A model generated the notes under the pieces. The model did no database searches. It worked only from the letters and a program-made list of their open reading frames with translations, and had not been told where the DNA came from. Of a stretch of DNA of 64,000 nucleotides, positions 1-64,000 are shown piece by piece. The translations under genes were made by a program, and so were the position numbers. The stretch comes from Tridacna crocea (Eukaryota; Mollusca; Bivalvia; Cardiida; Cardiidae). The stretch covers positions 30,565,361-30,629,360 of the forward strand of contig OX031064.1 of NCBI GenBank assembly GCA_943736015.1, in the 5' to 3' direction. Every line of letters begins with the position of its first letter. The stretch's first letter is position 1.

Positions 1-37
1 TCCTCCAAAAAACTTTTTTTTTTGACTTAACATAATT

Positions 38-160
38 AAAAGCATTTGCAGATTACCTAGTCATTGTAGCTAAAGAGATGAGTTCTGTCTTAAAGTTTAA
101 AACGACAGAAAATCATTGTGAGAAAAGGAGAAAATCCCAATCACATTTTTTTTACCACCT
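38..160 (-). mobile_element. T229 MITE, degenerate 5' fragment
   Basis: The 'agcatttgcag' segment and one arm of the hairpin (gagaaaaggagaaaat) are present in the minus orientation, but the second arm and the right terminus are missing. Boundaries are approximate. Confidence 0.5.
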
Positions 161-176
161 TCTTCTTCAAGGTCAT

Positions 177-300
177 TTAACCTTTAGGCTGCTAAGCTGA
201 CTCACTGACCTTTTGCAGACAGTGAAGATCAAGGTCAGACTGCAAAGAACGTGCAGTCTCCCAAAAACATCCTTCAACACAGCAAAATTTGGGTATTTAC
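177..300 (+). mobile_element. T211 TTAA element, left part
   Basis: Begins TTAACCTTTAGGCTGC and runs through the family core 'ctgaccttttgcagacagtg' and 'gatcaaggtcagactgca'. The right terminus seen in the full copy at 32469-32679 is absent, so this copy is truncated. Confidence 0.55.
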
Positions 301-371
301 TATAGGTTTGAGAGTTTGTGCTTGTTCTTTAGGAGGGAAAGGATTAAAACTCAGACTTGTGCAGTCATGGA

Positions 372-588
372 TTAACCCTTTACCAAACAATCCACGGTTG
401 CAACATCCTTGAGAAAGCTTTTTGAAAACATTGTGGGAAAAGGAGAAAATGCTGGTAACCAGCATTTTCTCCTTTTTTCAAAATGTTTTCTAGTCTATCA
501 AGGACAAATTCCAACCTTTTTACTACTTTTGTGGTCTGCAAAAATTTTAGGCCTTGCTAAAATTTTGTTGTAATGGTAAAGAGTTAAT
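372..588 (+). mobile_element. T229 hairpin MITE (reference description)
   Basis: Layout of the family, plus orientation: TTAA; left terminus CCCTTTACCA; a conserved 'gaccctgagaaagaagcc' stretch; a palindrome of about 65 nt (arm 'aaaacattgtgggaaaagga', centre gctggtaaccagc); then 'tcagtcacatttattttgtc', 'gtctgcaaatgctttcaatt', 'ggacaagtctaaaattttg'; right terminus TGGTAAAGAG; TTAA. This copy has intact TTAA at both ends (372-375, 585-588). Coding potential is nil. The TTAA ends and CCC start match piggyBac-type non-autonomous elements by established knowledge of that superfamily; the assignment is inference because no transposase is in the window. Confidence 0.85.
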
Positions 589-786
589 CCTTGCAGTGCA
601 ACGTTAGTGAAATAGACATTCTTCATAAACATAAAAGTTGAAGATATTTCAAATTTCAAACATTTTTGGGGGTCAGAATATCTGAAAAAGGAGCAGACAG
701 GAGTAGACCCAGGATCAGACTGCAGGTTTTCTCAACGAAGTGCACATCAGCGATTAAATAATTCAAATCTCAATAGCATAATATGG

Positions 787-1015
787 TTAACTCATTACCA
801 AACAACAATATAGCAGGCTTGTCCAAATTGAAAGCATTTGAAGACGACAAAATGAAAGTGACTGAAAATTTGAAATTAGTTTTGTGAAGGGTAGGAAATG
901 ATGTGGAAAAAGAAGAAAATGCTGGTTACCAGCATTTTATCCTTTTCCCACAATGTTTTCAAAAGGCTTCTTATCCAGGGGCGTCAAAAGTAGGGATTGT
1001 ATGGTAATGGGTTAA
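787..1015 (-). mobile_element. T229 MITE, full length 229 bp
   Basis: TTAA at both ends. Termini are of the ATTACC type on both sides (CTCATTACCA and TGGTAATGGG), so the two inverted repeats carry the same variant. Left hairpin arm has two changes (gtggaaaaagaag). Confidence 0.9.
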
Positions 1016-1111
1016 ATACTCGGAAATGACTACACTACCATGAAATTATACACACAGTGAAGTCAGATAAAAGTCAGATAATATAATTATACAGTCAAAT
1101 TATGTAACACT

Positions 1112-1334
1112 TTAACCCATTATCACACAATCCCTACTTTTAATGACCCTGAGAAACTTTAGAAAACATTGTGGGAAAAGGAGAAAATGCTGGTAACCAG
1201 CATTTTCTCCTTTTCCTACAATATTTTCTACCCTTGACAAAACAATTTCAAATTTTCAGTCACTATTACTTTGTCGTCTGCAAATGCTTTTGATTTGGAT
1301 AAACCTAAAATTTTGTCGTTTGGTCATGAGTTAA
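1112..1334 (+). mobile_element. T229 MITE, first of a three-copy chain
   Basis: Starts TTAACCCATTATCACACAA and ends with TTAA at 1331-1334, which is also the start of the next copy. Hairpin intact with GGTAACC centre. Confidence 0.9.
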
Positions 1335-1566
1335 TCCATTATCACACAACAAAATATTACAACCATCAAACTTGAAGGAATTCCCAGACGCCAATTTCAG
1401 CCTGGCTGAAAAAATGAAAGTTGCCTTTAATTGAGTAGAAAATATATTGTGGGAAAAGGAGAAAATGCTGGTATTTAACCAGCATTTTCTCCTTTTCCCA
1501 CAATGTTTTCAAAAGGCTTCTTCTAAAAAGTTCCTTGAAAGTTGACATTTTGCAGTAAAGAATTAA
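1331..1566 (-). mobile_element. T229 MITE, second of a chain, opposite orientation
   Basis: Shares its left TTAA with the copy before and its right TTAA (1563-1566) with the copy after. The palindrome centre is widened to ggtatttaacc, the only copy with this loop that I noticed. Confidence 0.85.
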
Positions 1567-1774
1567 ATCTTTACCACACAGTCCTGACTTTTAAAGACAC
1601 TGGGGAAGAAGTCTTTTGAAAACATTGTGGGTAACCAGCATTTTCTCCTTTTCCCACAATGTTTTCTGCTCTATCAAGGAAAGACTTAGGCATTTTTTAT
1701 CACTTGTAATTTGTCGTCTGCAGTTGCTATCAATTTGGACCAGCCAAAATGTTGTTGTTTGGTAATAAATAATC
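1563..1774 (+). mobile_element. T229 MITE, third of a chain, left hairpin arm deleted
   Basis: Left terminus TTAAATCTTTACCACACAG. The left arm is cut short (cattgtgggtaaccagc), so only the right arm of the palindrome survives. The right TTAA has decayed to AATA. Confidence 0.8.
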
Positions 1775-1960
1775 TTTTACCCAATGACAACATTTTTTAT
1801 TTCTCCACAATGAAAGCATTTTGCGTACAGCAAGTTATGAGAGACTAAAAACATGGATTCAGTTTTTGAAAGGAGAGATTGTGTGAAAAGGAGGATTGAC
1901 TTGTTATAAGCATTTTTTTGCTATTTTCAATTATTTCCAAAAGCATATCATATAATGGTT
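1775..1960 (-). mobile_element. Probable decayed T229
   Basis: Words such as 'tttacccaatgacaac', 'gaaagcattttgcg' and 'gtgtgaaaaggag' appear in family order but with many changes. Weakly supported. Confidence 0.35.
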
Positions 1961-2410
1961 GTTTATATACCCCCCAATACGCTGGAAATACGCGTGTAAT
2001 ATGCATGGGATAAGTTGGCTGTATGCTCAGAACACGTTAGGCATAAGTTGAGTATGTTAGACTGTCGTTAAAACTACCATTATAGCATTAGCCATTCATT
2101 AGAAACACGTCAGACACACGTTCATTATACTGTCCTCTAACGCTAGGTTTCCTGACCCATTCAATTTCAACGTATGAGAAGCGTACTCGACATATGAGTA
2201 ACATGCTTTCAGCGTACCTCTAGCATGTTTAGCGTATGAGGAAAGTATGATAAACGTAAAATTTATACGTCAGCATAAGCTGACAATTTTTGTGCATGTT
2301 CAAAAAATGTTTTGGCCATCAACGTACATAAGTGTACACCGACGCACCCAGCCGTACTAGAAACGTATTCCAGCGTAGTCCTAGCGTGTTTCAGCGTATG
2401 CCCAAAAAAT
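1961..2410. repeat. Region dense in AGCGTA/ACGTATG words
   Basis: Short words around 'cagcgta', 'acgtatgag', 'acacgt' recur on both strands at irregular spacing (for example near 2169, 2185, 2211, 2231, 2359, 2371, 2393). There is no clean period. It resembles a decayed satellite or a subterminal block of a larger element whose ends I could not find. Confidence 0.4.
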
Positions 2411-2565
2411 GTCCATTACATTCCTCATACACTGGCTCTACATGCTAGAGTGTGACAGCGCCTTTAATGATATTTGGTACCAAAACAGACAATCGCTGGA
2501 TTCCATGAATGGCATTTCACTGCCATACTGTCACAAAAGACGGCTAAATTTGATTAAAGCTTTGT

Positions 2566-3345
2566 CAATTCCTTTACTTTTCACCAGAAAACAAGATTTC
2601 AGACTGGTATAAAACTGAAAGCATTTGAAGACAATAAATTAAAGGTGGGTATTTAGAATTTTCACATCACACCAAATTGAAAAATATATATATCATTGAA
2701 ATTTATATGAAAAAGCAATTCAAATCATCAATAATTAAGAATCATAAAATTACAAAAAAAATGTTTTTGATGGTATTCCCTTAAAAGGCTACGTAGCCTC
2801 TTAAGCTATTTTTAGATTTCGCGCCAAAAATCAATAAAGCATTGTGGGAATGTCCAGTGACTGGCACATGACTAATGTTTAAATTCCATTACATAACAAA
2901 CATGTAATATTTATTTTCCATAGTGTCTTCTTCGGACGGATGTTTGAAACTTTGTCTGTATTTTCCTATGTTTAAATGAGATAATTGATAATCTAAAAAT
3001 AGAATGTGTCTCCCGTTGGTGTCAACCTGGTCCGTAATAAATCTCTAGTTTCTCTTGTTATCGAATGGTTTTCGAGTACTGGAGACTTTTATGAACGCAA
3101 ATTTTAAGGCTTTGGGAGTTTAAGGATGATTTTTTTTCATTTTTGTAAAATTTTCATCCCAAAATCTGAAGGGCCACCTTTAAGTGTTGCTCAAAGGATG
3201 AATAACTGTTAGAGGATAGAAAACATTTTGGTGGAAAAAGAAAAAGCTGGTTACCAATTATTTTTTCTCTTTCTTGCAAATTTTTTTTAAAAGCTGTTTT
3301 CCTGACGATTGTTAAAACTACTTGGTGAAAAGATAAAGCTAAAGA
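2566..3345 (-). mobile_element. T229 MITE split by a T545 element
   Basis: The left piece (to 2642) reads 'gactggtataaaactgaaag' and 'catttgaagacaataaa'; the right piece (from 3180) continues with 'gtgttgctcaaaggatg', a hairpin (ctggttaccaa centre) and the distal part. Removing the T545 copy and one TTAA restores family order. Outer ends are decayed. Confidence 0.7.
2639..3183 (+). mobile_element. T545 TTAA element (reference description)
   Basis: A 545-bp repeat bounded by TTAA (2639-2642 and 3180-3183), with short inverted ends AGGTGG/CCACCT. Inside, in order: 'gtatttagaattttcacatc', an AT-rich block with 'aatcatcaataattaagaat', a small palindrome aggctacgtagcct, 'gcgccaaaaatcaataaagc', 'agtgactggcacatgac', 'aatgtgtctcccgttggtg', and 'cccaaaatctgaagggccac'. 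No ORF. It is inserted in a T229 at TTAA. Superfamily uncertain: TTAA targeting suggests piggyBac-like, but the AGGTGG start is not the usual CC-start. Confidence 0.8.
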
Positions 3346-3408
3346 ATGTAATTGATCCTGATGGTGTGCGGCATCCGAGATACTAAAGATTACTGGTAGA
3401 TCGTCACA

Positions 3409-3600
3409 GTGCTCCAAATAAGAGGGAGTGATACTATTCTAAATCCATTATAATCAACTACTGTAAAATGTATGTTGTGGGTACTCATTAGAATCGTCTC
3501 AACAAGATAATTGTAATGAGTATCCACACATAGGGTTTACTTGATGAATAGTTAATATTTTCCATTTTGATCTTGGTGGTATAGGACATCATAAATACTA
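3409..3600. mobile_element. Stem element F, copy 1, right end missing
   Basis: Contains 'aaataagagggagtgatac' and the F centre 'gggtactcattagaatcgtc' facing an imperfect inverse (aatgagtatccacaca). The terminal 'actccctgtaactggagctc' seen in the next copy is lacking. Confidence 0.65.
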
Positions 3601-3615
3601 AGATCAGATTGTCAC

Positions 3616-3808
3616 AGAGCTCAAGATAAGAGGGAGTGATAGTATTCTAAATCCATCATTCACCAACTTAACCCTATGTCGTGGGTACTCATTAGAATCA
3701 TCTCGACGAGACAATTCTGATGAGCACCCACACATAAGGTTTAGTTGATGAATAGTTAATATTTTCCATTTTGAAATCAGAATCACTCCCTGTAACTGGA
3801 GCTCTGTC
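3616..3808. mobile_element. Stem element F, copy 2 (reference)
   Basis: About 193 bp. Inverted ends read 'acagagctcaagataagagg' and, inverted on the other side, 'acagagctccagttacaggg'. The centre is a long imperfect palindrome 'gtgggtactcattagaatca' / 'tgatgagcacccac'. No ORF. Probably a foldback MITE; superfamily unknown. Confidence 0.75.
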
Positions 3809-4291
3809 GTCATCAAAATTGTCTAACCTTGGAAGGGCACTCTCATAATTATGTCTTGTGAGGAGTTCAAGGTAAGAATAGTTTCAAATCCCCTGAATCT
3901 TTTAGAAACTTGTTACTTGAAGGGAGTGAAAAGTTGTAGTTACATATTTTGTTGGGAATATAAAAGACACAATCATATGTTAACAAGAACAATGCATGTG
4001 GGTGCCAATGCACCTGCTGTTGCTTTTAACACTGATTGATTTTCAGGAAAAAATTCTGGTTGAAAAGGGACGTAACTGCATCAAAAGTATGTTGACGCAT
4101 CTACTCCTATTGTACAGTTTGACATAACAAAATATCAAAGTTTGAAGGACAGCTATTAGAAAAAGGTTTATTTTCAATGTAAATTGTAAGACATAAACAG
4201 GAGAATAACTCTGTTAAAACATTTTGATGGTTACCTGCTCCTTTGTATCCCCTACAGATATTCAACAATTACACACAGTCTGAAGTAAATT

Positions 4292-4425
4292 TCAGAGCTC
4301 TAAACAGAGTGATTTTGATTTCAAAATTGAAAATAATTTTCTCCACTAAACCCTTTGTTGTGGTAATCATTGGAATAGTCTTACATAGAATACCATCACT
4401 CGCTCTTATTTGGAGCTCTGTCTTG
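4292..4425. mobile_element. Stem element F, copy 3, internally deleted
   Basis: Ends 'cagagctctaaacagagtga' and 'gctcttatttggagctctg' are present, while the right half of the central stem is lost. Confidence 0.6.
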
Positions 4426-4614
4426 TAAAATAAAGAGAGTGATTTTTATTTAAAAACTGAAAATATTAATCATTCTGCACTGAACCTTTTGTTGTGGATA
4501 CCTATTAGATTAGTCTCACATAGATGATTCTTATGAGTACCCACAACATAGGGTTTTGAAGAAAAATAATTACTATAGAATACTGTCATTCCCTCTTATC
4601 TGGAGCTCTGAATT
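4422..4614. mobile_element. Stem element F, copy 4
   Basis: Abuts copy 3 at 'ctctg'. Central stem is 'gttgtggatacctattagat' against 'tcttatgagtacccacaac'; right end 'ccctcttatctggagctctg'. Confidence 0.7.
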
Positions 4615-4999
4615 ACATTCAATAATGAAAAAGATATTAGATCTTTAGATTAGATCTCAAAGTTTTTACAATGTGATGCAAACAAGGTCCTATGCCAAAA
4701 CCTCAAAATTTTCTTCAAATATTACTGAGCTAAAAACTGAAGCTGACTTTAATAAAAAGGAAAATTTATATGGAAATTGTATAAAATACTACAGTAACCA
4801 TGTAATTAATATGTAAAAGTAGACAACACCTCCAGGTATAATTACAAACCATGACACTCCATTACATGTTGAATTCTACTTGACTCTTCACTAAAGTCAT
4901 TCCTTTGTTATAAAAAAAAAAAAAGGTTTTGGAAAAATAAGGGAAAAAGCTAGTTAGATGTCTAAATTTACTTCATTCCTAATTATGGCTTCTATCCAT
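4615..4999. other. No recognised feature
   Basis: AT-rich, with an A-run at 4912-4924. I see no gene, tRNA or family repeat here. Confidence 0.5.
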
Positions 5000-5226
5000 C
5001 TAAGCCTTTACCAAACCATCCCAACTTTGACCAACCCTATGCAAGCAGCCTTTTCAAAACATTGTTGGAAAAGGAGAAATGCAGGTCATAAGCATTTTCT
5101 CCTTTTCCAAAGATGTTTTCTACCTTTCAAACAACCAATTTTAATTTTTCAACCACATTTATTTGGTCATCTGCAAATGCTTTTCATTTAGACTAGTCTA
5201 AATTTTGGTGTTTGGTAGAGAGTTGA
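5000..5226 (+). mobile_element. T229 MITE
   Basis: Termini 'cctttaccaaaccatccc' and 'tttggtagagagtt'; TTAA eroded at both ends (TAAG, TTGA). Hairpin centre altered (gcaggtcataagc). Confidence 0.8.
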
Positions 5227-5239
5227 GCCAGATTTAAGC

Positions 5240-5365
5240 TGTTACGTACTTAACACTACCCTGATCAAGTGAACTTTTTTGAAAGCAGTGTTGAGAAGGA
5301 GAAAATGCTGGTGATAGGCATAATTTCTGTTTTATGCACAGTGCTTCTAAATATTTCAGACAGAT
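5240..5365. mobile_element. Decayed T229 fragment
   Basis: Has 'cagtgttgagaaggagaaaa' and 'tgctggtgataggca', then loses similarity. Confidence 0.4.
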
Positions 5366-5373
5366 ATCAGCTC

Positions 5374-5602
5374 TTAACCCTTTCCCAAACGACAAACTTT
5401 TGGACTAGACCAAATTAAAAGCATTTGCAGACGACAATTCAACTGTTGCTCAAAAGATGATTTCTGTCTATAATAGGGTAGAAAACATTGTGGGAAAAGG
5501 AGAAAATGCTGGTTACCAGCATTTTCTCCTTTTCCCACAATGTTTTCAAAAGGCTACTATTCCAGACCCGTAAAAACCAGGGATTGTTTGGGAAAGGGTT
5601 AA
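5374..5602 (-). mobile_element. T229 MITE, 229 bp, TTTCCC end subtype
   Basis: Both ends carry the TTTCCC variant (CCCTTTCCCA and TGGGAAAGGG). The palindrome at 5481-5547 is perfect: two 33-nt arms around a single T. This is among the best preserved copies. Confidence 0.92.
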
Positions 5603-5732
5603 GCATGACTGATTTTGTCATCTGCATTTTTTTTACTTCAATGGATTCTAAATGCTGTAACTTTGTAAAGGGCTTATTTGTCTCTCTAGCACTTTTGATG
5701 TCACCCAGTCTAGAATTTTGTCACAGATCTGA

Positions 5733-5926
5733 TTAACCCTTTTCCACACAATGACAACTTTTGACGACACTATGATGAAAGCCTTTGGAAAACAGCATTA
5801 TCTACTTTTCCCACAATGTCTTCTATCCTTCCCAAATCAAATTTCGATTTTTCAGTCACATTTATCTTGTCTGTAAATGCTTTAAATTTGGATGATTCTA
5901 TAAATTTGTTGTTTGGTAAAGAGTAA
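5733..5926 (+). mobile_element. T229 MITE with hairpin collapse
   Basis: Left end TTAACCCTTTTCCACACAA; right end 'gtttggtaaagagtaa'. Most of the left arm is missing, joining 'ggaaaacagcattatctact'. Confidence 0.75.
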
Positions 5927-6002
5927 AAGGAAAATGTCATTACCCAAGTAGTCAAATGCTTTTTGCAAACATTGTAGAAAGAGAACTGGTAACGCAAACT
6001 TG

Positions 6003-6237
6003 TTAAACCATTACCACACAATCCCTACTTTTGATGCCCCTGAGAAAGAAGGCTTTAGAAAACATTGTGGGAAAAGTAGAAAATGCTGGTTACCAGCATT
6101 TTCTCCTTTTCCCACAATGTCTTCTATCCTTTACAAAACAAATTTCAAATTTTCAGTCACTTTTAGCGATATTTTGTCGTCTGCAATTGCTTTCAACTTG
6201 GACAAACATAAAATTCTGTGGTTTGGTAATGCATTAA
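6003..6237 (+). mobile_element. T229 MITE, ATTACC subtype
   Basis: TTAA on both sides; ends 'accattaccacacaatcc' and 'tttggtaatgcattaa'. Hairpin arms differ by one base (gtagaaaatgc against gcattttctcc). Confidence 0.88.
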
Positions 6238-7715
6238 ACGCAATTGCTCTTTTCCAAATGTTTCAACTGGCGACAATGCCCTAAGTCTACGTATTGCCAA
6301 ACACCATCATCAAGCCCTGGAGAAATCAATGAATCACATGACTTTAGTAAGCTAATGCTGTAATATGATTAAATTACGTTGTAAATGGAAACAAATCTAT
6401 AAAAACACAAGTGGCTTTAAACAAAAAAGTCTTTATCAATGTTTCAGCTTATGCTTTCATCAGGATGTTTACCGAATTTAAAGACAAATCAAAGCGTTGA
6501 AAACGCTGAAGTGGTATTTGTCAAGGAAATCCATGAGTGGAATTAAGAGTTTGAAAGAAACAGAGACATACTGTTCAGACATTGGCTTAAAAGTCAACCC
6601 ACTAAGCAAATGAATACCTTTTCGGTTGAAGGAAGAGTATTCATGACAAAGTTTGGTTTATTTTTTTATAAGTGGTCTCCTTCTGATCATGAGGAAGAAG
6701 CAGTAGGATGCATGACGAATAGAGAGAAAAATCCTGTTGATATATCGAACAAAATTAAGTTTGTTCCTGAAAACTATAATTATGAAATATCTCTAGCCTT
6801 TTACATTCAATTTCAAATATTACAATCAATAGATGGTAAGCGATATTTCCATTTTATCGCAAGTGGCGCACCAGCAGTATCACGTGACACCGGACAATCA
6901 AAGAATTATTTCAGTAACAAATGCCGTATGTCCCGTTCGCAAATCCTTTAAATTTGAAAAGAAAATGACATAGCAAGAAATCTATGGAAATCAATTCTAA
7001 CACAATTCAAATATACTTCATGATATTGCCTTTGAAAAAGAAAATCACAAACAGACAAAATATGCATTTTATAAAATCCTATTTAAATATTTAAATAAAG
7101 AGCATATAGAGACTAAGAACGGACTTAGCCTCTGAAACCTGTATAAAATTCATAATCCTGACCATTAATGATAACCAAAGGGGTAAATTAATATGAAACA
7201 AAAGATAAGAAGAGTCAATTTAATGTGACACGTGTGTGCTAATCTGTAAGAAGCAAGTACAATACAGCTGTTCTAATGGTCACCCACTCTGCAGTGCGAT
7301 ACCGAGATCAAAGGAACACCGTTTTAACCCTTCACCCATTTTTTATTTTTGGTAAGACTTCATTAGATACATATTTTTTATACTCAAAATGAAGCTTAAA
7401 AGAAGTTATGGAAGGTCTGAATTTTGATCTGAAGCCATGTTTCTTTTGTCCATGATCGATAACATAAGTTATTCGTCAATAGGTACATGCCTGAAAGTGC
7501 AACAAGGGTGTTTGATAATAGTACTTTAAAATCACTAAATGTACTGTCCCTGTCTTTCTGAAGACACTAAACAGCTAATCAACCTTTCACCAAAGTATTT
7601 CGAGCGACCGGTGTAAAAAGGGGGCAGACATGCTGATCTGTCCCACTGTCTGTTATTTGTCTCACTTTCTCAACCTTAATACATCCCCACCCACACACAC
7701 ACACTTTCAAAAAAC
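6238..7715. other. Sequence without recognised repeats
   Basis: The longest ORF is 113 codons (6610-6951, plus strand). I recognise no domain in it: no signal peptide, no membrane segment, and it is not obviously bounded by splice sites. It could be a chance ORF. A short CA run lies at 7691-7705. Confidence 0.4.
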
Positions 7716-7719
7716 CGAA

Positions 7720-7965
7720 AACTGAAAGTAATCAATATGTAGTTCATAAACATTTGTGAAAAAAACTAATTTTCAAAGTGTGAGCGAAAATACTTGAGGA
7801 AAAAAGGAAGGGCTTGCAACATGCATTTTCTCCTGTTTCAACAAGAGTTTTTTTTTTACTTTTTAAAAGACAATTACAACCATTTGACCCATGTTTATTC
7901 AATTGTCTCCATATCCTAAGTATCTGGACAAGTCCAAAGTGTTGTCGTCGGGTGAAAACATTCGC
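7720..7965 (+). mobile_element. Decayed T229
   Basis: Family order is visible ('gaggaaaaaaggaag', 'catgcattttctcctgtttc', 'atctggacaagtccaaagtg', 'ttgtcgtcgggtgaaaa'), but hairpin arms no longer pair well. Confidence 0.55.
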
Positions 7966-7976
7966 AGTAACTATTT

Positions 7977-8195
7977 AAAACCCTATGCCACATAACCCAA
8001 GTTTTTTACGACCCTTAGAAATATAGTTTTTTTTAAAAATGTTGTTGAAAATGGTTGAAGTTCTAGTAACCAACCTTTTCTCCTTTTCCCTTGCTATTCT
8101 TCCTGAAGAAAATTTCATTTTTAAGCCACATTCAAATTGTTATCTGCAAAGACTTCCAATTTGGGCAAGTCTCAAATCTTTGTTTCGTAAAGAGT
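7977..8195 (+). mobile_element. Decayed T229
   Basis: 'aaaaccctatgccacataac', 'ttttacgacccttagaaata', 'ctagtaaccaaccttttctc', 'ttgggcaagtctcaaatc' and 'cgtaaagagttgg' occur in order. Confidence 0.6.
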
Positions 8196-8380
8196 TGGTG
8201 AAAGATTCAGTGTTATAAAAAATGGGTTGTAGGGGGATAACATCAATATACCTGCAATAGACCTCTCCTAATTTTATGTCTGATTATTCAACCAATGTTT
8301 GCATAATTCTGTAGCTAAGTTTGTAACGTACAGGCTCGAAGTCCAGGAATCTGTGGTTTGATTTATTTAAACTATTAATG

Positions 8381-9348
8381 CAGCGTTCGCGTTGGTGCAA
8401 AAAAATGCGTCTGGGACGCAATTTAACTAACTTTGGACGTGAAAAAATTTCTGTCTGTGTCCACAGGACGCAAAGCACCTTTTGTAATGCATCGCCAATC
8501 ATGCCGCTTTCAAGTTCAAAGACGCCGATGAGACACATCCTAGCAGCTCAACAGGGTGCTATTTTATCACCTACTTAAAATTAATAGATGTAATAATTAA
8601 TTACATTAATCAGACATTGCATGCAAGCCTCTTCAGACTGGTTATCGCTAATTACACACCAGCTTATCATGCTAGTCATATATTCCTGGCAGGATACACA
8701 CAGTCAAGGTGTGACAAAGGGATCACAGGCAGCTAATAAATCTCGTACTCGATTCCTGATTAGTATGCAGTACACCACATGTGAAAGTTGGAATATTTAA
8801 GCTCTCTTCCAAAAAAATAAAGTGAGCAAAAAGTTTGTTTTCCATGAGACCAGAGTGGCGGTAAGCGTTGACATGGCAGGGCATTATTTGCCTTTGACAT
8901 TAGTCAACCACTTTATTTTTCAATTTAGTAGACTTGAGCCAGTTCGGAATTTTTCATCGTAAAATCTGCTTCGTGCTTCGCCTATTAGATTTTTATGATC
9001 AGTTCATTGCTTTGAGGGGATTAAAAGTGGATAGTCTTTCACTGTCTGAAAACATTGTGGAGAAAACATTACATATTTTACCCTTTAAAAATCTACTAAC
9101 CAGGTACTTAACATAGCCTTGCCCTACCTGCTCTCTTATGTGCGACGTCGGCATAATTTTCCGACCCAGTCTGATTAAACTGTTTTCTTTCTTCGCTTTT
9201 TTTTATTGTCAATTTTACAAAATATTGGAAGAAGGAATGTCTTAGAATGCTTCTCGTAGCAAAGACGCGAAATGATAGCTCAAGGACGCAAATTTTCAAG
9301 CCTCTGCGTCCACAGGACGCAAACTAAATATAGCTGGCGCTAACGCTG
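8381..9348. mobile_element. hAT-like non-autonomous transposon, 968 bp
   Basis: Starts CAGCGTTCGCGTTGG and ends with the inverse of CAGCGTTAGCGCCAG. It is flanked by ATTAATG (8374-8380) and ATTAATGT (9349-9356), matching an 8-bp target duplication with one base lost on the left. Subterminal words GGACGCA/TGCGTCC repeat near both ends (8408-8413, 8466-8472, 9279-9286, 9305-9320). CAG-starting termini, 8-bp duplication and repeated subterminal words are known hAT traits; no transposase ORF is seen, so it is presumably mobilised in trans. Confidence 0.72.
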
Positions 9349-9356
9349 ATTAATGT

Positions 9357-10059
9357 GATAATTTTTCCGAAAAATCGTTCCAGTATCTGCTAAAAGACAG
9401 AGACAGTCTACTAACAAAAAACTGGGACATCAAACATTTTTGAATTTATAGCAAAAATCTTAACTTTGAAGTAACATTTTTAAAAATCTGTATAGTTGCA
9501 TGTTTGCCATGTTCCTGTTTGAACTACCTTATAAGTTGACTATCGTAATAACAAAGTTTAATTCAAATTTCAAACCTTCCATTCCCTCTAGAAGAAAAGA
9601 TGTTACAGATTCATTTTCAGGAAGCGAATACGTGCTATACTTATTTTTATTGAAAAGCTAGTCAAGGGTTAGCTGGGTGTACGTTTGATCTCGGTGTTTC
9701 ACCGTCAAAGTGGATGATCTATTTGAAAAACTGTTGTGTTCTTTTTAGGCACCGACTAGTCAACACACACGTGTCATAATTAAGTGTTTATCACGTTATC
9801 ACTTGTAAAGGTTTGGAATTGTTAAAAGCTGTGACGGAGGGTAAGTCTGTTCTAATTACTGGTGCCAAAAGATGCATTTTTCTGCCTAAACATTTTTTTT
9901 TCAAATGCATTATGTAACCTGGGTTAACAGGTCCCACTTTAAACGGTATACTTGCACTAACTTCTTTAGGAATGGAGGGGGTATTTGTTTAATTTAAGTC
10001 AAACCTTATCTTACTAAATATATTAAATGTCACTTTTAAAGCCGATAGTAAAACCTCAA
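9357..10059. other. No recognised feature
   Basis: Mostly AT-rich; an acceptor-like 'gttctttttaggcaccg' occurs at 9738-9754 but no convincing exon follows. Confidence 0.4.
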
Positions 10060-10208
10060 AAGTTATTTCAAAGGAATATCTTGAGGAAAAATATCTCCGT
10101 ATCGGATAGTGTAGATCTAGGATCAGACTGCACGTTCTTCCTGGTGTGATCTGAATCTATATTGTCTGCAAAAGGTCATTGAGTCGCACTTGGTAACCAA
10201 AGGCTTAA
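10060..10208 (-). mobile_element. T211 TTAA element, minus orientation
   Basis: Core 'gtgtagatctaggatcagac' and 'ctgcaaaaggtcattgagtc' lead to a terminal 'ccaaaggcttaa' with TTAA at 10205-10208. The distal end is not clear. Confidence 0.55.
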
Positions 10209-10540
10209 TGCAGTCTGCATTCAAAAAGCTCTATCAACACGCCTGGCAGGAGAGAGTGCTTATAAATGATACCGCTTTACTCTCGAAGTCTACCGAAAAA
10301 ACGATAAAACAACAGTTTCTATTTTGTGTGTGTCTTCGAAAAAGATAACTGATGAAACTAACGGCACAGCCGTTTTAGGGTAGTTCATTTATCGCGTTTA
10401 GTGTGTAATCCATTTAAAAAATATGACACTTTCACTATTCAGGTATATACAGGATTGGGAAAAATTGTCAGGTTGAAAGGGAAGTAACTCGTGGTGACGC
10501 GTCAGTAACGGTATATGACAAATGATCTATTACCTCGATC

Positions 10541-10548
10541 TATAAATA
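10541..10548 (+). promoter_or_regulatory. Possible TATA box
   Basis: TATAAATA lies about 30 bp upstream of a plausible start region near 10571-10581 and 56 bp upstream of an ATG at 10597. No initiator or other element confirms it, and AT-rich DNA makes chance matches common. Confidence 0.25.
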
Positions 10549-10596
10549 TTCATGAGCAATCAAATGGAGTAGCTGCAATCATAGGACCAACAAGCA

Positions 10597-10632
10597 ATGG
10601 AACGAATTGGTTTTGGAACGAAAAAGCCCAAG
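10597..10632 (+). CDS. Speculative 12-codon first coding exon
   Basis: ATG with purine at -3 and G at +4 opens MERIGFGTKKPK, then AG|GTCAGT, a usable splice donor in phase 0. Continuing the frame without splicing gives only about 30 codons. A TATA-like box lies upstream. I know no protein starting like this and no partner exon is identified, so this is a hypothesis for transcript data, not a gene call. Confidence 0.15.
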
Positions 10633-11544
10633 GTCAGTTGGAAAATTTGTATCATTTCACGAGAAGCTAGTTTCAATCAAAAATAAGTATCTCAACGATC
10701 GATAGCCTCGCCCAAGGTATTTTAATATGCCATTTCAAATTACATATTTGAGTGACATCGTAAAAGTCATTTGCCTGAGAAAAAATGAGTTAAACTGGGT
10801 TTATTTCCTTCGGTTTTGCACAAAATGGTTGAACTAAAACTCTACGAAGTCTGGGTACGCTGTCTCGGTATAGACTCGGTATAGACTCTAAATTTGGGTA
10901 CGCTATGACAAAATGGATACACTGGCATGTGTAGAAATATGTATCATATATCTGCAAATAAAGATCTGCAAATAAAGATTTAAATTGAAATGTCGTCCTA
11001 GATAGCAGCAAATTATGAAGAAAATGGCAATATTCACATATTTAAATTGAACTACTTTATGCCAAGTTTTATATTCTTGTGCTAAAGCCCGGGACCTTTC
11101 GGAGGTTGATTAATTTATCAGTGTCATTGACGACCGACTTTTTTTGAAAAGGGCCGAGTTATTCCACTTGAAATTACGTTTTTCAGCCCGTCTGGCTTTT
11201 TTTGCGACAAAAGAGCATATACTCATTGCTTTGTCTGTATGTATGTGGTTAGGACAGAGAACGTAGTGATGATATTCCAAAGTGTTTGAAGCATTTTCAA
11301 GCTACAAATATCTGGGATATTCCGGCGAAATTTAAGAGGGAACTACTTGAACTCAATCCCTTTCTACTGCTGTGTACCTAAACGCGACGGAGTATTAGAT
11401 TCACGGTACAAAATAAGATACATGGTTATCAAAATTCAATCTTGAACTCATTGTGGTATTGTCTTCGACAAATACCACAAAAACAAGAAGACTGATGTCA
11501 CAGACATGCATTACACGATATCCTTAAACAGTACTATTACAGGA
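10633..11544. other. Mostly unrecognised; two tiny direct repeats
   Basis: 'ctcggtatagactcggtata' (near 10863) and 'atctgcaaataaagatctgc' (near 10950) are short tandem duplications. Nothing else is supported. Confidence 0.45.
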
Positions 11545-11773
11545 ATTAACTCTTTACCAAACAACAGATTTATAGAAAGGTCCAAATTGAAAGCATTTGC
11601 AGACGACAAATAAATGTGACTGAAAAATTGAAATTAGATTTGGGAAGAGTAGAAAACATTGTGGGAAAAGGAGAAAATGCTGGTTACCAGCATTTTCTCC
11701 TCTTCCCACAATGTTTATAAAAGGCCTCCATCAAAGGGCCATCAGAAGTCGTAATTGTGTTGTACAGGGTTAA
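11545..11773 (-). mobile_element. T229 MITE, 229 bp
   Basis: TTAA at 11545-11548 and 11770-11773. Hairpin perfect except one change in the right arm (ctcctcttccc). Confidence 0.9.
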
Positions 11774-11935
11774 AATGATGCTGAAAATGGCAGTTAAAAA
11801 AAAATCAGTCAACTGATAACTTAAACATCAATCAGATTATATGGCACTTCTCATCAAAGTATCACTCCTTCCAGACATTTATCCACTAGTTAGTGACAAG
11901 TCTACAATTATATAATTATGATTATGTACCAGACT

Positions 11936-12160
11936 TTAACTCTTCGCCAAATGACAAAATTTTAGACTTGTCCAAATTGAAAACACTTGCAGAAAATCAA
12001 ATGCGACTCAAAAATTGAAATTTGTTTTAGATAGGGTAGAAAACATTGTGGGAAAAGGAGAAAATGCTCCCTACCAGCATTTTCTCCTTATACTACAATA
12101 TTTTCAAATGGCTTCTTTTTCAGGGTCATTAAAAGTTGGAATTGTGCGGTAGAGAGTTAA
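11936..12160 (-). mobile_element. T229 MITE, chained to the next copy
   Basis: Right TTAA (12157-12160) is also the start of the following copy. Centre decayed to ctccctaccagc; right arm ctccttatactacaata. Confidence 0.88.
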
Positions 12161-12365
12161 ATAGACTGAGTCGTATTGAAAACACTTCCACCAAATATTA
12201 AATATGGTTCTAATGATAGGATTTGCCAATGAAAGGGTAGTATACATTGTGGGAAAAGGAGAAAATGCTGGTTACCAGTATTTTCTCCTTTTCTCCCAAT
12301 GTTTGCAAAAGGCTTCTTCCTCCACACAGTTTGGTGACAAACTGGAGATGGTTGGTAAAAGGTCA
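12157..12365 (-). mobile_element. T229 MITE, diverged left side
   Basis: Shares TTAA with the copy before. Hairpin is good (gctggttaccagtat) but the proximal part is poorly conserved. Confidence 0.7.
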
Positions 12366-12559
12366 CAATAAGATATCATGTCTCAACTTTTGTTGTCTTT
12401 GAAGTCTTTTGTGCCGTCTTATCTTTGATCTGCACTGTCTACTTTGCTGAGAAATCTGTGCAGAGAAACTCTAGACAAAAGAAACCTTGATAATCATTGT
12501 ACTTTACTAGGGACTTTATTTTAGATTCAACTGGTTTATGCCTAAGTCACAAATAAAAC

Positions 12560-13060
12560 AGGCCCCGAACGATATCTTCCAACTTTGCCGATTCTCAGAT
12601 TTGAGACATTGTGTGGGCGCCAAATGACACAAGCAGTCACAAATCAAACACACACCAGACGGCAGTTTTTTCGGAAATGCCGTGCATGCACTTTTCAGTT
12701 CAGAATTACACTAGGCGGCCACTGAATGGACATCAATGGCACCTGTGCAGACATCTTTTGGACTTTGTGCCACTGTTTGGCTACCATCTGGTCACTGAGC
12801 CATCACCTTATGATGACAGAGCCTGAATAATGAGTTAACAGGCTCTCCGATGGCCTAAAAATTGTCCAGTGGCCGTCCAATTATATGTTTGTTTTAAACC
12901 TTGAACAGGCATCTGATGGTGTCTCAAAACTGAGCTGCCGCCGATCAAATTGAACTGCCACCAGGCGGTCGCCGTTCGGTCCCCATATGATAGTGTCAAA
13001 ATCTGCTGAAAAACTAGCATTCCAGTACCAGTTCGTTATATGTGACTGGCCATTATTTGG
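12560..13060. repeat. Dispersed repeat N520, copy 1
   Basis: About 500 bp alignable with 15340-15868: shared stretches include 'aagcagtcacaaatcaa', 'cagacatctttt', 'ggctaccatctggtca', 'tgagttaacaggctctcc', 'ctgctgaaaaactagca'. Near both ends 'gcagtcacaaat' and its inverse 'atatgtgactgg' occur, hinting at an inverted-end element. ORFs here (for example 12611-12826 and 12881-13264 on opposite strands) are not conserved as protein between copies as far as I can see. Confidence 0.7.
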
Positions 13061-13270
13061 GCACTTAAATACTATACCAAATGATACCAATATCCAACCT
13101 GCCTGGAAGGACTTTGAACAGTTTCGGAAAAGAACAAAATGCTGATAGCAAGTATTTCGTCTTTTATCCAGAATTTTTTTCTTACCTATCAAAAACAAAT
13201 CCAATCCTCTTAAAAACAAAAGTTTGTTGCCTGCAGATGCATTTAATTTGAAATAGTTCATCAATTAATT
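13060..13270 (+). mobile_element. Decayed T229
   Basis: 'actataccaaatgatacc', 'cggaaaagaacaaaatgctg', 'gttgcctgcagatgcattta' occur in family order with many substitutions. Confidence 0.5.
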
Positions 13271-13273
13271 GTA

Positions 13274-13405
13274 TGTTAACTCAGTATTTTCTTTTCTCAC
13301 AAAGTTTGCTTCCCTTCCAAAAGCAACTTGCCGTTTTTTCAATCATATTTATTTTGTTTTCTTGGACAAGTCTAAAATTTTGTCATTTGGAAAGACTTAT
13401 GGGTA
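13274..13405 (+). mobile_element. T229 right-half fragment
   Basis: Right hairpin arm remnant (ttttcttttctcacaaagtt) then 'cttggacaagtctaaaattt' and 'gtcatttggaaag'. Confidence 0.55.
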
Positions 13406-13489
13406 AACTATTTACATGTACATTATAATTCCGTGTTATCATGATCCAAAGAATGAGGCCATTTACTATACATTGGGGGGGTTGGGGAA

Positions 13490-14705
13490 TAGGAAGAAAA
13501 TTCTGGTAACCAGCAATCTCTCCTTTTCCCACAACATTTTCTCACCTTTCAAGTATTTATTTCAACATAAACTGAATCACATTAACCGTAATTTACTTAA
13601 ATTTTGGGACAGTAAAAAATAATTATTTTTTTTCGTGGCCCAATACTTTGGTCTACAAAAAATAATTATTTTGTCAGCTGTCCCAAAAATTATGGTCAAA
13701 CGCGACAATCTGTCATACTGAAAGTCACTCGCCGCTAGCCCTTCGAATATTGCGGACGTTGAAATATTGGAACGTCACTGATGTCAGGTTTGCAGGGTGA
13801 TCTATTTTTAGACAGATTGGAATTCCACCGATTAATTTGAGCACTAAAGGTTTAATACTTCGCTTTTTCTCATTATTTTTGTTGATTATTAACTCGTCAC
13901 TCATTATTGTCTGCATTTTTGGATCGCAATGAAGATGATATTTTGCATTTGTAGATAAATTCACAACATATCTTACCTCCTTACATTTACGTGAGGTGAA
14001 CAATGTTAATTCCACTCTGACAAGTACATGGTCGGACCAATCTCAAATTTGATTGGTTCGTCGATCTTCGATCGATAAACCTTGGGTAAAATCGTGTACC
14101 TTGATTTTTATTTATAAACATTGAACTCGATTGACCATGAATTACATGCGTGTCAACTCTGTCAACTTCGGATGTACACACGTTATATACACGTTATGAA
14201 TCTTGGATAGAAGTTTATCACACCCTTTTTACACTTACGCCGGATTTCTTTTTTATTTTGGGTTTAAATTAGACTGTCAGGTGATCGTTTTTTGTGTCTT
14301 GAATCAGGTAACTCCCATTGAAATCGTGAGGGTTGGGAAGCATGCTTACGACGTTATGTGTGGAGAAATAAAACTAGATCTACGCGAATTAAATATCTGC
14401 AAACAAAAGTTTTCAAATGGATTGAAAGATTTCTTTTTTGTCTCTAAATAGATAGATTCTATTCACTGTCCCAATTCTTTGGAACAAAAAATTACCGATC
14501 TCACTTTGCAATTTTTAGTATGTCCCAAACCTTTGGGTCATGAAAAATAATTATTTTCGCGATTTTTGGTGTCCCAATTCTTTGGGTGTCCCAAAACATA
14601 CGCAAATTACGGTATTTTGTTCTCTGCAAATGCTTTGAATATGGACAATTCTAATATGTTGTTGTTGTTGTTTGGGTTGATCCTTTATCAATTTAACCCA
14701 AACAG
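13490..14705 (+). mobile_element. T229 MITE split by a TA-flanked element
   Basis: Left piece: 'aggaagaaaattctggtaac' through 'tgaatcacatta' (to 13583). Right piece from 14612: 'attttgttctctgcaaatgc' to 'gtttgggttgatcc'. Removing 13584-14613 restores the family wording around 'cacattattttgttctctg'. Confidence 0.65.
13584..14613. mobile_element. Non-autonomous element with ACCGTAATTT ends, about 1030 bp
   Basis: Left end ACCGTAATTTAC and, 15 bases further in, 'ttttgggaca'; the right end inverted reads ACCGTAATTTGCG and then 'ttttgggaca'. Inside both ends 'aaaaataattatttt' and 'cccaat..tttgg' words repeat. The interrupted T229 is consistent with a TA duplication. Internal ORFs of 64-96 codons are not recognisable transposases. 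Confidence 0.65.
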
Positions 14706-14757
14706 TTCTGCAGTAAGCCAAATAAAAAGCTTTTGCAGAAAACAAATTTAATGATGC

Positions 14758-14984
14758 TTAACCCTTTACCACAATAATATATAGACCTATTCAAATCCAA
14801 AGAATTTGTAGGTGTAACTTAACAGTGGCTCAAATGATGCAATTTTTTTCTTTGTTAGAGTAGAGAACTTTGTGGAAAAAGGAGAAAATGCTAGTCACCA
14901 GCATTTTCTCCTTTTCCCACAAAGTTTTCCAGAGGCCTCTCCCTCAGGGTCGTTAAAAGTCATTGTTGTGTTTAAGCGGGTTAA
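14758..14984 (-). mobile_element. T229 MITE with rearranged stem base pair
   Basis: The stem base reads 'aactttgtgg' against 'ccacaaagtt', where the usual copy has 'aacattgtgg' and 'ccacaatgtt': both partners have changed. Right TTAA abuts the next fragment. Confidence 0.88.
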
Positions 14985-15134
14985 GTGATGATTTCTGTCT
15001 TTGATACTGTAGAAAACTTTGTGGGAAAAGGAGAAAATGCTGGTAATCAGCATTTTCTCCTTTTCCCACAAGGTTTTCTATAGGCTTCTCTTTCCGGATC
15101 GTTAAAAGTCAGGATTGTGTGCTATCGTGCTAAA
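14985..15134 (-). mobile_element. T229 MITE, left end missing
   Basis: Hairpin 'aactttgtggg' against 'cccacaaggtt' leaves a T-G wobble at the base pair that is T-A in the neighbouring copy. Distal end 'attgtgtgctatcg' decayed. Confidence 0.75.
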
Positions 15135-15339
15135 ATAGGAAAATTAATGAGAGAGGCCTCAAACATGTCCCACAGGCAAATAAAAAGGAAGATGGTGTGA
15201 ATAATAAATGATCATTTTACATAATCTAGTTTCATGTTACCAAACCTCATCAAAAAACATGACTAAGTGCTTGTGTGCCTATGTTACCCCAACCCTTAAC
15301 CACACAATCCCAAGTATAAACCATTAAATAAAACGGGTG

Positions 15340-15868
15340 CGGGGGACAATTTCTTCTAACTTTACTGATTAAAAAATTTGAGATATCATCATGGCCCTAT
15401 ATAGTTCAAGACATTTTGCTCAAGCAGTCACAAATCAACATGGCATCAGATGGTAATTTCCTCAGAAATGCGGTGCTTGCACTTTTCAGTTAAAAAAAGC
15501 AACAGGTGACGACCAGACGGACATTTGGTGACACCAAGATGGACATCAGGTGGCAACCAGACAGTGCCCATACAGACATCTTTCAGACTTTGTGCTGCCA
15601 TAGGCTACCGTCAGGTCAACGTATGATATGTGCCATCATTTGTGTTCAACTAATTACTATGAGCTCTCCAATGGCCCAAAAATTACCCAGTTAATTACTA
15701 TCCAATTATAACTTTTTTCTAAACTTTGAACAGCCAGTCAAAATTGCTGGACAGTTACTCAAAATTGAACTGCCGCCTGACTGTCACTGCATGGTCCCTA
15801 GTCGGTTGTGACAAAATCTTCTGAAAAACTCGCAGCCCTATGGCAGTCTGTTATTTGTGACTGGGGCA
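15340..15868. repeat. Dispersed repeat N520, copy 2
   Basis: Second copy of the repeat at 12560-13060. A short T229 left-end fragment (cttaaccacacaatccc) precedes it at 15295-15312. Confidence 0.7.
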
Positions 15869-15921
15869 TTACCACACAATCCCAAATTCTACCTTTGTTA
15901 ACTGGTTTTATGGAACTGGCC

Positions 15922-16361
15922 TTAACCATTTACCACTTACTCCTGAGTTTTAATAACCCGGAAGAAAGATTTTGAAAATGCTGTGGGAGAAGGAGAAAAT
16001 GCCAGCATTTTCTCCTTCTCCAACATATATTTCCTAACCTTACAGAAACAAATAAAATCATTTGAGCTACATATAATTTTTCGTCTGCAAATGCTTTAAC
16101 CCTTTACAAAACAATTTCTGGTTTTTACGACCCTGAGAAAGAAGCCTTCAGACAACATTGTGGGAAAAGAAGAAAATGCTGGTTACCAGCATTTTCTCCT
16201 TTTCCCATGTTTTCTATTCTTCACATAACAAATTTCAAATTTTCAGTCACTTTTATTTTGTCGTCTGCAAATGCTTTCAATTTCGACCAGTATCATATTT
16301 TGTCGTTTGGTAAAGGGGTAAATTTAGACCGGTCTAAAATCCTGTAGTGGTAAAGAGTTCA
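15922..16361 (+). mobile_element. T229 MITE (outer) carrying a nested T229
   Basis: Left part 15922-16099 ends in 'gtctgcaaatgctttaa'; after the inner copy the sequence resumes as 'atttagaccggtctaaaatc' and ends 'gtggtaaagagttc'. Joined, these give normal family order. The left hairpin arm is nearly complete, the centre lost its GGT..ACC. Confidence 0.85.
16096..16322 (+). mobile_element. T229 MITE (inner), inserted at TTAA
   Basis: TTAA at 16096-16099; the other side has GTAA at 16319-16322, one change from TTAA. Same orientation as its host. Right arm is short (ccttttcccatgttttc). Confidence 0.88.
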
Positions 16362-16560
16362 AGGCCCCTTATGAAAATGACTTCTGAAAACTGTGAGAAA
16401 AAGAGGAAATGCTGGTAAACAGCATTTTCTCCTTTTCCCACAATGTTTTTTACTATTTCAAGGAAATCTTGTAGTTTTTGAGCAATATTTAACTTTTTAT
16501 TTCATTTGAAAATGCAAATGCTATTTATATGGACATGTTAAATTCATTTTTGCCCTTAAA
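16360..16560 (+). mobile_element. T229 MITE, decayed ends
   Basis: Centre gctggtaaacagc with near-complete arms; left terminus eroded (ttcaaggccccttat). Confidence 0.65.
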
Positions 16561-16838
16561 AGACATCAAGATCAAATATAATATACAGAAATTCCAAGGA
16601 AACTTGTTCATGCTCATTTCGATATCCAAGGTTAGTTGCGTGTACAGTTAATTCTTTATTTCCACGCACATGAATGTTATCAAACTTTTATGTAGTTTAA
16701 ACATATTTAATCATCAAATTTAAAGCATTTAAAGACGAATTAATAGAATAACAAACATAACTGACAAAATGGATTGGAATTAAAGCAAAGATTATTTGCT
16801 TTTTCTCTAATTTCCAGGTACACAGTTAATTGTAAATT
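16561..16838. other. No recognised feature
   Basis: AT-rich with no family repeat beyond a possible 'aaagcatttaaagacgaatt' remnant near 16721. Confidence 0.4.
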
Positions 16839-17060
16839 TTAACTCCTTACCATTATCGACAAAATTTTAGGTTTGTCCAAATCAAAAGCATTTGCAGATG
16901 ACAAAAGTGACTGAAAATTTGAAATTTGTTATGTGAAGGATAGGAAACATTGTGGGGAAAGTAGAAAATGCTGTACTATCAGCATTTTCTCCTTTTCCCA
17001 CAATGTTTTCCAAGACTTCTTTCTCAAGATTGTCAAAAGTAGGGATTGGTAATGGGTTAA
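16839..17060 (-). mobile_element. T229 MITE, ATTACC end on the right
   Basis: TTAA both ends. Hairpin centre widened to gctgtactatcagc. Confidence 0.87.
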
Positions 17061-17084
17061 AAATCATTCTTTGCCGAGATTTCA

Positions 17085-17160
17085 CTGTATGGGACCATGT
17101 AGATCCAAGATCAGACTCAGCTTTTTTCTGTAAAGCTTGATCTTGCTCTATTTGCTTCTT
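17085..17160. mobile_element. T211 core fragment
   Basis: 'gtagatccaagatcagactc' facing 'gcttgatcttgctcta', the palindromic core of the family, without termini. Confidence 0.45.
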
Positions 17161-17194
17161 TGAAGTTTTACGCTACAATACGTGTTTGGCTCAA

Positions 17195-17406
17195 ATCCCT
17201 GCAATCAGTGCACCTACACATATGCTTCCTGCCATTCTCACACTACTGCTGCCACAACTTTCTTTCCATACCAATGACCACTTTTCTCACATGCATCTAA
17301 GGTGAGGGGCAAAAAATCACTAGAAAGAAAGTTTGCCTCACATGTGCACCTAACTTGCAACTACCAGGTCACAAGTCAGATAAGCTAACTACTCAGCTAC
17401 CCTGCC
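17195..17406 (-). mobile_element. SINE-1, minus strand
   Basis: On the minus strand it opens with a tRNA-like head: A-box-like 'gtagctgagtagttagctta' then B-box-like 'gacctggtagttgcaag'. The body shares 'cagtgcacctacacatatgc' and 'ctttctttccata' with SINE-1 copies at 22225, 33790 and 63530. Confidence 0.6.
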
Positions 17407-17448
17407 ATAAAAGCCCACGAAATTGCACTTAAACGCCTAAGTGTCAAT

Positions 17449-17688
17449 TTAACTCTTTACCAAACGACGAAATTTTAGACTTGTCTAAACTGAAAGCACT
17501 TGCAGACAACAACAAAAATGTGCCTGAAAAAATTGAAATTTGACTTGGGAAGGGTAGAAAAGGTTGTGGAAAAAGAAGAAAATGCTGGTTACCAGCATTT
17601 TCTCCTTTTCCCACAATGTTTTCAAAAGGCTTCTCTCTTAGAGGGTTGTTAAAAGTCGGGATAGCGTGGTACAACATGATTGTATTAA
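17449..17688 (-). mobile_element. T229 MITE
   Basis: Left TTAACTCTTTACCAAACGAC is intact; the right terminus is eroded (gcgtggtacaacatg) before a TTAA at 17685-17688. Hairpin left arm has 'ggttgtggaaaaagaag'. Confidence 0.82.
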
Positions 17689-17711
17689 CAAAGCTTGCAG
17701 GATAAAAAGTT

Positions 17712-17902
17712 TAAACCTTTACAAATGACAAAATGTTCGATTTGATCAAATTGAAAGTATGCACAGACAGACAATTAAAGCATAGCTCAATTGATAAAAT
17801 TGAGTATGAACTACCAGCATTTTCTCCTTTTCCCAGAGTCTTTTCAAAACCATCTTTCCTTGGGGTTCATTAAAACTCGGGCATCATGTGGTAAAGAGTC
17901 AT
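17712..17902 (-). mobile_element. T229 MITE, left hairpin arm lost
   Basis: Ends 'tttaaacctttacaaatgac' and 'catgtggtaaagagtc'; only the right arm (ccagcattttctccttttcc) remains. Confidence 0.65.
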
Positions 17903-18299
17903 GATCAGCTCCATAAAACCATTTATTAACACTGATATGTAAACATTAATTGTGCAATTACCTTTTTTATTTACTTTGATCCTAAATCCCTGTACAGCAT
18001 TAATGTGCTGAAAAATGCTTTGAAATCATGGACTTAATTACAGATATACATCACAGATCTAGTACCCTAATTGCATTAAAATTTTCAATTAAAACTACTT
18101 GTTTTTCATCTCATTTTCAATTAGTCAAAAAATCTCTTTGCAACTCTCATTAAAAGCAACTCACTTGGAGGAAACACTGAACATTTCCATGTGGAAGAAG
18201 CCTTTCAAAGCCATCATTCAGAAAAAAAATACTGCTGACCAATTTTCTGCCTATCACCATAATTCTGTTAACCATTAGTTTTTAGTTTCAACATATTTA
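17903..18299. other. No recognised feature
   Basis: AT-rich; possible T229 scraps (ctgaccaattttctgcctat) are too weak to call. Confidence 0.4.
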
Positions 18300-18493
18300 T
18301 TTCACATCATTTGAGAAACAAGTTTTTAAAAATCACGCTAATCTCTCTCGATTCTGCTGCCTGGGAACTACACTAGTACTCGCGCAGAATGTATGGGCCA
18401 ATGAAAAATCTGTAAGTTGACACCTGCTCCCAGGTCTTCAACTCAGGACCTTTTGGTTGTAAAGCGGACACTTTACCTCACAACCATGGGCAC
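18300..18493 (-). mobile_element. SINE-2, minus strand
   Basis: Minus strand: tRNA-like head with 'ggttgtgaggtaaagtgtcc' and B-box-like 'ggtcctgagttgaagacc', then a body with 'ttggcccatacattctgcgc' and 'gaatcgagagagatt'. Matches 59390-59583 and 62462-62585. Probably tRNA-derived. Confidence 0.65.
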
Positions 18494-18496
18494 CAC

Positions 18497-18560
18497 TAAC
18501 CCTTAATCACACACTCAAGACTTTTTACAGATACTGCTGAAGAAACTTTTTTTGATACCA
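18497..18560 (+). mobile_element. T229 left-end fragment
   Basis: 'aacccttaatcacacactca' and 'agactttttacagatactg' only. Confidence 0.45.
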
Positions 18561-18804
18561 TTTTACTATCAACATCACCAACAATATTGTGTATCAAGGA
18601 AAAGCCTCTCTGAAGATCATTATTATCAAAAAAAAAATCCATGACCTAGTGTTGTATTAATGTCTTAGAATTTTAGAAATTCTACATTGGTCAGAATGAT
18701 ATTGTAGAAAAAAGGAGTAAAGTAAGAGCCCATTATTTAGATGAGTTTTACTAACCATAATGGGAGACAATATAATTATTTTGATTTCAAGATTCAGGGG
18801 AGAC

Positions 18805-18881
18805 AATGGTACAGTTACAATGTTTCCAAAAGGCTTCCCTGTCAGGGTCCTGAAAATCAGGGATTGTTTGGTAAAGGGTTA
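18805..18881 (-). mobile_element. T229 right-end fragment, minus orientation
   Basis: 'caatgtttccaaaaggcttc' to 'gggattgtttggtaaagg' and TTAA at 18878-18881. Everything proximal to the hairpin is missing. Confidence 0.65.
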
Positions 18882-18995
18882 ATGCATTTCTGCATACCTA
18901 CCCTATCTTGAAACAGCACGAGATTTGACATTTTCTTTGGAAGAATATTCTAAGAATATTTCTCTGAAGAACGAATCAACTAGCCTCCTTCAGGT

Positions 18996-19212
18996 TTAAT
19001 CCTTTACCATAAAATGCCAACTTTCAACAACCCTAAGAAAGAAAGCCTTTTGAAAACAATGTCGGAAAAGGAGAAAATGCTAGAAACCAGCATTTTCTCC
19101 TTTTCCCACAATGTTTTCTTCCCTACAAAAAAAATTGCACCATTTCAGCCACATTGAAAGTTTCGTCTCAATTTGGACAAGGCTAAAATTTTGTCGTGTG
19201 GTAAATGGTTAA
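18996..19212 (+). mobile_element. T229 MITE
   Basis: TTAA both ends; one mismatch at the hairpin centre (gctagaaaccagc). Part of the 'gtctgcaaatgc' segment is deleted (gtttcgtctcaatttggac). Confidence 0.87.
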
Positions 19213-19345
19213 CATTTTGAAATATCTACTCAAGTTTCCCCAATTTACTGATAAGCCTCTCCTACCACTATGTTTTTCTTTCTTAAAATATTGCCTAACA
19301 ACACATTATAGGTAAGTGGAATAGCTATAAAACTGAATGTTTTGG

Positions 19346-19440
19346 GTGTGTGATGTGTGACTCGGTGGTGATGTATGGGACTAATCTGACCTGGAGGCCC
19401 TGGGTTCAAACAAAACTGGATCTTCCATTCTGCATACTTC
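19346..19440 (+). mobile_element. SINE-3 head
   Basis: tRNA-like: A-box-like 'tgtgactcggtggtgatgta' and B-box-like 'ctgggttcaaac' 40-odd bases apart. A second copy of this wording is at 59165-59262. Element G1 begins where the similarity stops. Confidence 0.5.
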
Positions 19441-19640
19441 TGGGCCCGTATTCACCAACCATTCTTAAGAACGTTCTTTGTCTAAATATTCAAGATTTTC
19501 TGATAGTGAAGGTAACAGGACTTCTGATTGGCTAAACCAATTGGTTTAGCCGATCAGAAGTTCTGTTACTTTCACATTGACAAAATCCTGAAGAATAAGC
19601 CTAAGAATGTTCTTAAGAACGGTTGGTGGATACGGACCCT
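19441..19640. mobile_element. Foldback element G, copy 1
   Basis: The two halves are inverted copies: 'gggcccgtattcaccaacca' at the left mirrors 'ggttggtggatacggaccc' at the right, and the centre is 'tctgattggctaaaccaatt' running into its inverse. The whole 200 bp can fold into one long hairpin of roughly 95-bp arms. Confidence 0.8.
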
Positions 19641-20126
19641 GGTGATGGGAGCCATCAATTCCCTTGGCTGTATCTGGTGGATTGATATTTAGCAGATCGT
19701 TACATTCATCGCCAGGAAATATTCCAGTTTACCATTCTGAAAATTGTTAGGCTCCTCTTACAAAAGAAAACCTTAGTTTCAATTTTCTATCGAAAAATTT
19801 CAGTTGACAAACAGTTTGTACATTCATTTTTAACATGTTTCACTAATTCCACCGACAGTCAGTTTTCACAGACAGATAGACAGAATGTGTTTAACTTCAT
19901 TGAGGTTGTTTATGTCTTTGCTAAACGAATGACATTGGCATCCCATGTACAATATCACATGATTTGCAATTCAAATAGAAACAACTGTTATACGGATGAG
20001 GCTAGATGTAGGTATGGAATAAGCTGAGTTAAGGAAAGAGTGGATTTGCTCTGGTTTTCATAGGAGTGTCCTTGGGCAAGACATTTCAGAGTCCTGCCTG
20101 ATTATTGGTACAATCCAAGAAATATA
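19641..20126. other. No recognised feature
   Basis: No gene or repeat family recognised apart from the SINE tail that follows. Confidence 0.4.
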
Positions 20127-20213
20127 TGAAAATGTGAGCTGTTGCCATGATATGGCTGAAATAATGTTGAAAGTGGCGTAAAACACCATCCAATCAGCCA
20201 ATCAATCAAAATT
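20127..20213 (+). mobile_element. SINE-1 3' tail
   Basis: 'gccatgatatggctgaaata' and 'atgttgaaagtggcgtaaaa', then a (caat)-type tail 'ccaatcagccaatcaatc', the usual 3' end of this SINE group. Confidence 0.6.
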
Positions 20214-20400
20214 GAACATTTTACCACAGTCCTGTGTTTCTGATGACCCTAGGGTAGGAATGCTGTTGAAAATATTGTGGGAAAAGCAGAAAATACAGAA
20301 ATACTCAATTTATAAGAACTTCCTTGTTTCCCACCATATTTTCTGGTATTGCCTTCTTCTATTCATTTGAAGGAGGACAAATGACCCCAAGTAAGAAAGT
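20214..20400 (+). mobile_element. Decayed T229
   Basis: Left end 'aacattttaccacagtcctg' and a left arm 'aaaatattgtgggaaaagca'; the right arm is barely recognisable. Confidence 0.55.
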
Positions 20401-20415
20401 CCAGGGAAAACCCTA

Positions 20416-20612
20416 AACTTTAAAACAATCAACAAAATGTTTGACTGGATAAAATCGAAGCAATCGCAAGCAACAAAAAGCAAAATGTCTCTAAATGACT
20501 ATTTCTGCCTTAGACTGGGTAGAAAACGTTGTGAGAATAGGAGAAAATGCTGGTTACCAGCATTTTCTCCTTTTCTATCAATGTTTTCCGAAAGCCCTCT
20601 TCAGGGTCTTTA
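20416..20612 (-). mobile_element. T229 MITE, right end replaced by the next copy
   Basis: Hairpin good (gctggttaccagc). Ends at 'tcagggtctttaac', where the next copy starts at the same TTAA (20609-20612). Confidence 0.75.
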
Positions 20613-21011
20613 ACTCTTTACCAGACAACAAAGTTTTTTGAATAGTCTAAATTGAAAGCATTTGCAGACAACAAAATTAATGAAACTCAAATATTGAAAT
20701 TTGTATCCAGCAGGGTAGAAAATGTTGTGAGAAATGAAGAAAATGCTGGTTACCAGCATTTTCTCCTTTTCCCACAATGTTTTCAAAAGGTTTCTTTTGT
20801 TAGGGTTAACAATGTTTTCAGAAAGCATTCTTCAGGGTCTTTAACTTTTTACCAGACAACAAAATTTTAGACTAGTCTCAATTGAAAGCATTTGCAGACA
20901 ACAAAATGAATGAAACTCAAATTTTGAAATTTTCTCCCTTTCCCACAATGTTTTCAAAAGGTTTCTTTTGTTAGGGTCGTTAAAAGTCGGAATTGTGTGG
21001 TAAAGAGTTAA
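20609..21011 (-). mobile_element. T229 MITE pair produced by a local tandem duplication
   Basis: 'gttttc.gaaagc..tcttcag' followed by 'ggtctttaac.ctttaccag' and 'aatgaaactcaaat.ttgaaa' occurs twice (from 20583 and from 20813). The second copy lacks the left hairpin arm and centre. The array ends with a normal terminus and TTAA at 21008-21011. Confidence 0.8.
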
Positions 21012-21032
21012 AATTCTCCATTGTAGTAAAGG

Positions 21033-21262
21033 TCTGACTCTGTACCAAACAACAAATTTATAGACTGGTCCAAATTAAAAGCATTTGCAGATAACAAAAT
21101 AAATGCGACTGAAAAATTGAAATTTGATTTGGAAGGGAAGAAAACTTTGTGGGAAAAGGAAAAAATGCTGGTTACCAACATTTTCTCCTTTTCCCACAAT
21201 GTTTTCAAAAGGCTTCCATCTGAGTTTCGTGAAAACCCCCAGATTGTTTGGTAAAGGGTTAA
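21033..21262 (-). mobile_element. T229 MITE
   Basis: Left terminus eroded (ctgactctgtaccaaacaac), right end TTTGGTAAAGGGTTAA. Left stem base has 'aactttgtggg' while the right arm keeps 'cccacaatgtt', giving a mismatch. Confidence 0.86.
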
Positions 21263-21402
21263 CTTAGTTATTTTGCAGTCTTAGAATTTAAAGTTCAGAG
21301 ATAAATACCACAAACAACAATGCCAAGTATATTTGCTTTGAAACCTGTCAAATATTCAGAATCCTCCCTGCTTTTGTTCACCCTTTACCATACAACCAAA
21401 TC

Positions 21403-21617
21403 TTAAACTATTACCAAACAATCCCTGGTTCAGGAAGGTATTAGAAAGACTTGAGAACAGACTGAGAAAAAAGAAAATGGTGGAAACCAGCATTTTCTCC
21501 TTTTCCCACAAAGTTTTTTACCCTATTAGAGACCTAAAGCTCATCTGTACATGTACCAATTCCTGAATTTGTCGTCTCGAAAAGTTTAAAATTTGTTGTT
21601 TAGGACAGGGTAGACCT
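21403..21617 (+). mobile_element. T229 MITE preceded by a left-end scrap
   Basis: TTAA at 21403-21406, 'actattaccaaacaatccct'. A second left end 'ttcaccctttaccatacaac' sits just upstream at 21377, as if this copy inserted near the start of another. Right terminus decayed (ttgtttaggacaggg). Confidence 0.78.
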
Positions 21618-21786
21618 CATTCAAATTGATAGCATTTGCATATTTGCATTTGCATATGACAAAATTAATGTGACTCAAATGATGCAATTGGTCTGTGATA
21701 GGGTAAAAACGATCTGGTTACCAGCCTTTTCTCCTTTTTCCACACTGTTTTCAAGAGGATGATTAGACTGTGTGGTAAAGGGTTAA
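21613..21786 (-). mobile_element. T229 MITE, part of hairpin missing
   Basis: 'gcatttgcatatttgcattt' is a small local duplication inside the conserved segment. The left arm is almost gone (gggtaaaaacgatctggtta); TTAA at 21783-21786. Confidence 0.7.
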
Positions 21787-21984
21787 ACAGTTTAGTGGGT
21801 GTTCTCTAACTTTGCCAAATCATTTCTGAACACACACATTGTGATAGCAAAGTCAAAGCATGGGGGTTAATTAGTTATTGTTGCAAGGTACTTTCTAATT
21901 ATCACTTTTTCAAATACCACTTTTTATACAAATCTGCTACTTACTTTAGAATGACTCGGGTGTTACATCTTTAGAAGCATGGTT

Positions 21985-22202
21985 TTAACCCTCTACCACA
22001 TCTCACCTTATAAGAACCCTGAGAAAAAAGCCTTTTTAAAAACATTGTGGAAAAAGGAGAAAATGCTGGTATCCAGCATTTTCTCCTTTTCCCTCAATAA
22101 ATTTTACCCTTCCAACAACAAATTTTTCAGCCATATTTATTGTCGTATGCAAATGCTTTCAATTACAACTTGTCTAAAATTTTGTTGTTTGGCAAAGAGT
22201 AA
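21985..22202 (+). mobile_element. T229 MITE
   Basis: Left TTAACCCTCTACCACA; centre gctggtatccagc; right end 'gtttggcaaagagtaa'. Confidence 0.85.
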
Positions 22203-22224
22203 ACATGATTGATCGTATGGTGTG

Positions 22225-22400
22225 AAACGCCATTTTCAACATTATTTCAGTCATATCTCAGCAGCCAGTGCACCTATCCATGCTTTCCTGGAGTCTCTTT
22301 TACAAGGACTTCGCACAATTTTCTTTCCAAGTCACTGGCTGCTTTCCCATATTACCATCATCGAAACAATCCCAATGGGAGAGGAATGACAACTTCAAGA
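22225..22400 (-). mobile_element. SINE-1, 3' part, minus strand
   Basis: 'cagccagtgcacctatccat', 'gctttcctggagtctctttt', 'tttctttccaagtcactggc', 'atcatcgaaacaatc' match SINE-1 at 33790-34040. The tRNA-like head is not present. Confidence 0.6.
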
Positions 22401-22508
22401 ATCAAGGGGCTTTTTTGGTCAATGATGTCTGATTAAAGCTAAAAGTGTACATCAAAGATCAGACAATACATTTTGTAGAGTTCCATCTTAAACCACATAT
22501 CAATATGC

Positions 22509-22737
22509 TTAACTCATTACCAAACGACAATAATTTAGGCTTGTTCAAATCAAAAGCATTTCCATAGGACAAAATAAAAGTGACTGAAAATTTGAAATTT
22601 ATTTTGTAAAGGGTAGAAAAAATTGTGGTAAAAGGAGAACATTCTGGTTACCAGCATTTTCTCCTTTTTCCACAATGTTTTCAAAAGCCCTTTTTCTCAG
22701 GGTTGTCAAAAGTAGGGATTGTGTGGTAATGGGTTAA
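22509..22737 (-). mobile_element. T229 MITE, 229 bp, ATTACC at both ends
   Basis: CTCATTACCA and TGGTAATGGG with TTAA outside. Stem has three substitutions (gtggtaaaaggagaacattc). Confidence 0.9.
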
Positions 22738-22739
22738 AT

Positions 22740-22855
22740 GACAGAACTTATCGTTGCAAGAAAAGAAATAATTGGTAGAAATGGAAAAAATGCTGATCAC
22801 CAATTTCTCCGTCTCTCGTAATGTTTTCGAAAGACATTTTCCTGAAGTTTGACAT
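22740..22855 (-). mobile_element. Decayed T229 fragment
   Basis: 'ggtagaaatggaaaaaatgc', 'tgatcaccaatttctccg', 'cgtaatgttttcgaaagac' in family order. Confidence 0.5.
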
Positions 22856-23277
22856 CTTCGCGAGCCATGGTTATGATCACTATGTGGATCTTACCTTGGC
22901 TGATTGAGCCCAATTTCGAGATTCCTGTGATGCGCCCTCTATAATGGATGCTGGTTATTACCCCCCTTTACATCATATTTCTAAACGCAAATGAAATATC
23001 ATTTTACAAAGCGCTTACGAATACACATGAAGCGATAAGCAGACATCCACATGGGTTTCCATGTTTACCTTCTATTCGAAAGGTAGCGACCTTGTTCTAT
23101 TTTTATCAAAGATGAAATGCTATGTGCGATTTCATTCGTTGCAGCTAGAGCTAGATGCATCCAATGAGAAAGCGTATCGGGGGAATGTAAAAATCAAGCT
23201 CGATCCACGAAGGGTAGAGTACTGTGTAGTGGGTCATCAGCCTTGGCTTGCAAAGAGGAAAGGACTACAAAAACTCA
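22856..23277. other. No recognised feature
   Basis: An ORF of 91 codons (23061-23336) runs into the following T229, which argues against a real gene. Confidence 0.4.
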
Positions 23278-23518
23278 GTGTAACCCTTTATCATACAATC
23301 CCAAGTTTTAATGACCTTTCAATGACCCTGAAATAGAAAGCTTATAAAAACCTTATGGGAAAAGGAGAAAATGCTGGTAACCAGAATTTTCTCTTTTTCC
23401 CACAAAGTTTTCTAACCTTTCAGAGACGAATCTAATCATCTGAGCTACACTGAATTTGTCGTCTGCAAATGCATTGAATTGGGACTAGTCTAAAATACAA
23501 TCCTTTGATAAATAGTTT
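23278..23518 (+). mobile_element. T229 MITE
   Basis: Left end GTAACCCTTTATCATACAA; a short duplication 'aatgacctttcaatgaccct' lies before the hairpin; right end 'ctttgataaatagtttac' decayed. Confidence 0.8.
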
Positions 23519-23889
23519 ACTTACTCATATATCACAATGGACTGATCTTAAAGTTAGAAATTAATAATCCACAATGAATTAAAACATCCACAAGAATCAT
23601 TCCAGACTACACATGTATTCATTCCACAATAAACATTCCACTGTCAGACACACAGACCATTTCTGTTTGTAATCTGCTGTATCAGTATCCTTGACCAGGG
23701 ATAAATTCTTGACCATTGGTCTTTAATTACACGGCCTATAATCCAGTCATTACACGATTTATCAGACAGGTAGATAGTGGGTAAACATCTTGACCCATTC
23801 AGGAATCCTTAATTAGTCCCCCCTCATTCACATTCCATTCATGATTTTCTAAAAATTGATCATTTCAGTGTCAAGACTTCTCATAATTC
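23519..23889. other. No recognised feature
   Basis: Mixed AT-rich sequence with no family repeat. Confidence 0.4.
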
Positions 23890-24438
23890 TTAAAGGTGGG
23901 TATTTAGAATTTTTACATCTCACCAAATTAAAAAATAAATATATCACTGAAATTCATATGAAAAAATAATACAAATCATCAATAATTAAGATTCATAAAA
24001 TTACAAAAAAGAAGTTTTTTTGATGGTGTTCCCTTAAACGGCTATGTAGCCTATTAGGGTATTTTTAGATTTAGCGCCAAAAATCAATAAAGCATTTTGA
24101 AAATGTCAAGTGACTGGCACATGACTCATAATGCTTAAATTCCATTACATAATGAACATGTAATAATAATTTATCATAATGTTTTCTTTGGACGCTATGG
24201 TTGAGACTTTGTCTGTGAATTCCTGTATGTAAATGAGCAAATTGGTCATCTAAAAATAGAATGTGTCTCCCGTCGGCGTCAATCTGGACTGTACTAAATC
24301 TCTAATTTCTCGTGTTGTCGGACAGTTTTTGAATACTGGGCTTTTATGAATGAAAATTAAAAGGTTTTGGGGGTATCAGGATGATATTTTTGAATTTTTG
24401 TAATATTTTCGTCCCAAAATCTGAAGGGCCGCCTTTAA
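23890..24438 (+). mobile_element. T545 element, 549 bp
   Basis: TTAA at 23890-23893 and 24435-24438; one change in the right end (GCCGCCT for GCCACCT). Its right TTAA is also the first TTAA of a T229. Confidence 0.85.
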
Positions 24439-24637
24439 CCAAACAACAAAATTTTCGACCATTTTAAAGCATTAGCAGACCACAAAAATAAATGAATTAA
24501 AAGGTAAAATTTGTAGGAACCATTGTGGGAAAAGGTGAGATTAATGGTTACCAGCATTTTCTCCTTTTTCCCCAACAAAGTTTTCAAAGGGCTTCTTCCA
24601 GTCGTGAAAACCAGGGATTGTATGGTAAAGTTGTTAA
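24435..24637 (-). mobile_element. T229 MITE abutting T545
   Basis: Starts TTAACCAAACAAC, lacking the usual CTCTTTA; ends with TTAA at 24634-24637. Right arm reads ctcctttttccccaacaa. Confidence 0.82.
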
Positions 24638-24779
24638 CTCTTTACCAAACAATGAAATTTCAGACAGGTCCAAATTGAAAGCACATGAAAAAATAAACAT
24701 AATTCAAAAATTGAAATTTTTTTCCAGCAGGGTAGAAAGTATTGTGGGAAAAGGTGGGTATTGTGGGTAAAGTTGTTAA
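24634..24779 (-). mobile_element. T229 MITE, hairpin and right half deleted
   Basis: After 'attgtgggaaaaggtgg' it jumps directly to the end 'gtgggtaaagttgttaat'. TTAA shared with both neighbours. Confidence 0.75.
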
Positions 24780-24865
24780 TTCTTTACCAAACAATGAAAT
24801 TTCAGACAGGTCCAAATTGAAAGCACTTAAAAAAAAAACGTAATTGAGCCAGAAAAATTTAATCG
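24776..24865 (-). mobile_element. T229 left-end fragment
   Basis: 'ctttaccaaacaatgaaatt', 'tcagacaggtccaaattgaa' are almost identical to the previous copy, suggesting a local duplication; similarity stops after the A-run at 24831. Confidence 0.65.
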
Positions 24866-25076
24866 GGTCTAGGCTGAATTATGTTTGTTTAAATAATCCA
24901 TAGCCTGGTTAATTTAAATGAATAAACCAAAAAAATAACCTTTTAGAATAATTTTTTTGTGGGTAGAAATGCGAAAATTCTGAAAAGAGGAATCATATAC
25001 ACACATACATACATATAAGTTTTGCCCAATTTGCCCTCAACCTTCAGGATCAGAGCTGGCACTACTGAGCTAAAGA

Positions 25077-25158
25077 ATAATTATTTAGAAATGTTAAAAA
25101 AGAATACTTATTTAGAAATGTTAAAAATGAATACTTATTTAGAAATGTTAAAAATGTT
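25077..25158. repeat. Tandem repeat, 29-bp unit, about 2.8 copies
   Basis: 'acttatttagaaatgttaaa' recurs at near-29-bp spacing. Confidence 0.8.
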
Positions 25159-25427
25159 TTTAAGTTATCCCTTGTTACAGTTATACTGTAAATAACAGCA
25201 TACCAAACTTTTACAGTACAAATACAAAAATCTTGCTGATTACTTGTATTTTCTATGTGGAAAATGAATTTTAAAAGCGGGGAGAGGGTGCACAAATGAT
25301 AGAGAGAGTTAGCGACTACATGTATTTACTTTGTTTGAAAATCAATTTTTGTGAGTGACAACAATTTGAGTTACTGAACAATGATAAAATGTCAACTTCA
25401 AAATAATTTTCTTTCTTTTAAACATTT

Positions 25428-26134
25428 ACCGAACAATCACATCTTTAAAGGTGGCCCTTCAGATTTTGGGATGAAAATTTTACAAAAATGCAAAAAAATC
25501 ATCCTTATACTCCCATAGCCTTTAATTTGCATTCATAAAACTCCAGTAGTCGAAAACCATCTGATAACACGAGAAATTAGAGATTTATCACAGACCAGGT
25601 TGACACCAACGGGACACACATTCTATTTTTAGATTATCAATTTTCTCATCTAAATACAGGAAAACACAGACGAAGTTTCAAACATCTGTCCAAAGAAGAC
25701 ATTATGGAAAATTATTATTACATGTTTGTTATGCAATGGAATTTAAGCGTTATTAGTCACGTGCCAGTCACTTGACATTCCCACAATGCTTTATTGATTT
25801 TTGGCGCGAAATCTAAAAATAGCTCAGGAGGCTACATAGCCTTTAAAGGGAATACCATCAAAAAAAATTTTTTTTGTAATTTTATGATTCTTAATTATTG
25901 ATGATTTGTATTGTTTTTTCAAATAAATTTCAATGATATATATATTTTTTAATATGGTGTGATGTGAAAATTCTAAATACCCACCTTTAAACCCTTCAAA
26001 AATGAAGCTGATAAAAACATTGTGGAAAACAGGAATAATGATGGAAATCGGCATCTTCTCCTTTCCAACAGTTTTCTACAATCTAAAAAAAGATTAAGAG
26101 CAGTTTAAAATTCTGTTGTGTGGGAAAGACTTAA
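25428..26134 (+). mobile_element. T229 MITE split by T545
   Basis: Left piece TTAAACATTTACCGAACAAT to 25448; right piece from 25987 'acccttcaaaaatgaag', hairpin remnant, and 'gttgtgtgggaaagac' with TTAA at 26131-26134. The break is at the family's internal TTAA that follows 'gactt'. Confidence 0.75.
25445..25990 (-). mobile_element. T545 element, 546 bp
   Basis: TTAA on both sides; ends AGGTGGCCCTTCAG and TACCCACCT. Inserted in a T229. Confidence 0.88.
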
Positions 26135-26162
26135 AAATTACGATTCAAATTCAATTGCATTC

Positions 26163-26391
26163 TTAACTCTTTACCACACGACAAAATCTTAGACTGGTTC
26201 AAATTGAAAGCATTTGCAGACGACAAAATAAAGGTGACTGAAAAATTGAAATTTGTCCTGAGAAGGGTAGAAAACACTGTGGGAAAAGGAGAAAATGCTG
26301 GTTACCAGCATTTTCTCCTTTTCCTACAGTGTTTTCAAAAGGCTTCTGTCTCAGGGGCGTCAAAAGTAGGGATTGTGTGGTAATGGGTTAA
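26163..26391 (-). mobile_element. T229 MITE, 229 bp, mixed termini
   Basis: Left end is TTTACC type, right end ATTACC type. Stem base changed on both sides to 'cactgtg' / 'cagtg', one mismatch next to it (tcctac). Confidence 0.9.
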
Positions 26392-26771
26392 GCACCAGAA
26401 TTGTTTACTCTTGGCCATTGCACTGCTTCATATATCTTTCCATTAAATTTTCTTCCTTTTCGATGTATCAGATTGAAGGTCAGTTACCAAGACCTGGAAA
26501 ACAGTGTGTTAGATCACATAGAAATATGCATCAATTGCACAAATTGTGAAATAATCACTGACAACTTAATACTCATATTACAGCTGGAATGTGAAATGGA
26601 TACAAAATTCACAAATTTTGTAAGAAACAATCGACACAAAAAGATATCCAGTGTGTGACCAGTCAGGTAACTGATTCAAAAACAGGGATTTTCCAAAACT
26701 TTAATACAGAAACAAACTATTATTGGATACCTTCTATTTTTACCCTAATATCATTTTGTAGACAGGAATCC
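26392..26771. other. No recognised feature
   Basis: An 85-codon ORF (26401-26658) has no family resemblance I know. Confidence 0.4.
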
Positions 26772-26999
26772 CAATGTTACCACACTGCAAAATTTTAGAC
26801 CTATCCAAACGGAAAGCATTTTTGCAGACGACAATTTCAGAGTGGCTCAAATGGTGCAATTTTCCTTTGGTTGGGTAGAATACTTCGGAGGAAAAGGAGA
26901 AAATGCTGGTTACCATCATTTTCTCCTTTTCCCACAATGTTTTCAAAAGGCTTCTTCCTCAGGGTCATTAAAAGTCATCATTGTGTTGTAAAGGGTTAA
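26772..26999 (-). mobile_element. T229 MITE
   Basis: Left end eroded (gttaccacactgcaaaattt); right end TTGTAAAGGGTTAA. Stem base altered on the left only (ttcggaggaaaagg). Confidence 0.85.
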
Positions 27000-27329
27000 A
27001 ATGATTCCTGTTATATATCTCTCATATCCGTCCAATAGACAGTTTGATACAAAGATGGGATGATAGGCTACCAGTTTAATGAAATTACACTGGTCCTTTA
27101 TTGAAACATCAATATTTTCAGTTGAAAGATCGAGACCAGTACCCAGTCCAGATGATTTTAGGACAGTTTATCAAATTTTACACCTGAAATGCGTAGCAAA
27201 TTTTCTGCTGCACAATGGTGAAGCCACAACCAACTTCAAACTTTTCAAAAAAGCCCTCCCAGGTAAACTAATGAAAAACTCATGCTCTGGTATTGCTGAA
27301 ATAAAAGAAATATTTCCAAGTATCATGGC
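27000..27329. other. No recognised feature
   Basis: An 84-codon ORF (27079-27333) runs into a T229; no domain recognised. Confidence 0.4.
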
Positions 27330-27557
27330 TTAACTCTTCACCAAATAACAAAATTTTAGACTGGTCCAAATTGAAAGCATTTGCAGACGACAAAATGATG
27401 GTGACTGAAAAATTGAAATTTGTTCTGAAAGGGTAGAAAACACTGTGGGAAAAGGAGAAAATGCTGGTTACCAGCATTTACTCCTTTTCCCACAGTGTTT
27501 TCAAAAGGGTTCTTTCTCAGGGGCGTCAAAAGTAGGGATTGTGTGGTAATGGGTTAA
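27330..27557 (-). mobile_element. T229 MITE, first of a chain, paired stem change
   Basis: Stem base 'aacactgtggg' pairs with 'cccacagtgtt'. Right TTAA (27554-27557) is shared with the next copy. Confidence 0.9.
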
Positions 27558-28012
27558 CTCTTTACCAAGCGACAAAATTTTAGGCTGGTCCAAATTGAAA
27601 GCATTTGCAGACATTAACTCATTACCAAATGACAATATTTTAAGTTTGTCCAAATCGAAAGCATAAATTTTACAGACGACAAAATAAAAGTGACTGAAAA
27701 TTAAACATCTGTTTTTTGAACAGTAGAAAACTTTGTAGGAAAACGAGAAAATGCTGATTACCAGCATTTTCTCTTTTTTCCACAATGTTTGCTAAAGGCT
27801 TCTTCCTCAGGGTCATCAAAAGGAGTGATTGAGTGGTAATGGGTTAAAATAAAAGTCAATGAAATTTTGAAATTTGTATGGAAGAGGAGAGAAAACATTG
27901 TGGGAAAAGGAGAAAATGCTGGATACCATCATTTTCTCCTTTTCCCGCAATGTTTTCAAAAGGCTTCTTTCAAAGGTTCGTCAAAAGTGGGCATTGTGTG
28001 GTAAAGGGTTAA
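27554..28012 (-). mobile_element. T229 MITE (outer) carrying a nested T229
   Basis: Left part ends 'agcatttgcagacattaa' (27617); after the inner copy it resumes 'aataaaagtcaatgaaattt', has a hairpin (right arm with cccgcaatg) and ends TGGTAAAGGGTTAA (28009-28012). Confidence 0.88.
27614..27847 (-). mobile_element. T229 MITE (inner), intact TTAA on both sides
   Basis: TTAA at 27614-27617 and 27844-27847; ATTACC type at both ends. Same orientation as the host. Carries an 8-base insertion 'aaattttac' inside the conserved segment. Confidence 0.9.
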
Positions 28013-28552
28013 TCAGGTTGCCCGTCTTCAATATGATGAGCAATAAGGGACTGTGTGTTGTATTATTTGTGAAAATTTTAACTTATCCTAAAAATCTGCA
28101 GTCATAAAGGGTACAAAAACTTACCAACCTAATAAAAAGGTTAGTTGTGGCTGTTATTCATGTACAAGAGACACTTCAGGAGCCCTAATCCAGTACAGTT
28201 GAAATACATTGACATAATAGGAATAAGCAGCCTGTTGCCATGATATGGCTGAAATAATGTTGAAAGGGCCCAAAGGAAACCATCTATAAATAAACATATT
28301 TATCGCTAAATTCAGACGTTTTTCAAACAGTGTTTTGCAAGAAAAAGAATTACAGAATTCCAGATTCAAATTGTCAAGATTCATATCCAGGATAAAAGGG
28401 GTTCCTTCTCTTACACAGTTCAACAATCTACTATTTGGTTTATGATTTTCAAGCCACAGTGTGGTCATTCAGTTTCTACCAATTACAGTACTGACAGCAC
28501 TTTGATTCACATCCATTTCATAATCTGAAATTACCCTCAATAGGGCACTAAG
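28013..28552. other. Unrecognised, with a SINE-1 tail scrap
   Basis: 'gttgccatgatatggctgaa' and 'ataatgttgaaagggcc' at about 28206-28270 match the SINE-1 3' region. Nothing else recognised. Confidence 0.45.
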
Positions 28553-28663
28553 ACTTGTGTAGGACAAAAGCCCACAAGGACAAAAGCCCACTAGGACAGT
28601 AGCCCACTGGGACAAAAGCCTAAAAGGGCTTTTGCCCTAGTCGGCTACTGTCCCAGTGGGCTT
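28553..28663. repeat. Foldback of (gggacaaaagcccact) units
   Basis: Four direct units of about 17 bp (ggacaaaagcccacaa, ggacaaaagcccact, ggacagtagcccact, gggacaaaagcc) run into inverse units (gggcttttgccctagt, cggctactgtcccagt, gggctttt). The whole can fold on itself. Confidence 0.8.
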
Positions 28664-28691
28664 TTATTTCTTCAACAACTAAGCAAAACTC

Positions 28692-29233
28692 TTAAAGGTG
28701 GGTATTTAGAATTTTTACATCTTACCAAATTGAAAAATATATATATCACTGAAATTCATATGAAAAAATAATACAAATCATCAATAATTAAGATTCATAA
28801 AATTACAAAAAAAAAAAAATTTTATGGTATTCCCTTAAAGCGTAGCCTCTTAAGCTATTTTTAGATTTTGCGCCAAAAATCAATAAAGCATTGTGGGAAT
28901 GTCAAGTGACTGGCACATGACTCATAACCCTTAAATTCCCTATCATAACAAACATGTAATGATTATTTTCCATAATGTCTTCTTCGGACAAAATGTTTGA
29001 AGCTTCTTCTGTGCATTCCTGTAAGTAAATGAGCGAATTGATCATCTAAAAATAGAATGTGTCTCCCGTTGGTGTCAACCTGGGCCGTAGTAAATCTCTA
29101 ATTTCTCGTGTTGTTGGACGGTTTTTCGACTTAGTACTGGGGTTTTATGAATGAAAATTAAAAGGCTTTGGGAGTATCAGGATGATTTTGCACTTTTGTA
29201 AAATCGTCCCAAAATCTGAAGGGCCACCTTTAA
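28692..29233 (+). mobile_element. T545 element, 542 bp
   Basis: TTAA at 28692-28695 and 29230-29233, complete AGGTGG/CCACCT ends. Flanks are not T229. Confidence 0.88.
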
Positions 29234-29404
29234 ATATATATCAATTTCCACAACAATTAATAACTCCTCTTAGATCTGTAAGCTCTTCCTTCATTTTAAA
29301 CCTGTCAGCTACTTTGGTCAGCACAATGTGTTTTTGTACCAATAGTCCGTCTAGGATCAGATCAAATGGAAAATGGACTGATCTTGCCCTGATCTACCAA
29401 ATAC

Positions 29405-30045
29405 AGTGATTCACATTGTCTGTGCATGTCATATTCTTCGAAGGTTCCAAGTGTCTTATATGACGCATCACTTTCCCTGATATTGGGGAGACTGTAGTTA
29501 TACGCGCTATAAAGTAGCAATAGAGAAAATGGCTTTTATCAATACGTTTGAGGAAAAATCAGGTTTGTTTTAGCTCCAGATTTCTTTAACCCTTTCCCAA
29601 ACAATCCCTGGTTTTTACGGGTCTGGAATAGAAGCCTTTTGAAAACATTGTAGGAAAAGGAGAAAATGCTGGTAACCAGCATTTTCTCCTTTTGCCACAA
29701 TGTTTTCTGCCCTATCATACACAGAAATCATCTTTTCAACAAGGGTTGAATTGTCGTCTGCAAAAGCTTTCAATTTGGTCTAGTCCAAAAGTTTGTTGTT
29801 TGGGAAAGGGTTAAACTGTTGATCATAGCTGAATGAATCGCACCAGGTAACGTTTTATTGAGTAAACATTTTAGTTTGAAATTCAAAGTAACGGTTGTCG
29901 CATAAGAAAAATAGTACGGTTCTGTACCCAGGACGGCCAAATTAGATAGATGAGTATTTGTAGAATCCCATCTAGCGGAAGATAATGCAGTGATTCAATG
30001 AGATAAAAAAAATCTCTGAAATTGCATGGGTTTTTGACAATGCAT
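29405..30045 (+). repeat. Dispersed repeat E, copy 1, occupied by T229
   Basis: 'gtcatattcttcgaaggttc', 'ttatatgacgcatcac', 'ataaagtagcaatagagaaa', 'ttagctccagatttc' | T229 | 'actgttgatcatagctgaat', 'gtaacgttttattgagtaaa', 'tacggttctgtacccagg'. Same order, inverted, at 42160-42480 without the T229. Confidence 0.75.
29586..29814 (+). mobile_element. T229 MITE, 229 bp, TTTCCC subtype, with an empty-site relative
   Basis: Both ends carry CCCTTTCCCA/TGGGAAAGGG and the same variant as 5374-5602, in the opposite orientation. Stem has one change per arm (tgtaggaaaagg; ccttttgccac). Confidence 0.92.
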
Positions 30046-30084
30046 GGGGAACGTAGATTCAACATTTTCAGATGTAGATCCTTA

Positions 30085-30290
30085 ATGCCAAAGGGTCCTG
30101 AGTATAAAAAACCCTACAGAAGCAGACTCTAGAAAACACTGTGGAAATATGAGAAACTGCATGTTGTAAAAACAGAGTTTTACCTCTCCCAGAAAGTTCT
30201 CTACCATTCCAAAACAACTTCTATATTTTTGAGTCACTTCTCATTTTTTGTCTGCTAAAACCTTGAACTTTCTTAAGTTTGAAATTTGGT
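30085..30290 (+). mobile_element. Decayed T229
   Basis: 'ccttaatgccaaagggtcct', 'ctagaaaacactgtggaaat', 'attttttgtctgctaaaacc' only. Confidence 0.45.
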
Positions 30291-30381
30291 CACCAGCTTT
30301 TTCTCCCTTTCCCACAATGATTTCAAAAGGTTTCTTTCTCTGGGGTGTTAAAACTTGTCATTGTGTGGTAAAGGATTAATT
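30291..30381 (-). mobile_element. T229 right-half fragment
   Basis: From the hairpin centre (gtcaccagctttttctccct) to 'gtgtggtaaaggattaa'. Confidence 0.65.
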
Positions 30382-30571
30382 AAGATTTAATTCTTGTTTC
30401 TTTTGGTAAAGAATTCAAGGGTAAAAAATTTAGGAATGTCTGCTCATGTTACATAGCCAGGTTTCACAGAAAATGGGTCACTTTATCTATCTAAGTAGGC
30501 TTATCAGCACATTCTGCAAACATACCAGTGATAAGGTATTGTTCACTAGGATATAACCACAATAAAGTACT

Positions 30572-30805
30572 TTAACCCATAACCAAATGACAAAATATTG
30601 GCCTTACCGAATGGAAAGCATTCGCAGACAACGTTAACAAAATAAAAGTGACTGAAAATTTGAAATTTGTTTTGTGAAGGGTAGAAAACATTGTGGGAAA
30701 AGGAGAAAATGCTGATTACCAGCATTTTCTCCTTTTCCCACAATGTTTTCTAAAGGCTTCTTTCTCAGGGCCCTCAAAAGTAAAGATCGTGTGGTAATGG
30801 GTTAA
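30572..30805 (-). mobile_element. T229 MITE
   Basis: TTAA both ends, ATAACC/ATTACC type. Palindrome nearly perfect with centre gctgattaccagc. Another left end (ttaaccctttacaagac) starts at the right TTAA and stops after about 25 bp. Confidence 0.9.
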
Positions 30806-30879
30806 CCCTTTACAAGACATTATTATTACAATGAAGCTGCAGAAAAACTCAATGTTACATGTTACATTTCATGCTTTCC

Positions 30880-31151
30880 GGTAGGATATTGAGAAATAGC
30901 AGTGAAAATATTTTTCGATCTTACACTGGTACTACCAGTGAAAATACCGATTTTCACCTTCTTGATGCCCAGGTAAATTGCGCGTTTCTCACAACCAGAT
31001 GGGAAATATGACGTCATTTACCTTACATTTCTCACGCTTAATGTAATATTGTAATGCATTTCTATGCGGGAGGGGTACGCAACAGGGAATAACGGAAAAG
31101 AATTTCACTGGATTTTGATAAAGCTCCTCCTAGAAAGGGTTAAAAGCATGA
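30880..31151. other. Flank of foldback element I
   Basis: Contains 'cagtgaaaatatttttcgat' and its near-inverse 'accagtgaaaataccgattt' plus 'tgacgtcatttacctt'. Possibly part of a larger element that includes 31152-31331. Confidence 0.4.
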
Positions 31152-31331
31152 AATAAATAGAATATTTGTTTTTTTTTCAGTGAAAGATCAAAATTTATTT
31201 CATCTCATGAACACCATCAGTAATATTTTCACTCATGGCTGTGCCACTCGTGAAAATATTACCGATGGTGTCCACTCGATGAAATAAATTTCGATCTTTC
31301 ACTGAAAAAAACAAGTATCCTCTATATATTT
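31152..31331. mobile_element. Foldback element I, about 180 bp
   Basis: Two arms of about 80 nt pair closely: 'tttcagtgaaagatcaaaat' at the left mirrors 'atttcgatctttcactgaaa' at the right, 'gaacaccatcagtaatattt' mirrors 'aaatattaccgatggtgtcc'. A few bases (ggctgtgcc) form the loop. Confidence 0.8.
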
Positions 31332-31399
31332 ACCGATGAGTACCATAGCCAGTCTACAGCCTCTTATCCTTCTTCATAACTAACATGAAACTTTTGAAC

Positions 31400-31568
31400 T
31401 GACGGTAAAATCCAAGACTTGGCTATTTCAAAGGTTATTTTGGCGGAAAGATATTGTATTATTGGATAGTGTAGAGTCAAGATCAACCTGCACATTCTGT
31501 GTCATCTGATCTTGATATTCACTGTCTGCAAAAGGTCCTTGAGTCAGGTTTAGCAGCCTAAGTGTTAA
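31400..31568 (-). mobile_element. T211 element, minus, in a head-to-head pair
   Basis: 'gtgtagagtcaagatcaacc', 'ctgtctgcaaaaggtccttg', 'agcagcctaagtgttaa'. Shares TTAA (31565-31568) with the next copy. Confidence 0.65.
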
Positions 31569-31779
31569 CCCATAGCAGTCTAAGCGCGACCCACTGACCT
31601 TTTGCAGACAGGGTAGGTCAAGATCAGACTGCATATAAGGTGCAATCTGATCTTGGTTCAACACGATTTGATATGGAGATAATAATTATTGCCCAAAACG
31701 TAAGTTTGAAATAGCAACATTTCCGTTTTTACTATCGAATTGAAAATATATCTTGAGTTATTTAGCAAGATAAGGGTAA
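31565..31779 (+). mobile_element. T211 element, plus, in a head-to-head pair
   Basis: 'ttaacccatagcagtctaag', 'gaccttttgcagacagggta', 'gatcaagatcagac'-like core, ending 'gcaagataagggtaaa' with the right TTAA decayed. Confidence 0.7.
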
Positions 31780-31869
31780 AAGAAGGAAGTTGCCCAGATC
31801 AGCTGAATAGCCTATACAAAAACATCAATGTCACACAATATTTACTGACGAGTTTGGGGTTACAGACCT

Positions 31870-32036
31870 TAAAGGTAGTAGCTTAAATGATGGAATTTGC
31901 ATGTTTTAGGATAGAAAACATAGTGGAATAAGGCGAAAAATGCTAGTAACCAGTACTGTCTCCTTTTCCCTCAATATTTTCAAAATGTTTCTTTCTCAGG
32001 CTGCTTACAGCTCGAGACTGTATGGTAAAGAGTTAA
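31870..32036 (-). mobile_element. T229 MITE, left part missing
   Basis: 'gcttaaatgatggaatttgc', hairpin gctagtaaccagtac, right end ATGGTAAAGAGTTAA. Confidence 0.7.
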
Positions 32037-32243
32037 ACAAGGAAGTAAAACGGTCTTTGTTGCATAATGTATAACCACATCCTGCAAGTGACATCAATTT
32101 TAAAGGTAATCAGATAAATATGAAGGTGTTTTGAATTCAGGCAATTTCTCTCCAATTTTCCAGACAGAAAAAAAAGATACATGTGAAGAAAATCTGTTAT
32201 CAGAGCATTTGCAACATCTCCAGCATTTGGCAACCATTTTCTC

Positions 32244-32472
32244 TTAACCCTTTACCAAACAAACCTGGTTTTTACGACCCGGAGATAGAAAGCCTTTTGA
32301 AAATATTGTGGAAAAAGCAGAAAATGCAGGTAACCAGGATTTTCTCCTTTTCCCACATTGTTTTCTATCCTGCTGGAAACAAATTTCAATTTTTGAGTTA
32401 CATTTAATTTGTCATCAGCATGTGTTTTCAATTTTGACCATTCTAAAATTTTGGTGTTTGGTAAAGGGTTAA
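32244..32472 (+). mobile_element. T229 MITE, 229 bp, sharing TTAA with a T211
   Basis: TTAACCCTTTACCAAACAAA to TTTGGTAAAGGGTTAA. The right TTAA is the first TTAA of the T211 at 32469. Arms have single changes (gtggaaaaagcag). Confidence 0.9.
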
Positions 32473-32679
32473 CCCTTAGCCTGCTTAGGGCGACTCACTG
32501 ACATTTTGTGGACAGTGTAGATCAAGATCAAACTACACAGAATATGCAGTCTGATTTGGGATCTACACTGTCCAATTGGAATATATTTTCCATCACAAAA
32601 TAACTTTGAACAAGCATCATTCATGATTTTATACCTACTTGAAAGTTTCCAATTAGTTATTTAACAGGATAAGGGTTAA
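32469..32679 (+). mobile_element. T211 TTAA element (reference), 211 bp
   Basis: TTAA + CCCTTAGCCT at the left; inverse of CCCTTATCCT + TTAA at the right. Core palindrome: 'gtgtagatcaagatcaaact' against 'gtctgatttgggatctacac'. No ORF. Ends resemble T229 in starting CCCTT after TTAA, consistent with use of a related TTAA transposase. Confidence 0.8.
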
Positions 32680-32694
32680 AATCATTATTTCAGC

Positions 32695-32905
32695 CCTTAT
32701 CTTTCTTCCCGAATGACAAAACTTTACTCTGGTCGACTGTTACAAAGCAGCCCCAAATCAGATGGAACTTGCTCTTCATGAGGTAGAAAATATTGTGGAA
32801 AAAGGAGAAACTGCTAATTACCAGCCTTTTCACTATTTCCTGCTTTTTTTCCCAAAATCTTTCTTTGTGATAGTTGTTAAAATGTTTATTATGAGGTACA
32901 GTTGA
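32695..32905 (-). mobile_element. Decayed T229
   Basis: 'gaatgacaaaactttactct', 'gtagaaaatattgtggaaaa', 'tgctaattaccagccttttc' occur in order; right end decayed. Confidence 0.55.
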
Positions 32906-33102
32906 CCATTTACCAGACAACATGTTTACGAAATTTTTGGCTAGTTCATGTTGAAAGTATCTGCAGACAACAAATAACTTCCAATACAGAACACCATTAA
33001 TGTTACGGCAGTTTGTTTACAGAGGAGATACATGGTGACAAGTACAAGTTTCTGTAATGAGCAGACAGGATTTATTTCCCTTGATCAGCATTTTGTGTAA
33101 GC

Positions 33103-33331
33103 TTAACTCTTAACCAAAAGGCGAATTTATAGAGTGGTTCAAATTAAAAGTATTTGCAGACAATAAAATAAAAGTGACTGAAAATTTGAAATTTGTATCA
33201 AAGAGGAGAGAAAACATTGTGGGAAAAGGACAAAAAGCTGGTTACCAGCAGTTTCTCCTTTTCCCACAATGTTTTCAAAAGACTTCTTTCTCAAGGTCGT
33301 CAAAAGTCGCCATTGTATAATAAAGGGTTAA
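33103..33331 (-). mobile_element. T229 MITE, 229 bp
   Basis: TTAA both ends. Stem has one paired-looking change near the centre (aaaagctgg / ccagcagtttc leaves one mismatch). Confidence 0.9.
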
Positions 33332-33334
33332 TGC

Positions 33335-33700
33335 TGTCTTTGCATGTCACATTCTTCGAAGATTCGACTTGTCTGTGAAGATTCGACTTGTCTGTGAAGA
33401 TTCGATTTGTCTGCTATGACACACATTACTATCCCATAAACATGGGAAAAGCAGGTCTTATACATTAGTTATTACCCAAAACTTTAATAAATGGTTGGTG
33501 CATAGGTCACATGCTAGCTGATCATAGCTGAATTAATAGTACCAGGTGGCATTTTACTGAGTCAATGTTAAGTTCATTTTGAAGTTCAAACTAATTGTTC
33601 TTGTTCTGGAAAGTGGTCTGGTTCTGTACCCAGACTGCCCAATAGATGCTTATTTAAAGAATGCCATGTAATGGAGGATAATGGGTAGCTTCATACATAT
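33335..33700 (+). repeat. Dispersed repeat E, copy 2
   Basis: 'gcatgtcacattcttcgaag' at the left; 'gctgatcatagctgaattaa' and 'gtctggttctgtacccagac' at the right match copy 1. The middle differs. Confidence 0.65.
33353..33411. repeat. Tandem repeat, 20-bp unit, three copies
   Basis: 'gaagattcgacttgtctgt' repeats three times at exact 20-bp spacing inside repeat E. Confidence 0.9.
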
Positions 33701-33789
33701 AGTCTGCCATGAACTATAAATAAGTGAAGCCCACAGCAATCGTATTCTATAGCAGGTCAAAGTTATATCAACTTCTCCGACTTGACTGT

Positions 33790-34040
33790 CGAAAACTTTC
33801 AGACTGAAGGTACACCTATCCATGCGTTTCTAGAGTTTCTTATACCAGTACTTTCCACAATTTTCTTTCCAAGCCGCTGGCTGCTTTCCCAGATGATCAT
33901 CATCATCGAAACAATGGTAAGTAGCGGGAGAGGAATGAATCCTGTCACAGGGACTATCATCAATTCTCAGAAAGAAATTGGCCGAGCCAGGGGTTGGAGC
34001 CAGCCTACATGCTACCAAATGAGCTACTGGGGCTAAGATA
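33790..34040 (-). mobile_element. SINE-1, minus strand, with tRNA-like head
   Basis: Minus strand starts 'gccccagtagctcatttggt', has B-box-like 'ggctccaacccctgg', then 'attgatgatagtccctgtga', 'cagccagcggcttggaaaga' and 'catggataggtgtacc'. A tail could not be delimited. Confidence 0.7.
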
Positions 34041-34204
34041 ACTTATCTGACAGAGGTTCAACAAACAACTAATCAACTCCTTACAAAATGACAAATATTT
34101 GGCTTTTCTAACTTGAAAGCATTTACAGACGACAACTTCAATATCAATATAAATGAGCTTGTAAGGTCTAGTGCCCCGAACTCTCATATTAATCTTTGGC
34201 ACCA

Positions 34205-34275
34205 TAGCTGAAAACGATGACTTTTGCAGATGGGACAGATCAAGATCAGACTGCACAGAACCTGCTTGTTTAATC
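34205..34275. mobile_element. T211 core fragment
   Basis: 'gacttttgcagatgggacag' and 'atcaagatcagactgcacag' only. Confidence 0.45.
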
Positions 34276-34468
34276 AAGACTATACAATCAAAATCGTTGT
34301 ATGTCAATGAATTGTATCAATAACCGTCATACGAGGTCAAGTTTATTCATTTGGCACTGAGAGAGTTAAAAGACAGAAGCTGCCAAAATTTAATAGCTTT
34401 TACAAAAACATCAATGTTACATGATATTTACCAATAGGTAGCAAGTCTACAGCCCCCAACTCTCATAT

Positions 34469-34727
34469 TTAACCCATTACCACACAATCCATACTTTTGA
34501 CGCCCCTGAGAAAAAAGCATTTAGAAAACATTATGGGAAAAGGAGAAAATGCTGGTAACCAGCATTTTCTCCTTTTTCCACAATGTTTTCTACCTTTCAC
34601 AAAACAAAAATTAAATTTTCAGTCACTTTTATTTCAAATTTTCAGTCACTTTTATTTTGTCATCTGCAAAATTTAATGCTTTCAATTTGGACTAGTCTTA
34701 AAATATTGTCATTTGGTTATGAGTTCA
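34469..34727 (+). mobile_element. T229 MITE with a 25-bp internal duplication
   Basis: 'aattttcagtcacttttatt' occurs twice in tandem (near 34613 and 34637). Ends CCCATTACCACACAATCC and 'catttggttatgagttc'. Confidence 0.87.
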
Positions 34728-34739
34728 GTATTGTAGACC

Positions 34740-34867
34740 TGTTCTCTGATGAGGGAGAGAACCTCTGGGAATACTAGTTACGAACATTTTCTCCTTTTCC
34801 CATGATATTTTCAAAAGTCTTCTTTAGCAAGGTTGTTAAAAATTGGGATTCTGTAGAAAAGGGTTCA
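34740..34867 (-). mobile_element. T229 right-half fragment
   Basis: 'tgggaatactagttacgaac', right arm 'attttctccttttcccatga', then 'gggattctgtagaaaagggt'. Confidence 0.6.
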
Positions 34868-35138
34868 GCCAATTTGTAGAGAATTCCAACTTGAGGTATT
34901 GACAAGGAAAATTTCAAAAGATTTTCAATATTTAACAGTTGTGTTTCTTTGAAATCAAATTCTTCAAAGTAACTCTGAAGAGCACCACTGCAGGTCCATT
35001 TCGGATGATCAAAACTGGATAAGTGCTTTCAGAGAGGATGTCTGAAATAAATCTTAACTCTTATCAGGGTGAATAACTAAAATGAAATTTTCATTTTGAT
35101 ACTTAAAACTCAGAGATTGCTATTTCAAATATTCTATT

Positions 35139-35367
35139 TTAACGCTTTACCAGACAACAAAATTCTAGACTGGTCCAAATTGAAAGCATTTACAGACAAC
35201 AAAATGAACATAACTCAAAAATTGAAATTTGTTTCCAGCAGGGTAGTAAACATTGTGGGAAAAGGAAAAAATGTTGGTTACCAGCATTTTCTCCTTTTCC
35301 CACAATGTTTTCAAAAGGCTTCTATCTCAGGGTCGTAAAAATCAGGAATTGTTTGGTAAAGACTTAA
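35139..35367 (-). mobile_element. T229 MITE, 229 bp
   Basis: TTAA both ends (TTAACGCTTTACCAGACAAC; TTTGGTAAAGACTTAA). Belongs with the 'ccagcagggtag' subgroup also seen at 20609 and 54817. Confidence 0.9.
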
Positions 35368-35383
35368 TGTTATGTTTTAAGGA

Positions 35384-35545
35384 ATAACATCTTTTTATTG
35401 GACAGTTTAGATCAAAGATCAGACTGCATGTTCTGTGGATTGATAGTTCTTGATGCTTTGACACTGTTCGGCTTCTTTAAAAATAATTTTGACATCGTAT
35501 CCAGGCCTCAGTTTGGTTATTTCTGATACAACTTACACTTAGATA
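35384..35545. mobile_element. T211 fragment
   Basis: 'gacagtttagatcaaagatc' and 'agactgcatgttctgtg' match the core; ends not found. Confidence 0.45.
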
Positions 35546-35691
35546 ATAGCCATGCTCTGTGAAAACGGGGTTTTATGCACCTGCAACAAGATTAGCTAGG
35601 TAATCCATGCAGCCTGACCTCAGGCAAAGCTTATTGCTAATGGTCAATTTCATCCATATTCAAAGACCAGTTGACCTCATGGTTCGGTCGT

Positions 35692-35920
35692 TTAACTCAT
35701 TACCAAATCACAATATTTCAGGCTTGTACGAATCAAAAGCATTTGCAGGCGACAAAATAAAAGTGCCTGAAAATTTGAAATTTGTTTTGGAAAGGGTAGA
35801 AAACATTGTGGGAAAAAGAGAAAATGCTGGTTACCAGTATTTTCTCCTTTTCCCACAATGTTTTCCAAAGGCTTCTTTCTCAGGGTCATCAAAAGTAGGG
35901 ATTATGTGGTAATGGGTTAA
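35692..35920 (-). mobile_element. T229 MITE, 229 bp, ATTACC at both ends
   Basis: TTAACTCATTACCAAATCAC and TGGTAATGGGTTAA. One change per arm (gggaaaaagag; ccagtattttc). Confidence 0.92.
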
Positions 35921-36191
35921 TAGGCAAAATGGTCCTTATAGATTCATGGTCATGATATGGTTTGTTTGGAATAATTCATCGCGGAGATGCATTCAGCCCC
36001 CTTTTGCCACAGCATGGCTCATATATAAAATCTGTGACTCTATCATAAGATTAATGGGACAAGTCTGGAATTAGAACTCAGTACCTCATACCCCTGAAAG
36101 TAATATTTTTCATAGTCTGGTCATGGGTTAAGTTAACTGTGAAATACAGAATCATGGAAACACATGCAATAATTATATTCATTTATTATTG

Positions 36192-37201
36192 TCGAGTGCC
36201 CTAACTGCGCCACTGCCCTAACTCCGCCACCTTTCTTACTTTCATCAAAATCTCGCGTTGTTTCAGAGTGCGCGAGACTTACAGTGCGAAAAGTTTTTAC
36301 AACATCATAGTAAATACATTCCAATGGTTTTCACCCCAAATTGAGATGTAAGCTGATTTTTATTTTGAGTTTTATGTCCTCTCACTGTTTTCCTATATAT
36401 TTTCGTAATGCATTTTTTTTTTTTGTCAAATATCACCTCTAAAGTCACGAAATACAACTGTAAACACGTCTTAGACATTTCATCTGCAAATGTTTACATT
36501 TTATGAATGAAAATCATGTGACAAAACAAATTTTGCTAAGGCCAAGCAAATCTTTATAGATAAGTTTTGGTTCCACGGTCCTTAACCGATATTTGCTTCC
36601 TCCATTTTAATGAAAGCCCAACTCATGAATGATCAGATGAACAAATAAACAATATTCTCATGTTGCACCTAAGAAAGCTTAACACGAAATTTTAGAGAAG
36701 AACATGACAATTAACACGGCCACTATATATTTAATGTACCTTGCGCCACTCTCAGGTACAGGTTACCAAGAAAAGTGCATCCTCAAACAATAACCACTGG
36801 TAAATCACCTTCATTGACGCTACTAGAACTAGTGGAACACATGAAAGCAATGACAAACTCCTGAAGTTATTTATTTTGAAACAACTCAATGTTGAAGTTA
36901 CATTTGTTAAAAAAAATAATAATATTAATTATTTGGCCTAATTTTTCCGAGACTTGTGAGAATTTGTCATGTTACGCCAGGTGGCGGAGTTAAGCACACA
37001 CAAAATGGCGGTTGTTTGTTTGACATGTAGTCAAGTTTGATCAAGTTTTGTAAGTTTAAAATTATTGTACACATGAATTTTGGTAGAGATTGATGGAAAA
37101 AGAACACATTTGACATTTCCATTTATTTTTCTTTTCGTATATTTCCTATTGATATTTTTGTTCCAAGATAAATCTTAGGGTGGCGCAGTTTGGGCACTCG
37201 A
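36192..37201. mobile_element. Non-autonomous DNA element with compound inverted termini, 1010 bp
   Basis: Outer arms of 22 bp (36192-36213 and 37180-37201) match with one mismatch: TCGAGTGCCC then TAACTGCGCCAC against the inverse of GTGGCGCAG then TTTGGGCACTCGA. A second inverted pair lies inside: 'ctaactccgccacct' at 36218-36232 and 'aggtggcggagttaa' at 36980-36993. No transposase; longest ORF 63 codons. I saw no clear target duplication. Superfamily unknown. Confidence 0.75.
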
Positions 37202-38504
37202 GGATATATACCAGAAAATTTTCAGGCAAATTAACTATGCCATAGAACAGGAAAAAAAATCCGTATCTACATACCATGAAATACCATTTCAAATATGGTG
37301 TTACGATGTCATAATGACGTAATGCACCTACTTACTGTATATGTATGTATTCATTTGCATTTGATTGGTCAAATTTCACGCTGTGATATTTGTCCCACAT
37401 TCATGAAAACAAAATAACTGGCTACTACACCATTATTTGCTTTATTTTGTTTACCATTTTAAAAAAAAAAGGCCAATTATTTGCAATATTTTGTCACTGA
37501 AAAGGTGTAGGTATTTAATAACAATCCACAAGCAGAGTTGTCATTTGTTACTCTTACCATACATGTCTGCAACAGGCTAAATGACAAGAATTTTGTCAAA
37601 GCGAGGAAAACATGTTTCGTTACTGTGTAAATGTTTCATGTGTAACATAATAAAGTAGACAAAGAAAATATGATTCAAGGTACATAGTAGGTGCATTTAA
37701 AATGATGAATTTACCTGTATACAATGGAACTATTTTTTCAAGCTTCTTTACTAATCAGAATCTTACACCAATTGTAAATAAATGGCTGCGCCTATGAACA
37801 ATGGCAATTTAAACAAAATTGTAGTCTTACGACAAGAAATTAAGAGTTAAAAAAACCTAAACAACATGAAGCATTGATATAGCGAGGACTCTGGAAAGGA
37901 GATTGGCCATTATACTGTTAAAACAGCCCACCAAATAACCAATTGGTCTTTCTTTCATCTGCGTTTGTGTTGCCGTTTTAAGTTATGGTCATGTGACGAA
38001 AATATCATATGATGACGGACTACTTTCTGAGCCAACTACAGAGGTGAATGGGAATGATCCGTAGTGCAAGAGAGTGATTTAATAAAAGGAACATTATGCT
38101 GTAGTGACTTTCCTGCTGCATGTATTTGCTTCTCCCTGTGAAAGAAAATTAAATTTTTGCACCTTGCTCAAACTTATGTCATGAACAGTACCAAATTTTC
38201 TCACACGGCTGAAAATAACTACAAGCACTAGAAAAGTCACTACAATGTTATATTCTATGGAAACTGATTGCAGCTGCCATTCTGACTGTTGATGAGTGAT
38301 CAAGATTGCCGCTGCAGGTGTTTTACAAACAAGAGCACAGCAACAGTGACAGTTGTAATTGTATTTTCAGAGAAAATTCTGAATTGGTCAAGGGGCATAA
38401 CTGTGTCAAAATATTGTGGGTTTACCTACCTTCATTTTATAGGTTTTGAAAGTCAAAAACTTGCCGAATGTTGAAACAGGTTGATTGATTGGCAATATCT
38501 CCTC
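37202..38504. other. No recognised feature
   Basis: Short ORFs only (up to 69 codons). The phrase 'gagaaaattctgaattggtc' near 38370 resembles 'caggaaaaaattctggttga' at 4044 and 'gattgggaaaaattgtcagg' at 10452, a weak short repeat. Confidence 0.4.
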
Positions 38505-38590
38505 AATATCTCAGACAGTGTGGATCAAAGATCAGACTGCAAGTTCTGTGCAGTCTGATCTTGATCTACCTTGACCATAGGAATGCCTTT
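38505..38590. mobile_element. T211 core palindrome
   Basis: 'gtgtggatcaaagatcagac' and its inverse 'gtctgatcttgatctacctt' around 'gttctgtg'. Termini absent. Confidence 0.55.
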
Positions 38591-38721
38591 CATTTGTGCT
38601 TAGTCGGCGTCAAGTTAAATTGCTTACCAGTGTATGTACCTTCTCATGTATATTTAACTTTCAGAGTAATATTCAGAATTCTAAAAATATACTTACTTAT
38701 ATATGGCCAGCAACACAGGAA

Positions 38722-38944
38722 AAGAGACATTCGAACATTTGCATAAAGTGCCGTCTCGGATCAGGCTACGCTGTCGGCGCAGGCTAACCCGAAACAACAC
38801 TTTCAGTTTCTATGTAATTTTCTGTTTTTTGCAAGTTTACTGAAGCACAAAATCTAATGAAGTCGTAAAGTGCCGTCTCGGATTAGCCAGCACGGACTGC
38901 GTAGGCAGTCCGAGACGACACTTTACGCAAATGTCTGAATGGCC
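38722..38944. mobile_element. Foldback element K, about 220 bp
   Basis: Inverted arms: 'acatttgcataaagtgccgt' then 'ctcgga' at the left; at the right, inverted, 'acatttgcgtaaagtgtcgt' then 'ctcgga'. An additional direct copy 'aaagtgccgtctcggatta' lies inside, with its own GC-rich stem 'gcacggactgcgtaggcagt'. Confidence 0.75.
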
Positions 38945-39211
38945 CAATTCACGTGTTGCACGCCATATTGAACATAAAGGTCAGGATCAGGTTAAATAAC
39001 GTAGACAATACATGTGTATGTCCTTGGCTTCACTGGTATCATACTGATAGACAACAAAATATTCCAAACTGAAAGTATTAGAGATACAGTGCATCCTTAT
39101 AACAAGAGAGAAAACTTTTAAAACTTGAAAGTTTGTAAAATTGCTCAGCTGTGTAAAAACAGACAAATTATTGTTAAATATGTTGTATGGGATATAAAAA
39201 CACAAGGGATC

Positions 39212-39414
39212 AGGATCCATATTCACCAACCATTTTTAAGAACATTCTTAGTCTTATTCTTCAGAATTTCGTCAGTGTGAAAGTTACAGAACTTCTGATT
39301 GGCTTAACCATACAGTTTAGCCAATCAGAAGTTCTGTTACTTTCACTATCAGAAAATCTTGAAGAATAAGACAAAGAATATTGTTCTTAAGAATGGTTGG
39401 TGAATACGGTCCCT
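39212..39414. mobile_element. Foldback element G, copy 2
   Basis: Left 'atattcaccaaccattttta' mirrors right 'aagaatggttggtgaatacg'; centre 'cttctgattggcttaaccat' against 'ttagccaatcagaag'. Same family as 19441-19640. Confidence 0.82.
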
Positions 39415-39656
39415 ATCCTCATACAGAACCAGAAATGACAAGAGGGGTTGCTCTGGAGGCCTCAAAAACATGAAATGCATTTTCTCTCTGTTGTAATCTG
39501 TGCAATCTGGCAGCCATCAGGCACAACATTTGGCATGAAGATACAAGAATGATAATAATTTCATAAAACAAGGATGAAATAAGTTACAAAATGGGTAAAA
39601 ACTGCCTGAAAAACAAGACAAGATGTATCTTTAATTTTAAGACTGCAAATCAATGG

Positions 39657-39724
39657 GTGAGTGCAACACTATCTTAAGTGCCTATACAAAGTATAGGCAC
39701 TTAGGATAGTGTTGCACTCTCCCA
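39657..39724. repeat. Near-perfect palindrome
   Basis: 'gagtgcaacactatcttaag' / 'tgcctatac' folds on 'gtataggcacttaggatagt' / 'gttgcactctc' with one mismatch and a 3-base loop (aaa). Confidence 0.85.
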
Positions 39725-39764
39725 TCGAAATTAAATATGGCTGCAGCGATTAATTTTGTTTCTG

Positions 39765-39890
39765 AGACAAAGGAAAACGATGTTGGAATTGAAGAAAATG
39801 CTGGTAACAAGAATTTTCTCCTTTTCCCACAATGTTTTCTCAAGCACTTGTCTACAGATTTGTTGAAATGCCAGTTAATTTGGTAAAGCT
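39765..39890 (+). mobile_element. Decayed T229 core
   Basis: 'gattgaagaaaatgctggta'-type left arm (gttggaattgaag) and good right arm 'ttttctccttttcccacaat'; no termini. Confidence 0.6.
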
Positions 39891-40096
39891 GTGCATCATT
39901 GCATTTTTTTTTTATAATGTGGAAACTTGATAATTCAAACTATTTCCTTGGTCCCTCTGGCATCTGAAGTACTGGTATGAAATTGCAGTACAAAAACTTT
40001 TGAGTAAATTTGTTCTGGCCGAAAAATCTAATGGCTTTACCAAATCTTTTTAGACTTTTAACCCATTCAGATGTATGATATCCCTACATTCAAACA

Positions 40097-40271
40097 GAGC
40101 TCCGGATAGAGAGAGCAATTTTGATCTCACAACTGAAAACATTAAACCCTATGTTGCGGGTACTCATTAGAATCGTCTCACTGAGACGATTCTAATAAGT
40201 ACACACAACATAGGGTTTGGAAGAGAAATAATGGATTTACAATACCATCACTCCCTCTTATCTGGATCCCT
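40097..40271. mobile_element. Stem element F, copy 5
   Basis: 'cagagctccggatagagaga' and 'ccctcttatctggatccctg' at the ends; centre 'gtactcattagaatcgtctc' faces 'gagacgattctaataagtac' perfectly over most of its length. This is the best stem in the family. Confidence 0.82.
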
Positions 40272-41504
40272 GTTCAAATCCCATGCTCTAGACAACAGCC
40301 TGTCTTCTGGTATAAAGGATGAACACTATAAATTAGATAATAAATTCTGTATTTTATAGAGTTCTCGGTGTTCAGGTTTTATGAAACTTAATCATACATT
40401 GAACAATCTTCTATTACAATTTATTACCAATATTGCATTTCAGTGCCAGAGGCACACATTGCAAACATAATTAAGCGTGCATGGCAAATTTTCTCCTTCA
40501 ACAACAATTTCATCTTCTATATCAGTCAATGACTGCCTTGTTATACAAAATCTATATAGTTTACCCTTCTTGCAGACAATTCTGATTTCAGGGCCCTAAA
40601 CCATGAGACTTTTGAAAGCATTGTGGGAAAAAGGGGAACATTCAGGGTATATATTCATCAATTATTCTTAATATGAAAAAGGCAAAGCCTCAATACGAAC
40701 GATGTGAATGATTTGTGGACTACATACATGTATCTACTATTTCGAATGACGAGCTAGATTCTAGATCTTAAAATCATAGGGATTTGAGATTGAATTCCGG
40801 CTTTGCCATAACAGATTTTGAGCATTGTCAAAAGTAACAGGCATTTTTCTTTCGTAGATTTGTACATGTGAAATAGGGCGAACTGTCCATGGCCGAGACA
40901 GTTCCTTGACAACTTTATTGATTTATGTCCAGAAAAAATAATATGGAATGATTAATGGTTCACATACTTTTAAAGACCATTTTGCTAGAACTTTTCCTCA
41001 CTGCATATAGATCTAGATCAATATAAGAGAGACTGGTTCTTACCAGGAATCAGTGGGTAGGTTGGGAAGACTATCGAGCAGAGTGCTGGTAATAGGAACT
41101 TCAGAAATGCATGGTAGGTGCACCTGCTGCTGTGCAATGAATATACTCAAAGAAGGAGAAAACAAACAGAAACAGAATCTTTCTTTCTTTCATTTCTTTG
41201 TTAGTGCACAGGTCTACCCATGTTTTTTACCTGGAGTTTCTTTAAATCAGAGTGCATAGATTGCTAAAATCACATTATTATGAATCTTTCTTTTTTCACC
41301 CAACCTTTTCTTTGTCACGATATTTTCTGTGAAAAAAAAAACAGCCTGTGCATGACTTAAGAATAGTATGATTAATGATTTATTATTTACTAGCATAGAT
41401 CATAGGGTATAATTATACACAAATAGACGCTTAATAACCTGAAAGTAAGTAAGAGATTAGATAATCTTTACTCATGAAACTGATGATAATTTTTAAGTAA
41501 TCAG
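40272..41504. other. Mostly unrecognised; SINE-1 scraps
   Basis: A T229 left-arm scrap 'ttgaaagcattgtgggaaaa' lies at about 40611. SINE-1 wording occurs in both orientations at 41060-41125 (catggtaggtgcacc) and 41195-41250 (gtgcacaggtctacccatg). Confidence 0.45.
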
Positions 41505-41639
41505 CATGGTAACCAGCATTTTTTCCTTTTCCCACAATGTTTTCTACCCTCCTATAATCAAAATTCAATTTTTGATTCACATTTATTTTGTCGTCTGCAA
41601 ATGCTTTCCATTTGGACCAGTCGTTTGGTAAAGAGTTAA
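41505..41639 (+). mobile_element. T229 right half
   Basis: From centre 'ggtaaccagcattttttcct' to 'gtttggtaaagagttaa'. Part of the 'ctaaaattttg' segment is deleted (ggaccagtcgtttgg). Confidence 0.75.
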
Positions 41640-42159
41640 ACATATCTTGGTGGTTACCTGCCCTTGTTGTATGAGTTCTCCTTTTGATAGTTAACAACAA
41701 GTTCAAGTTTGAAGCAGATAGTTCCCCAAAATCTGCAGTTCATCATTAAGAGTGCCATCAAGGGAGATATGTCCTCCATTGGCAAGGAAACATGTCGGAA
41801 CTTGATCAATGATTTCAGACAAAGACTTGACATCGTAATTGCCCAAAACGGACGTCATATTTAACATCTTTAAGACTGACGCCAGGCAGGATTGACACTT
41901 TAAAGGTACTAATACAAATTATATATCAATATAAAATTTGTTTTGTCTGCTATGCAGATACATATTTGCTTTAGGTGTGTGTTAAGTTTTGACAAAACCA
42001 TAATGGTTTAGAATGGGGACAGATATTATGAAACACCCTGTACATAACAATGATGCAGATAATGCCAGAGCTATGACATTGCCTTGAAAACACCCAAGTT
42101 AAAAAGGACGAGTTATTGGTTACCAACATTATCTCCCACTCGATGGCGTTCTATAAATA
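41640..42159. other. No recognised feature
   Basis: 'ggttaccaacattatctccc' near 42118 may be a T229 scrap; nothing else. Confidence 0.4.
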
Positions 42160-42480
42160 GTCATCAGTCTAATTTGGGCCTCCTGGGTACAGAACTGAAC
42201 CACTTTCCTATGCAACAACCTTTACTTTGAATTTCAAGCTAAAATAAACGTTTACTCAATAAAACGCTACCTCGTGCAATTCACTCAGCTATGATCAGCA
42301 GTTTAGAGAAATCTGGAGCTAAAGTAGGTCCTATTTCTCCTTAAACGTATTGATAAAAGCTATTTTCTACATTGCTACTTTATAGAGCGTAATATTTCAG
42401 TCTGCCCGTTTTGGGGCTAGTGATGCGTCATATAAGACAGGTCGAATCTTCGAAGAATATGACACGCGCAGCAACAGGGT
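42160..42480 (-). repeat. Dispersed repeat E, copy 3, without T229
   Basis: Minus-strand order equals copy 1: 'gtcatattcttcgaagattc', 'tatatgacgcatcac', 'tttagctccagatttctcta', 'aactgctgatcatagctgag', 'ggttcagttctgtaccc'. The T229 present in copy 1 is absent here. Confidence 0.75.
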
Positions 42481-42484
42481 ACCA

Positions 42485-42583
42485 ATAGTTGCTGGTTACC
42501 AAATTTTTTCTCTTTAGCAATGTTTTCAGAAACACTTTTCCTCAGGGTTGCTAAAACTCTTGCTTGCGTGATAATGGGGTAAC
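42485..42583 (-). mobile_element. T229 right-half fragment
   Basis: 'ttgctggttaccaaattttt', 'gcaatgttttcagaaacact', 'tgcgtgataatggggtaa'. Confidence 0.6.
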
Positions 42584-42828
42584 AAGTACAAAATGCAAAA
42601 CAACTTACTTTGTTATATTTTACAGATGTTCAGCTTCAAGCTTCACTCTTTTCAGATGTAAAAAGGATTTGAGTAATTTACATGATAGGTATACATTTCA
42701 ATGTAAAATTTTCAGAATGGTTCAATCCTGAATACATTCTGAATAACAATTACAAATTTTAAAAATGTTCAAGTGTTTTCCTTGAGAGAAGATAATTTTC
42801 ATGAATGAGATTACTGCTAATATTACCG

Positions 42829-43069
42829 GTAACTCTTTACCACGCAAGAAAAATATAATGCAGACTTGTTCAAATTCAAAGCATCTGCAGTCATAATAAG
42901 TGATATTTATGACTGTTCAAATAATGAAATTTGGCTTTTAAAAGGTAGAAAACATTGTGGAAAAAGGACAAAATGCTGGTTACCAGCATTTTCTCCTTTT
43001 CCCACAGTTTTTTCCAATGGCTTTGTCTTCAGGGTCATTAAAACTTGGAATTATAAGGTAAAGAGTTAA
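42829..43069 (-). mobile_element. T229 MITE
   Basis: Left end GGTAACTCTTTACCACGCAA (TTAA lost), right AAGGTAAAGAGTTAA. Contains 'cattgtggaaaaaggacaaa' left arm. Confidence 0.85.
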
Positions 43070-43220
43070 CAATCATGCCTTTCCCTCCACCAACAAAGAA
43101 AAGGCCATGATATATGCAATTTAATTCTTTGCAACATTATTCCCCTGTTTATTGTTTGCATGAATTCATAATTTTATCCTTTGATCAACGATTTACCTCT
43201 TTATCAAACAATCCAGTACT

Positions 43221-43449
43221 TTAACTCTTTACCACATGAGAAAATTTTGGACTGGTCCAAATTGAAGGCATTTGCAGTCGACAAAATAAAGGTGACTGAA
43301 AAATTAAAATTTGGTTTGGGAATGGTAAAAAACACTGGGGGGAAAGGAGAAAATGCTGGTCACCAGCATTTTCTCCTTTTCCCCCAGTGTTTTCAAAAGG
43401 CTGCTTTTTCAGGGTCGTTAAAAGTCGGGATTGTGTAGTAATGGGTTAA
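43221..43449 (-). mobile_element. T229 MITE, 229 bp, stem rewritten on both arms
   Basis: Left arm 'cactggggggaaagg' pairs with right arm 'ccttttcccccagtg', replacing the usual 'cattgtgggaaaagg' and 'ccttttcccacaatg'; centre gctggtcaccagc. A left-end scrap of another copy (ctctttatcaaacaatccag) precedes it at 43197. Its right TTAA is the first TTAA of the next T545. Confidence 0.9.
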
Positions 43450-43949
43450 AGGTGGCTCTTCAGATTTTCGGACGAAAATTTTACAAAAATACAGAAAGGA
43501 TTATCCTCATACTCCAAAAGCTTTTAAATTTTTATTTATAAAACCCTGTAGTCGAAAGCCATCCAACAACAAGAGAAAATAGAAATTTACCAAGGCCAAA
43601 GTCGACACTGTACTATTTTTACATAGCAACTTGCTCATTTAATGGTGTCCGAAGAAGACACTATGGAAAATAATTACATGTTTGTTATGTTATGGAATTT
43701 AAGTGTCATTAGTCACGTGCCAGTCACTTGACATTCCCGCAATGCTTTTTTGATTTCTGGAGCGAAATCTAAAAAAATCTAAAAGGCTACGTAGCCTTTT
43801 AAGGGAACACCATCAAAACAATATTTTTTGGTAAAATTTTATGATTTTATATTATTGATGATTTGTATTGTTTTTTTTCATATAGATTTCAGTGATATAT
43901 ATATATTTAATTTGGAGAGATGTGAAAAAATCTATATACCTACCTTTAA
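43446..43949 (-). mobile_element. T545 element, 504 bp
   Basis: TTAA + AGGTGGCTCTTCAG at the left and TACCTACCT + TTAA at the right. Somewhat shortened around the 'aatgtgtctcccg' segment. Confidence 0.8.
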
Positions 43950-44154
43950 GGATACATGGTAGGGTTTTCAACTTTGTTTTTTGTCCATTGATGAGTGGCT
44001 TTTTTTTTTCACAGGCAAATTCAGTAATACAACATGTCAGAAATTTTATAATTCTTCATTACAGTTAATCTTTTTGTTACTTTTTTAAACTAAGTTTAAT
44101 TTCTTGTCTGAAAAAGTTTTCAATTTAGACTAGTCTAATATCTGGTCAAAATCC
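43950..44154. other. T229 right-end scrap
   Basis: 'cttgtctgaaaaagttttca' and 'atttagactagtctaatatc' near 44103-44142 look like a decayed T229 3' part. Confidence 0.4.
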
Positions 44155-44990
44155 AACAAAATGAGGGCCATGAAGGCCCTGTATCACTTCACTGGCTTTT
44201 TAACCATTTACCATACAAATTGAAATGCTCATGACCTTGAAAAGGAGGGTTTTCAAAAACAATGAACACTGTCAGGCAATACAAGCAGGTCTATTCATTG
44301 GCATAAAAGGTAAAATTCTTGGGGAAAAAAACTGAATAATAGAAACCTTACTTTGAATTTAATATTCCACTCATGTGCACACAGCTTTTAGCATCAAAAT
44401 GAATCACTCTCCCTGAAAACAGAATATTTTCTACAAAAAAAAAAATTAAATATCTAGCACCAATCATGTATCACTGCAGTTTGATATTCAGGGGAGGTAA
44501 ATATTAACAAACTTTATCCATTATAAGAAGTTATTTTCCCTTGATAAACGTTACAATTCAAATAACTATATATGGAAGCCCATGTTAAACTTGTGATCCC
44601 CGGAATGGAGCCAATTTTGACCCCAGGCCTATAACATGAAGAAACTTGATAAAGGTTCATTAGATAGTTACATGACAACTTCAGTAGCCCTGGGCCTTGT
44701 GGTTTCAGAGAAGAAGATTTTTAAAAATGTTATTTTTTTTTTAGTTTTGTTGCCATGGCAACCAGAGTTTTTGAAGGAATGAAATTCTTTCAAAAATTCT
44801 GAAGAGGACCGTGGCAGGATAATTTCTTTTAAGTTTCCTCAAATTTGGATGGGTAGTTTCAGAGAAGAAAATGTTTGAAATAAAAATTAATACACACACA
44901 CATGGAGGGGCAGATGAATGCAGGGATGGACGCATGACGGACACTGGGCAATGACATAAGCCCACTGGCCAAAGGCCAGCAAAGCTAACA
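44155..44990 (+). mobile_element. Long element D, copy with an embedded T229 left half
   Basis: Starts 'gagggccatgaaggccctgt' and 'atcacttcactggc', ends 'catgacggacactgg', 'acataagcccactggccaaa', 'ggccagcaaagc'. Near its start it holds 'aaccatttaccatacaaatt' and 'catgaccttgaaaaggaggg', a T229 left half. Later: 'gtagccctgggccttgtggt', 'ttcagagaagaagattttta', 'gttgccatggcaaccagag'. Confidence 0.7.
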
Positions 44991-45047
44991 AAAAAAGAGA
45001 CAGTATATTAGCATCTTTTCCAGTTGCAAAAGTATTTACAAATCTGT

Positions 45048-45255
45048 TTAACTCATTGGCTTGTCCAAATCGAAAGCATTTGCAGACGACAAAATAAAAG
45101 TGACTGAAAATTTGAAAATTGTTAAGTGAAGGGTAGAAAATGTTGTGGGAAAAGGAGAAAATGCTGGTTATCAGCATTTTCTCCTTTTCCCACCATGTTT
45201 TCTAAAGGCTTCTTTCTCAGGGGCGTCAAAAGTAGGGACTGTGTGGTAATGGGTT
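45048..45255 (-). mobile_element. T229 MITE, 21 bp deleted near the left end
   Basis: TTAACTCATT jumps straight to 'ggcttgtccaaatcgaaag'. Right end TGGTAATGGGTTAA. Stem changed on the left only (tgttgtggg). Confidence 0.87.
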
Positions 45256-45678
45256 AAACATTTAATTTGTTATGATATTTTCTAACTTTAAAGGTTCAGT
45301 CACACTATGATAAAGGATGAGTAACGGATCAAAAATCATTTTATCCATTTCTGTCCGTTTGTATCCCTTTTATGTCTGTTTCTTATCCGGTGGATCCGCT
45401 ACAAGTCTGGCAATGTCTGGTGATGTTTGTTCCTTCCTAGCATATTCAAATTTCCACAAAACAGAAGAGAGATATGCAATGCTGAGTGGGTTAATGGATT
45501 ATCACATACAAAGAGGGTTCTTTATCTCTGTTTCAGAAGAAACTGTTAAAATTCAACAAATTCTACTCCACAAGTTTATTATTTTACTGTAATTTTAGAT
45601 TTAGATCAAAATTTTATTAGCAATGGTGTGTTTCCAAAAAAAAGGAACAGATTGACATCAGGCAGCTGCGAATTTCAT
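45256..45678. other. No recognised feature
   Basis: A 91-codon ORF (45317-45592) with no family resemblance that I know. Confidence 0.4.
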
Positions 45679-46083
45679 TTAACCCTTTACCACACCATTC
45701 AGAGTTCTAAAAACCCTGAAGAAGAAAGCTTTTGAGAACATTGTAGGAAAAGAAGAAAAATGATGGTAACCAGCATTTTCTACTTTTCTCAAAATGTTTT
45801 CTACCCTCTCAAATTTGCTGCTGCAAATTTTGTTTACTCATTACCACATAACTCAAGAGTTCTAACAACCCTCAAAAAGAAAGTTTTTGAAAACATTGTG
45901 GAAAAGGAAGAAAATACTGATAACAAGCATTTTCTTCTTTTCACTCTCTGTTTTCTATCCTATCAAATTTGCAGCTGCAAATTTTGTTTATTCTTTACCA
46001 CACCACACAACCCAGATTTCTAACAACCCTGAAAAAGAAAGCTTTTGAAAACATTGTGGTAAAAGAAGAAAATACTGGTGTCC
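45679..46083 (+). repeat. Tandem triplication of a truncated T229 (units of about 155 bp)
   Basis: Units begin near 45679, 45832 and 45985, each with a left terminus (ctttaccacacc, cattaccacataac, ctttaccacaccac), 'taacaaccctgaaaaagaaa', and an 'aaaacattgtgg' arm. Units 1 and 2 end 'ctatcaaatttgc.gctgc' / 'aaattttgttta', where the next unit starts. Unit 3 is cut after the left arm. Confidence 0.8.
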
Positions 46084-46173
46084 AAAAGGAGATATTTACT
46101 AATATATAAAACAAACATTTTGAAGTTTGAATTAGAATTTTCAGGGTTTATACTCTCAGCTTAAAGGTTTTAT

Positions 46174-46413
46174 TTAACTCTTTAACCATGGTCAAAATTT
46201 TACCCACTATTGTACCCTTGTCATAACTGAAATCTTTTGCAGACAACAAATCATATGTTCTTTAAATTGCAGAACTTGTTTCTTAAAAGGTAGAAGACAC
46301 TGTGGGAAAAGGGGGAAATGATGGTTACCTGCATTTTCTCCCTTTCCCACTATGTTTAAAAAATGTTCTCCACAAGGGTCGTTAAAACTTGGGATTTTGT
46401 GGTAAAGGGTTAA
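46174..46413 (-). mobile_element. T229 MITE
   Basis: TTAA both ends; centre gatggttacctgc; stem base 'cactgtggg' against 'cccactatg'. Confidence 0.83.
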
Positions 46414-46580
46414 CTTTTTTAACAGGATGAGGGTTAGGTAGGCTGGAAGTTGACTTTTTTTTCCAGTTTTGTCCCTAGATCTTTGAGTAGATAACCACAT
46501 TCATTGTGGCATGAAATTTCATAAGATATCATTACTCACACCAGCAGTACATGTTGGAAAGTAATAAAAAAGAAATCAAC

Positions 46581-46690
46581 ACTGTTTCTTTTTGAGAGAA
46601 AAAGTTCTATGCTAAGTTTTGTGTTTTAGACATTTTGTTTCATTTTGAGAGAAAAAGTTCTATGCCAAGTTTTGTGTTTTAGACATTTGT
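46581..46690. repeat. Direct duplication, unit about 57 bp, two copies
   Basis: 'ttttgagagaaaaagttcta' followed by 'aagttttgtgttttagacat' occurs twice. Confidence 0.9.
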
Positions 46691-46700
46691 AAGCAACAAG

Positions 46701-46922
46701 TTAACCCTGTACCAAATAATCCCTGGTTTTTATGCAGAAGAGGCCATCTGAAAACATTGTGGAAAAAGGAGAAAATGCTGGTAACCAGCATTTTCTCCTT
46801 TTCCCACTATGTTTTCTTCTCTTCAAAAGTCAATTTTCAATTTTTTAGTCACATTTATTTGGTCATCTGCAAATGCTTTCAATTTGGACAAGTCTAAAAT
46901 TTGGTGTATGGTAAAGAGTTAA
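46701..46922 (+). mobile_element. T229 MITE
   Basis: TTAACCCTGTACCAAATAATC to ATGGTAAAGAGTTAA. Right arm ends 'cccactatg'. Confidence 0.88.
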
Positions 46923-46924
46923 AC

Positions 46925-47065
46925 ATGGACCAAACAATGGGGGATGTCTTTGAAAGGTAAAGAACATTGAAGGAAAAGACAAGGTGCTGGTTACCAGCAA
47001 TGTCTCTTTTTCTAACAATATCTCTAAAAGTCAATGTTTCCTACCCTATCAAATTTGTAAAGAGT
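46925..47065 (-). mobile_element. Decayed T229
   Basis: 'gaacattgaaggaaaagaca' and 'gctggttaccagcaatgtct' remain. Confidence 0.5.
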
Positions 47066-47214
47066 TACAAAGTCTAAATATCCCAGTAATGTTTAGTACC
47101 CAAAATTCATGTTAAAGGGGCTTTCACAATTGGTGCACGAGCAGAAGCAGCAAAATATTCGTGTGAATAAATTTTGATTTGGATTGTAGCTGTTACCAAA
47201 ATAATCGCATATGA

Positions 47215-48370
47215 AACAAGAGGGCCATGATGGCCCTGTATCGCTCCACTGGCTAATAAGTAAAAACACTACAAGCCAAACATTACAATATTTAGCCAAT
47301 TGGTTTCAAACTTGAGGACATAGATTTTTTTTCTATGAAATCCTACGAAAAATTTGTGACCCTCGGGCAAAGCCAATTTTGACCAAAAAGCTATAATTAC
47401 TTGAACCCTGGTAGAGGTCCACAGGATGAAGCCCCATACCAAATAATATAGGTCTAGAATGTGTGGTTATACACAAGATATTCTTGTGACCCCTGGTGTG
47501 GGGAAGAACTTGATCCCAAGGCTATACTTTGGGCCCTCCTGGCAGAGGCCCACTAGATAAAGCTACATGCAAAATTTGATAGCCCTAGGCCTTATGGCTA
47601 GGTAACAAGTAGATTTTTAAAAATTTCCCAATATGAGCCCATATAAAACTTGTGACCCCCCAGGACAGGGCCAAATTTAATCCCAGGGCTTTAATTTGGG
47701 CACCTTTGGTAGACAACCACTTGATAAAGCTAGATGCAAAAGTGAGTAGCCCTAGGCCTAATATGGCTTGGTACGAGAAGATTTTTAAAGTTTTCCCTAT
47801 ATAAAAAACTTGTGACCCCCAAGGCCATGCCAAATTTGACCCCTGGGCTATCCTTTGGGCACTCTTGGTAGGTACTCTTGGTAGACAATCACTTGATAAA
47901 GATACATGACACATTTGGTAGCACTAGGCCCTATGGCTAGGTACCGGGAGGATTTTAAAGTTTTCCCTATATAAGCCCATATAAAACTTGTGACCCCCAG
48001 GGCGGGGCCAATATTGACCCCAGGACTATTATTTGAAGGAACTTGGTAGAGGTCCACTAGATAAAGCTACATGCCAAATTTGGTAGCCCTAGGCCTTATG
48101 GTTTCAGAGAAGAAGATATAAAAAATTTTAAATATTTTTCAGTTTTCTTGCCATGACAACCAGAGTTTTTGCAGGAATAAAATTATTTCAAGAAATTCTG
48201 AAGAGGACCATGTCAGGATCATTTCTGTGAAGTTTCATCAAAATTGGATGAGTAGTTTCAGAGAAGAAGATGTTTGAAATAAAAGTTAATGGATGGACGG
48301 ACGGATGGACAGACGCACGACGGACACAGCGCCATGAAATAAGCCCGCTGGCCTTTGGCCAGTGGAGCTA
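47215..48370 (+). mobile_element. Long element D (reference), built of tandem units
   Basis: Left end 'acaagagggccatgatggcc' then 'cgctccactggc'; right end GGAC/GGAT-rich (48291-48320), 'gccatgaaataagcccgctg', 'gcctttggccagtggagcta'. 'gctccactggc' near the left and 'gccagtggagc' at the right are inverted copies. Between them five units of about 130-178 bp start around 'acttgtgacccc' (47340, 47480, 47650, 47808, 47986). The unit end 'agccctaggccttatgg' is shared. No coding gene; superfamily unknown. Confidence 0.75.
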
Positions 48371-49194
48371 AAAATTGAAAGCCAACACAAATAGCCCCCC
48401 TTACAATTACTTTTTATCATTTAAAATACTGTATTTGAAAGAATATGATGATTTTGCCATCTTTCAAGCACATGTCAAAGAACAGAGTGGTGTTACTGAA
48501 AAAGCACAAAAACCCATGACAAAGTAAATATCAAACTGACCTTATGTAATCAAAGACCATTTAACTGTTGTATTTAGCTTTGATAATGATTTACAGGTAA
48601 AAAGCCAACTTGTTTACATGCCACATAGAAAATGTAGGGACTAAATCCTCTTTTCCATCAACAGAAAAAATTATGATCTTCATGAAAGGAGAAAAAGCTA
48701 TCATCCATCTACATAACTTAGAAAAAGGAGGCTGGGTAACTTCACATACCTTGCAGCTAGTAACACTGGTATATGTGTAGGAAAAGAAATCAGTAGGATA
48801 TTCATACATAGAAAGAAGACTGACAAAAGAAGAAAAATTGATTCAGTAGTACAAGAAATGACCTATCTATAAGTTTATTTCAAAGTTCAAACAAGTTCCT
48901 GACTTTATTATGTTGTATTGATCTATTTTTCCCAATTCTGTCCTTTCCTCAAGAATCTTTTTTCCCTAATTTTGCCTTTTCTAAAAATTCTAAGATAAAG
49001 CCCTATGACTCTAGAAATTTGGCTCTAACTTGAGAGCTGCAGTTCAGAGGTCAATAACCATTGGGTTCTTAAGTCCAACAGTGGCCCATTTTGGTCAATA
49101 TGTTTTAGATATGAAGGTCTTTGAAATTTTCCCATATATAATTCTGTCTGAAGTAAGATAATTATGTGACCCCAGGAATGTTTTCTGAACTGTC
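48371..49194. other. No recognised feature
   Basis: ORFs up to 72 codons, none recognised. Confidence 0.4.
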
Positions 49195-50745
49195 CTTTTT
49201 TCAAAACAAAAGGACATGATGGTCCTATATCGCTCACCTGAGTACCAAGCAGTAAAGGTCTAAAATAAAGATAAATACCAAATATCAAGGTTCAACACCA
49301 AATGATAATGAAACAAGGTCACAATTTTACTTGGGACTTCAAAGCTCCGTTCTGGACAAGCAAGAAATATTGTAAAAAAATACTGTAAATACTCAAAATG
49401 TGCGCTAGGTAGAGTTACTGTTCTTGTGCACTGTACTCCATAATATTGCAACAAATATGCATACCAATTTTGAGGTCGTTCTGACTAAAGATGACAAAGT
49501 TATATTCCAGACAGGCATTAAATGCTGAAAAAAGGAACATTCAAAGGGAAATAACTCAAAGACAACACAAGGTAGAGTTACAATTCTTGTGCACTGCACT
49601 ACAAAATACTGCAACAAATATGCATACCAAATTTCAAGTCATTCCTACTAAAGATCACAAAGTTTTGCTCTGGACAAACAAGAATTTGCTATAAAAATGA
49701 AGGTCAAATGGGGAATAACTCAAAATTCCTACAAGGAAGAGTTATGATTTTTGTGCACTGCACCCCATAACTTTTCAACAATCATGCATATCAAATTTGA
49801 AGATGTTCAGAATGTAGATGATGAACTTATAGTCCGGACGAACCGAAAATACTGTAAAAATGATGATCAAAGAGAAATAATTCAGACAGTACCAGAGTTA
49901 TGGTGCACTCTGCATTATTGCAACAAACATAAATGCCAAGTTTCAAGTAAATCAGTTTGAAGATGACAAAGTTATGCTCCAGACTAAGAACTATTCTAAA
50001 GAACTTTCTATTCAAGGGCAAATAACTCCACTTGTTCTGGTCCGATTTCACCCATAATCGAAATAATCCGAGATATTATGGTCATATATATTGTTACCAA
50101 GTTTGGTGCTGACTGGTTGATAATTCTAGATGCGAGAGTATAAACAAAGTCATATATAGCAATTTTTCTCGTTCAAGGGCAAATAACTCCAGTCGTTCTA
50201 ATCTGATTAGACCCATAATTGAACTTATCCAAGATCTTATGGATTTATACATTTTGGCCAAGTTTAGTGCTGATTGGTTGAAAATTGTAGATGCTAGAGT
50301 GAAACAAATGCTAATATAGCAATTTTTCTAATTCAAGACCAAATAACTCCAGGTATTCTGGTCCAATTAGATCCATAATCAAACTCATCCAAGATCTTAT
50401 GGTTACATAAATTTTGGCCAAGTTTAGTGCTGATTGGTAGATACTAGAGATATATTTGTAGATACTAGAGCGTAAACAAAGTCAAATATAGCAATTTTTC
50501 TAATTCATGGGCAAATAACTCCAGATGTTCTGGTCCAATTACACCCATAATTGCATTCATCCGAGATCTTATGGTCCAATATCATATAATTTGACAAAAT
50601 TTGGTGCTGATTGGTTAATATTTGTAGATGCTAGAGTTAAACAAAGAAATGTGAATGGATGATGGATGGATGGACGGACAGACAGACGGTGAGTGATCAC
50701 AATAGCTCACTCTGAGCACTTCATGCTAAATTGAGCTAAAAATGG
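49195..50745 (+). mobile_element. Long element D, variant with two tandem blocks
   Basis: Starts 'aaggacatgatggtcctata' and 'tcgctcacctgag', ends with GGAC/GACA repeats (50661-50692) and 'ctaaattgagctaaaaatgg'. Block 1 (about 49320-49990) repeats 'agagttacaattcttgtgca' at 155-165-bp spacing, four times. Block 2 (about 50010-50640) repeats 'gggcaaataactccag' at 159, 159 and 174 bp, each with 'gatcttatgg' and 'tagtgctgattggttga'. Confidence 0.72.
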
Positions 50746-51574
50746 TAAATCATACTACATATAGATTTTTTATGCAGGAGCTCTTGGTTTTTTCTCAGAC
50801 AAGAGAAAACTTAGAAATGTTCCAAATAATGCCATGGAAAACATCTGACACTGATGGACAGTTTGCCTTCCTTGATAATAAATTGTTGGTTGGTCAGCTG
50901 TATTAGAGTTTAATGCCATTTTAACAGCTAGGATGATTTCACTGTGGTCAATGCACCTTTGCATAATGTTTCCTGTCTTCTCACACCTGTGCTGACTCAA
51001 CTTTTGACTTACTTTTAAAATTCAAACTTCTGGCAGCAAGTAAAGCTTGTACCAATCTTACAATAACAGTAATCTTCACAGTACTTTACATCCTTTTCAA
51101 TTGTATGATTCATATTAAAATGCATTTGAAGATCTGCATTTTTTTTCCCCACTACTATGGCTTTAACAAACAAACAAGATATAGAAGCGTGCCAAACTGA
51201 AAGAATTCACATAATATGTGACCCGTCATGCAAAAAGGGACAATCTGAGAGTTCCATAGATTAATTAGGCGAAATAGATCATACAGGTCAGTTTAAGCTG
51301 ATATTTCAAAAATGATTGTTTAGAAAGGTAGAATGACCACTTTTCATACAGAAAACATCATAAAACCGTCACAATCTGTTATATTGGTCCAAATTAGTAG
51401 CTGGCTTAAAAAATAAATGTTAAAACTTAGTTGCCAGGTTGCTCTGTCCATTGTTTACTTTTTGCATAGTTTTAGAATTTGTTTTTCTGGCAGCCAGTGA
51501 CACTAAAATGGACTGTTATAATATTGTTATCTGTACAATAGTTTTCATACTTAAAAACAGTACAATTAAAATTT
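50746..51574. other. No recognised feature
   Basis: One 76-codon ORF on the minus strand, not recognised. Confidence 0.4.
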
Positions 51575-51806
51575 TTAATGCATTTTACCATACAATCCCT
51601 ACTTTCGACGAACCCGAGGAAGAAGCCTTTAGAAAACGATGTGGGAAAAGGAGAAATGGTGGTAATCAGCATTTTCTCCTTTCCCACAATGTTTTCTACC
51701 CTTCACAAAATAAATTTCAAATTTTCAGTCACTTTTATTTTGTCCTCTGCAAATTAACGCTTTGGATTTGGACAAACCTAAAATTTGTTGTTTGATAATG
51801 AGTTAC
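51575..51806 (+). mobile_element. T229 MITE
   Basis: TTAA at 51575-51578 then 'tgcattttaccatacaatcc'; right end 'gtttgataatgagttacc' with TTAA decayed. Centre ggtggtaatcagc. Confidence 0.83.
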
Positions 51807-51892
51807 CCCCCCTTTTTCCCATTGTCTACTTCTGGCCACTATTAGGCCTTTAATCCTAGCATTATTAAAAGTTTAGATGTGTGTAAAAGGGT

Positions 51893-52170
51893 TAACCCTT
51901 TCATTCCAAAGAAGAATGTTCATAACTTCTGGAATATGGTAACCCTTTGCAAGATTACAAGGTAGTAGAATTGTCCAAGGTAAAAGAATACAAATTTTTT
52001 CTAATCAGAAACTAAATGGACATCAAATGATGTGATTTGTTTTTCAAAAGGCTAGAAATAGGTGAAACAGTCTAAAACGCTAGATTTCAGCATTTCCTTC
52101 TTTTCCATCATCTTTCTTGAATGCCCTCTTCCAAAGGGCTGTCAAAACATGGGTTTGGCAAAGGTTTGAG
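51893..52170 (-). mobile_element. Decayed T229
   Basis: 'ggtaaccctttgcaagatta', 'agaattgtccaaggtaaaag', 'tttcagcatttccttctttt', 'gggtttggcaaaggtttg' in order. Confidence 0.5.
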
Positions 52171-52482
52171 CAACATTTTCTCATGAAGGTGGAATGTAGA
52201 GAGGGACCTGGCTTCAATTACTCATTTCCAGAAATGCCTCACCACATGTTATGAGAAATTATGATCCTCAAGGAAAGGTTTTTGTGGGTCAATAAATTGG
52301 GTTTATTATTCCAATTTGTGGAAATAATTAAGGAAAATCAAGTTATGGTTATTAGCAATGTTTCTGAAAATTTACCATTCATGTGCTTTTGAGTAATACT
52401 TGTAGGAAATTTATAATCAAAGACCATAACAGAGCCTAACAATATTAAAGGCATCCTAATTATACAATAAGCCTAAATTCTT
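52171..52482. other. No recognised feature
   Basis: No family repeat or gene seen. Confidence 0.4.
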
Positions 52483-52720
52483 TTAACCCTTTACTGCATA
52501 ATGCCGACTTTTACTGACCCTGAGAAAGAAACCTTTTAAAAACATTGTGGGAATTGGAGAAAATGCTAGCTATCAGCATTTTCTCCTTTACAGCCAATGT
52601 AACCAGCATTATCTCCTTTTCCCATGATGTTCTCTGTCCTACGGGACTGAAAAATCATTTACAACAGTTAATGCTTTGAATTTGGTCCAAGCCAAATTTT
52701 TTCGCTTAGTAAAAAGTTAA
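52483..52720 (+). mobile_element. T229 MITE with duplicated right arm
   Basis: After 'tatcagcattttctccttta' a second copy 'aaccagcattatctcctttt' follows, so the element has one left arm and two right arms. TTAA at both ends. Confidence 0.83.
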
Positions 52721-52910
52721 AGCCAGGGTTTGAATTTCATTTTTTCATCCACTGGCAAATTTTAGCAAGTGGCTTTTTCTCCCACTCACAAAATGAACAT
52801 TGGACTTGCATTTTTTCTTAAGCCCAGCATGCCCACCAATGGTAAAGAAAGACAGGCAGTACACCAATTCCTTTTTGTTATGTAATGTTCGATCTATAGA
52901 CAACAACCAA

Positions 52911-53715
52911 ACAAACAAGAGGGCCATGGTGGCCCTGTATCACTCCACTGGCTTTTTAACCCTTTACCACACAAACTGAAGTGTTCATGACCCTGAAAAA
53001 GAGGGCCTTCTAAAACAATGTAAGGCAATACAAGCAGGTTAATTCATTGGCATGAAAGGTTAAGTTCTTTGGGAAATAACTGTATTATAGAAACCTTACA
53101 ATGAATTTAATTTCACTCATGTGAGCGTAAATATTAGCACCAAAATGAATCACTCTTCTGAAAACAGAACATTTTCAGTCAAATAACTTAATATCTAGCA
53201 GCAATCATATCACTGCAGTTTTGACAATCAAGGGAGGTAAATAGTTACAAACTTTATCCTATATATAAAAAGTTATTTCCCATGATTAATGTTTAATTGA
53301 AGTGACTATATTTTGAAGCCCATGTTAAACTTGTGATCTCTTGAATGGAGTCAATTTTGACCCCAGGCCTATAATATCAAGAAACTAGTTAAAGATCCAT
53401 TAAATAAAGCTACATACCAAATTCAATAGCCCTGGGCCTTGTGGTTTCAGAGAAGAAGATTTTTAAAAATGTTATTTTTTTTTTTCAGTTTTGTTGCCAT
53501 GAGTTTTTGAAGGAATCAAATTCCTTCATGTAATTCTGAAGAGGACCATAGCAGGATCATTTCTGTGAAGTTTTATCAAATTTGGATGGGTAGTTTCAGA
53601 GAAGATGTTTGATGGGTAGTTTCAGAGAAGAAGATGTTTGAAATAAAAGTTAACGCATGCATGCACAAACAGACGGACGGACGGAGGATACAGGGCCATG
53701 ACATAAGACTGCAAA
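52911..53715 (+). mobile_element. Long element D, copy with embedded T229 left half
   Basis: 'acaagagggccatggtggcc', 'cactccactggctttttaac', then a T229 left half (ccctttaccacacaaactga, catgaccctgaaaaagaggg) at the same place as in the copy at 44155. Ends in 'acggacggacggagg' and 'gccatgacataag', the last bases missing. A 32-bp stretch 'gatgggtagtttcagagaag' is duplicated near 53586-53630. Confidence 0.72.
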
Positions 53716-53869
53716 ATATGATTGCAAAATTGCGACACTTGTGCCAAACAGGCCGACAAAACTTACTCGCAATGTAAAACATGGTCTTTAAAGAATAAAC
53801 AATAATTAATAATATTTTCAGTATATAAATAAAACCGAAATAGTTACAATTAAGAAGGCTGTTCTAGAC

Positions 53870-53960
53870 TAGAGTGTTTCAGTGGACACTGAACAGTGTA
53901 CAGATCAAAGATGAGGCACGCTCTGTGTAGCCTGATCTTTATCTTCACTTGCCACAAAGG
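53870..53960. mobile_element. T211 core fragment
   Basis: 'agtgtacagatcaaagatga' against 'gtagcctgatctttatcttc'. Confidence 0.45.
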
Positions 53961-54290
53961 CAACATGTAAAAGGGGCTTTATCATTCTCAGTCTAATTTT
54001 AAGAATGTGTTTTAGCCTTCAAAGCAACACAGTTTCCATAGGATAAACCATTTTTGAATTACAAATGATATACAGCAAGTTCTGTCAAAGTCATCAGCTG
54101 CAATAATTTGTCAACAAAATAATTGTGTTTATCTGTAAAAAAAAATACCTAGCAAACAGGGAAACTAATGTTTAAAATATGCAGACATGTCCCATAGGCA
54201 AATAGAATAGGTGATACAGTCAAGTTATGTATGATCATTTTACAAGTATAGTTTCATGTTGCAACGACTGTTTTCAGCCTTTATTCACTT
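53961..54290. other. No recognised feature
   Basis: The phrase 'catgtcccataggcaaatag' (54186) recurs at 15166, followed in both places by 'atgatcattttac', so a small unclassified dispersed repeat is present. Confidence 0.45.
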
Positions 54291-54523
54291 TTAACCCATT
54301 ACCACACAATCCAAAGTTTTATCGACCCTGAGGAGGCAGCTTCTTGAAATCATTCTGGGAAAAGGAGAAAATGCAGGTAACCAGCATTTTCTCCTTTTTC
54401 CCAAAATGTTTTCTATCTTATCACAGAATGATGAATCTTACCATCTGATCAACACTTAATTTGTTGTCTGCAAATACTTCGAATATGGGCCAATCTGAAA
54501 TTCAGTTGTTTGGTTAGACTTAA
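54291..54523 (+). mobile_element. T229 MITE
   Basis: TTAACCCATTACCACACAATC; right end 'gtttggttagacttaa'. Stem base 'cattctggg' against 'cccaaaatg'. Confidence 0.87.
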
Positions 54524-54591
54524 AAGATATTTGAGTTATCTATAGGTACAGGCAGAGCCCTATTATTAGCACAGTTGGTAGTGTACAAGAC

Positions 54592-54820
54592 TTAACTCTT
54601 TACCACACAAGAAAATTTTAGACTGGTCCAAGTTGAAAGCATTTGCAGACGACAAAATAAAGGTGACTGAAAAATTGAAATTTGTTCTGAGAAGGGTAGA
54701 AAACACTGTGGGAAAAGGAGAAAATGCTGGTTACCAGCACTTTCTCCTTTTCCCACAGTGTTTTCAAAAGGCTTCTTTCTCAGGGGCGTCAAAAGTAGGG
54801 ATTGTGTGGTAATGGGTTAA
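54592..54820 (-). mobile_element. T229 MITE, 229 bp, paired stem change, mixed ends
   Basis: Left end TTTACC type, right end ATTACC type. Stem base 'aacactgtggg' with 'cccacagtgtt'. Shares TTAA (54817-54820) with the next copy. Confidence 0.92.
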
Positions 54821-55048
54821 TCAACACTTTACCAAACAATCTCTGGTTTTTACGACCATAGATAGAAGCCTTTAGAAAACATTGTGGGAAAAGGAGAAAA
54901 TGCTGGTAACCAGCATTTTCTCCTTTTCCCACAATGTTTTCTCCCCTGCTAGAAACAAATTTCAATTTTTTAGTTACGTCTATTTTGTCGTCTGAAAGTG
55001 CTTTCAACTTGGACAAGTCTGAAATTTTGTCGTTTGGTAAATGGTTAA
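54817..55048 (+). mobile_element. T229 MITE, opposite orientation to its neighbour
   Basis: 'ttaatcaacactttaccaaa' at the left; TTTGGTAAATGGTTAA at the right. Perfect 65-nt palindrome at 54875-54943 region with GGTAACC centre. Confidence 0.9.
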
Positions 55049-55059
55049 GAAAAGGTCGC

Positions 55060-55318
55060 TAGTCTGATGCCAGGCCCAGCTGATTTCTTTCAAAGGACTG
55101 ACAATTGTCAATGCGACAGCATTTAATTTTTCTCATACCCCAGACCATTTTTTTTGATGATGGTTTTATGGGAAAGCAGCCAATTGCTTGGGAAAAAATA
55201 TGCTGAGTGCTGGTACAACAAGAAACTCCAGGAAAGCATGGATAGGTATGCTGGCCACCAGGATATAACCGAAATAAATGTTGAAAACAGTGTAAAACAC
55301 CATACAGCCATTCAATCT
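55060..55318 (+). mobile_element. SINE-1, plus strand
   Basis: 'gactgacaattgtcaatgcg', 'gaaagcagccaattgcttgg', 'ctccaggaaagcatggatag', 'atgttgaaaacagtgtaaaa', ending 'catacagccattcaatc'. The tRNA-like head is not evident. Confidence 0.65.
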
Positions 55319-55540
55319 TTTGTCCAAACAAAAGTATTTGTAGAAAATAATTACAGTGCCGCTCAAATGATGGAATTTGTATTTGATTGGGTAGAAGAAT
55401 TTGTGGAAAAAAGGAGAAAATGCTGGTAACTAGATTTGTCTGTGATGGGTTACCATCATTTTCTCCTTTTCCAACAATTCTTTAAAAACCCTTTTTCCTT
55501 CTGGTTGCTAAAAACCTGAGATTGTCTGGTAAAGCACAAG
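55318..55540 (-). mobile_element. T229 MITE with interrupted hairpin
   Basis: 'ggagaaaatgctggtaacta' is followed by 'gatttgtctgtgatggg' before the right arm 'ttaccatcattttctcc'. Ends decayed. Confidence 0.7.
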
Positions 55541-55609
55541 ACGTTAGTGGTCTGACCTATGTACATCAATATGCTAAGTACTGGTTGTATTCTCAGGACT
55601 GAATTGTTA

Positions 55610-55760
55610 AGAGAGACTGATCAGTCACAGGAATGAGTAATGGACAAAGTAAAGAGTACTGTGTGAGTTACTGGTAAAAAAAATTTCAGGAAAAAATGGA
55701 CAGGTGCATTGGCCAACACAATATAATTAAAATAGTGTTGACAACGGCATTTAATCAAAC
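55610..55760 (+). mobile_element. SINE-1, 3' part
   Basis: 'gagtactgtgtgagttactg', 'atggacaggtgcattggcca', 'atagtgttgacaacggcatt', 'taatcaaac'. Confidence 0.55.
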
Positions 55761-55919
55761 AAAAAATGGATTTTCATGGATTGTGTGGTAAAGCGTTTAT
55801 AGTGAAATCCATGCCATTGGTACATTTCCTTTATAAACACATTATCACCCTTGTTATGTAGTAGTTTCCTCTCAATAACAGTTTGGGTGGGAGAAATTAC
55901 TTGTGCCTTAGCAGGAAAA

Positions 55920-57060
55920 AAGGAGACAAGAGGTCCAAGATGGCCCTGAGTCACTCAACTGAGCCCTATTGACCCTCTATGACTCTTCCAAGATAATCAT
56001 CAATTCAGATCAACCTTTGTTAGCCTAGGACATAAAATATAGCCTCTAGTGATTCAATAATCTCAGTTAAGGAAGAGTGTGCCTTTAAACACATTACTAG
56101 TAAAGGAGACAGGAGGGCACTGATTGCCCTGAGTCGCTCAACTGAGCCATTTTGACCAACCAATACTCTTCCAAGATACCATAAATACAAATATTTTGAT
56201 CAAACTTCTTTAGCATTAGAAAGAAAATGTGGCCTCTAGAATGTACAAAATGTTTTTCTAATATTTTCCCCAGTGACCTACTTTTATGACCCCAAATGAC
56301 ACATTTTCAAACTTTTTGAGATATCCTTTAACTCTTTACCACACAATCCTGACTTTTAACGACCTTGAGTAAGACATCTTCTGAAAACATTATGGGAAAA
56401 GGAGAAAATGCTGGTAACCACAGCAATATTTTCCTGCAATATTCTCTTTCCTTCCCAAAAGAAATTTCAAGTTTTTAGTAATTTCATTTTGTTGTCTGCT
56501 AATGCTTTCAATTTGGACCAGTCTAACATTTTGTTGTTTGTTAAAGACTTCAACAAATATTCAAACTTTCAAGAGGATTGGCATGAGGATTTTGCCTTTA
56601 AAAAGAAAACAAGGGTTTTTTCCAAGATTTGTCCCAGTGACCTGCCTTTTCATCCAATGTGACCCACTTTCAAGCCTCTTTGAGCTATCCTCAAGATAAA
56701 CATTCTGACCAATATAATAAGCACTGGGCTGAAAAATCAGCCTCAAGCAGGTGCAAAAAGCTTTTCCTACAATTTGTCCCTAAGACATAGCTTTTGGTAA
56801 CAGATAACCCATTTCAAATTTCTTTTAGAAATCATCAAGTTAGACATTCTGGCCAGATATAATGAGCATTTAACTGAAAACATATCCCGCAGACTTTTCG
56901 TAAGGTTTTTTCAAGAAGTGTCTCAGTGATTGAGTTTTTGACTCGGTGTGATCCATTTTTCAACATATCCTAGATATCGACAAGACAAATTTTCTGACCA
57001 AGTGTCAAGAGTGCTGAACTGAAAATGCTGCCCATTGAGCACAGATAAGGTACATGTTTA
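55920..57060 (+). mobile_element. Long element D, divergent copy split by T229
   Basis: Two starts: 'aagaggtccaagatggccct' (55928) and 'aggagggcactgattgccct' (56110), each followed by 'gagtc.ctcaactgagcc'. Units of about 140-150 bp follow, with 'gtgacctacttttatgaccc' (56273), 'gtgacctgccttttcatcc' (56637), 'gattgagtttttgactcgg' (56929), and 'acattctgaccaatataata'-type ends. Confidence 0.6.
56328..56552 (+). mobile_element. T229 MITE inside element D
   Basis: TTAA at 56328-56331; right TTAA decayed to TTCA. Hairpin right arm lost most of its length (ccacagcaatattttcctgc). Confidence 0.82.
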
Positions 57061-57104
57061 TTTGGGTTAACCAGAACAGCATAATCCTAAAAGCTCATTT
57101 TGTG

Positions 57105-57265
57105 CACTGGCAAGCTAAAAATGCTGGCTAACAACATTAATTTTTCTCCTTTTCCCACACTGCTTTCTATCCTTTTGAAGACAAACTCATCATTTCAGTC
57201 AGATTTGATTTGTTTTCTGCAAAAGCTTTTAATTTGGTCATGTCTAGAACATAGTCCTCCTGTAA
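57105..57265 (+). mobile_element. T229 right half
   Basis: 'aaatgctggctaacaacatt', right arm with 'ctccttttcccacactg', then 'tttgttttctgcaaaagctt'. Confidence 0.6.
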
Positions 57266-57689
57266 AATTAGAAATAAGCAGGCAACCAGGCAGAAATTTA
57301 CGACTAAGGTGTATATCAAGATATAATATAGAGTGGAATTTTTATATCTGCTTTGAAGGGGCAATAACGCTAAAAACTCGGGTACCAGTATGTTATTCAT
57401 TTTCTTGCTACCATTTAAAACTAGTTAGAACCAATATAACTAATAACATAACACCGAAATATGTCAATTTTCTTTTGATATGTAAATTTAGCAAATGTCA
57501 AAAGCCATCATTCTGTTGTAAATTTCACTAATGATTTCACTATTGCGCTCTTACCCTTTTGCCAGAAAGACTTCATTCAACCACTTGGTTGTTTGTTTGT
57601 GTGGTCATGAATTTTATCAAATGAAACAAAAAGTAATGGACTTGCTTCCATTGAAGAATTTATAGTCATCAATTCATATATTATGCAGC
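57266..57689. other. No recognised feature
   Basis: The 143-codon ORF at 57100-57531 starts inside the T229 half and has no recognised domain. Confidence 0.4.
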
Positions 57690-57721
57690 TTAACCCTTTA
57701 CCACACAATCCCGACTTTTGA
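57690..57721 (+). mobile_element. T229 left end cut by T545
   Basis: TTAACCCTTTACCACACAATC and 'ccgactttt', then T545 at the internal TTAA position (here TTGA). Confidence 0.7.
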
Positions 57722-58115
57722 AGGTTGCCCTTCAGATTTTGGGAGGAAAATTTTACAAAAATACAAAAAAATCATCTTTGTACTCCAAAAGCCTTATAAT
57801 CTTCATTCATAAGACCCCAGTAGCTGAAAACCATCAGACAACAAGAGAAATTAGAGATTTACTACAGCTCAGGTCGACACCTTGGGGAAACACGGTCTAT
57901 TTTTACATAAGCAACTTGCTCATTGACATACTGGAAATATACAGAAGCTTCAAACATACCGTCAGAAGAAGTCATTATGGAAAATAATTACATGTTGTTA
58001 TGTTATGGAATTTAAGCGTCAATAGTCACGTGCCAGTCACTTAACATTCCCACAGTGCTTTTTTACTTTTGTTGGGAAATCTAAAAATAGTTTAAAAGGC
58101 TATGTAGCCTTTTAA
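57718..58115 (-). mobile_element. T545 element, truncated by a T229
   Basis: 'aggttgcccttcagattttg' to 'aggctatgtagcc'; its internal TTAA there (58112-58115) is the start of a T229. The remaining part of T545 is missing. Confidence 0.8.
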
Positions 58116-58339
58116 CCCATTACCACACAATCCCTACTTTTGACGCCCCTGGAAAGAAGCCTTTTGAAAAGACTATGGGAAAAGGAGAAAATGCTGGTAA
58201 CCAGCATTTTCTCCTTTTCACACAGTGTTTTCTACCCTTCCAAGAACAAATTTCAATTTTTCAGTCACCTTTATTTTGTCGTCTGCAAATGCTTTCAATT
58301 TGAACCAGTCTAAAATTTTGTTGTGTTGTAAAGAGTTAA
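58112..58339 (+). mobile_element. T229 MITE, mixed ends
   Basis: CCCATTACC at the left, TTGTAAAGAG at the right, TTAA outside. Stem base 'gactatggg' against 'cacacagtg' is damaged. Confidence 0.88.
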
Positions 58340-58439
58340 CATTTTACCAAACAACAAAATTTTAGACTAGTCAAAGCAATTTCCCACAATGTTTTCCTAA
58401 GGCTTCTTTAAAAGTACGGATTGTGTGGTAATGGGTTAA
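58336..58439 (-). mobile_element. T229 MITE, central deletion
   Basis: Both ends present (TTAACATTTTACCAAACAAC; TGGTAATGGGTTAA) but 'gactagtcaaagcaatttcc' joins the left part directly to the end of the right arm. 104 bp. Confidence 0.85.
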
Positions 58440-58580
58440 AGTACCACATAAACCCAATGAATACTTTCATTCCAAAATAATTGCAATTTCAAGGTTGCTA
58501 TTAACCAGGAAGTCATCTTTTGTAAAGTCTGATCTTGATCTACATTGGCTTAAAAGGTAACAATAGTTGTGAAAGACCCT

Positions 58581-58806
58581 TTAACTCGTACCACACAAGA
58601 AAATTTTAGAATGGTCCAAAATGAAAGCATTGCACACAACAAAATAAATGTGATTGAAAAATTGAAATTTGGTTTCCGATGGATAGAAAACATTGTGGGA
58701 AAAGTAGAAAATGCTGGTTACCAGCATTATTTCCTTTACCCAAAATGTTTTCTAAAGGCTTCTTTCTATGGTCCTTAAAAGATTGGATTGTGTGGTAAAG
58801 AGTTAA
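58581..58806 (-). mobile_element. T229 MITE, first of a chain
   Basis: TTAACTCGTACCACACAAG to TGGTAAAGAGTTAA. Right arm decayed (cagcattatttcctttaccc). Confidence 0.87.
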
Positions 58807-59028
58807 CCCATTACCACACAATCCCTACTTTTGATGACCCTGAGAACAAAGCCATTAGAAAACATTGTGGGAAAAGGAGAAAATGCTTGTAACCAGCATT
58901 TTCTCCATTTCCCACAATGTTTTCTACCTTTCACAAAACAAATTTTAAAGTTTCAGTCACTTTTGTTTTGTTGTCTGCAAATGCTTTCGATTTAGACAAC
59001 CCTAGAATATTGTTGTTTGATAAGTTAA
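58803..59028 (+). mobile_element. T229 MITE, second of a chain
   Basis: TTAACCCATTACCACACAATC; hairpin with gcttgtaaccagc; right end 'gtttgataagttaa'. Confidence 0.88.
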
Positions 59029-59165
59029 CGTTTTATCATACAATCCTGTTTTATCAATTCAAAAGAAGGTAGCTTTTGACAAGCACTATGGAAATACTGG
59101 AGAAATGTTTGTAACCAGCATTTTCCCCATTTCAACAATGTTTTCTCACTATTCATGGACCAGTA
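59025..59165 (+). mobile_element. T229 MITE, third of a chain, right part missing
   Basis: TTAACGTTTTATCATACAATC; centre 'gtttgtaaccagc'; breaks off at a SINE-3 head. Confidence 0.7.
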
Positions 59166-59262
59166 TTATCATTTGGGAAGGTCCTTGCATGTCTCAGTGG
59201 TTATGTGTAAGACTCATGATCTGGAGGCCCCGTGTTTGAACTGCACTGGATTCACTGGGTTT
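59165..59262 (+). mobile_element. SINE-3 head
   Basis: A-box-like 'tgtctcagtggttatgtgta', B-box-like 'ccgtgtttgaactgcac'; matches 19346-19440 in 'atctggaggcccc.tgttt'. Confidence 0.5.
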
Positions 59263-59264
59263 TT

Positions 59265-59665
59265 TGTTGGAAAGAAAATTTTCGAAGACATTGTGGGAAA
59301 AAGCAGAATATGTTGGTAACCAGCATTTTCTCCCTTTCCCACAATGTTTTCTACCCTATCAATATACAGTTGCACCATATGAGCCAATTAATTTAAACAT
59401 ATTTCTTTTACATTGATTGGGAAACAAGTTCTGACAACTTATACTAGTCTCTCTCAATTCTGCTTCCTGGTAACTACATTAGTACTCGTGCTGAATGTGT
59501 GGGCCAATGAAAAAACCCAAGAATCAAACCCAAGACCTTTTGGTTACAAGGCCTACGCTTTACCTCAGGACTACGGACACCACACTGAAAGCCACATTGA
59601 AATTGTCGTCTGCAAATGTTTTCAATTCAGATAGCTAAAATTTTCTCATTTGGTAAAGGGTTCAC
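59265..59665 (+). mobile_element. T229 MITE split by SINE-2
   Basis: Left: 'cgaagacattgtgggaaaaa' to 'gttgcaccatatgagcca' (about 59385). Right from about 59588: 'agccacattgaaattgtcgt', 'ctgcaaatgttttcaattca', 'catttggtaaagggttc'. AGCCA is present at both joints. Confidence 0.75.
59390..59583 (-). mobile_element. SINE-2, minus strand, inserted in T229
   Basis: Minus-strand head 'gtgtccgtagtcctgaggta', B-box-like 'ggtcttgggtttgattc', body 'ttggcccacacattcagcac'. Flanked by AGCCA on both sides, a plausible short target duplication. Confidence 0.7.
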
Positions 59666-59760
59666 AGTTAATATCTTCTCTTTTTTTCACAGTAACAGCT
59701 TTCTTCTATTTTGTATGAACATTGAAAATTAGATTGAACTTAAAGACAGTCTGACTGATT

Positions 59761-59989
59761 TTAACCCATTACCACACAATCCCTACTTTTGACGCCCCTG
59801 ACAAAGAAGCCTTTTGAAAACAATGTGGGAAAAGGAGAAAATGCTGGTAACCAGCATTTTCTCCTTTTCCCACAGTGTTTTCTACCCTTTCCAGAACAAA
59901 TTTCAATTTTTCAGTCACCTTTATTTTGTCGTCTGCAAATGCTTTCAATTTGGACAAGTCTATAATATTGTCATTTGGTAATGAGTTAA
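59761..59989 (+). mobile_element. T229 MITE, 229 bp, ATTACC at both ends
   Basis: TTAACCCATTACCACACAATC and TTTGGTAATGAGTTAA. Stem base 'caatgtggg' against 'cccacagtg': half of the paired change. Confidence 0.93.
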
Positions 59990-60072
59990 GTTTATGTTCA
60001 ACGTTATTTTATTCAACTGGCTTACATCTTTATAGTGTCACCTGACAGATCCCGCAAACCATTACCTCAGCC

Positions 60073-60300
60073 TTCCACCACATAATAAATCTCCCAAATT
60101 TGGATAATCCAGATAGAGAAGGCTTTTGGAAATAACGTGGGAAAAGGAGAAAATGCCGATATGCAGCATTTTCTCATAATGCTTTCTTGTATTTCCTTTT
60201 TAAACATTTTTAATGTCAATCTATCATTTCGTTCAAATCTATAAATGCAAAAAAATTCCACTTTAACATCTTTTAATACAGACTTTTGCACTAAATGACC
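60073..60300 (+). mobile_element. Decayed T229
   Basis: 'ccaccacataataaatctcc', 'gaaataacgtgggaaaagga', 'gcagcattttctcataatgc'; distal part weak. Confidence 0.6.
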
Positions 60301-60375
60301 AAAGCCAGTCAATGTGCCATAAAAACAACATTGAATTTCATTAATTTATTACATCTCATTGGCAAATCCTATCAT

Positions 60376-60586
60376 TTAATCTTTACCACAAAATCCTGAC
60401 TTTTAACGACCCTGAGAAAGAGACCTTTTGAAAAAACATTATGGTAACCAGAATTTTCTCCTTTTCCCACAAACTTTACAACCCTGCTGGAAACAAATTT
60501 CAATTTTTGAGTTACAATTATTTTGTTGTCTGCAAGTGCTTTCAATTTGGACAAATCTAAAATTTTGTCATTTGGTAAATGGTTAA
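60376..60586 (+). mobile_element. T229 MITE, left hairpin arm deleted
   Basis: TTAATCTTTACCACAAAATCC; 'aacattatggtaaccagaat' joins the start of the left arm to the centre. Right end TTTGGTAAATGGTTAA. Confidence 0.83.
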
Positions 60587-60639
60587 GCCACATTTGATTT
60601 CTCATCTGTAAGTGCTTCCAATACAGTACGAAGCTTTGT

Positions 60640-61035
60640 GCCAAGCCTGGCAGCACAGTGGTAGCATGCAGGACTTGATAACAGGAGGTCACTTGTTCAA
60701 TCCTTGGCTAAGCCAATGTCTTTCCAAGAATTGATGATAGTCAGTGCGACTGTCCTCAATCCTCTCTCACTGCTGACAATTCTTTCAACGACAGTTATGT
60801 GGAAATGCAGCCATTGGTTTGGAAAGAATATTGGGTGACTGAGGTATTGGTTAACCCTTCACCACACTACGACAACTTTTAGCAACCATGGGAAGTGAGC
60901 GTTTGGAAAACATTGTGGGAACAGGAGAAAATCTTGGCAACTAGCATGAAAAGCATGGACAGATATGCTGGTCACTGCAATATAAATGGAATAATGTTGA
61001 AAAATGGCATTTAATCCTAGGCATGCAATCAGTCA
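60640..61035 (+). mobile_element. SINE-1, plus strand, carrying a T229 piece
   Basis: Head 'ctggcagcacagtggtagca' with B-box-like 'gtcacttgttcaatcc'; body 'gtctttccaagaattgatga', 'tgcagccattggtttggaaa', 'tgactgaggtattgg'; after the T229 piece 'gaaaagcatggacagatatg', 'ataatgttgaaaaatggcat', tail 'gcaatcagtcaatc'. Confidence 0.7.
60852..60947 (+). mobile_element. T229 left half inside SINE-1
   Basis: TTAACCCTTCACCACACTAC to the hairpin centre 'cttggcaactagc'; the right half is missing. Confidence 0.7.
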
Positions 61036-61157
61036 ATCATTGATTCTGTCAAAATTTCCAATATGAGCCAAAACTTTGTTGCCTAGTGCAGGGTTAATCC
61101 TTGACCATGTAATCTGGTGTTTTAGGACCAAGATGTAGATATCTTTCAATTTAGTTC

Positions 61158-61398
61158 AACACTTTTCAACACAATCACGACTTTTAACGACCCTGAGTAA
61201 AAAGCCTTTTGAAAACATTGTGGGAAAAGGAGAAAATGCTGGCAACCAGCATTTTCTCCTTTTCCCACAATGTTTTTTACCTTTCTCAAACCAAAAGTCA
61301 ATTTTTCAGTCACACCTGTTTTGTTGTTTGCAAAATATTTAATGCTTTCAGTTTGGACCAGTCTGTATTTTTGTCGTTTGGTAAATACCGGTAGTTAA
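61158..61398 (+). mobile_element. T229 MITE
   Basis: Left end 'cacttttcaacacaatcacg'; palindrome perfect except the centre (ggcaacc); right TTAA at 61395-61398 shared with the next. An older left-end scrap (ttaatccttgaccatgtaat) is at 61074. Confidence 0.87.
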
Positions 61399-61545
61399 CT
61401 CTTTAGCAAACAAGAAAATGTTAGACATGCCAAAATTGAAAGCACTAAATTTTGCAGATGACACAATAAATGCAACTCAAAGGTTGGAACTTGACTGAAG
61501 AAGAGCAGAAAACATTGTGGAAACTAGAACCTGTTTTTTCTTTAA
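61395..61545 (-). mobile_element. T229 left part, chained
   Basis: TTAACTCTTTAGCAAACAAG, 'tgccaaaattgaaagcac', 'gcagaaaacattgtggaaac'; stops at the hairpin. Confidence 0.7.
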
Positions 61546-61639
61546 AAAAAAAAATAGACGTCTCCCCCGTTTTTGGTATCAAAAAGACCGATTTGTGACC
61601 AAGGCATTTTCTAGCTCAATATAAAAGGTGGTTTTACTG

Positions 61640-62400
61640 TAACAGTTTTCGAATTATAGAGCTGGCACAAAATTGTACATTTATTGAGTGACAAACAGTA
61701 ATCAAAGGGAAATAACTCTAGAAATACACAAGCAAGAGTTACAATTCTTGTGCATGACACTTTGTCTCACAAAGCTTTACAAATGTGTGACATTTTATCA
61801 AAATATTTGAAAAGGTTAAGTAATAGAGTGGACACATTTTGTGATTGAAAATAATCTAAGGGAAATAACTAAAATAAAAAACCAAGCCAGGGTTATAGTT
61901 CTTGTGCATGACACTTTGTCTAATGGTGCTTTACAAATGTGTAAAATTTTATCAATATATTTTAACTTTTTACCACACAATCCTGACTTTTAACGACTCT
62001 GAGAAAGAGGTCTGTTGAAAACATAAGGGGAAAGGAGAAAATGTTGGTAACCAGCATTTTCTCCTTTATGCACAATATTTTCTACCCTATCAAAGTCAGA
62101 AATTATCATATTAGCAAGATTTGATTTGTTGGCCACAGATGCTTTGAATTTGGTCCAGTCCAAAAATATGCCATTTGGTAAATAGTTAAAAGGTTTTCGA
62201 TTGAGAGAGCAGACACGGTTTGTGATAGAAAATAATCAAAGAGAAATAACAAAAATATACAAGCCAGAGTTACGTTTCTTGTACACGACACTTTGTCTCA
62301 TAGTGTTATGCAAATGTTTCATCAAAATATCTTAAAAGATTTTGGAGTTATAGAGCTGACACGATTTGTGACAGTTAGACAGATGCACTGGGAAAAACAA
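61640..62400. repeat. Tandem block, three units of about 175 bp, related to element D block 1
   Basis: 'gggaaataactctagaaata', 'agagttacaattcttgtgca', 'gacactttgtctcacaaagc', 'caaatgtgtgacattttatc' recur (61705, 61860, 62240 starts for 'gaaataac'). Unit 2 is split by a T229. Confidence 0.75.
61962..62189 (+). mobile_element. T229 MITE inserted in a tandem unit
   Basis: TTAA at 61962-61965 and 62186-62189. Left arm damaged (cataaggggaaaggag). The repeat unit reads through 'atcaatatat' | T229 | 'aaggttttcgattgagag'. Confidence 0.9.
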
Positions 62401-62461
62401 TATGTCTCAAAAACCTGATGGGGGAGACAAGGAATTGTTTGGTAATGGGTTAAACATATTT

Positions 62462-62585
62462 ACTTCACACTGATTGAGAAACAAGTTCTTGCAACTTATA
62501 CTAATTTCAATCACTATCTATTAATTCTGCTTCCTGTAAACTACACAACCACTTACGCCGAATATGTGGGCCAATGTAGTCCCAA
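62462..62585 (-). mobile_element. SINE-2, 3' part, minus strand
   Basis: 'actgattgagaaacaagttc', 'attctgcttcctgtaaacta', 'atatgtgggccaatg'. The tRNA-like head is missing. A T229 right-end scrap (gaattgtttggtaatgggtt) precedes it at 62434. Confidence 0.6.
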
Positions 62586-62599
62586 AGTGGATGTTTCAA

Positions 62600-62787
62600 A
62601 ATGCCAACCACCAAGTTGAGTTGCAGTCGATACCATACACGTTTTGAAACCAGGGGGTCACTGGTTCGAAAGAAATCCATAGCTTGACAGTTTTTTGTCC
62701 AAAAATTGATGATGGATAGTCATTACGATAGCATTCATTCCTCTGTAACGGCTGATCACCATTTTGACAACGGCAACACATTTCCAA
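62600..62787 (+). mobile_element. SINE-1, plus strand
   Basis: B-box-like 'gtcactggttcgaaagaaat', then 'gtccaaaaattgatgatgga', 'gtcattacgatagcattcat', 'ctgtaacggctgatcac'. Confidence 0.6.
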
Positions 62788-63219
62788 TTAATGATCCTGT
62801 AGAAAAGGTCTTTTGAAAGCATAGTGAGAAACTTGCAGAAAATGCTGGTATAGAACATTATCTCTTATTTTTCTCTATTGTTTTCGACTCTTCCCAAGTT
62901 GGATTTCTACTTTTCAGACACAACTATTTTGTCATCTGCAAAATCTGTTAACTCTTTCCCACACAACAAAAAATGTAAGCTTGTCCAAATTGAAAACACC
63001 TGCAGGCAATATTTAAATTTGAGTGAAAAACTGAAATTTGCTTTGGGAAGGGTAGAAAACATGGTGAAAGAAGGAGAAAATGCTGGTTACCAGCATTTTC
63101 TCTTTTTTTTCTAGCATGTTTTCAAAAGGCTTCTTTCTCGAAATCGTTAAAAGCAGGATTGTGTGGTAAAGGGGTTAATTTTTACATGTCTAGAATTTTG
63201 TTGTGTAGTAAAGGATTAA
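62788..63219 (+). mobile_element. T229 MITE (outer) carrying a nested T229
   Basis: Starts within the element at 'ttaatgatcctgtagaaaag', continues to 'gtcatctgcaaaatctgtta'; after the inner copy resumes 'tttttacatgtctagaattt' and ends 'gtgtagtaaaggattaa'. Confidence 0.82.
62948..63178 (-). mobile_element. T229 MITE (inner), TTAA on both sides, opposite to host
   Basis: TTAACTCTTTCCCACACAAC at the left, TGGTAAAGGGGTTAA at the right. Right arm altered (tctttttttt). Confidence 0.9.
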
Positions 63220-63444
63220 GGGATTTTAAGCCTGCCAAGCAAGAAATTTTTGGCATGAAGCTGTCTGCAAGTCCCTGCCATAAAATTCTGCCGACTGATT
63301 ATGTTTAACTGAAAGCTTTTGATATAGATTTACAGTAATAACTCGCAGGTGATCCTTAAATCAAGATAATGCCTTTTAAATAGCGTTCCTTAATTCACAC
63401 ATAAGGGTGGATATTAAGTTTTTCACAAAGAAATACATTGCAGT

Positions 63445-63950
63445 CTCACTTAATATGCATTTGCAGACGACAAATTAGATGGGGCTTAAAAGAAGTAATT
63501 TTCTTTATGAATATCTGAAAGAGTAGAAATGTTAGTTAAATGGTGTTTAACCCTGTTTTCAACATCCAGGCATATCATAGTGGCAAGTGCACATCTCCAT
63601 GCTTTCCTGAAGTCAATTTTACCAGTAATCTGTGCAATATTGTTTCCAAGCCACTGGCTGCTTTCCTACATAAATATTGCAGAAACAATGGTCAGCGGTG
63701 GGAAAAGAGTGAATCCTGTCGCAATGACTTTCATCAATCCTCGGAAAGAATTGGCCAAGCCAGGGATCGAACCTATGACCGCCCCCTCCCCCCATTCTAA
63801 AGTCCTGTACACTACTGACTAGGCTACCTGGGCTTGGCTGAAAGAGTAGAAAAAGGGTGTGGGAAAAGAAGAAAATGTTTATAAAGAGGATTTCCTCCTT
63901 TTTGCACAATACTCCTGACTTTTTTTCCCCACAATATTCTGAAAAATATA
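63445..63950 (-). mobile_element. T229 MITE split by SINE-1
   Basis: Left: 'catttgcagacgacaaatta' to 'ctgaaagagtagaaa' (63529). Right: same 15 bases at 63838-63852, then 'agggtgtgggaaaagaagaa' and a decayed right arm. Confidence 0.75.
63530..63837 (-). mobile_element. SINE-1 with 15-bp target duplication, 308 bp
   Basis: Flanked by identical CTGAAAGAGTAGAAA (63515-63529; 63838-63852). Minus strand: head 'agcccaggtagcctagtcag' with A-box; B-box 'ggttcgatccctgg'; body 'ccagtggcttggaaacaata'; 3' end 'gttgaaaacagggttaaaca'. The exact long duplication is the known mark of LINE-dependent retroposition. Best copy to define the family. Confidence 0.85.
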
Positions 63951-64000
63951 GCATACCTTAAGGTTTGATGTTACTCTTAGATTGAGATTATCCCATTACT

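Follow-up and report, generated by a model that had tools for sequence, protein, structure and literature searches.

How MITEs rise to very high copy number without coding capacity is an open question, and a few described systems offer points of reference. In 2010 the CMITE authors raised, as speculation, the idea that a conserved internal region plays a part in transposition (PMC2872659). For piggyBac and piggyBat, palindromes in the transposon ends are described as bound by cysteine-rich domains of the transposase (PMC11707139). The element examined here, P, bears on this question and was studied in a 64,000-nucleotide stretch of Tridacna crocea DNA (the window) and across the genome of the same species. 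We propose that P is probably a miniature piggyBac-type transposon, moved by a transposase of the type encoded by two piggyBac transposons of this genome (B and E), and that a symmetric central palindrome is needed for its copies to become sources of new ones.

Copies of P in the window

The window was searched with nhmmer using a model of 229 columns, for which 19 seed copies had been picked by eye among the well-preserved ones. At E ≤ 1e-3 this gave 207 matches covering 19,710 bp, many of which are the palindrome matched on its opposite strand, and the reversed window used as a control gave 0 matches to the model. With overlaps removed, 116 non-redundant pieces (59 plus, 57 minus) occupy 30.4% of window bases; one insertion is clearly nested in another copy and a further copy is probably split, which brings the true number of insertions slightly below 116. 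The whole model is spanned by 39 pieces of 195-241 bp, among which 13 measure 229 bp, 28 carry TTAA at both ends and 12 combine exactly 229 bp with both TTAA sites (Table 1). These counts agree with the sequence-only reading, which had put about 90-100 copies in the 64 kb, in both orientations, whole or broken, with at least a dozen exact 229-bp copies bounded by TTAA. Partial tandem units are also present, at 14842-15120 and 45662-46077.

TTAA bounds most ends, 37 of 56 on the left and 52 of 71 on the right, and starts at 0.88% of all window positions. CCC-type termini prevail on the right, where 40 of the 52 ends with TTAA carry CCC; on the left CTC is the usual sequence next to TTAA (24 of 37, with CCC in 5).

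Like other MITEs, P is short, homogeneous in size and free of coding constraint. An open frame across the element was considered and rejected, as synonymous, non-synonymous and stop changes (304/852/63) were close to expectation (288/868/72), and an in-frame stop is absent from only two of the 39 full copies. The consensus contains an exact palindrome of 67 bp, with 33 pairs around one base, at model columns 108-174. Across the 39 copies mismatch is 0.075 in the palindrome vs 0.174 and 0.146 in the end repeats.

Table 1. Positions of full P elements and associated features in the window.
Feature	Positions	Strand	Remarks
Typical full P element, 229 bp, both TTAA	26163..26391	+	score 257.8; strand folding z -10.4, DNA parameters
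67-bp central palindrome of the copy at 26163..26391	26270..26336	+	model columns 108-174
Full P element, 229 bp, both TTAA	54592..54820	+	top score, 258.6
Full-length P element abutting the copy at 54592..54820, 228 bp	54821..55048	-	right end TTGA, not TTAA, in element orientation
Full P element, 229 bp, both TTAA	787..1015	+	
Full P element, 229 bp, both TTAA	5374..5602	+	CCCTTTCCC ends
Full P element, 229 bp, both TTAA	22509..22737	+	
Full P element, 229 bp, both TTAA	29586..29814	-	
Full P element, 229 bp, both TTAA	32244..32472	-	
Full P element, 229 bp, both TTAA	33103..33331	+	
Full P element, 229 bp, both TTAA	35139..35367	+	
Full P element, 229 bp, both TTAA	35692..35920	+	
Full P element, 229 bp, both TTAA	43221..43449	+	
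Full P element, 229 bp, both TTAA	59761..59989	-	
Three P elements in a row (-,+,-)	1112..1766	.	common TTAA at 1331-1334 and 1563-1566
Nested insertion	27554..28012	+	P at 27614-27847 within another copy (27554-27612 + 27846-28012)

Abundance across the genome

The genome (1.05 Gb) contains 152,335 exact copies of the inner 39-bp core of P, against 0 for the control, and among the matches listed P was found on 17 contigs. P is therefore no local satellite, and a satellite or segmentally duplicated block limited to this locus, for which the partial tandem units might speak, is refuted by the same counts and can be practically discounted. The window has 10 exact cores where the genome count predicts 9.3, whereas all pieces together cover 30.4% of its bases, 3.6 times the 8.5% seen in a sample of six 8-kb stretches. 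The density described earlier as far above expectation thus holds for P pieces as a whole and not for exact cores; strong local amplification is unsupported, given that the core occurs throughout the genome and that exact cores are about as frequent in the window as on average elsewhere. A region tolerating insertion could account for the older copies, in keeping with the raised coverage and with two 4-kb stretches about 60 kb to either side that are also rich in P (8 pieces over 1,328 bp and 9 pieces over 1,666 bp).

A preference for insertion beside existing copies, suggested at first by the many best genome matches that cover both members of an inverted pair, was considered and rejected, as the four window junctions with one common TTAA (counted by eye) are roughly what random choice of TTAA would give on a rough reckoning. 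An exact 25-base core pattern had 0 matches in the viral and genome contig collections searched, and a plasmid search with window positions 49000-51500 gave no match. No paper was found for the P core and peptide strings in the literature searched; the element may be catalogued in Repbase or Dfam, which lay outside that search.

Relationship to piggyBac transposons

Comparison with empty sites shows how P inserts. A 229-bp copy (at L033) and a 227-bp copy (at L031) interrupt copies of piggyBac family A, and an uninterrupted family A sequence (L015) shows a single TTAA where L031 carries its insertion, and TTTA at the position corresponding to L033. Furthermore, B (7.2 kb) and E (6.4 kb) are piggyBac transposons of the same genome that carry the end repeats of P and have open transposase frames. 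The B frame matches PF13843 (2.7e-88) and solved piggyBac-type transposases (piggyBat 9c0f, 9.3e-40; piggyBac 6x67, 3.3e-36). Of the two ends of B, one is CCC and the other CTC, and 8 of 9 B left ends start at TTAA, in eight different flanks.

The stretch common to P and B/E is about 35 bp and lies on one side only. Counted over the first 35 bases inward of TTAA, P right ends (33 full copies) match the left end of E at a mean of 24.8 positions and that of B at 23.0, vs a background of about 9 at 747 TTAA sites, the highest being one site at 27/35 against the E left end. Left ends of P match the right ends of B and E at means of 9.6 and 10.1 of 14. Because P has empty sites, CCC-type right ends and end-sharing piggyBac transposons, the view that it is a miniature non-autonomous piggyBac-type transposon, as first read from the letters, is supported by sequence comparison. 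That reading had suggested seeking an autonomous relative with the same termini, and B/E are candidates for it, with the long match confined to one side.

A B/E-type transposase may thus be the actual mobiliser of P; as 30 of the 118 PF13843 matches in the genome were examined, a closer partner may exist. Movement mainly by another piggyBac family (the A, C, L011 or L020 types) tolerating varied CCC-starting ends would fit the TTAA-CCC ends of all four and the printed identities of 95.9-99.9% between family A copy pairs. However, these ends match P right ends at 15.8/35 or less on average, and we regard such movement as unlikely. A Kolobok-type origin is highly improbable: Kolobok also duplicates TTAA but is described with 5'-RR / YY-3' ends (PMC9587614), whereas P ends are mostly CYC and match piggyBac elements of the same genome.

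Constancy of the central palindrome

A new point is that source lineages accumulate few changes in the central 67-bp palindrome, in contrast to the arms and end repeats. In trees of 46 of the 52 near-full window copies (score >120), internal-branch changes per site were 0.15 in the palindrome vs 1.34 in the left arm, 1.41 in the right arm and 1.36 in the end repeats, and tip changes were 2.60 vs 3.82, 4.49 and 3.96, respectively (Fisher p 1.9e-10). The palindrome also has fewer tip changes than the other regions, which means that decay of resident copies is uneven. A second set of 64 separate copies, compiled after removal of 14 among 63 loci (L001, which is the window, plus duplicate B/E loci) and of one near-identical copy among 65, gave 0.33 in the palindrome vs 1.61 in the left arm on internal branches and 2.97 vs 5.02 on tips (p 3.3e-6). 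The palindrome test fails on two other trees, one built from the right arm in the second set (p 0.09) and one built from the palindrome sequence (p 0.40). Shuffling of arms with the palindrome as crossover was not supported, since left- and right-arm distances correlate (Mantel 0.35 and 0.45, p 0.003).

Changes in the two palindrome arms tend to be coupled. Q, a sister family, is likewise 229 bp with other arms, and P and Q differ at four positions per palindrome arm outside the central five bases, all four paired and compensated; the Q consensus (4 copies, L002 omitted) has one unmatched change within these five bases, which were set aside before the P/Q chance figure was computed. Matched Q cores occur 25,624 times vs 21 mixed P/Q cores, a class that requires one arm to carry two changes while the other stays unchanged, with one-step intermediates outside the count. 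Similarly, among 57-mers the consensus at both positions occurs 34,027 times, T115C alone 1,615, A167G alone 1,940 and the double 9,352, vs 92 for the double if independent (product of counts); this pair is probably one event, later amplified.

Symmetry could instead arise by mutation, through template switching or gene conversion between arms in source copies. Complementary doubles exceed shuffles in ordinary copies too (51 vs 27.7, SD 5.0, n=178, pair 115/167 left out), partners co-change 24 times vs 13.6 expected (p 0.0065) with 9 of the 11 complementary co-changes on tips, and the centre base went from T to A 8 times vs T to C 3 and T to G 2, as inversion of the palindrome predicts. However, unmatched changes are many in resident copies (186 cores contain 990 broken pairs and 105 compensated doubles), and copying alone leaves the few changes on source lineages unexplained. 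For one core comparison, rows covering 55 or more core columns were kept, 200 of the 280 distinct ones. We favour a reading in which symmetry is selected while the element is mobilised; arm-to-arm copying is its main rival, which we consider rather doubtful.

Selection of the core as a miRNA- or siRNA-like RNA hairpin, or for escape from host silencing, would agree with the folding of the 229-nt strand, far better than shuffles (z -10.4, DNA parameters), and with microRNAs derived from MITEs on record (PMC1784062, in the part cited). Within the window there was no Rfam match at the gathering threshold and the constraint peaks on source lineages, which makes this explanation improbable.

Proposed mechanism and meaning

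In the mechanism proposed, a B/E-type transposase would bind P ends at TTAA and an end repeat near CYCWTTACCA, recognising on one side a stretch of about 35 bp ending in a CTTTT(A/G/T)ACG(A/C)CCC motif, excise the element and reinsert it at TTAA with duplication of that site. The central palindrome would be required as a symmetric structure before a copy can seed new copies; resident copies would decay in the palindrome while still-amplifying lineages keep their arms matched. We infer that the palindrome is most likely a two-fold-symmetric binding site, or a cruciform or hairpin, in transposition or repair. More tentatively, it could be an independent structural component that P and Q have both kept despite their different arms, with symmetry rather than letters required for transposition or copy gain; single-arm variants would then survive as dead copies and very seldom give rise to subfamilies, whereas double-arm variants would do so.

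With at least 152,335 natural exact cores and candidate mobilisers within one genome, the counts suggest that one internal structure sets amplifying lineages apart from non-amplifying ones. If true, a cruciform, hairpin or dimeric protein on the palindrome would be a step in the multiplication of P and Q. The CMITE speculation becomes testable in P with defined single-arm and double-arm variants.

Comparison with known systems

The Xenopus T2-MITE / Kolobok elements have the TTAA target site of P but are described with AGGRR ends (PMC6004289), and are closer to family X of the window. Bacterial REPINs are likewise miniature mobile palindromes in which compensatory changes on both hairpin sides are reported as common (PMC3116915); being bacterial and linked to tyrosine (RAYT) transposases, they are likened to P by analogy. 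piggyBac and piggyBat, whose transposases are of the DDE_Tnp_1_7 type, have the same TTAA duplication, with CCC ends as the commonest motif (PMC10813416, in the part cited). Their palindromes sit within the ends and are short, 19 bp in the case of piggyBac, whereas P has a single internal one of 67 bp; P also shows no coding constraint. The CMITE families of Acropora corals come close in TTAA, CCC-type ends, piggyBac link, tandem arrays and, across families, stronger conservation of the internal region than of the ends (PMC2872659). However, they are about 100 bp with a different internal sequence, where P and Q are 229 bp, and their printed 60-bp query differs from P by eye. A perfect 67-bp palindrome with compensated arm changes is found in P, and the cited part of the CMITE text describes none.

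Copies of P in the window and across the genome

A 229-column search model of P, the TTAA-flanked element that fills the window, was built from 19 seed copies and gave 207 matches in the window at E ≤ 1e-3; the reversed window, searched as a control, gave no match. Removal of overlaps left 116 pieces (59 plus, 57 minus) that make up 30.4% of window bases. The whole model is spanned by 39 pieces, with a median identity to consensus of 0.87 (range 0.68-0.93); 28 of these have TTAA at both ends and 12 are exactly 229 bp with both TTAA sites. These counts bear out the sequence-only reading of a TTAA-bounded 229-bp unit that recurs whole or broken in both orientations. The coordinates of particular arrangements are collected in the table.

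Arrangements of P and other repeats (positions within the window unless a locus is named)
Feature	Position	Remarks
Row of P copies	1112-1766	common TTAA sites
Nested P	27614-27847 inside 27554-28012	clear one of two nesting candidates
Tandem partial P units	14842-15120, 45662-46077	units ~149 and 154 bp
Further tandem repeats	47515-48101, 49407-49802, 50005-50646	units 160-178 bp
~600-bp repeat	44200-44878, 52956-53612	starts with P right end (about columns 163-229)
Family X repeat	2650-3179, 23901-24430, 25449-25979, 28703-29229, 43450-43938, 57727-58111	~520 bp, TTAA-flanked
P pieces in transposon B	L027:3392-4027	~3 pieces
P pieces in transposon E	L049+L024+L050 joined, 6491-7156	~3 pieces

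The two copies of the ~600-bp repeat have their upstream flank in common and therefore probably represent a larger repeat with a fragment of P in it. Family X has the ends AGGTGG...CCACCT, and some of its copies lie within or adjoin P copies; its purine ends suggest a Kolobok-type element.

The assembly holding the window (C9:30565361-30629360) comprises 1,048,827,098 bases in 31 contigs. The inner 39-mer of the P core, the central palindrome, has 76,371 + 75,964 = 152,335 exact matches genome-wide, and the backwards-pattern control has 0 in the whole genome. For comparison, six 8-kb stretches at round coordinates (48,000 bp) held 25 P pieces covering 4,096 bp (8.5%), 7 of them full copies, and contained 4 exact cores where 7.0 were expected; in 26 transposase loci (106,416 bases) there were 3 against an expected 15.5. 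Given these deficits, P is unevenly spread over the genome, and the six stretches may be a somewhat P-poor sample. The earlier claim of exceptional density in the window stands in part: every one of its eight 8-kb bins exceeds all six stretches (p 0.0003), but its exact cores number 10 vs 9.3 expected per 64 kb. The window is thus average for exact cores and enriched in pieces that are older or broken. Extrapolation from the six stretches puts the genome total, as a rough figure, at about 0.55 million pieces (89 Mb, SE 21); on the basis of pieces per exact core, our own rough arithmetic puts it at roughly 0.95 to 1.8 million.

Candidate mobilisers and evidence of insertion

P is a piggyBac-type MITE. 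There are 118 matches to PF13843 in the genome, and 30 loci were retrieved and compared. The sequence-only reading had called for a search for a piggyBac transposase element with P-like ends, and two such elements, B and E, were found; the ends of the other piggyBac families (A, C, L011 and L020) are unlike those of P. B is a 7.2-kb element whose copies on contigs C5 and C9 are 99.9% identical in different flanks; the C9 copy has a right side without TTAA. Its ends are TTAA-CCCATTACCGTTCAATAACGCCTTTTGACGCCCCT on the left and TTAA-CTCATTACCAC on the right, and it has the same CCC/CTC asymmetry of ends as P. The left 400 bases of B have 11 genomic matches (9 at or above 91% identity) and the right 357 bases also 11 (7 at or above 93%); eight of nine left ends start with TTAA, in eight different flanks, and the one at L055 is altered. 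The main ORF of B is a piggyBac transposase by sequence comparison, and its three catalytic aspartates line up with piggyBat as judged by eye. An acidic upstream ORF of 123 aa, which had no match in Pfam, may be a first exon.

Aligned with B over 1,862 bases, E (6.4 kb) shows 70.5% identity; it has a frame of 508 open codons. It starts with TTAA-CTCTTTCCCACACAATCCCGACTTTTTACGACCCC, followed by further copies of the same ~35-bp unit, a single one of which is retained at the P right end. Over 35 bases, P right ends match E at 24.8 and B at 23.0 positions on average against a background of about 9, with the best background site reaching 27 vs E and 22 vs B. On the opposite side, the match of the P left end is limited to the end repeat (means of 9.6 and 10.1 of 14 for B and E). 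The P pieces inside B and E lie in one and the same region of both elements, at a distance of roughly 420-1090 bp from the right end by our own arithmetic, and may be either old insertions that the two have in common or a native feature.

Family A (L013-L019, L023, L031 and L033) is 2.77 kb long with the TIR CCCTTTATATAC; its listed pairs are 95.9-99.9% identical, and the matched domain is in stop-free frames in L013-L019 and L023. Two of its members contain P, of 229 bp in L033 and 227 bp in L031. When the flanks of P are joined and aligned to L015, 120/122 (L033) and 116/117 (L031) bases agree, and the empty site in L015 has one TTAA at the L031 position and TTTA, one base off, at the L033 position. 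Judging from the identity of L031 and L033 to the listed family A copies, about 96-99%, these insertions are fairly recent.

Constraint on the palindromic core

P consists of TTAA, an end repeat, a left arm of 89 columns, the palindrome, a right arm of 37 columns, an end repeat and TTAA. The end repeats are short, mostly CTC on the left and CCC on the right, followed by WTTACC, and the 67-bp palindrome (columns 108-174) has 33 pairs flanking one base. At this centre, column 141, 110 copies have T 93, A 8, C 3, G 2 and gaps 4 times, and the surplus of A may mark inverted palindromes. The consensus has a reading frame open along its length; a coding function was rejected, as changes are distributed as expected without coding.

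The 39 full copies depart from consensus least in the palindrome (mismatch 0.075), with values of 0.177 and 0.185 for the arms and of 0.174 and 0.146 for the end repeats. For pairs whose arm divergence is below 0.12, the ratio of palindrome to arm divergence is 0.71-0.89; it falls to 0.43 at 0.3-0.4 and stands at 0.54 at 0.4-0.6. On the main tree of 46 copies, built from arms and ends and with internal branches representing source lineages, the palindrome has 0.15 internal-branch changes per site vs 1.34-1.41 elsewhere, and 2.60 tip changes vs 3.82-4.49. The core thus decays in resident copies, if somewhat less than the rest, and is kept in the lineages that give rise to new copies. When the tree was built from one arm and palindrome constraint was tested against the other, p was 1.2e-6 and 1.5e-9; with a tree built from the palindrome alone it was 0.40. 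A further 64 copies, taken from outside the window, gave p 3.3e-6 (whole tree) and 3.5e-5 (left-arm tree) but 0.09 for the right-arm tree.

Covariation and family Q

In 200 cores, 112 complementary double changes were counted vs 42.6 in shuffles (SD 5.9, maximum 59), and the co-change ratio was 1.96 between true partners, against 1.24-1.62 when partners were slid and 1.39 for all non-partners. The tree-based effect is modest, with 24 co-changes vs 13.6 expected, 11 of them complementary and 2 of those on internal branches. Genomic 57-mer counts show it more sharply, at 34,027 for both consensus bases, 1,615 for T115C alone, 1,940 for A167G alone and 9,352 for the double, vs 92 predicted by independence; the double is probably one founding event and therefore counts as a single case.

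Furthermore, a sister family, Q (L004, L021, L041 and L044, with L002 looking intermediate), has a 229-bp TTAA consensus with the ends CCCTTTACTCCATAG and CCCTTTACCCCATAAGG, from which single copies vary; a second intact TTAA end is missing from L041 and L044. Aligned to P without gaps, Q has an identity of 0.85 across the core and of 0.53 and 0.42 across the two arms. When the central five bases are set aside, each palindrome arm has four differences between P and Q, and all four are partners and complementary; among the five themselves, the consensus of Q carries a single unmatched change as well as a different centre base. Genome-wide, cores with both arms Q occur at 25,624 places and those with one arm of each at 21, where the P/P reference is the 39-mer (152,335) and not a pattern of the same length, and the mixed pattern leaves out one-step intermediates. 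The equal length of P and Q and their common core offset (position 56), despite different arms, hint at a length or spacing constraint.

We think that core symmetry is needed for a P copy to become a source. Alternatively, arm-to-arm copying within source copies could keep the palindrome matched. Ordinary copies have a smaller surplus of complementary doubles (51 vs 27.7), and for this reason selection on core symmetry and arm-to-arm copying may both act. For a core that is better conserved than the ends, the nearest published case found is the coral CMITE. Where a mobile hairpin with compensatory changes is concerned, the nearest are REPINs, which are bacterial and linked to another enzyme.
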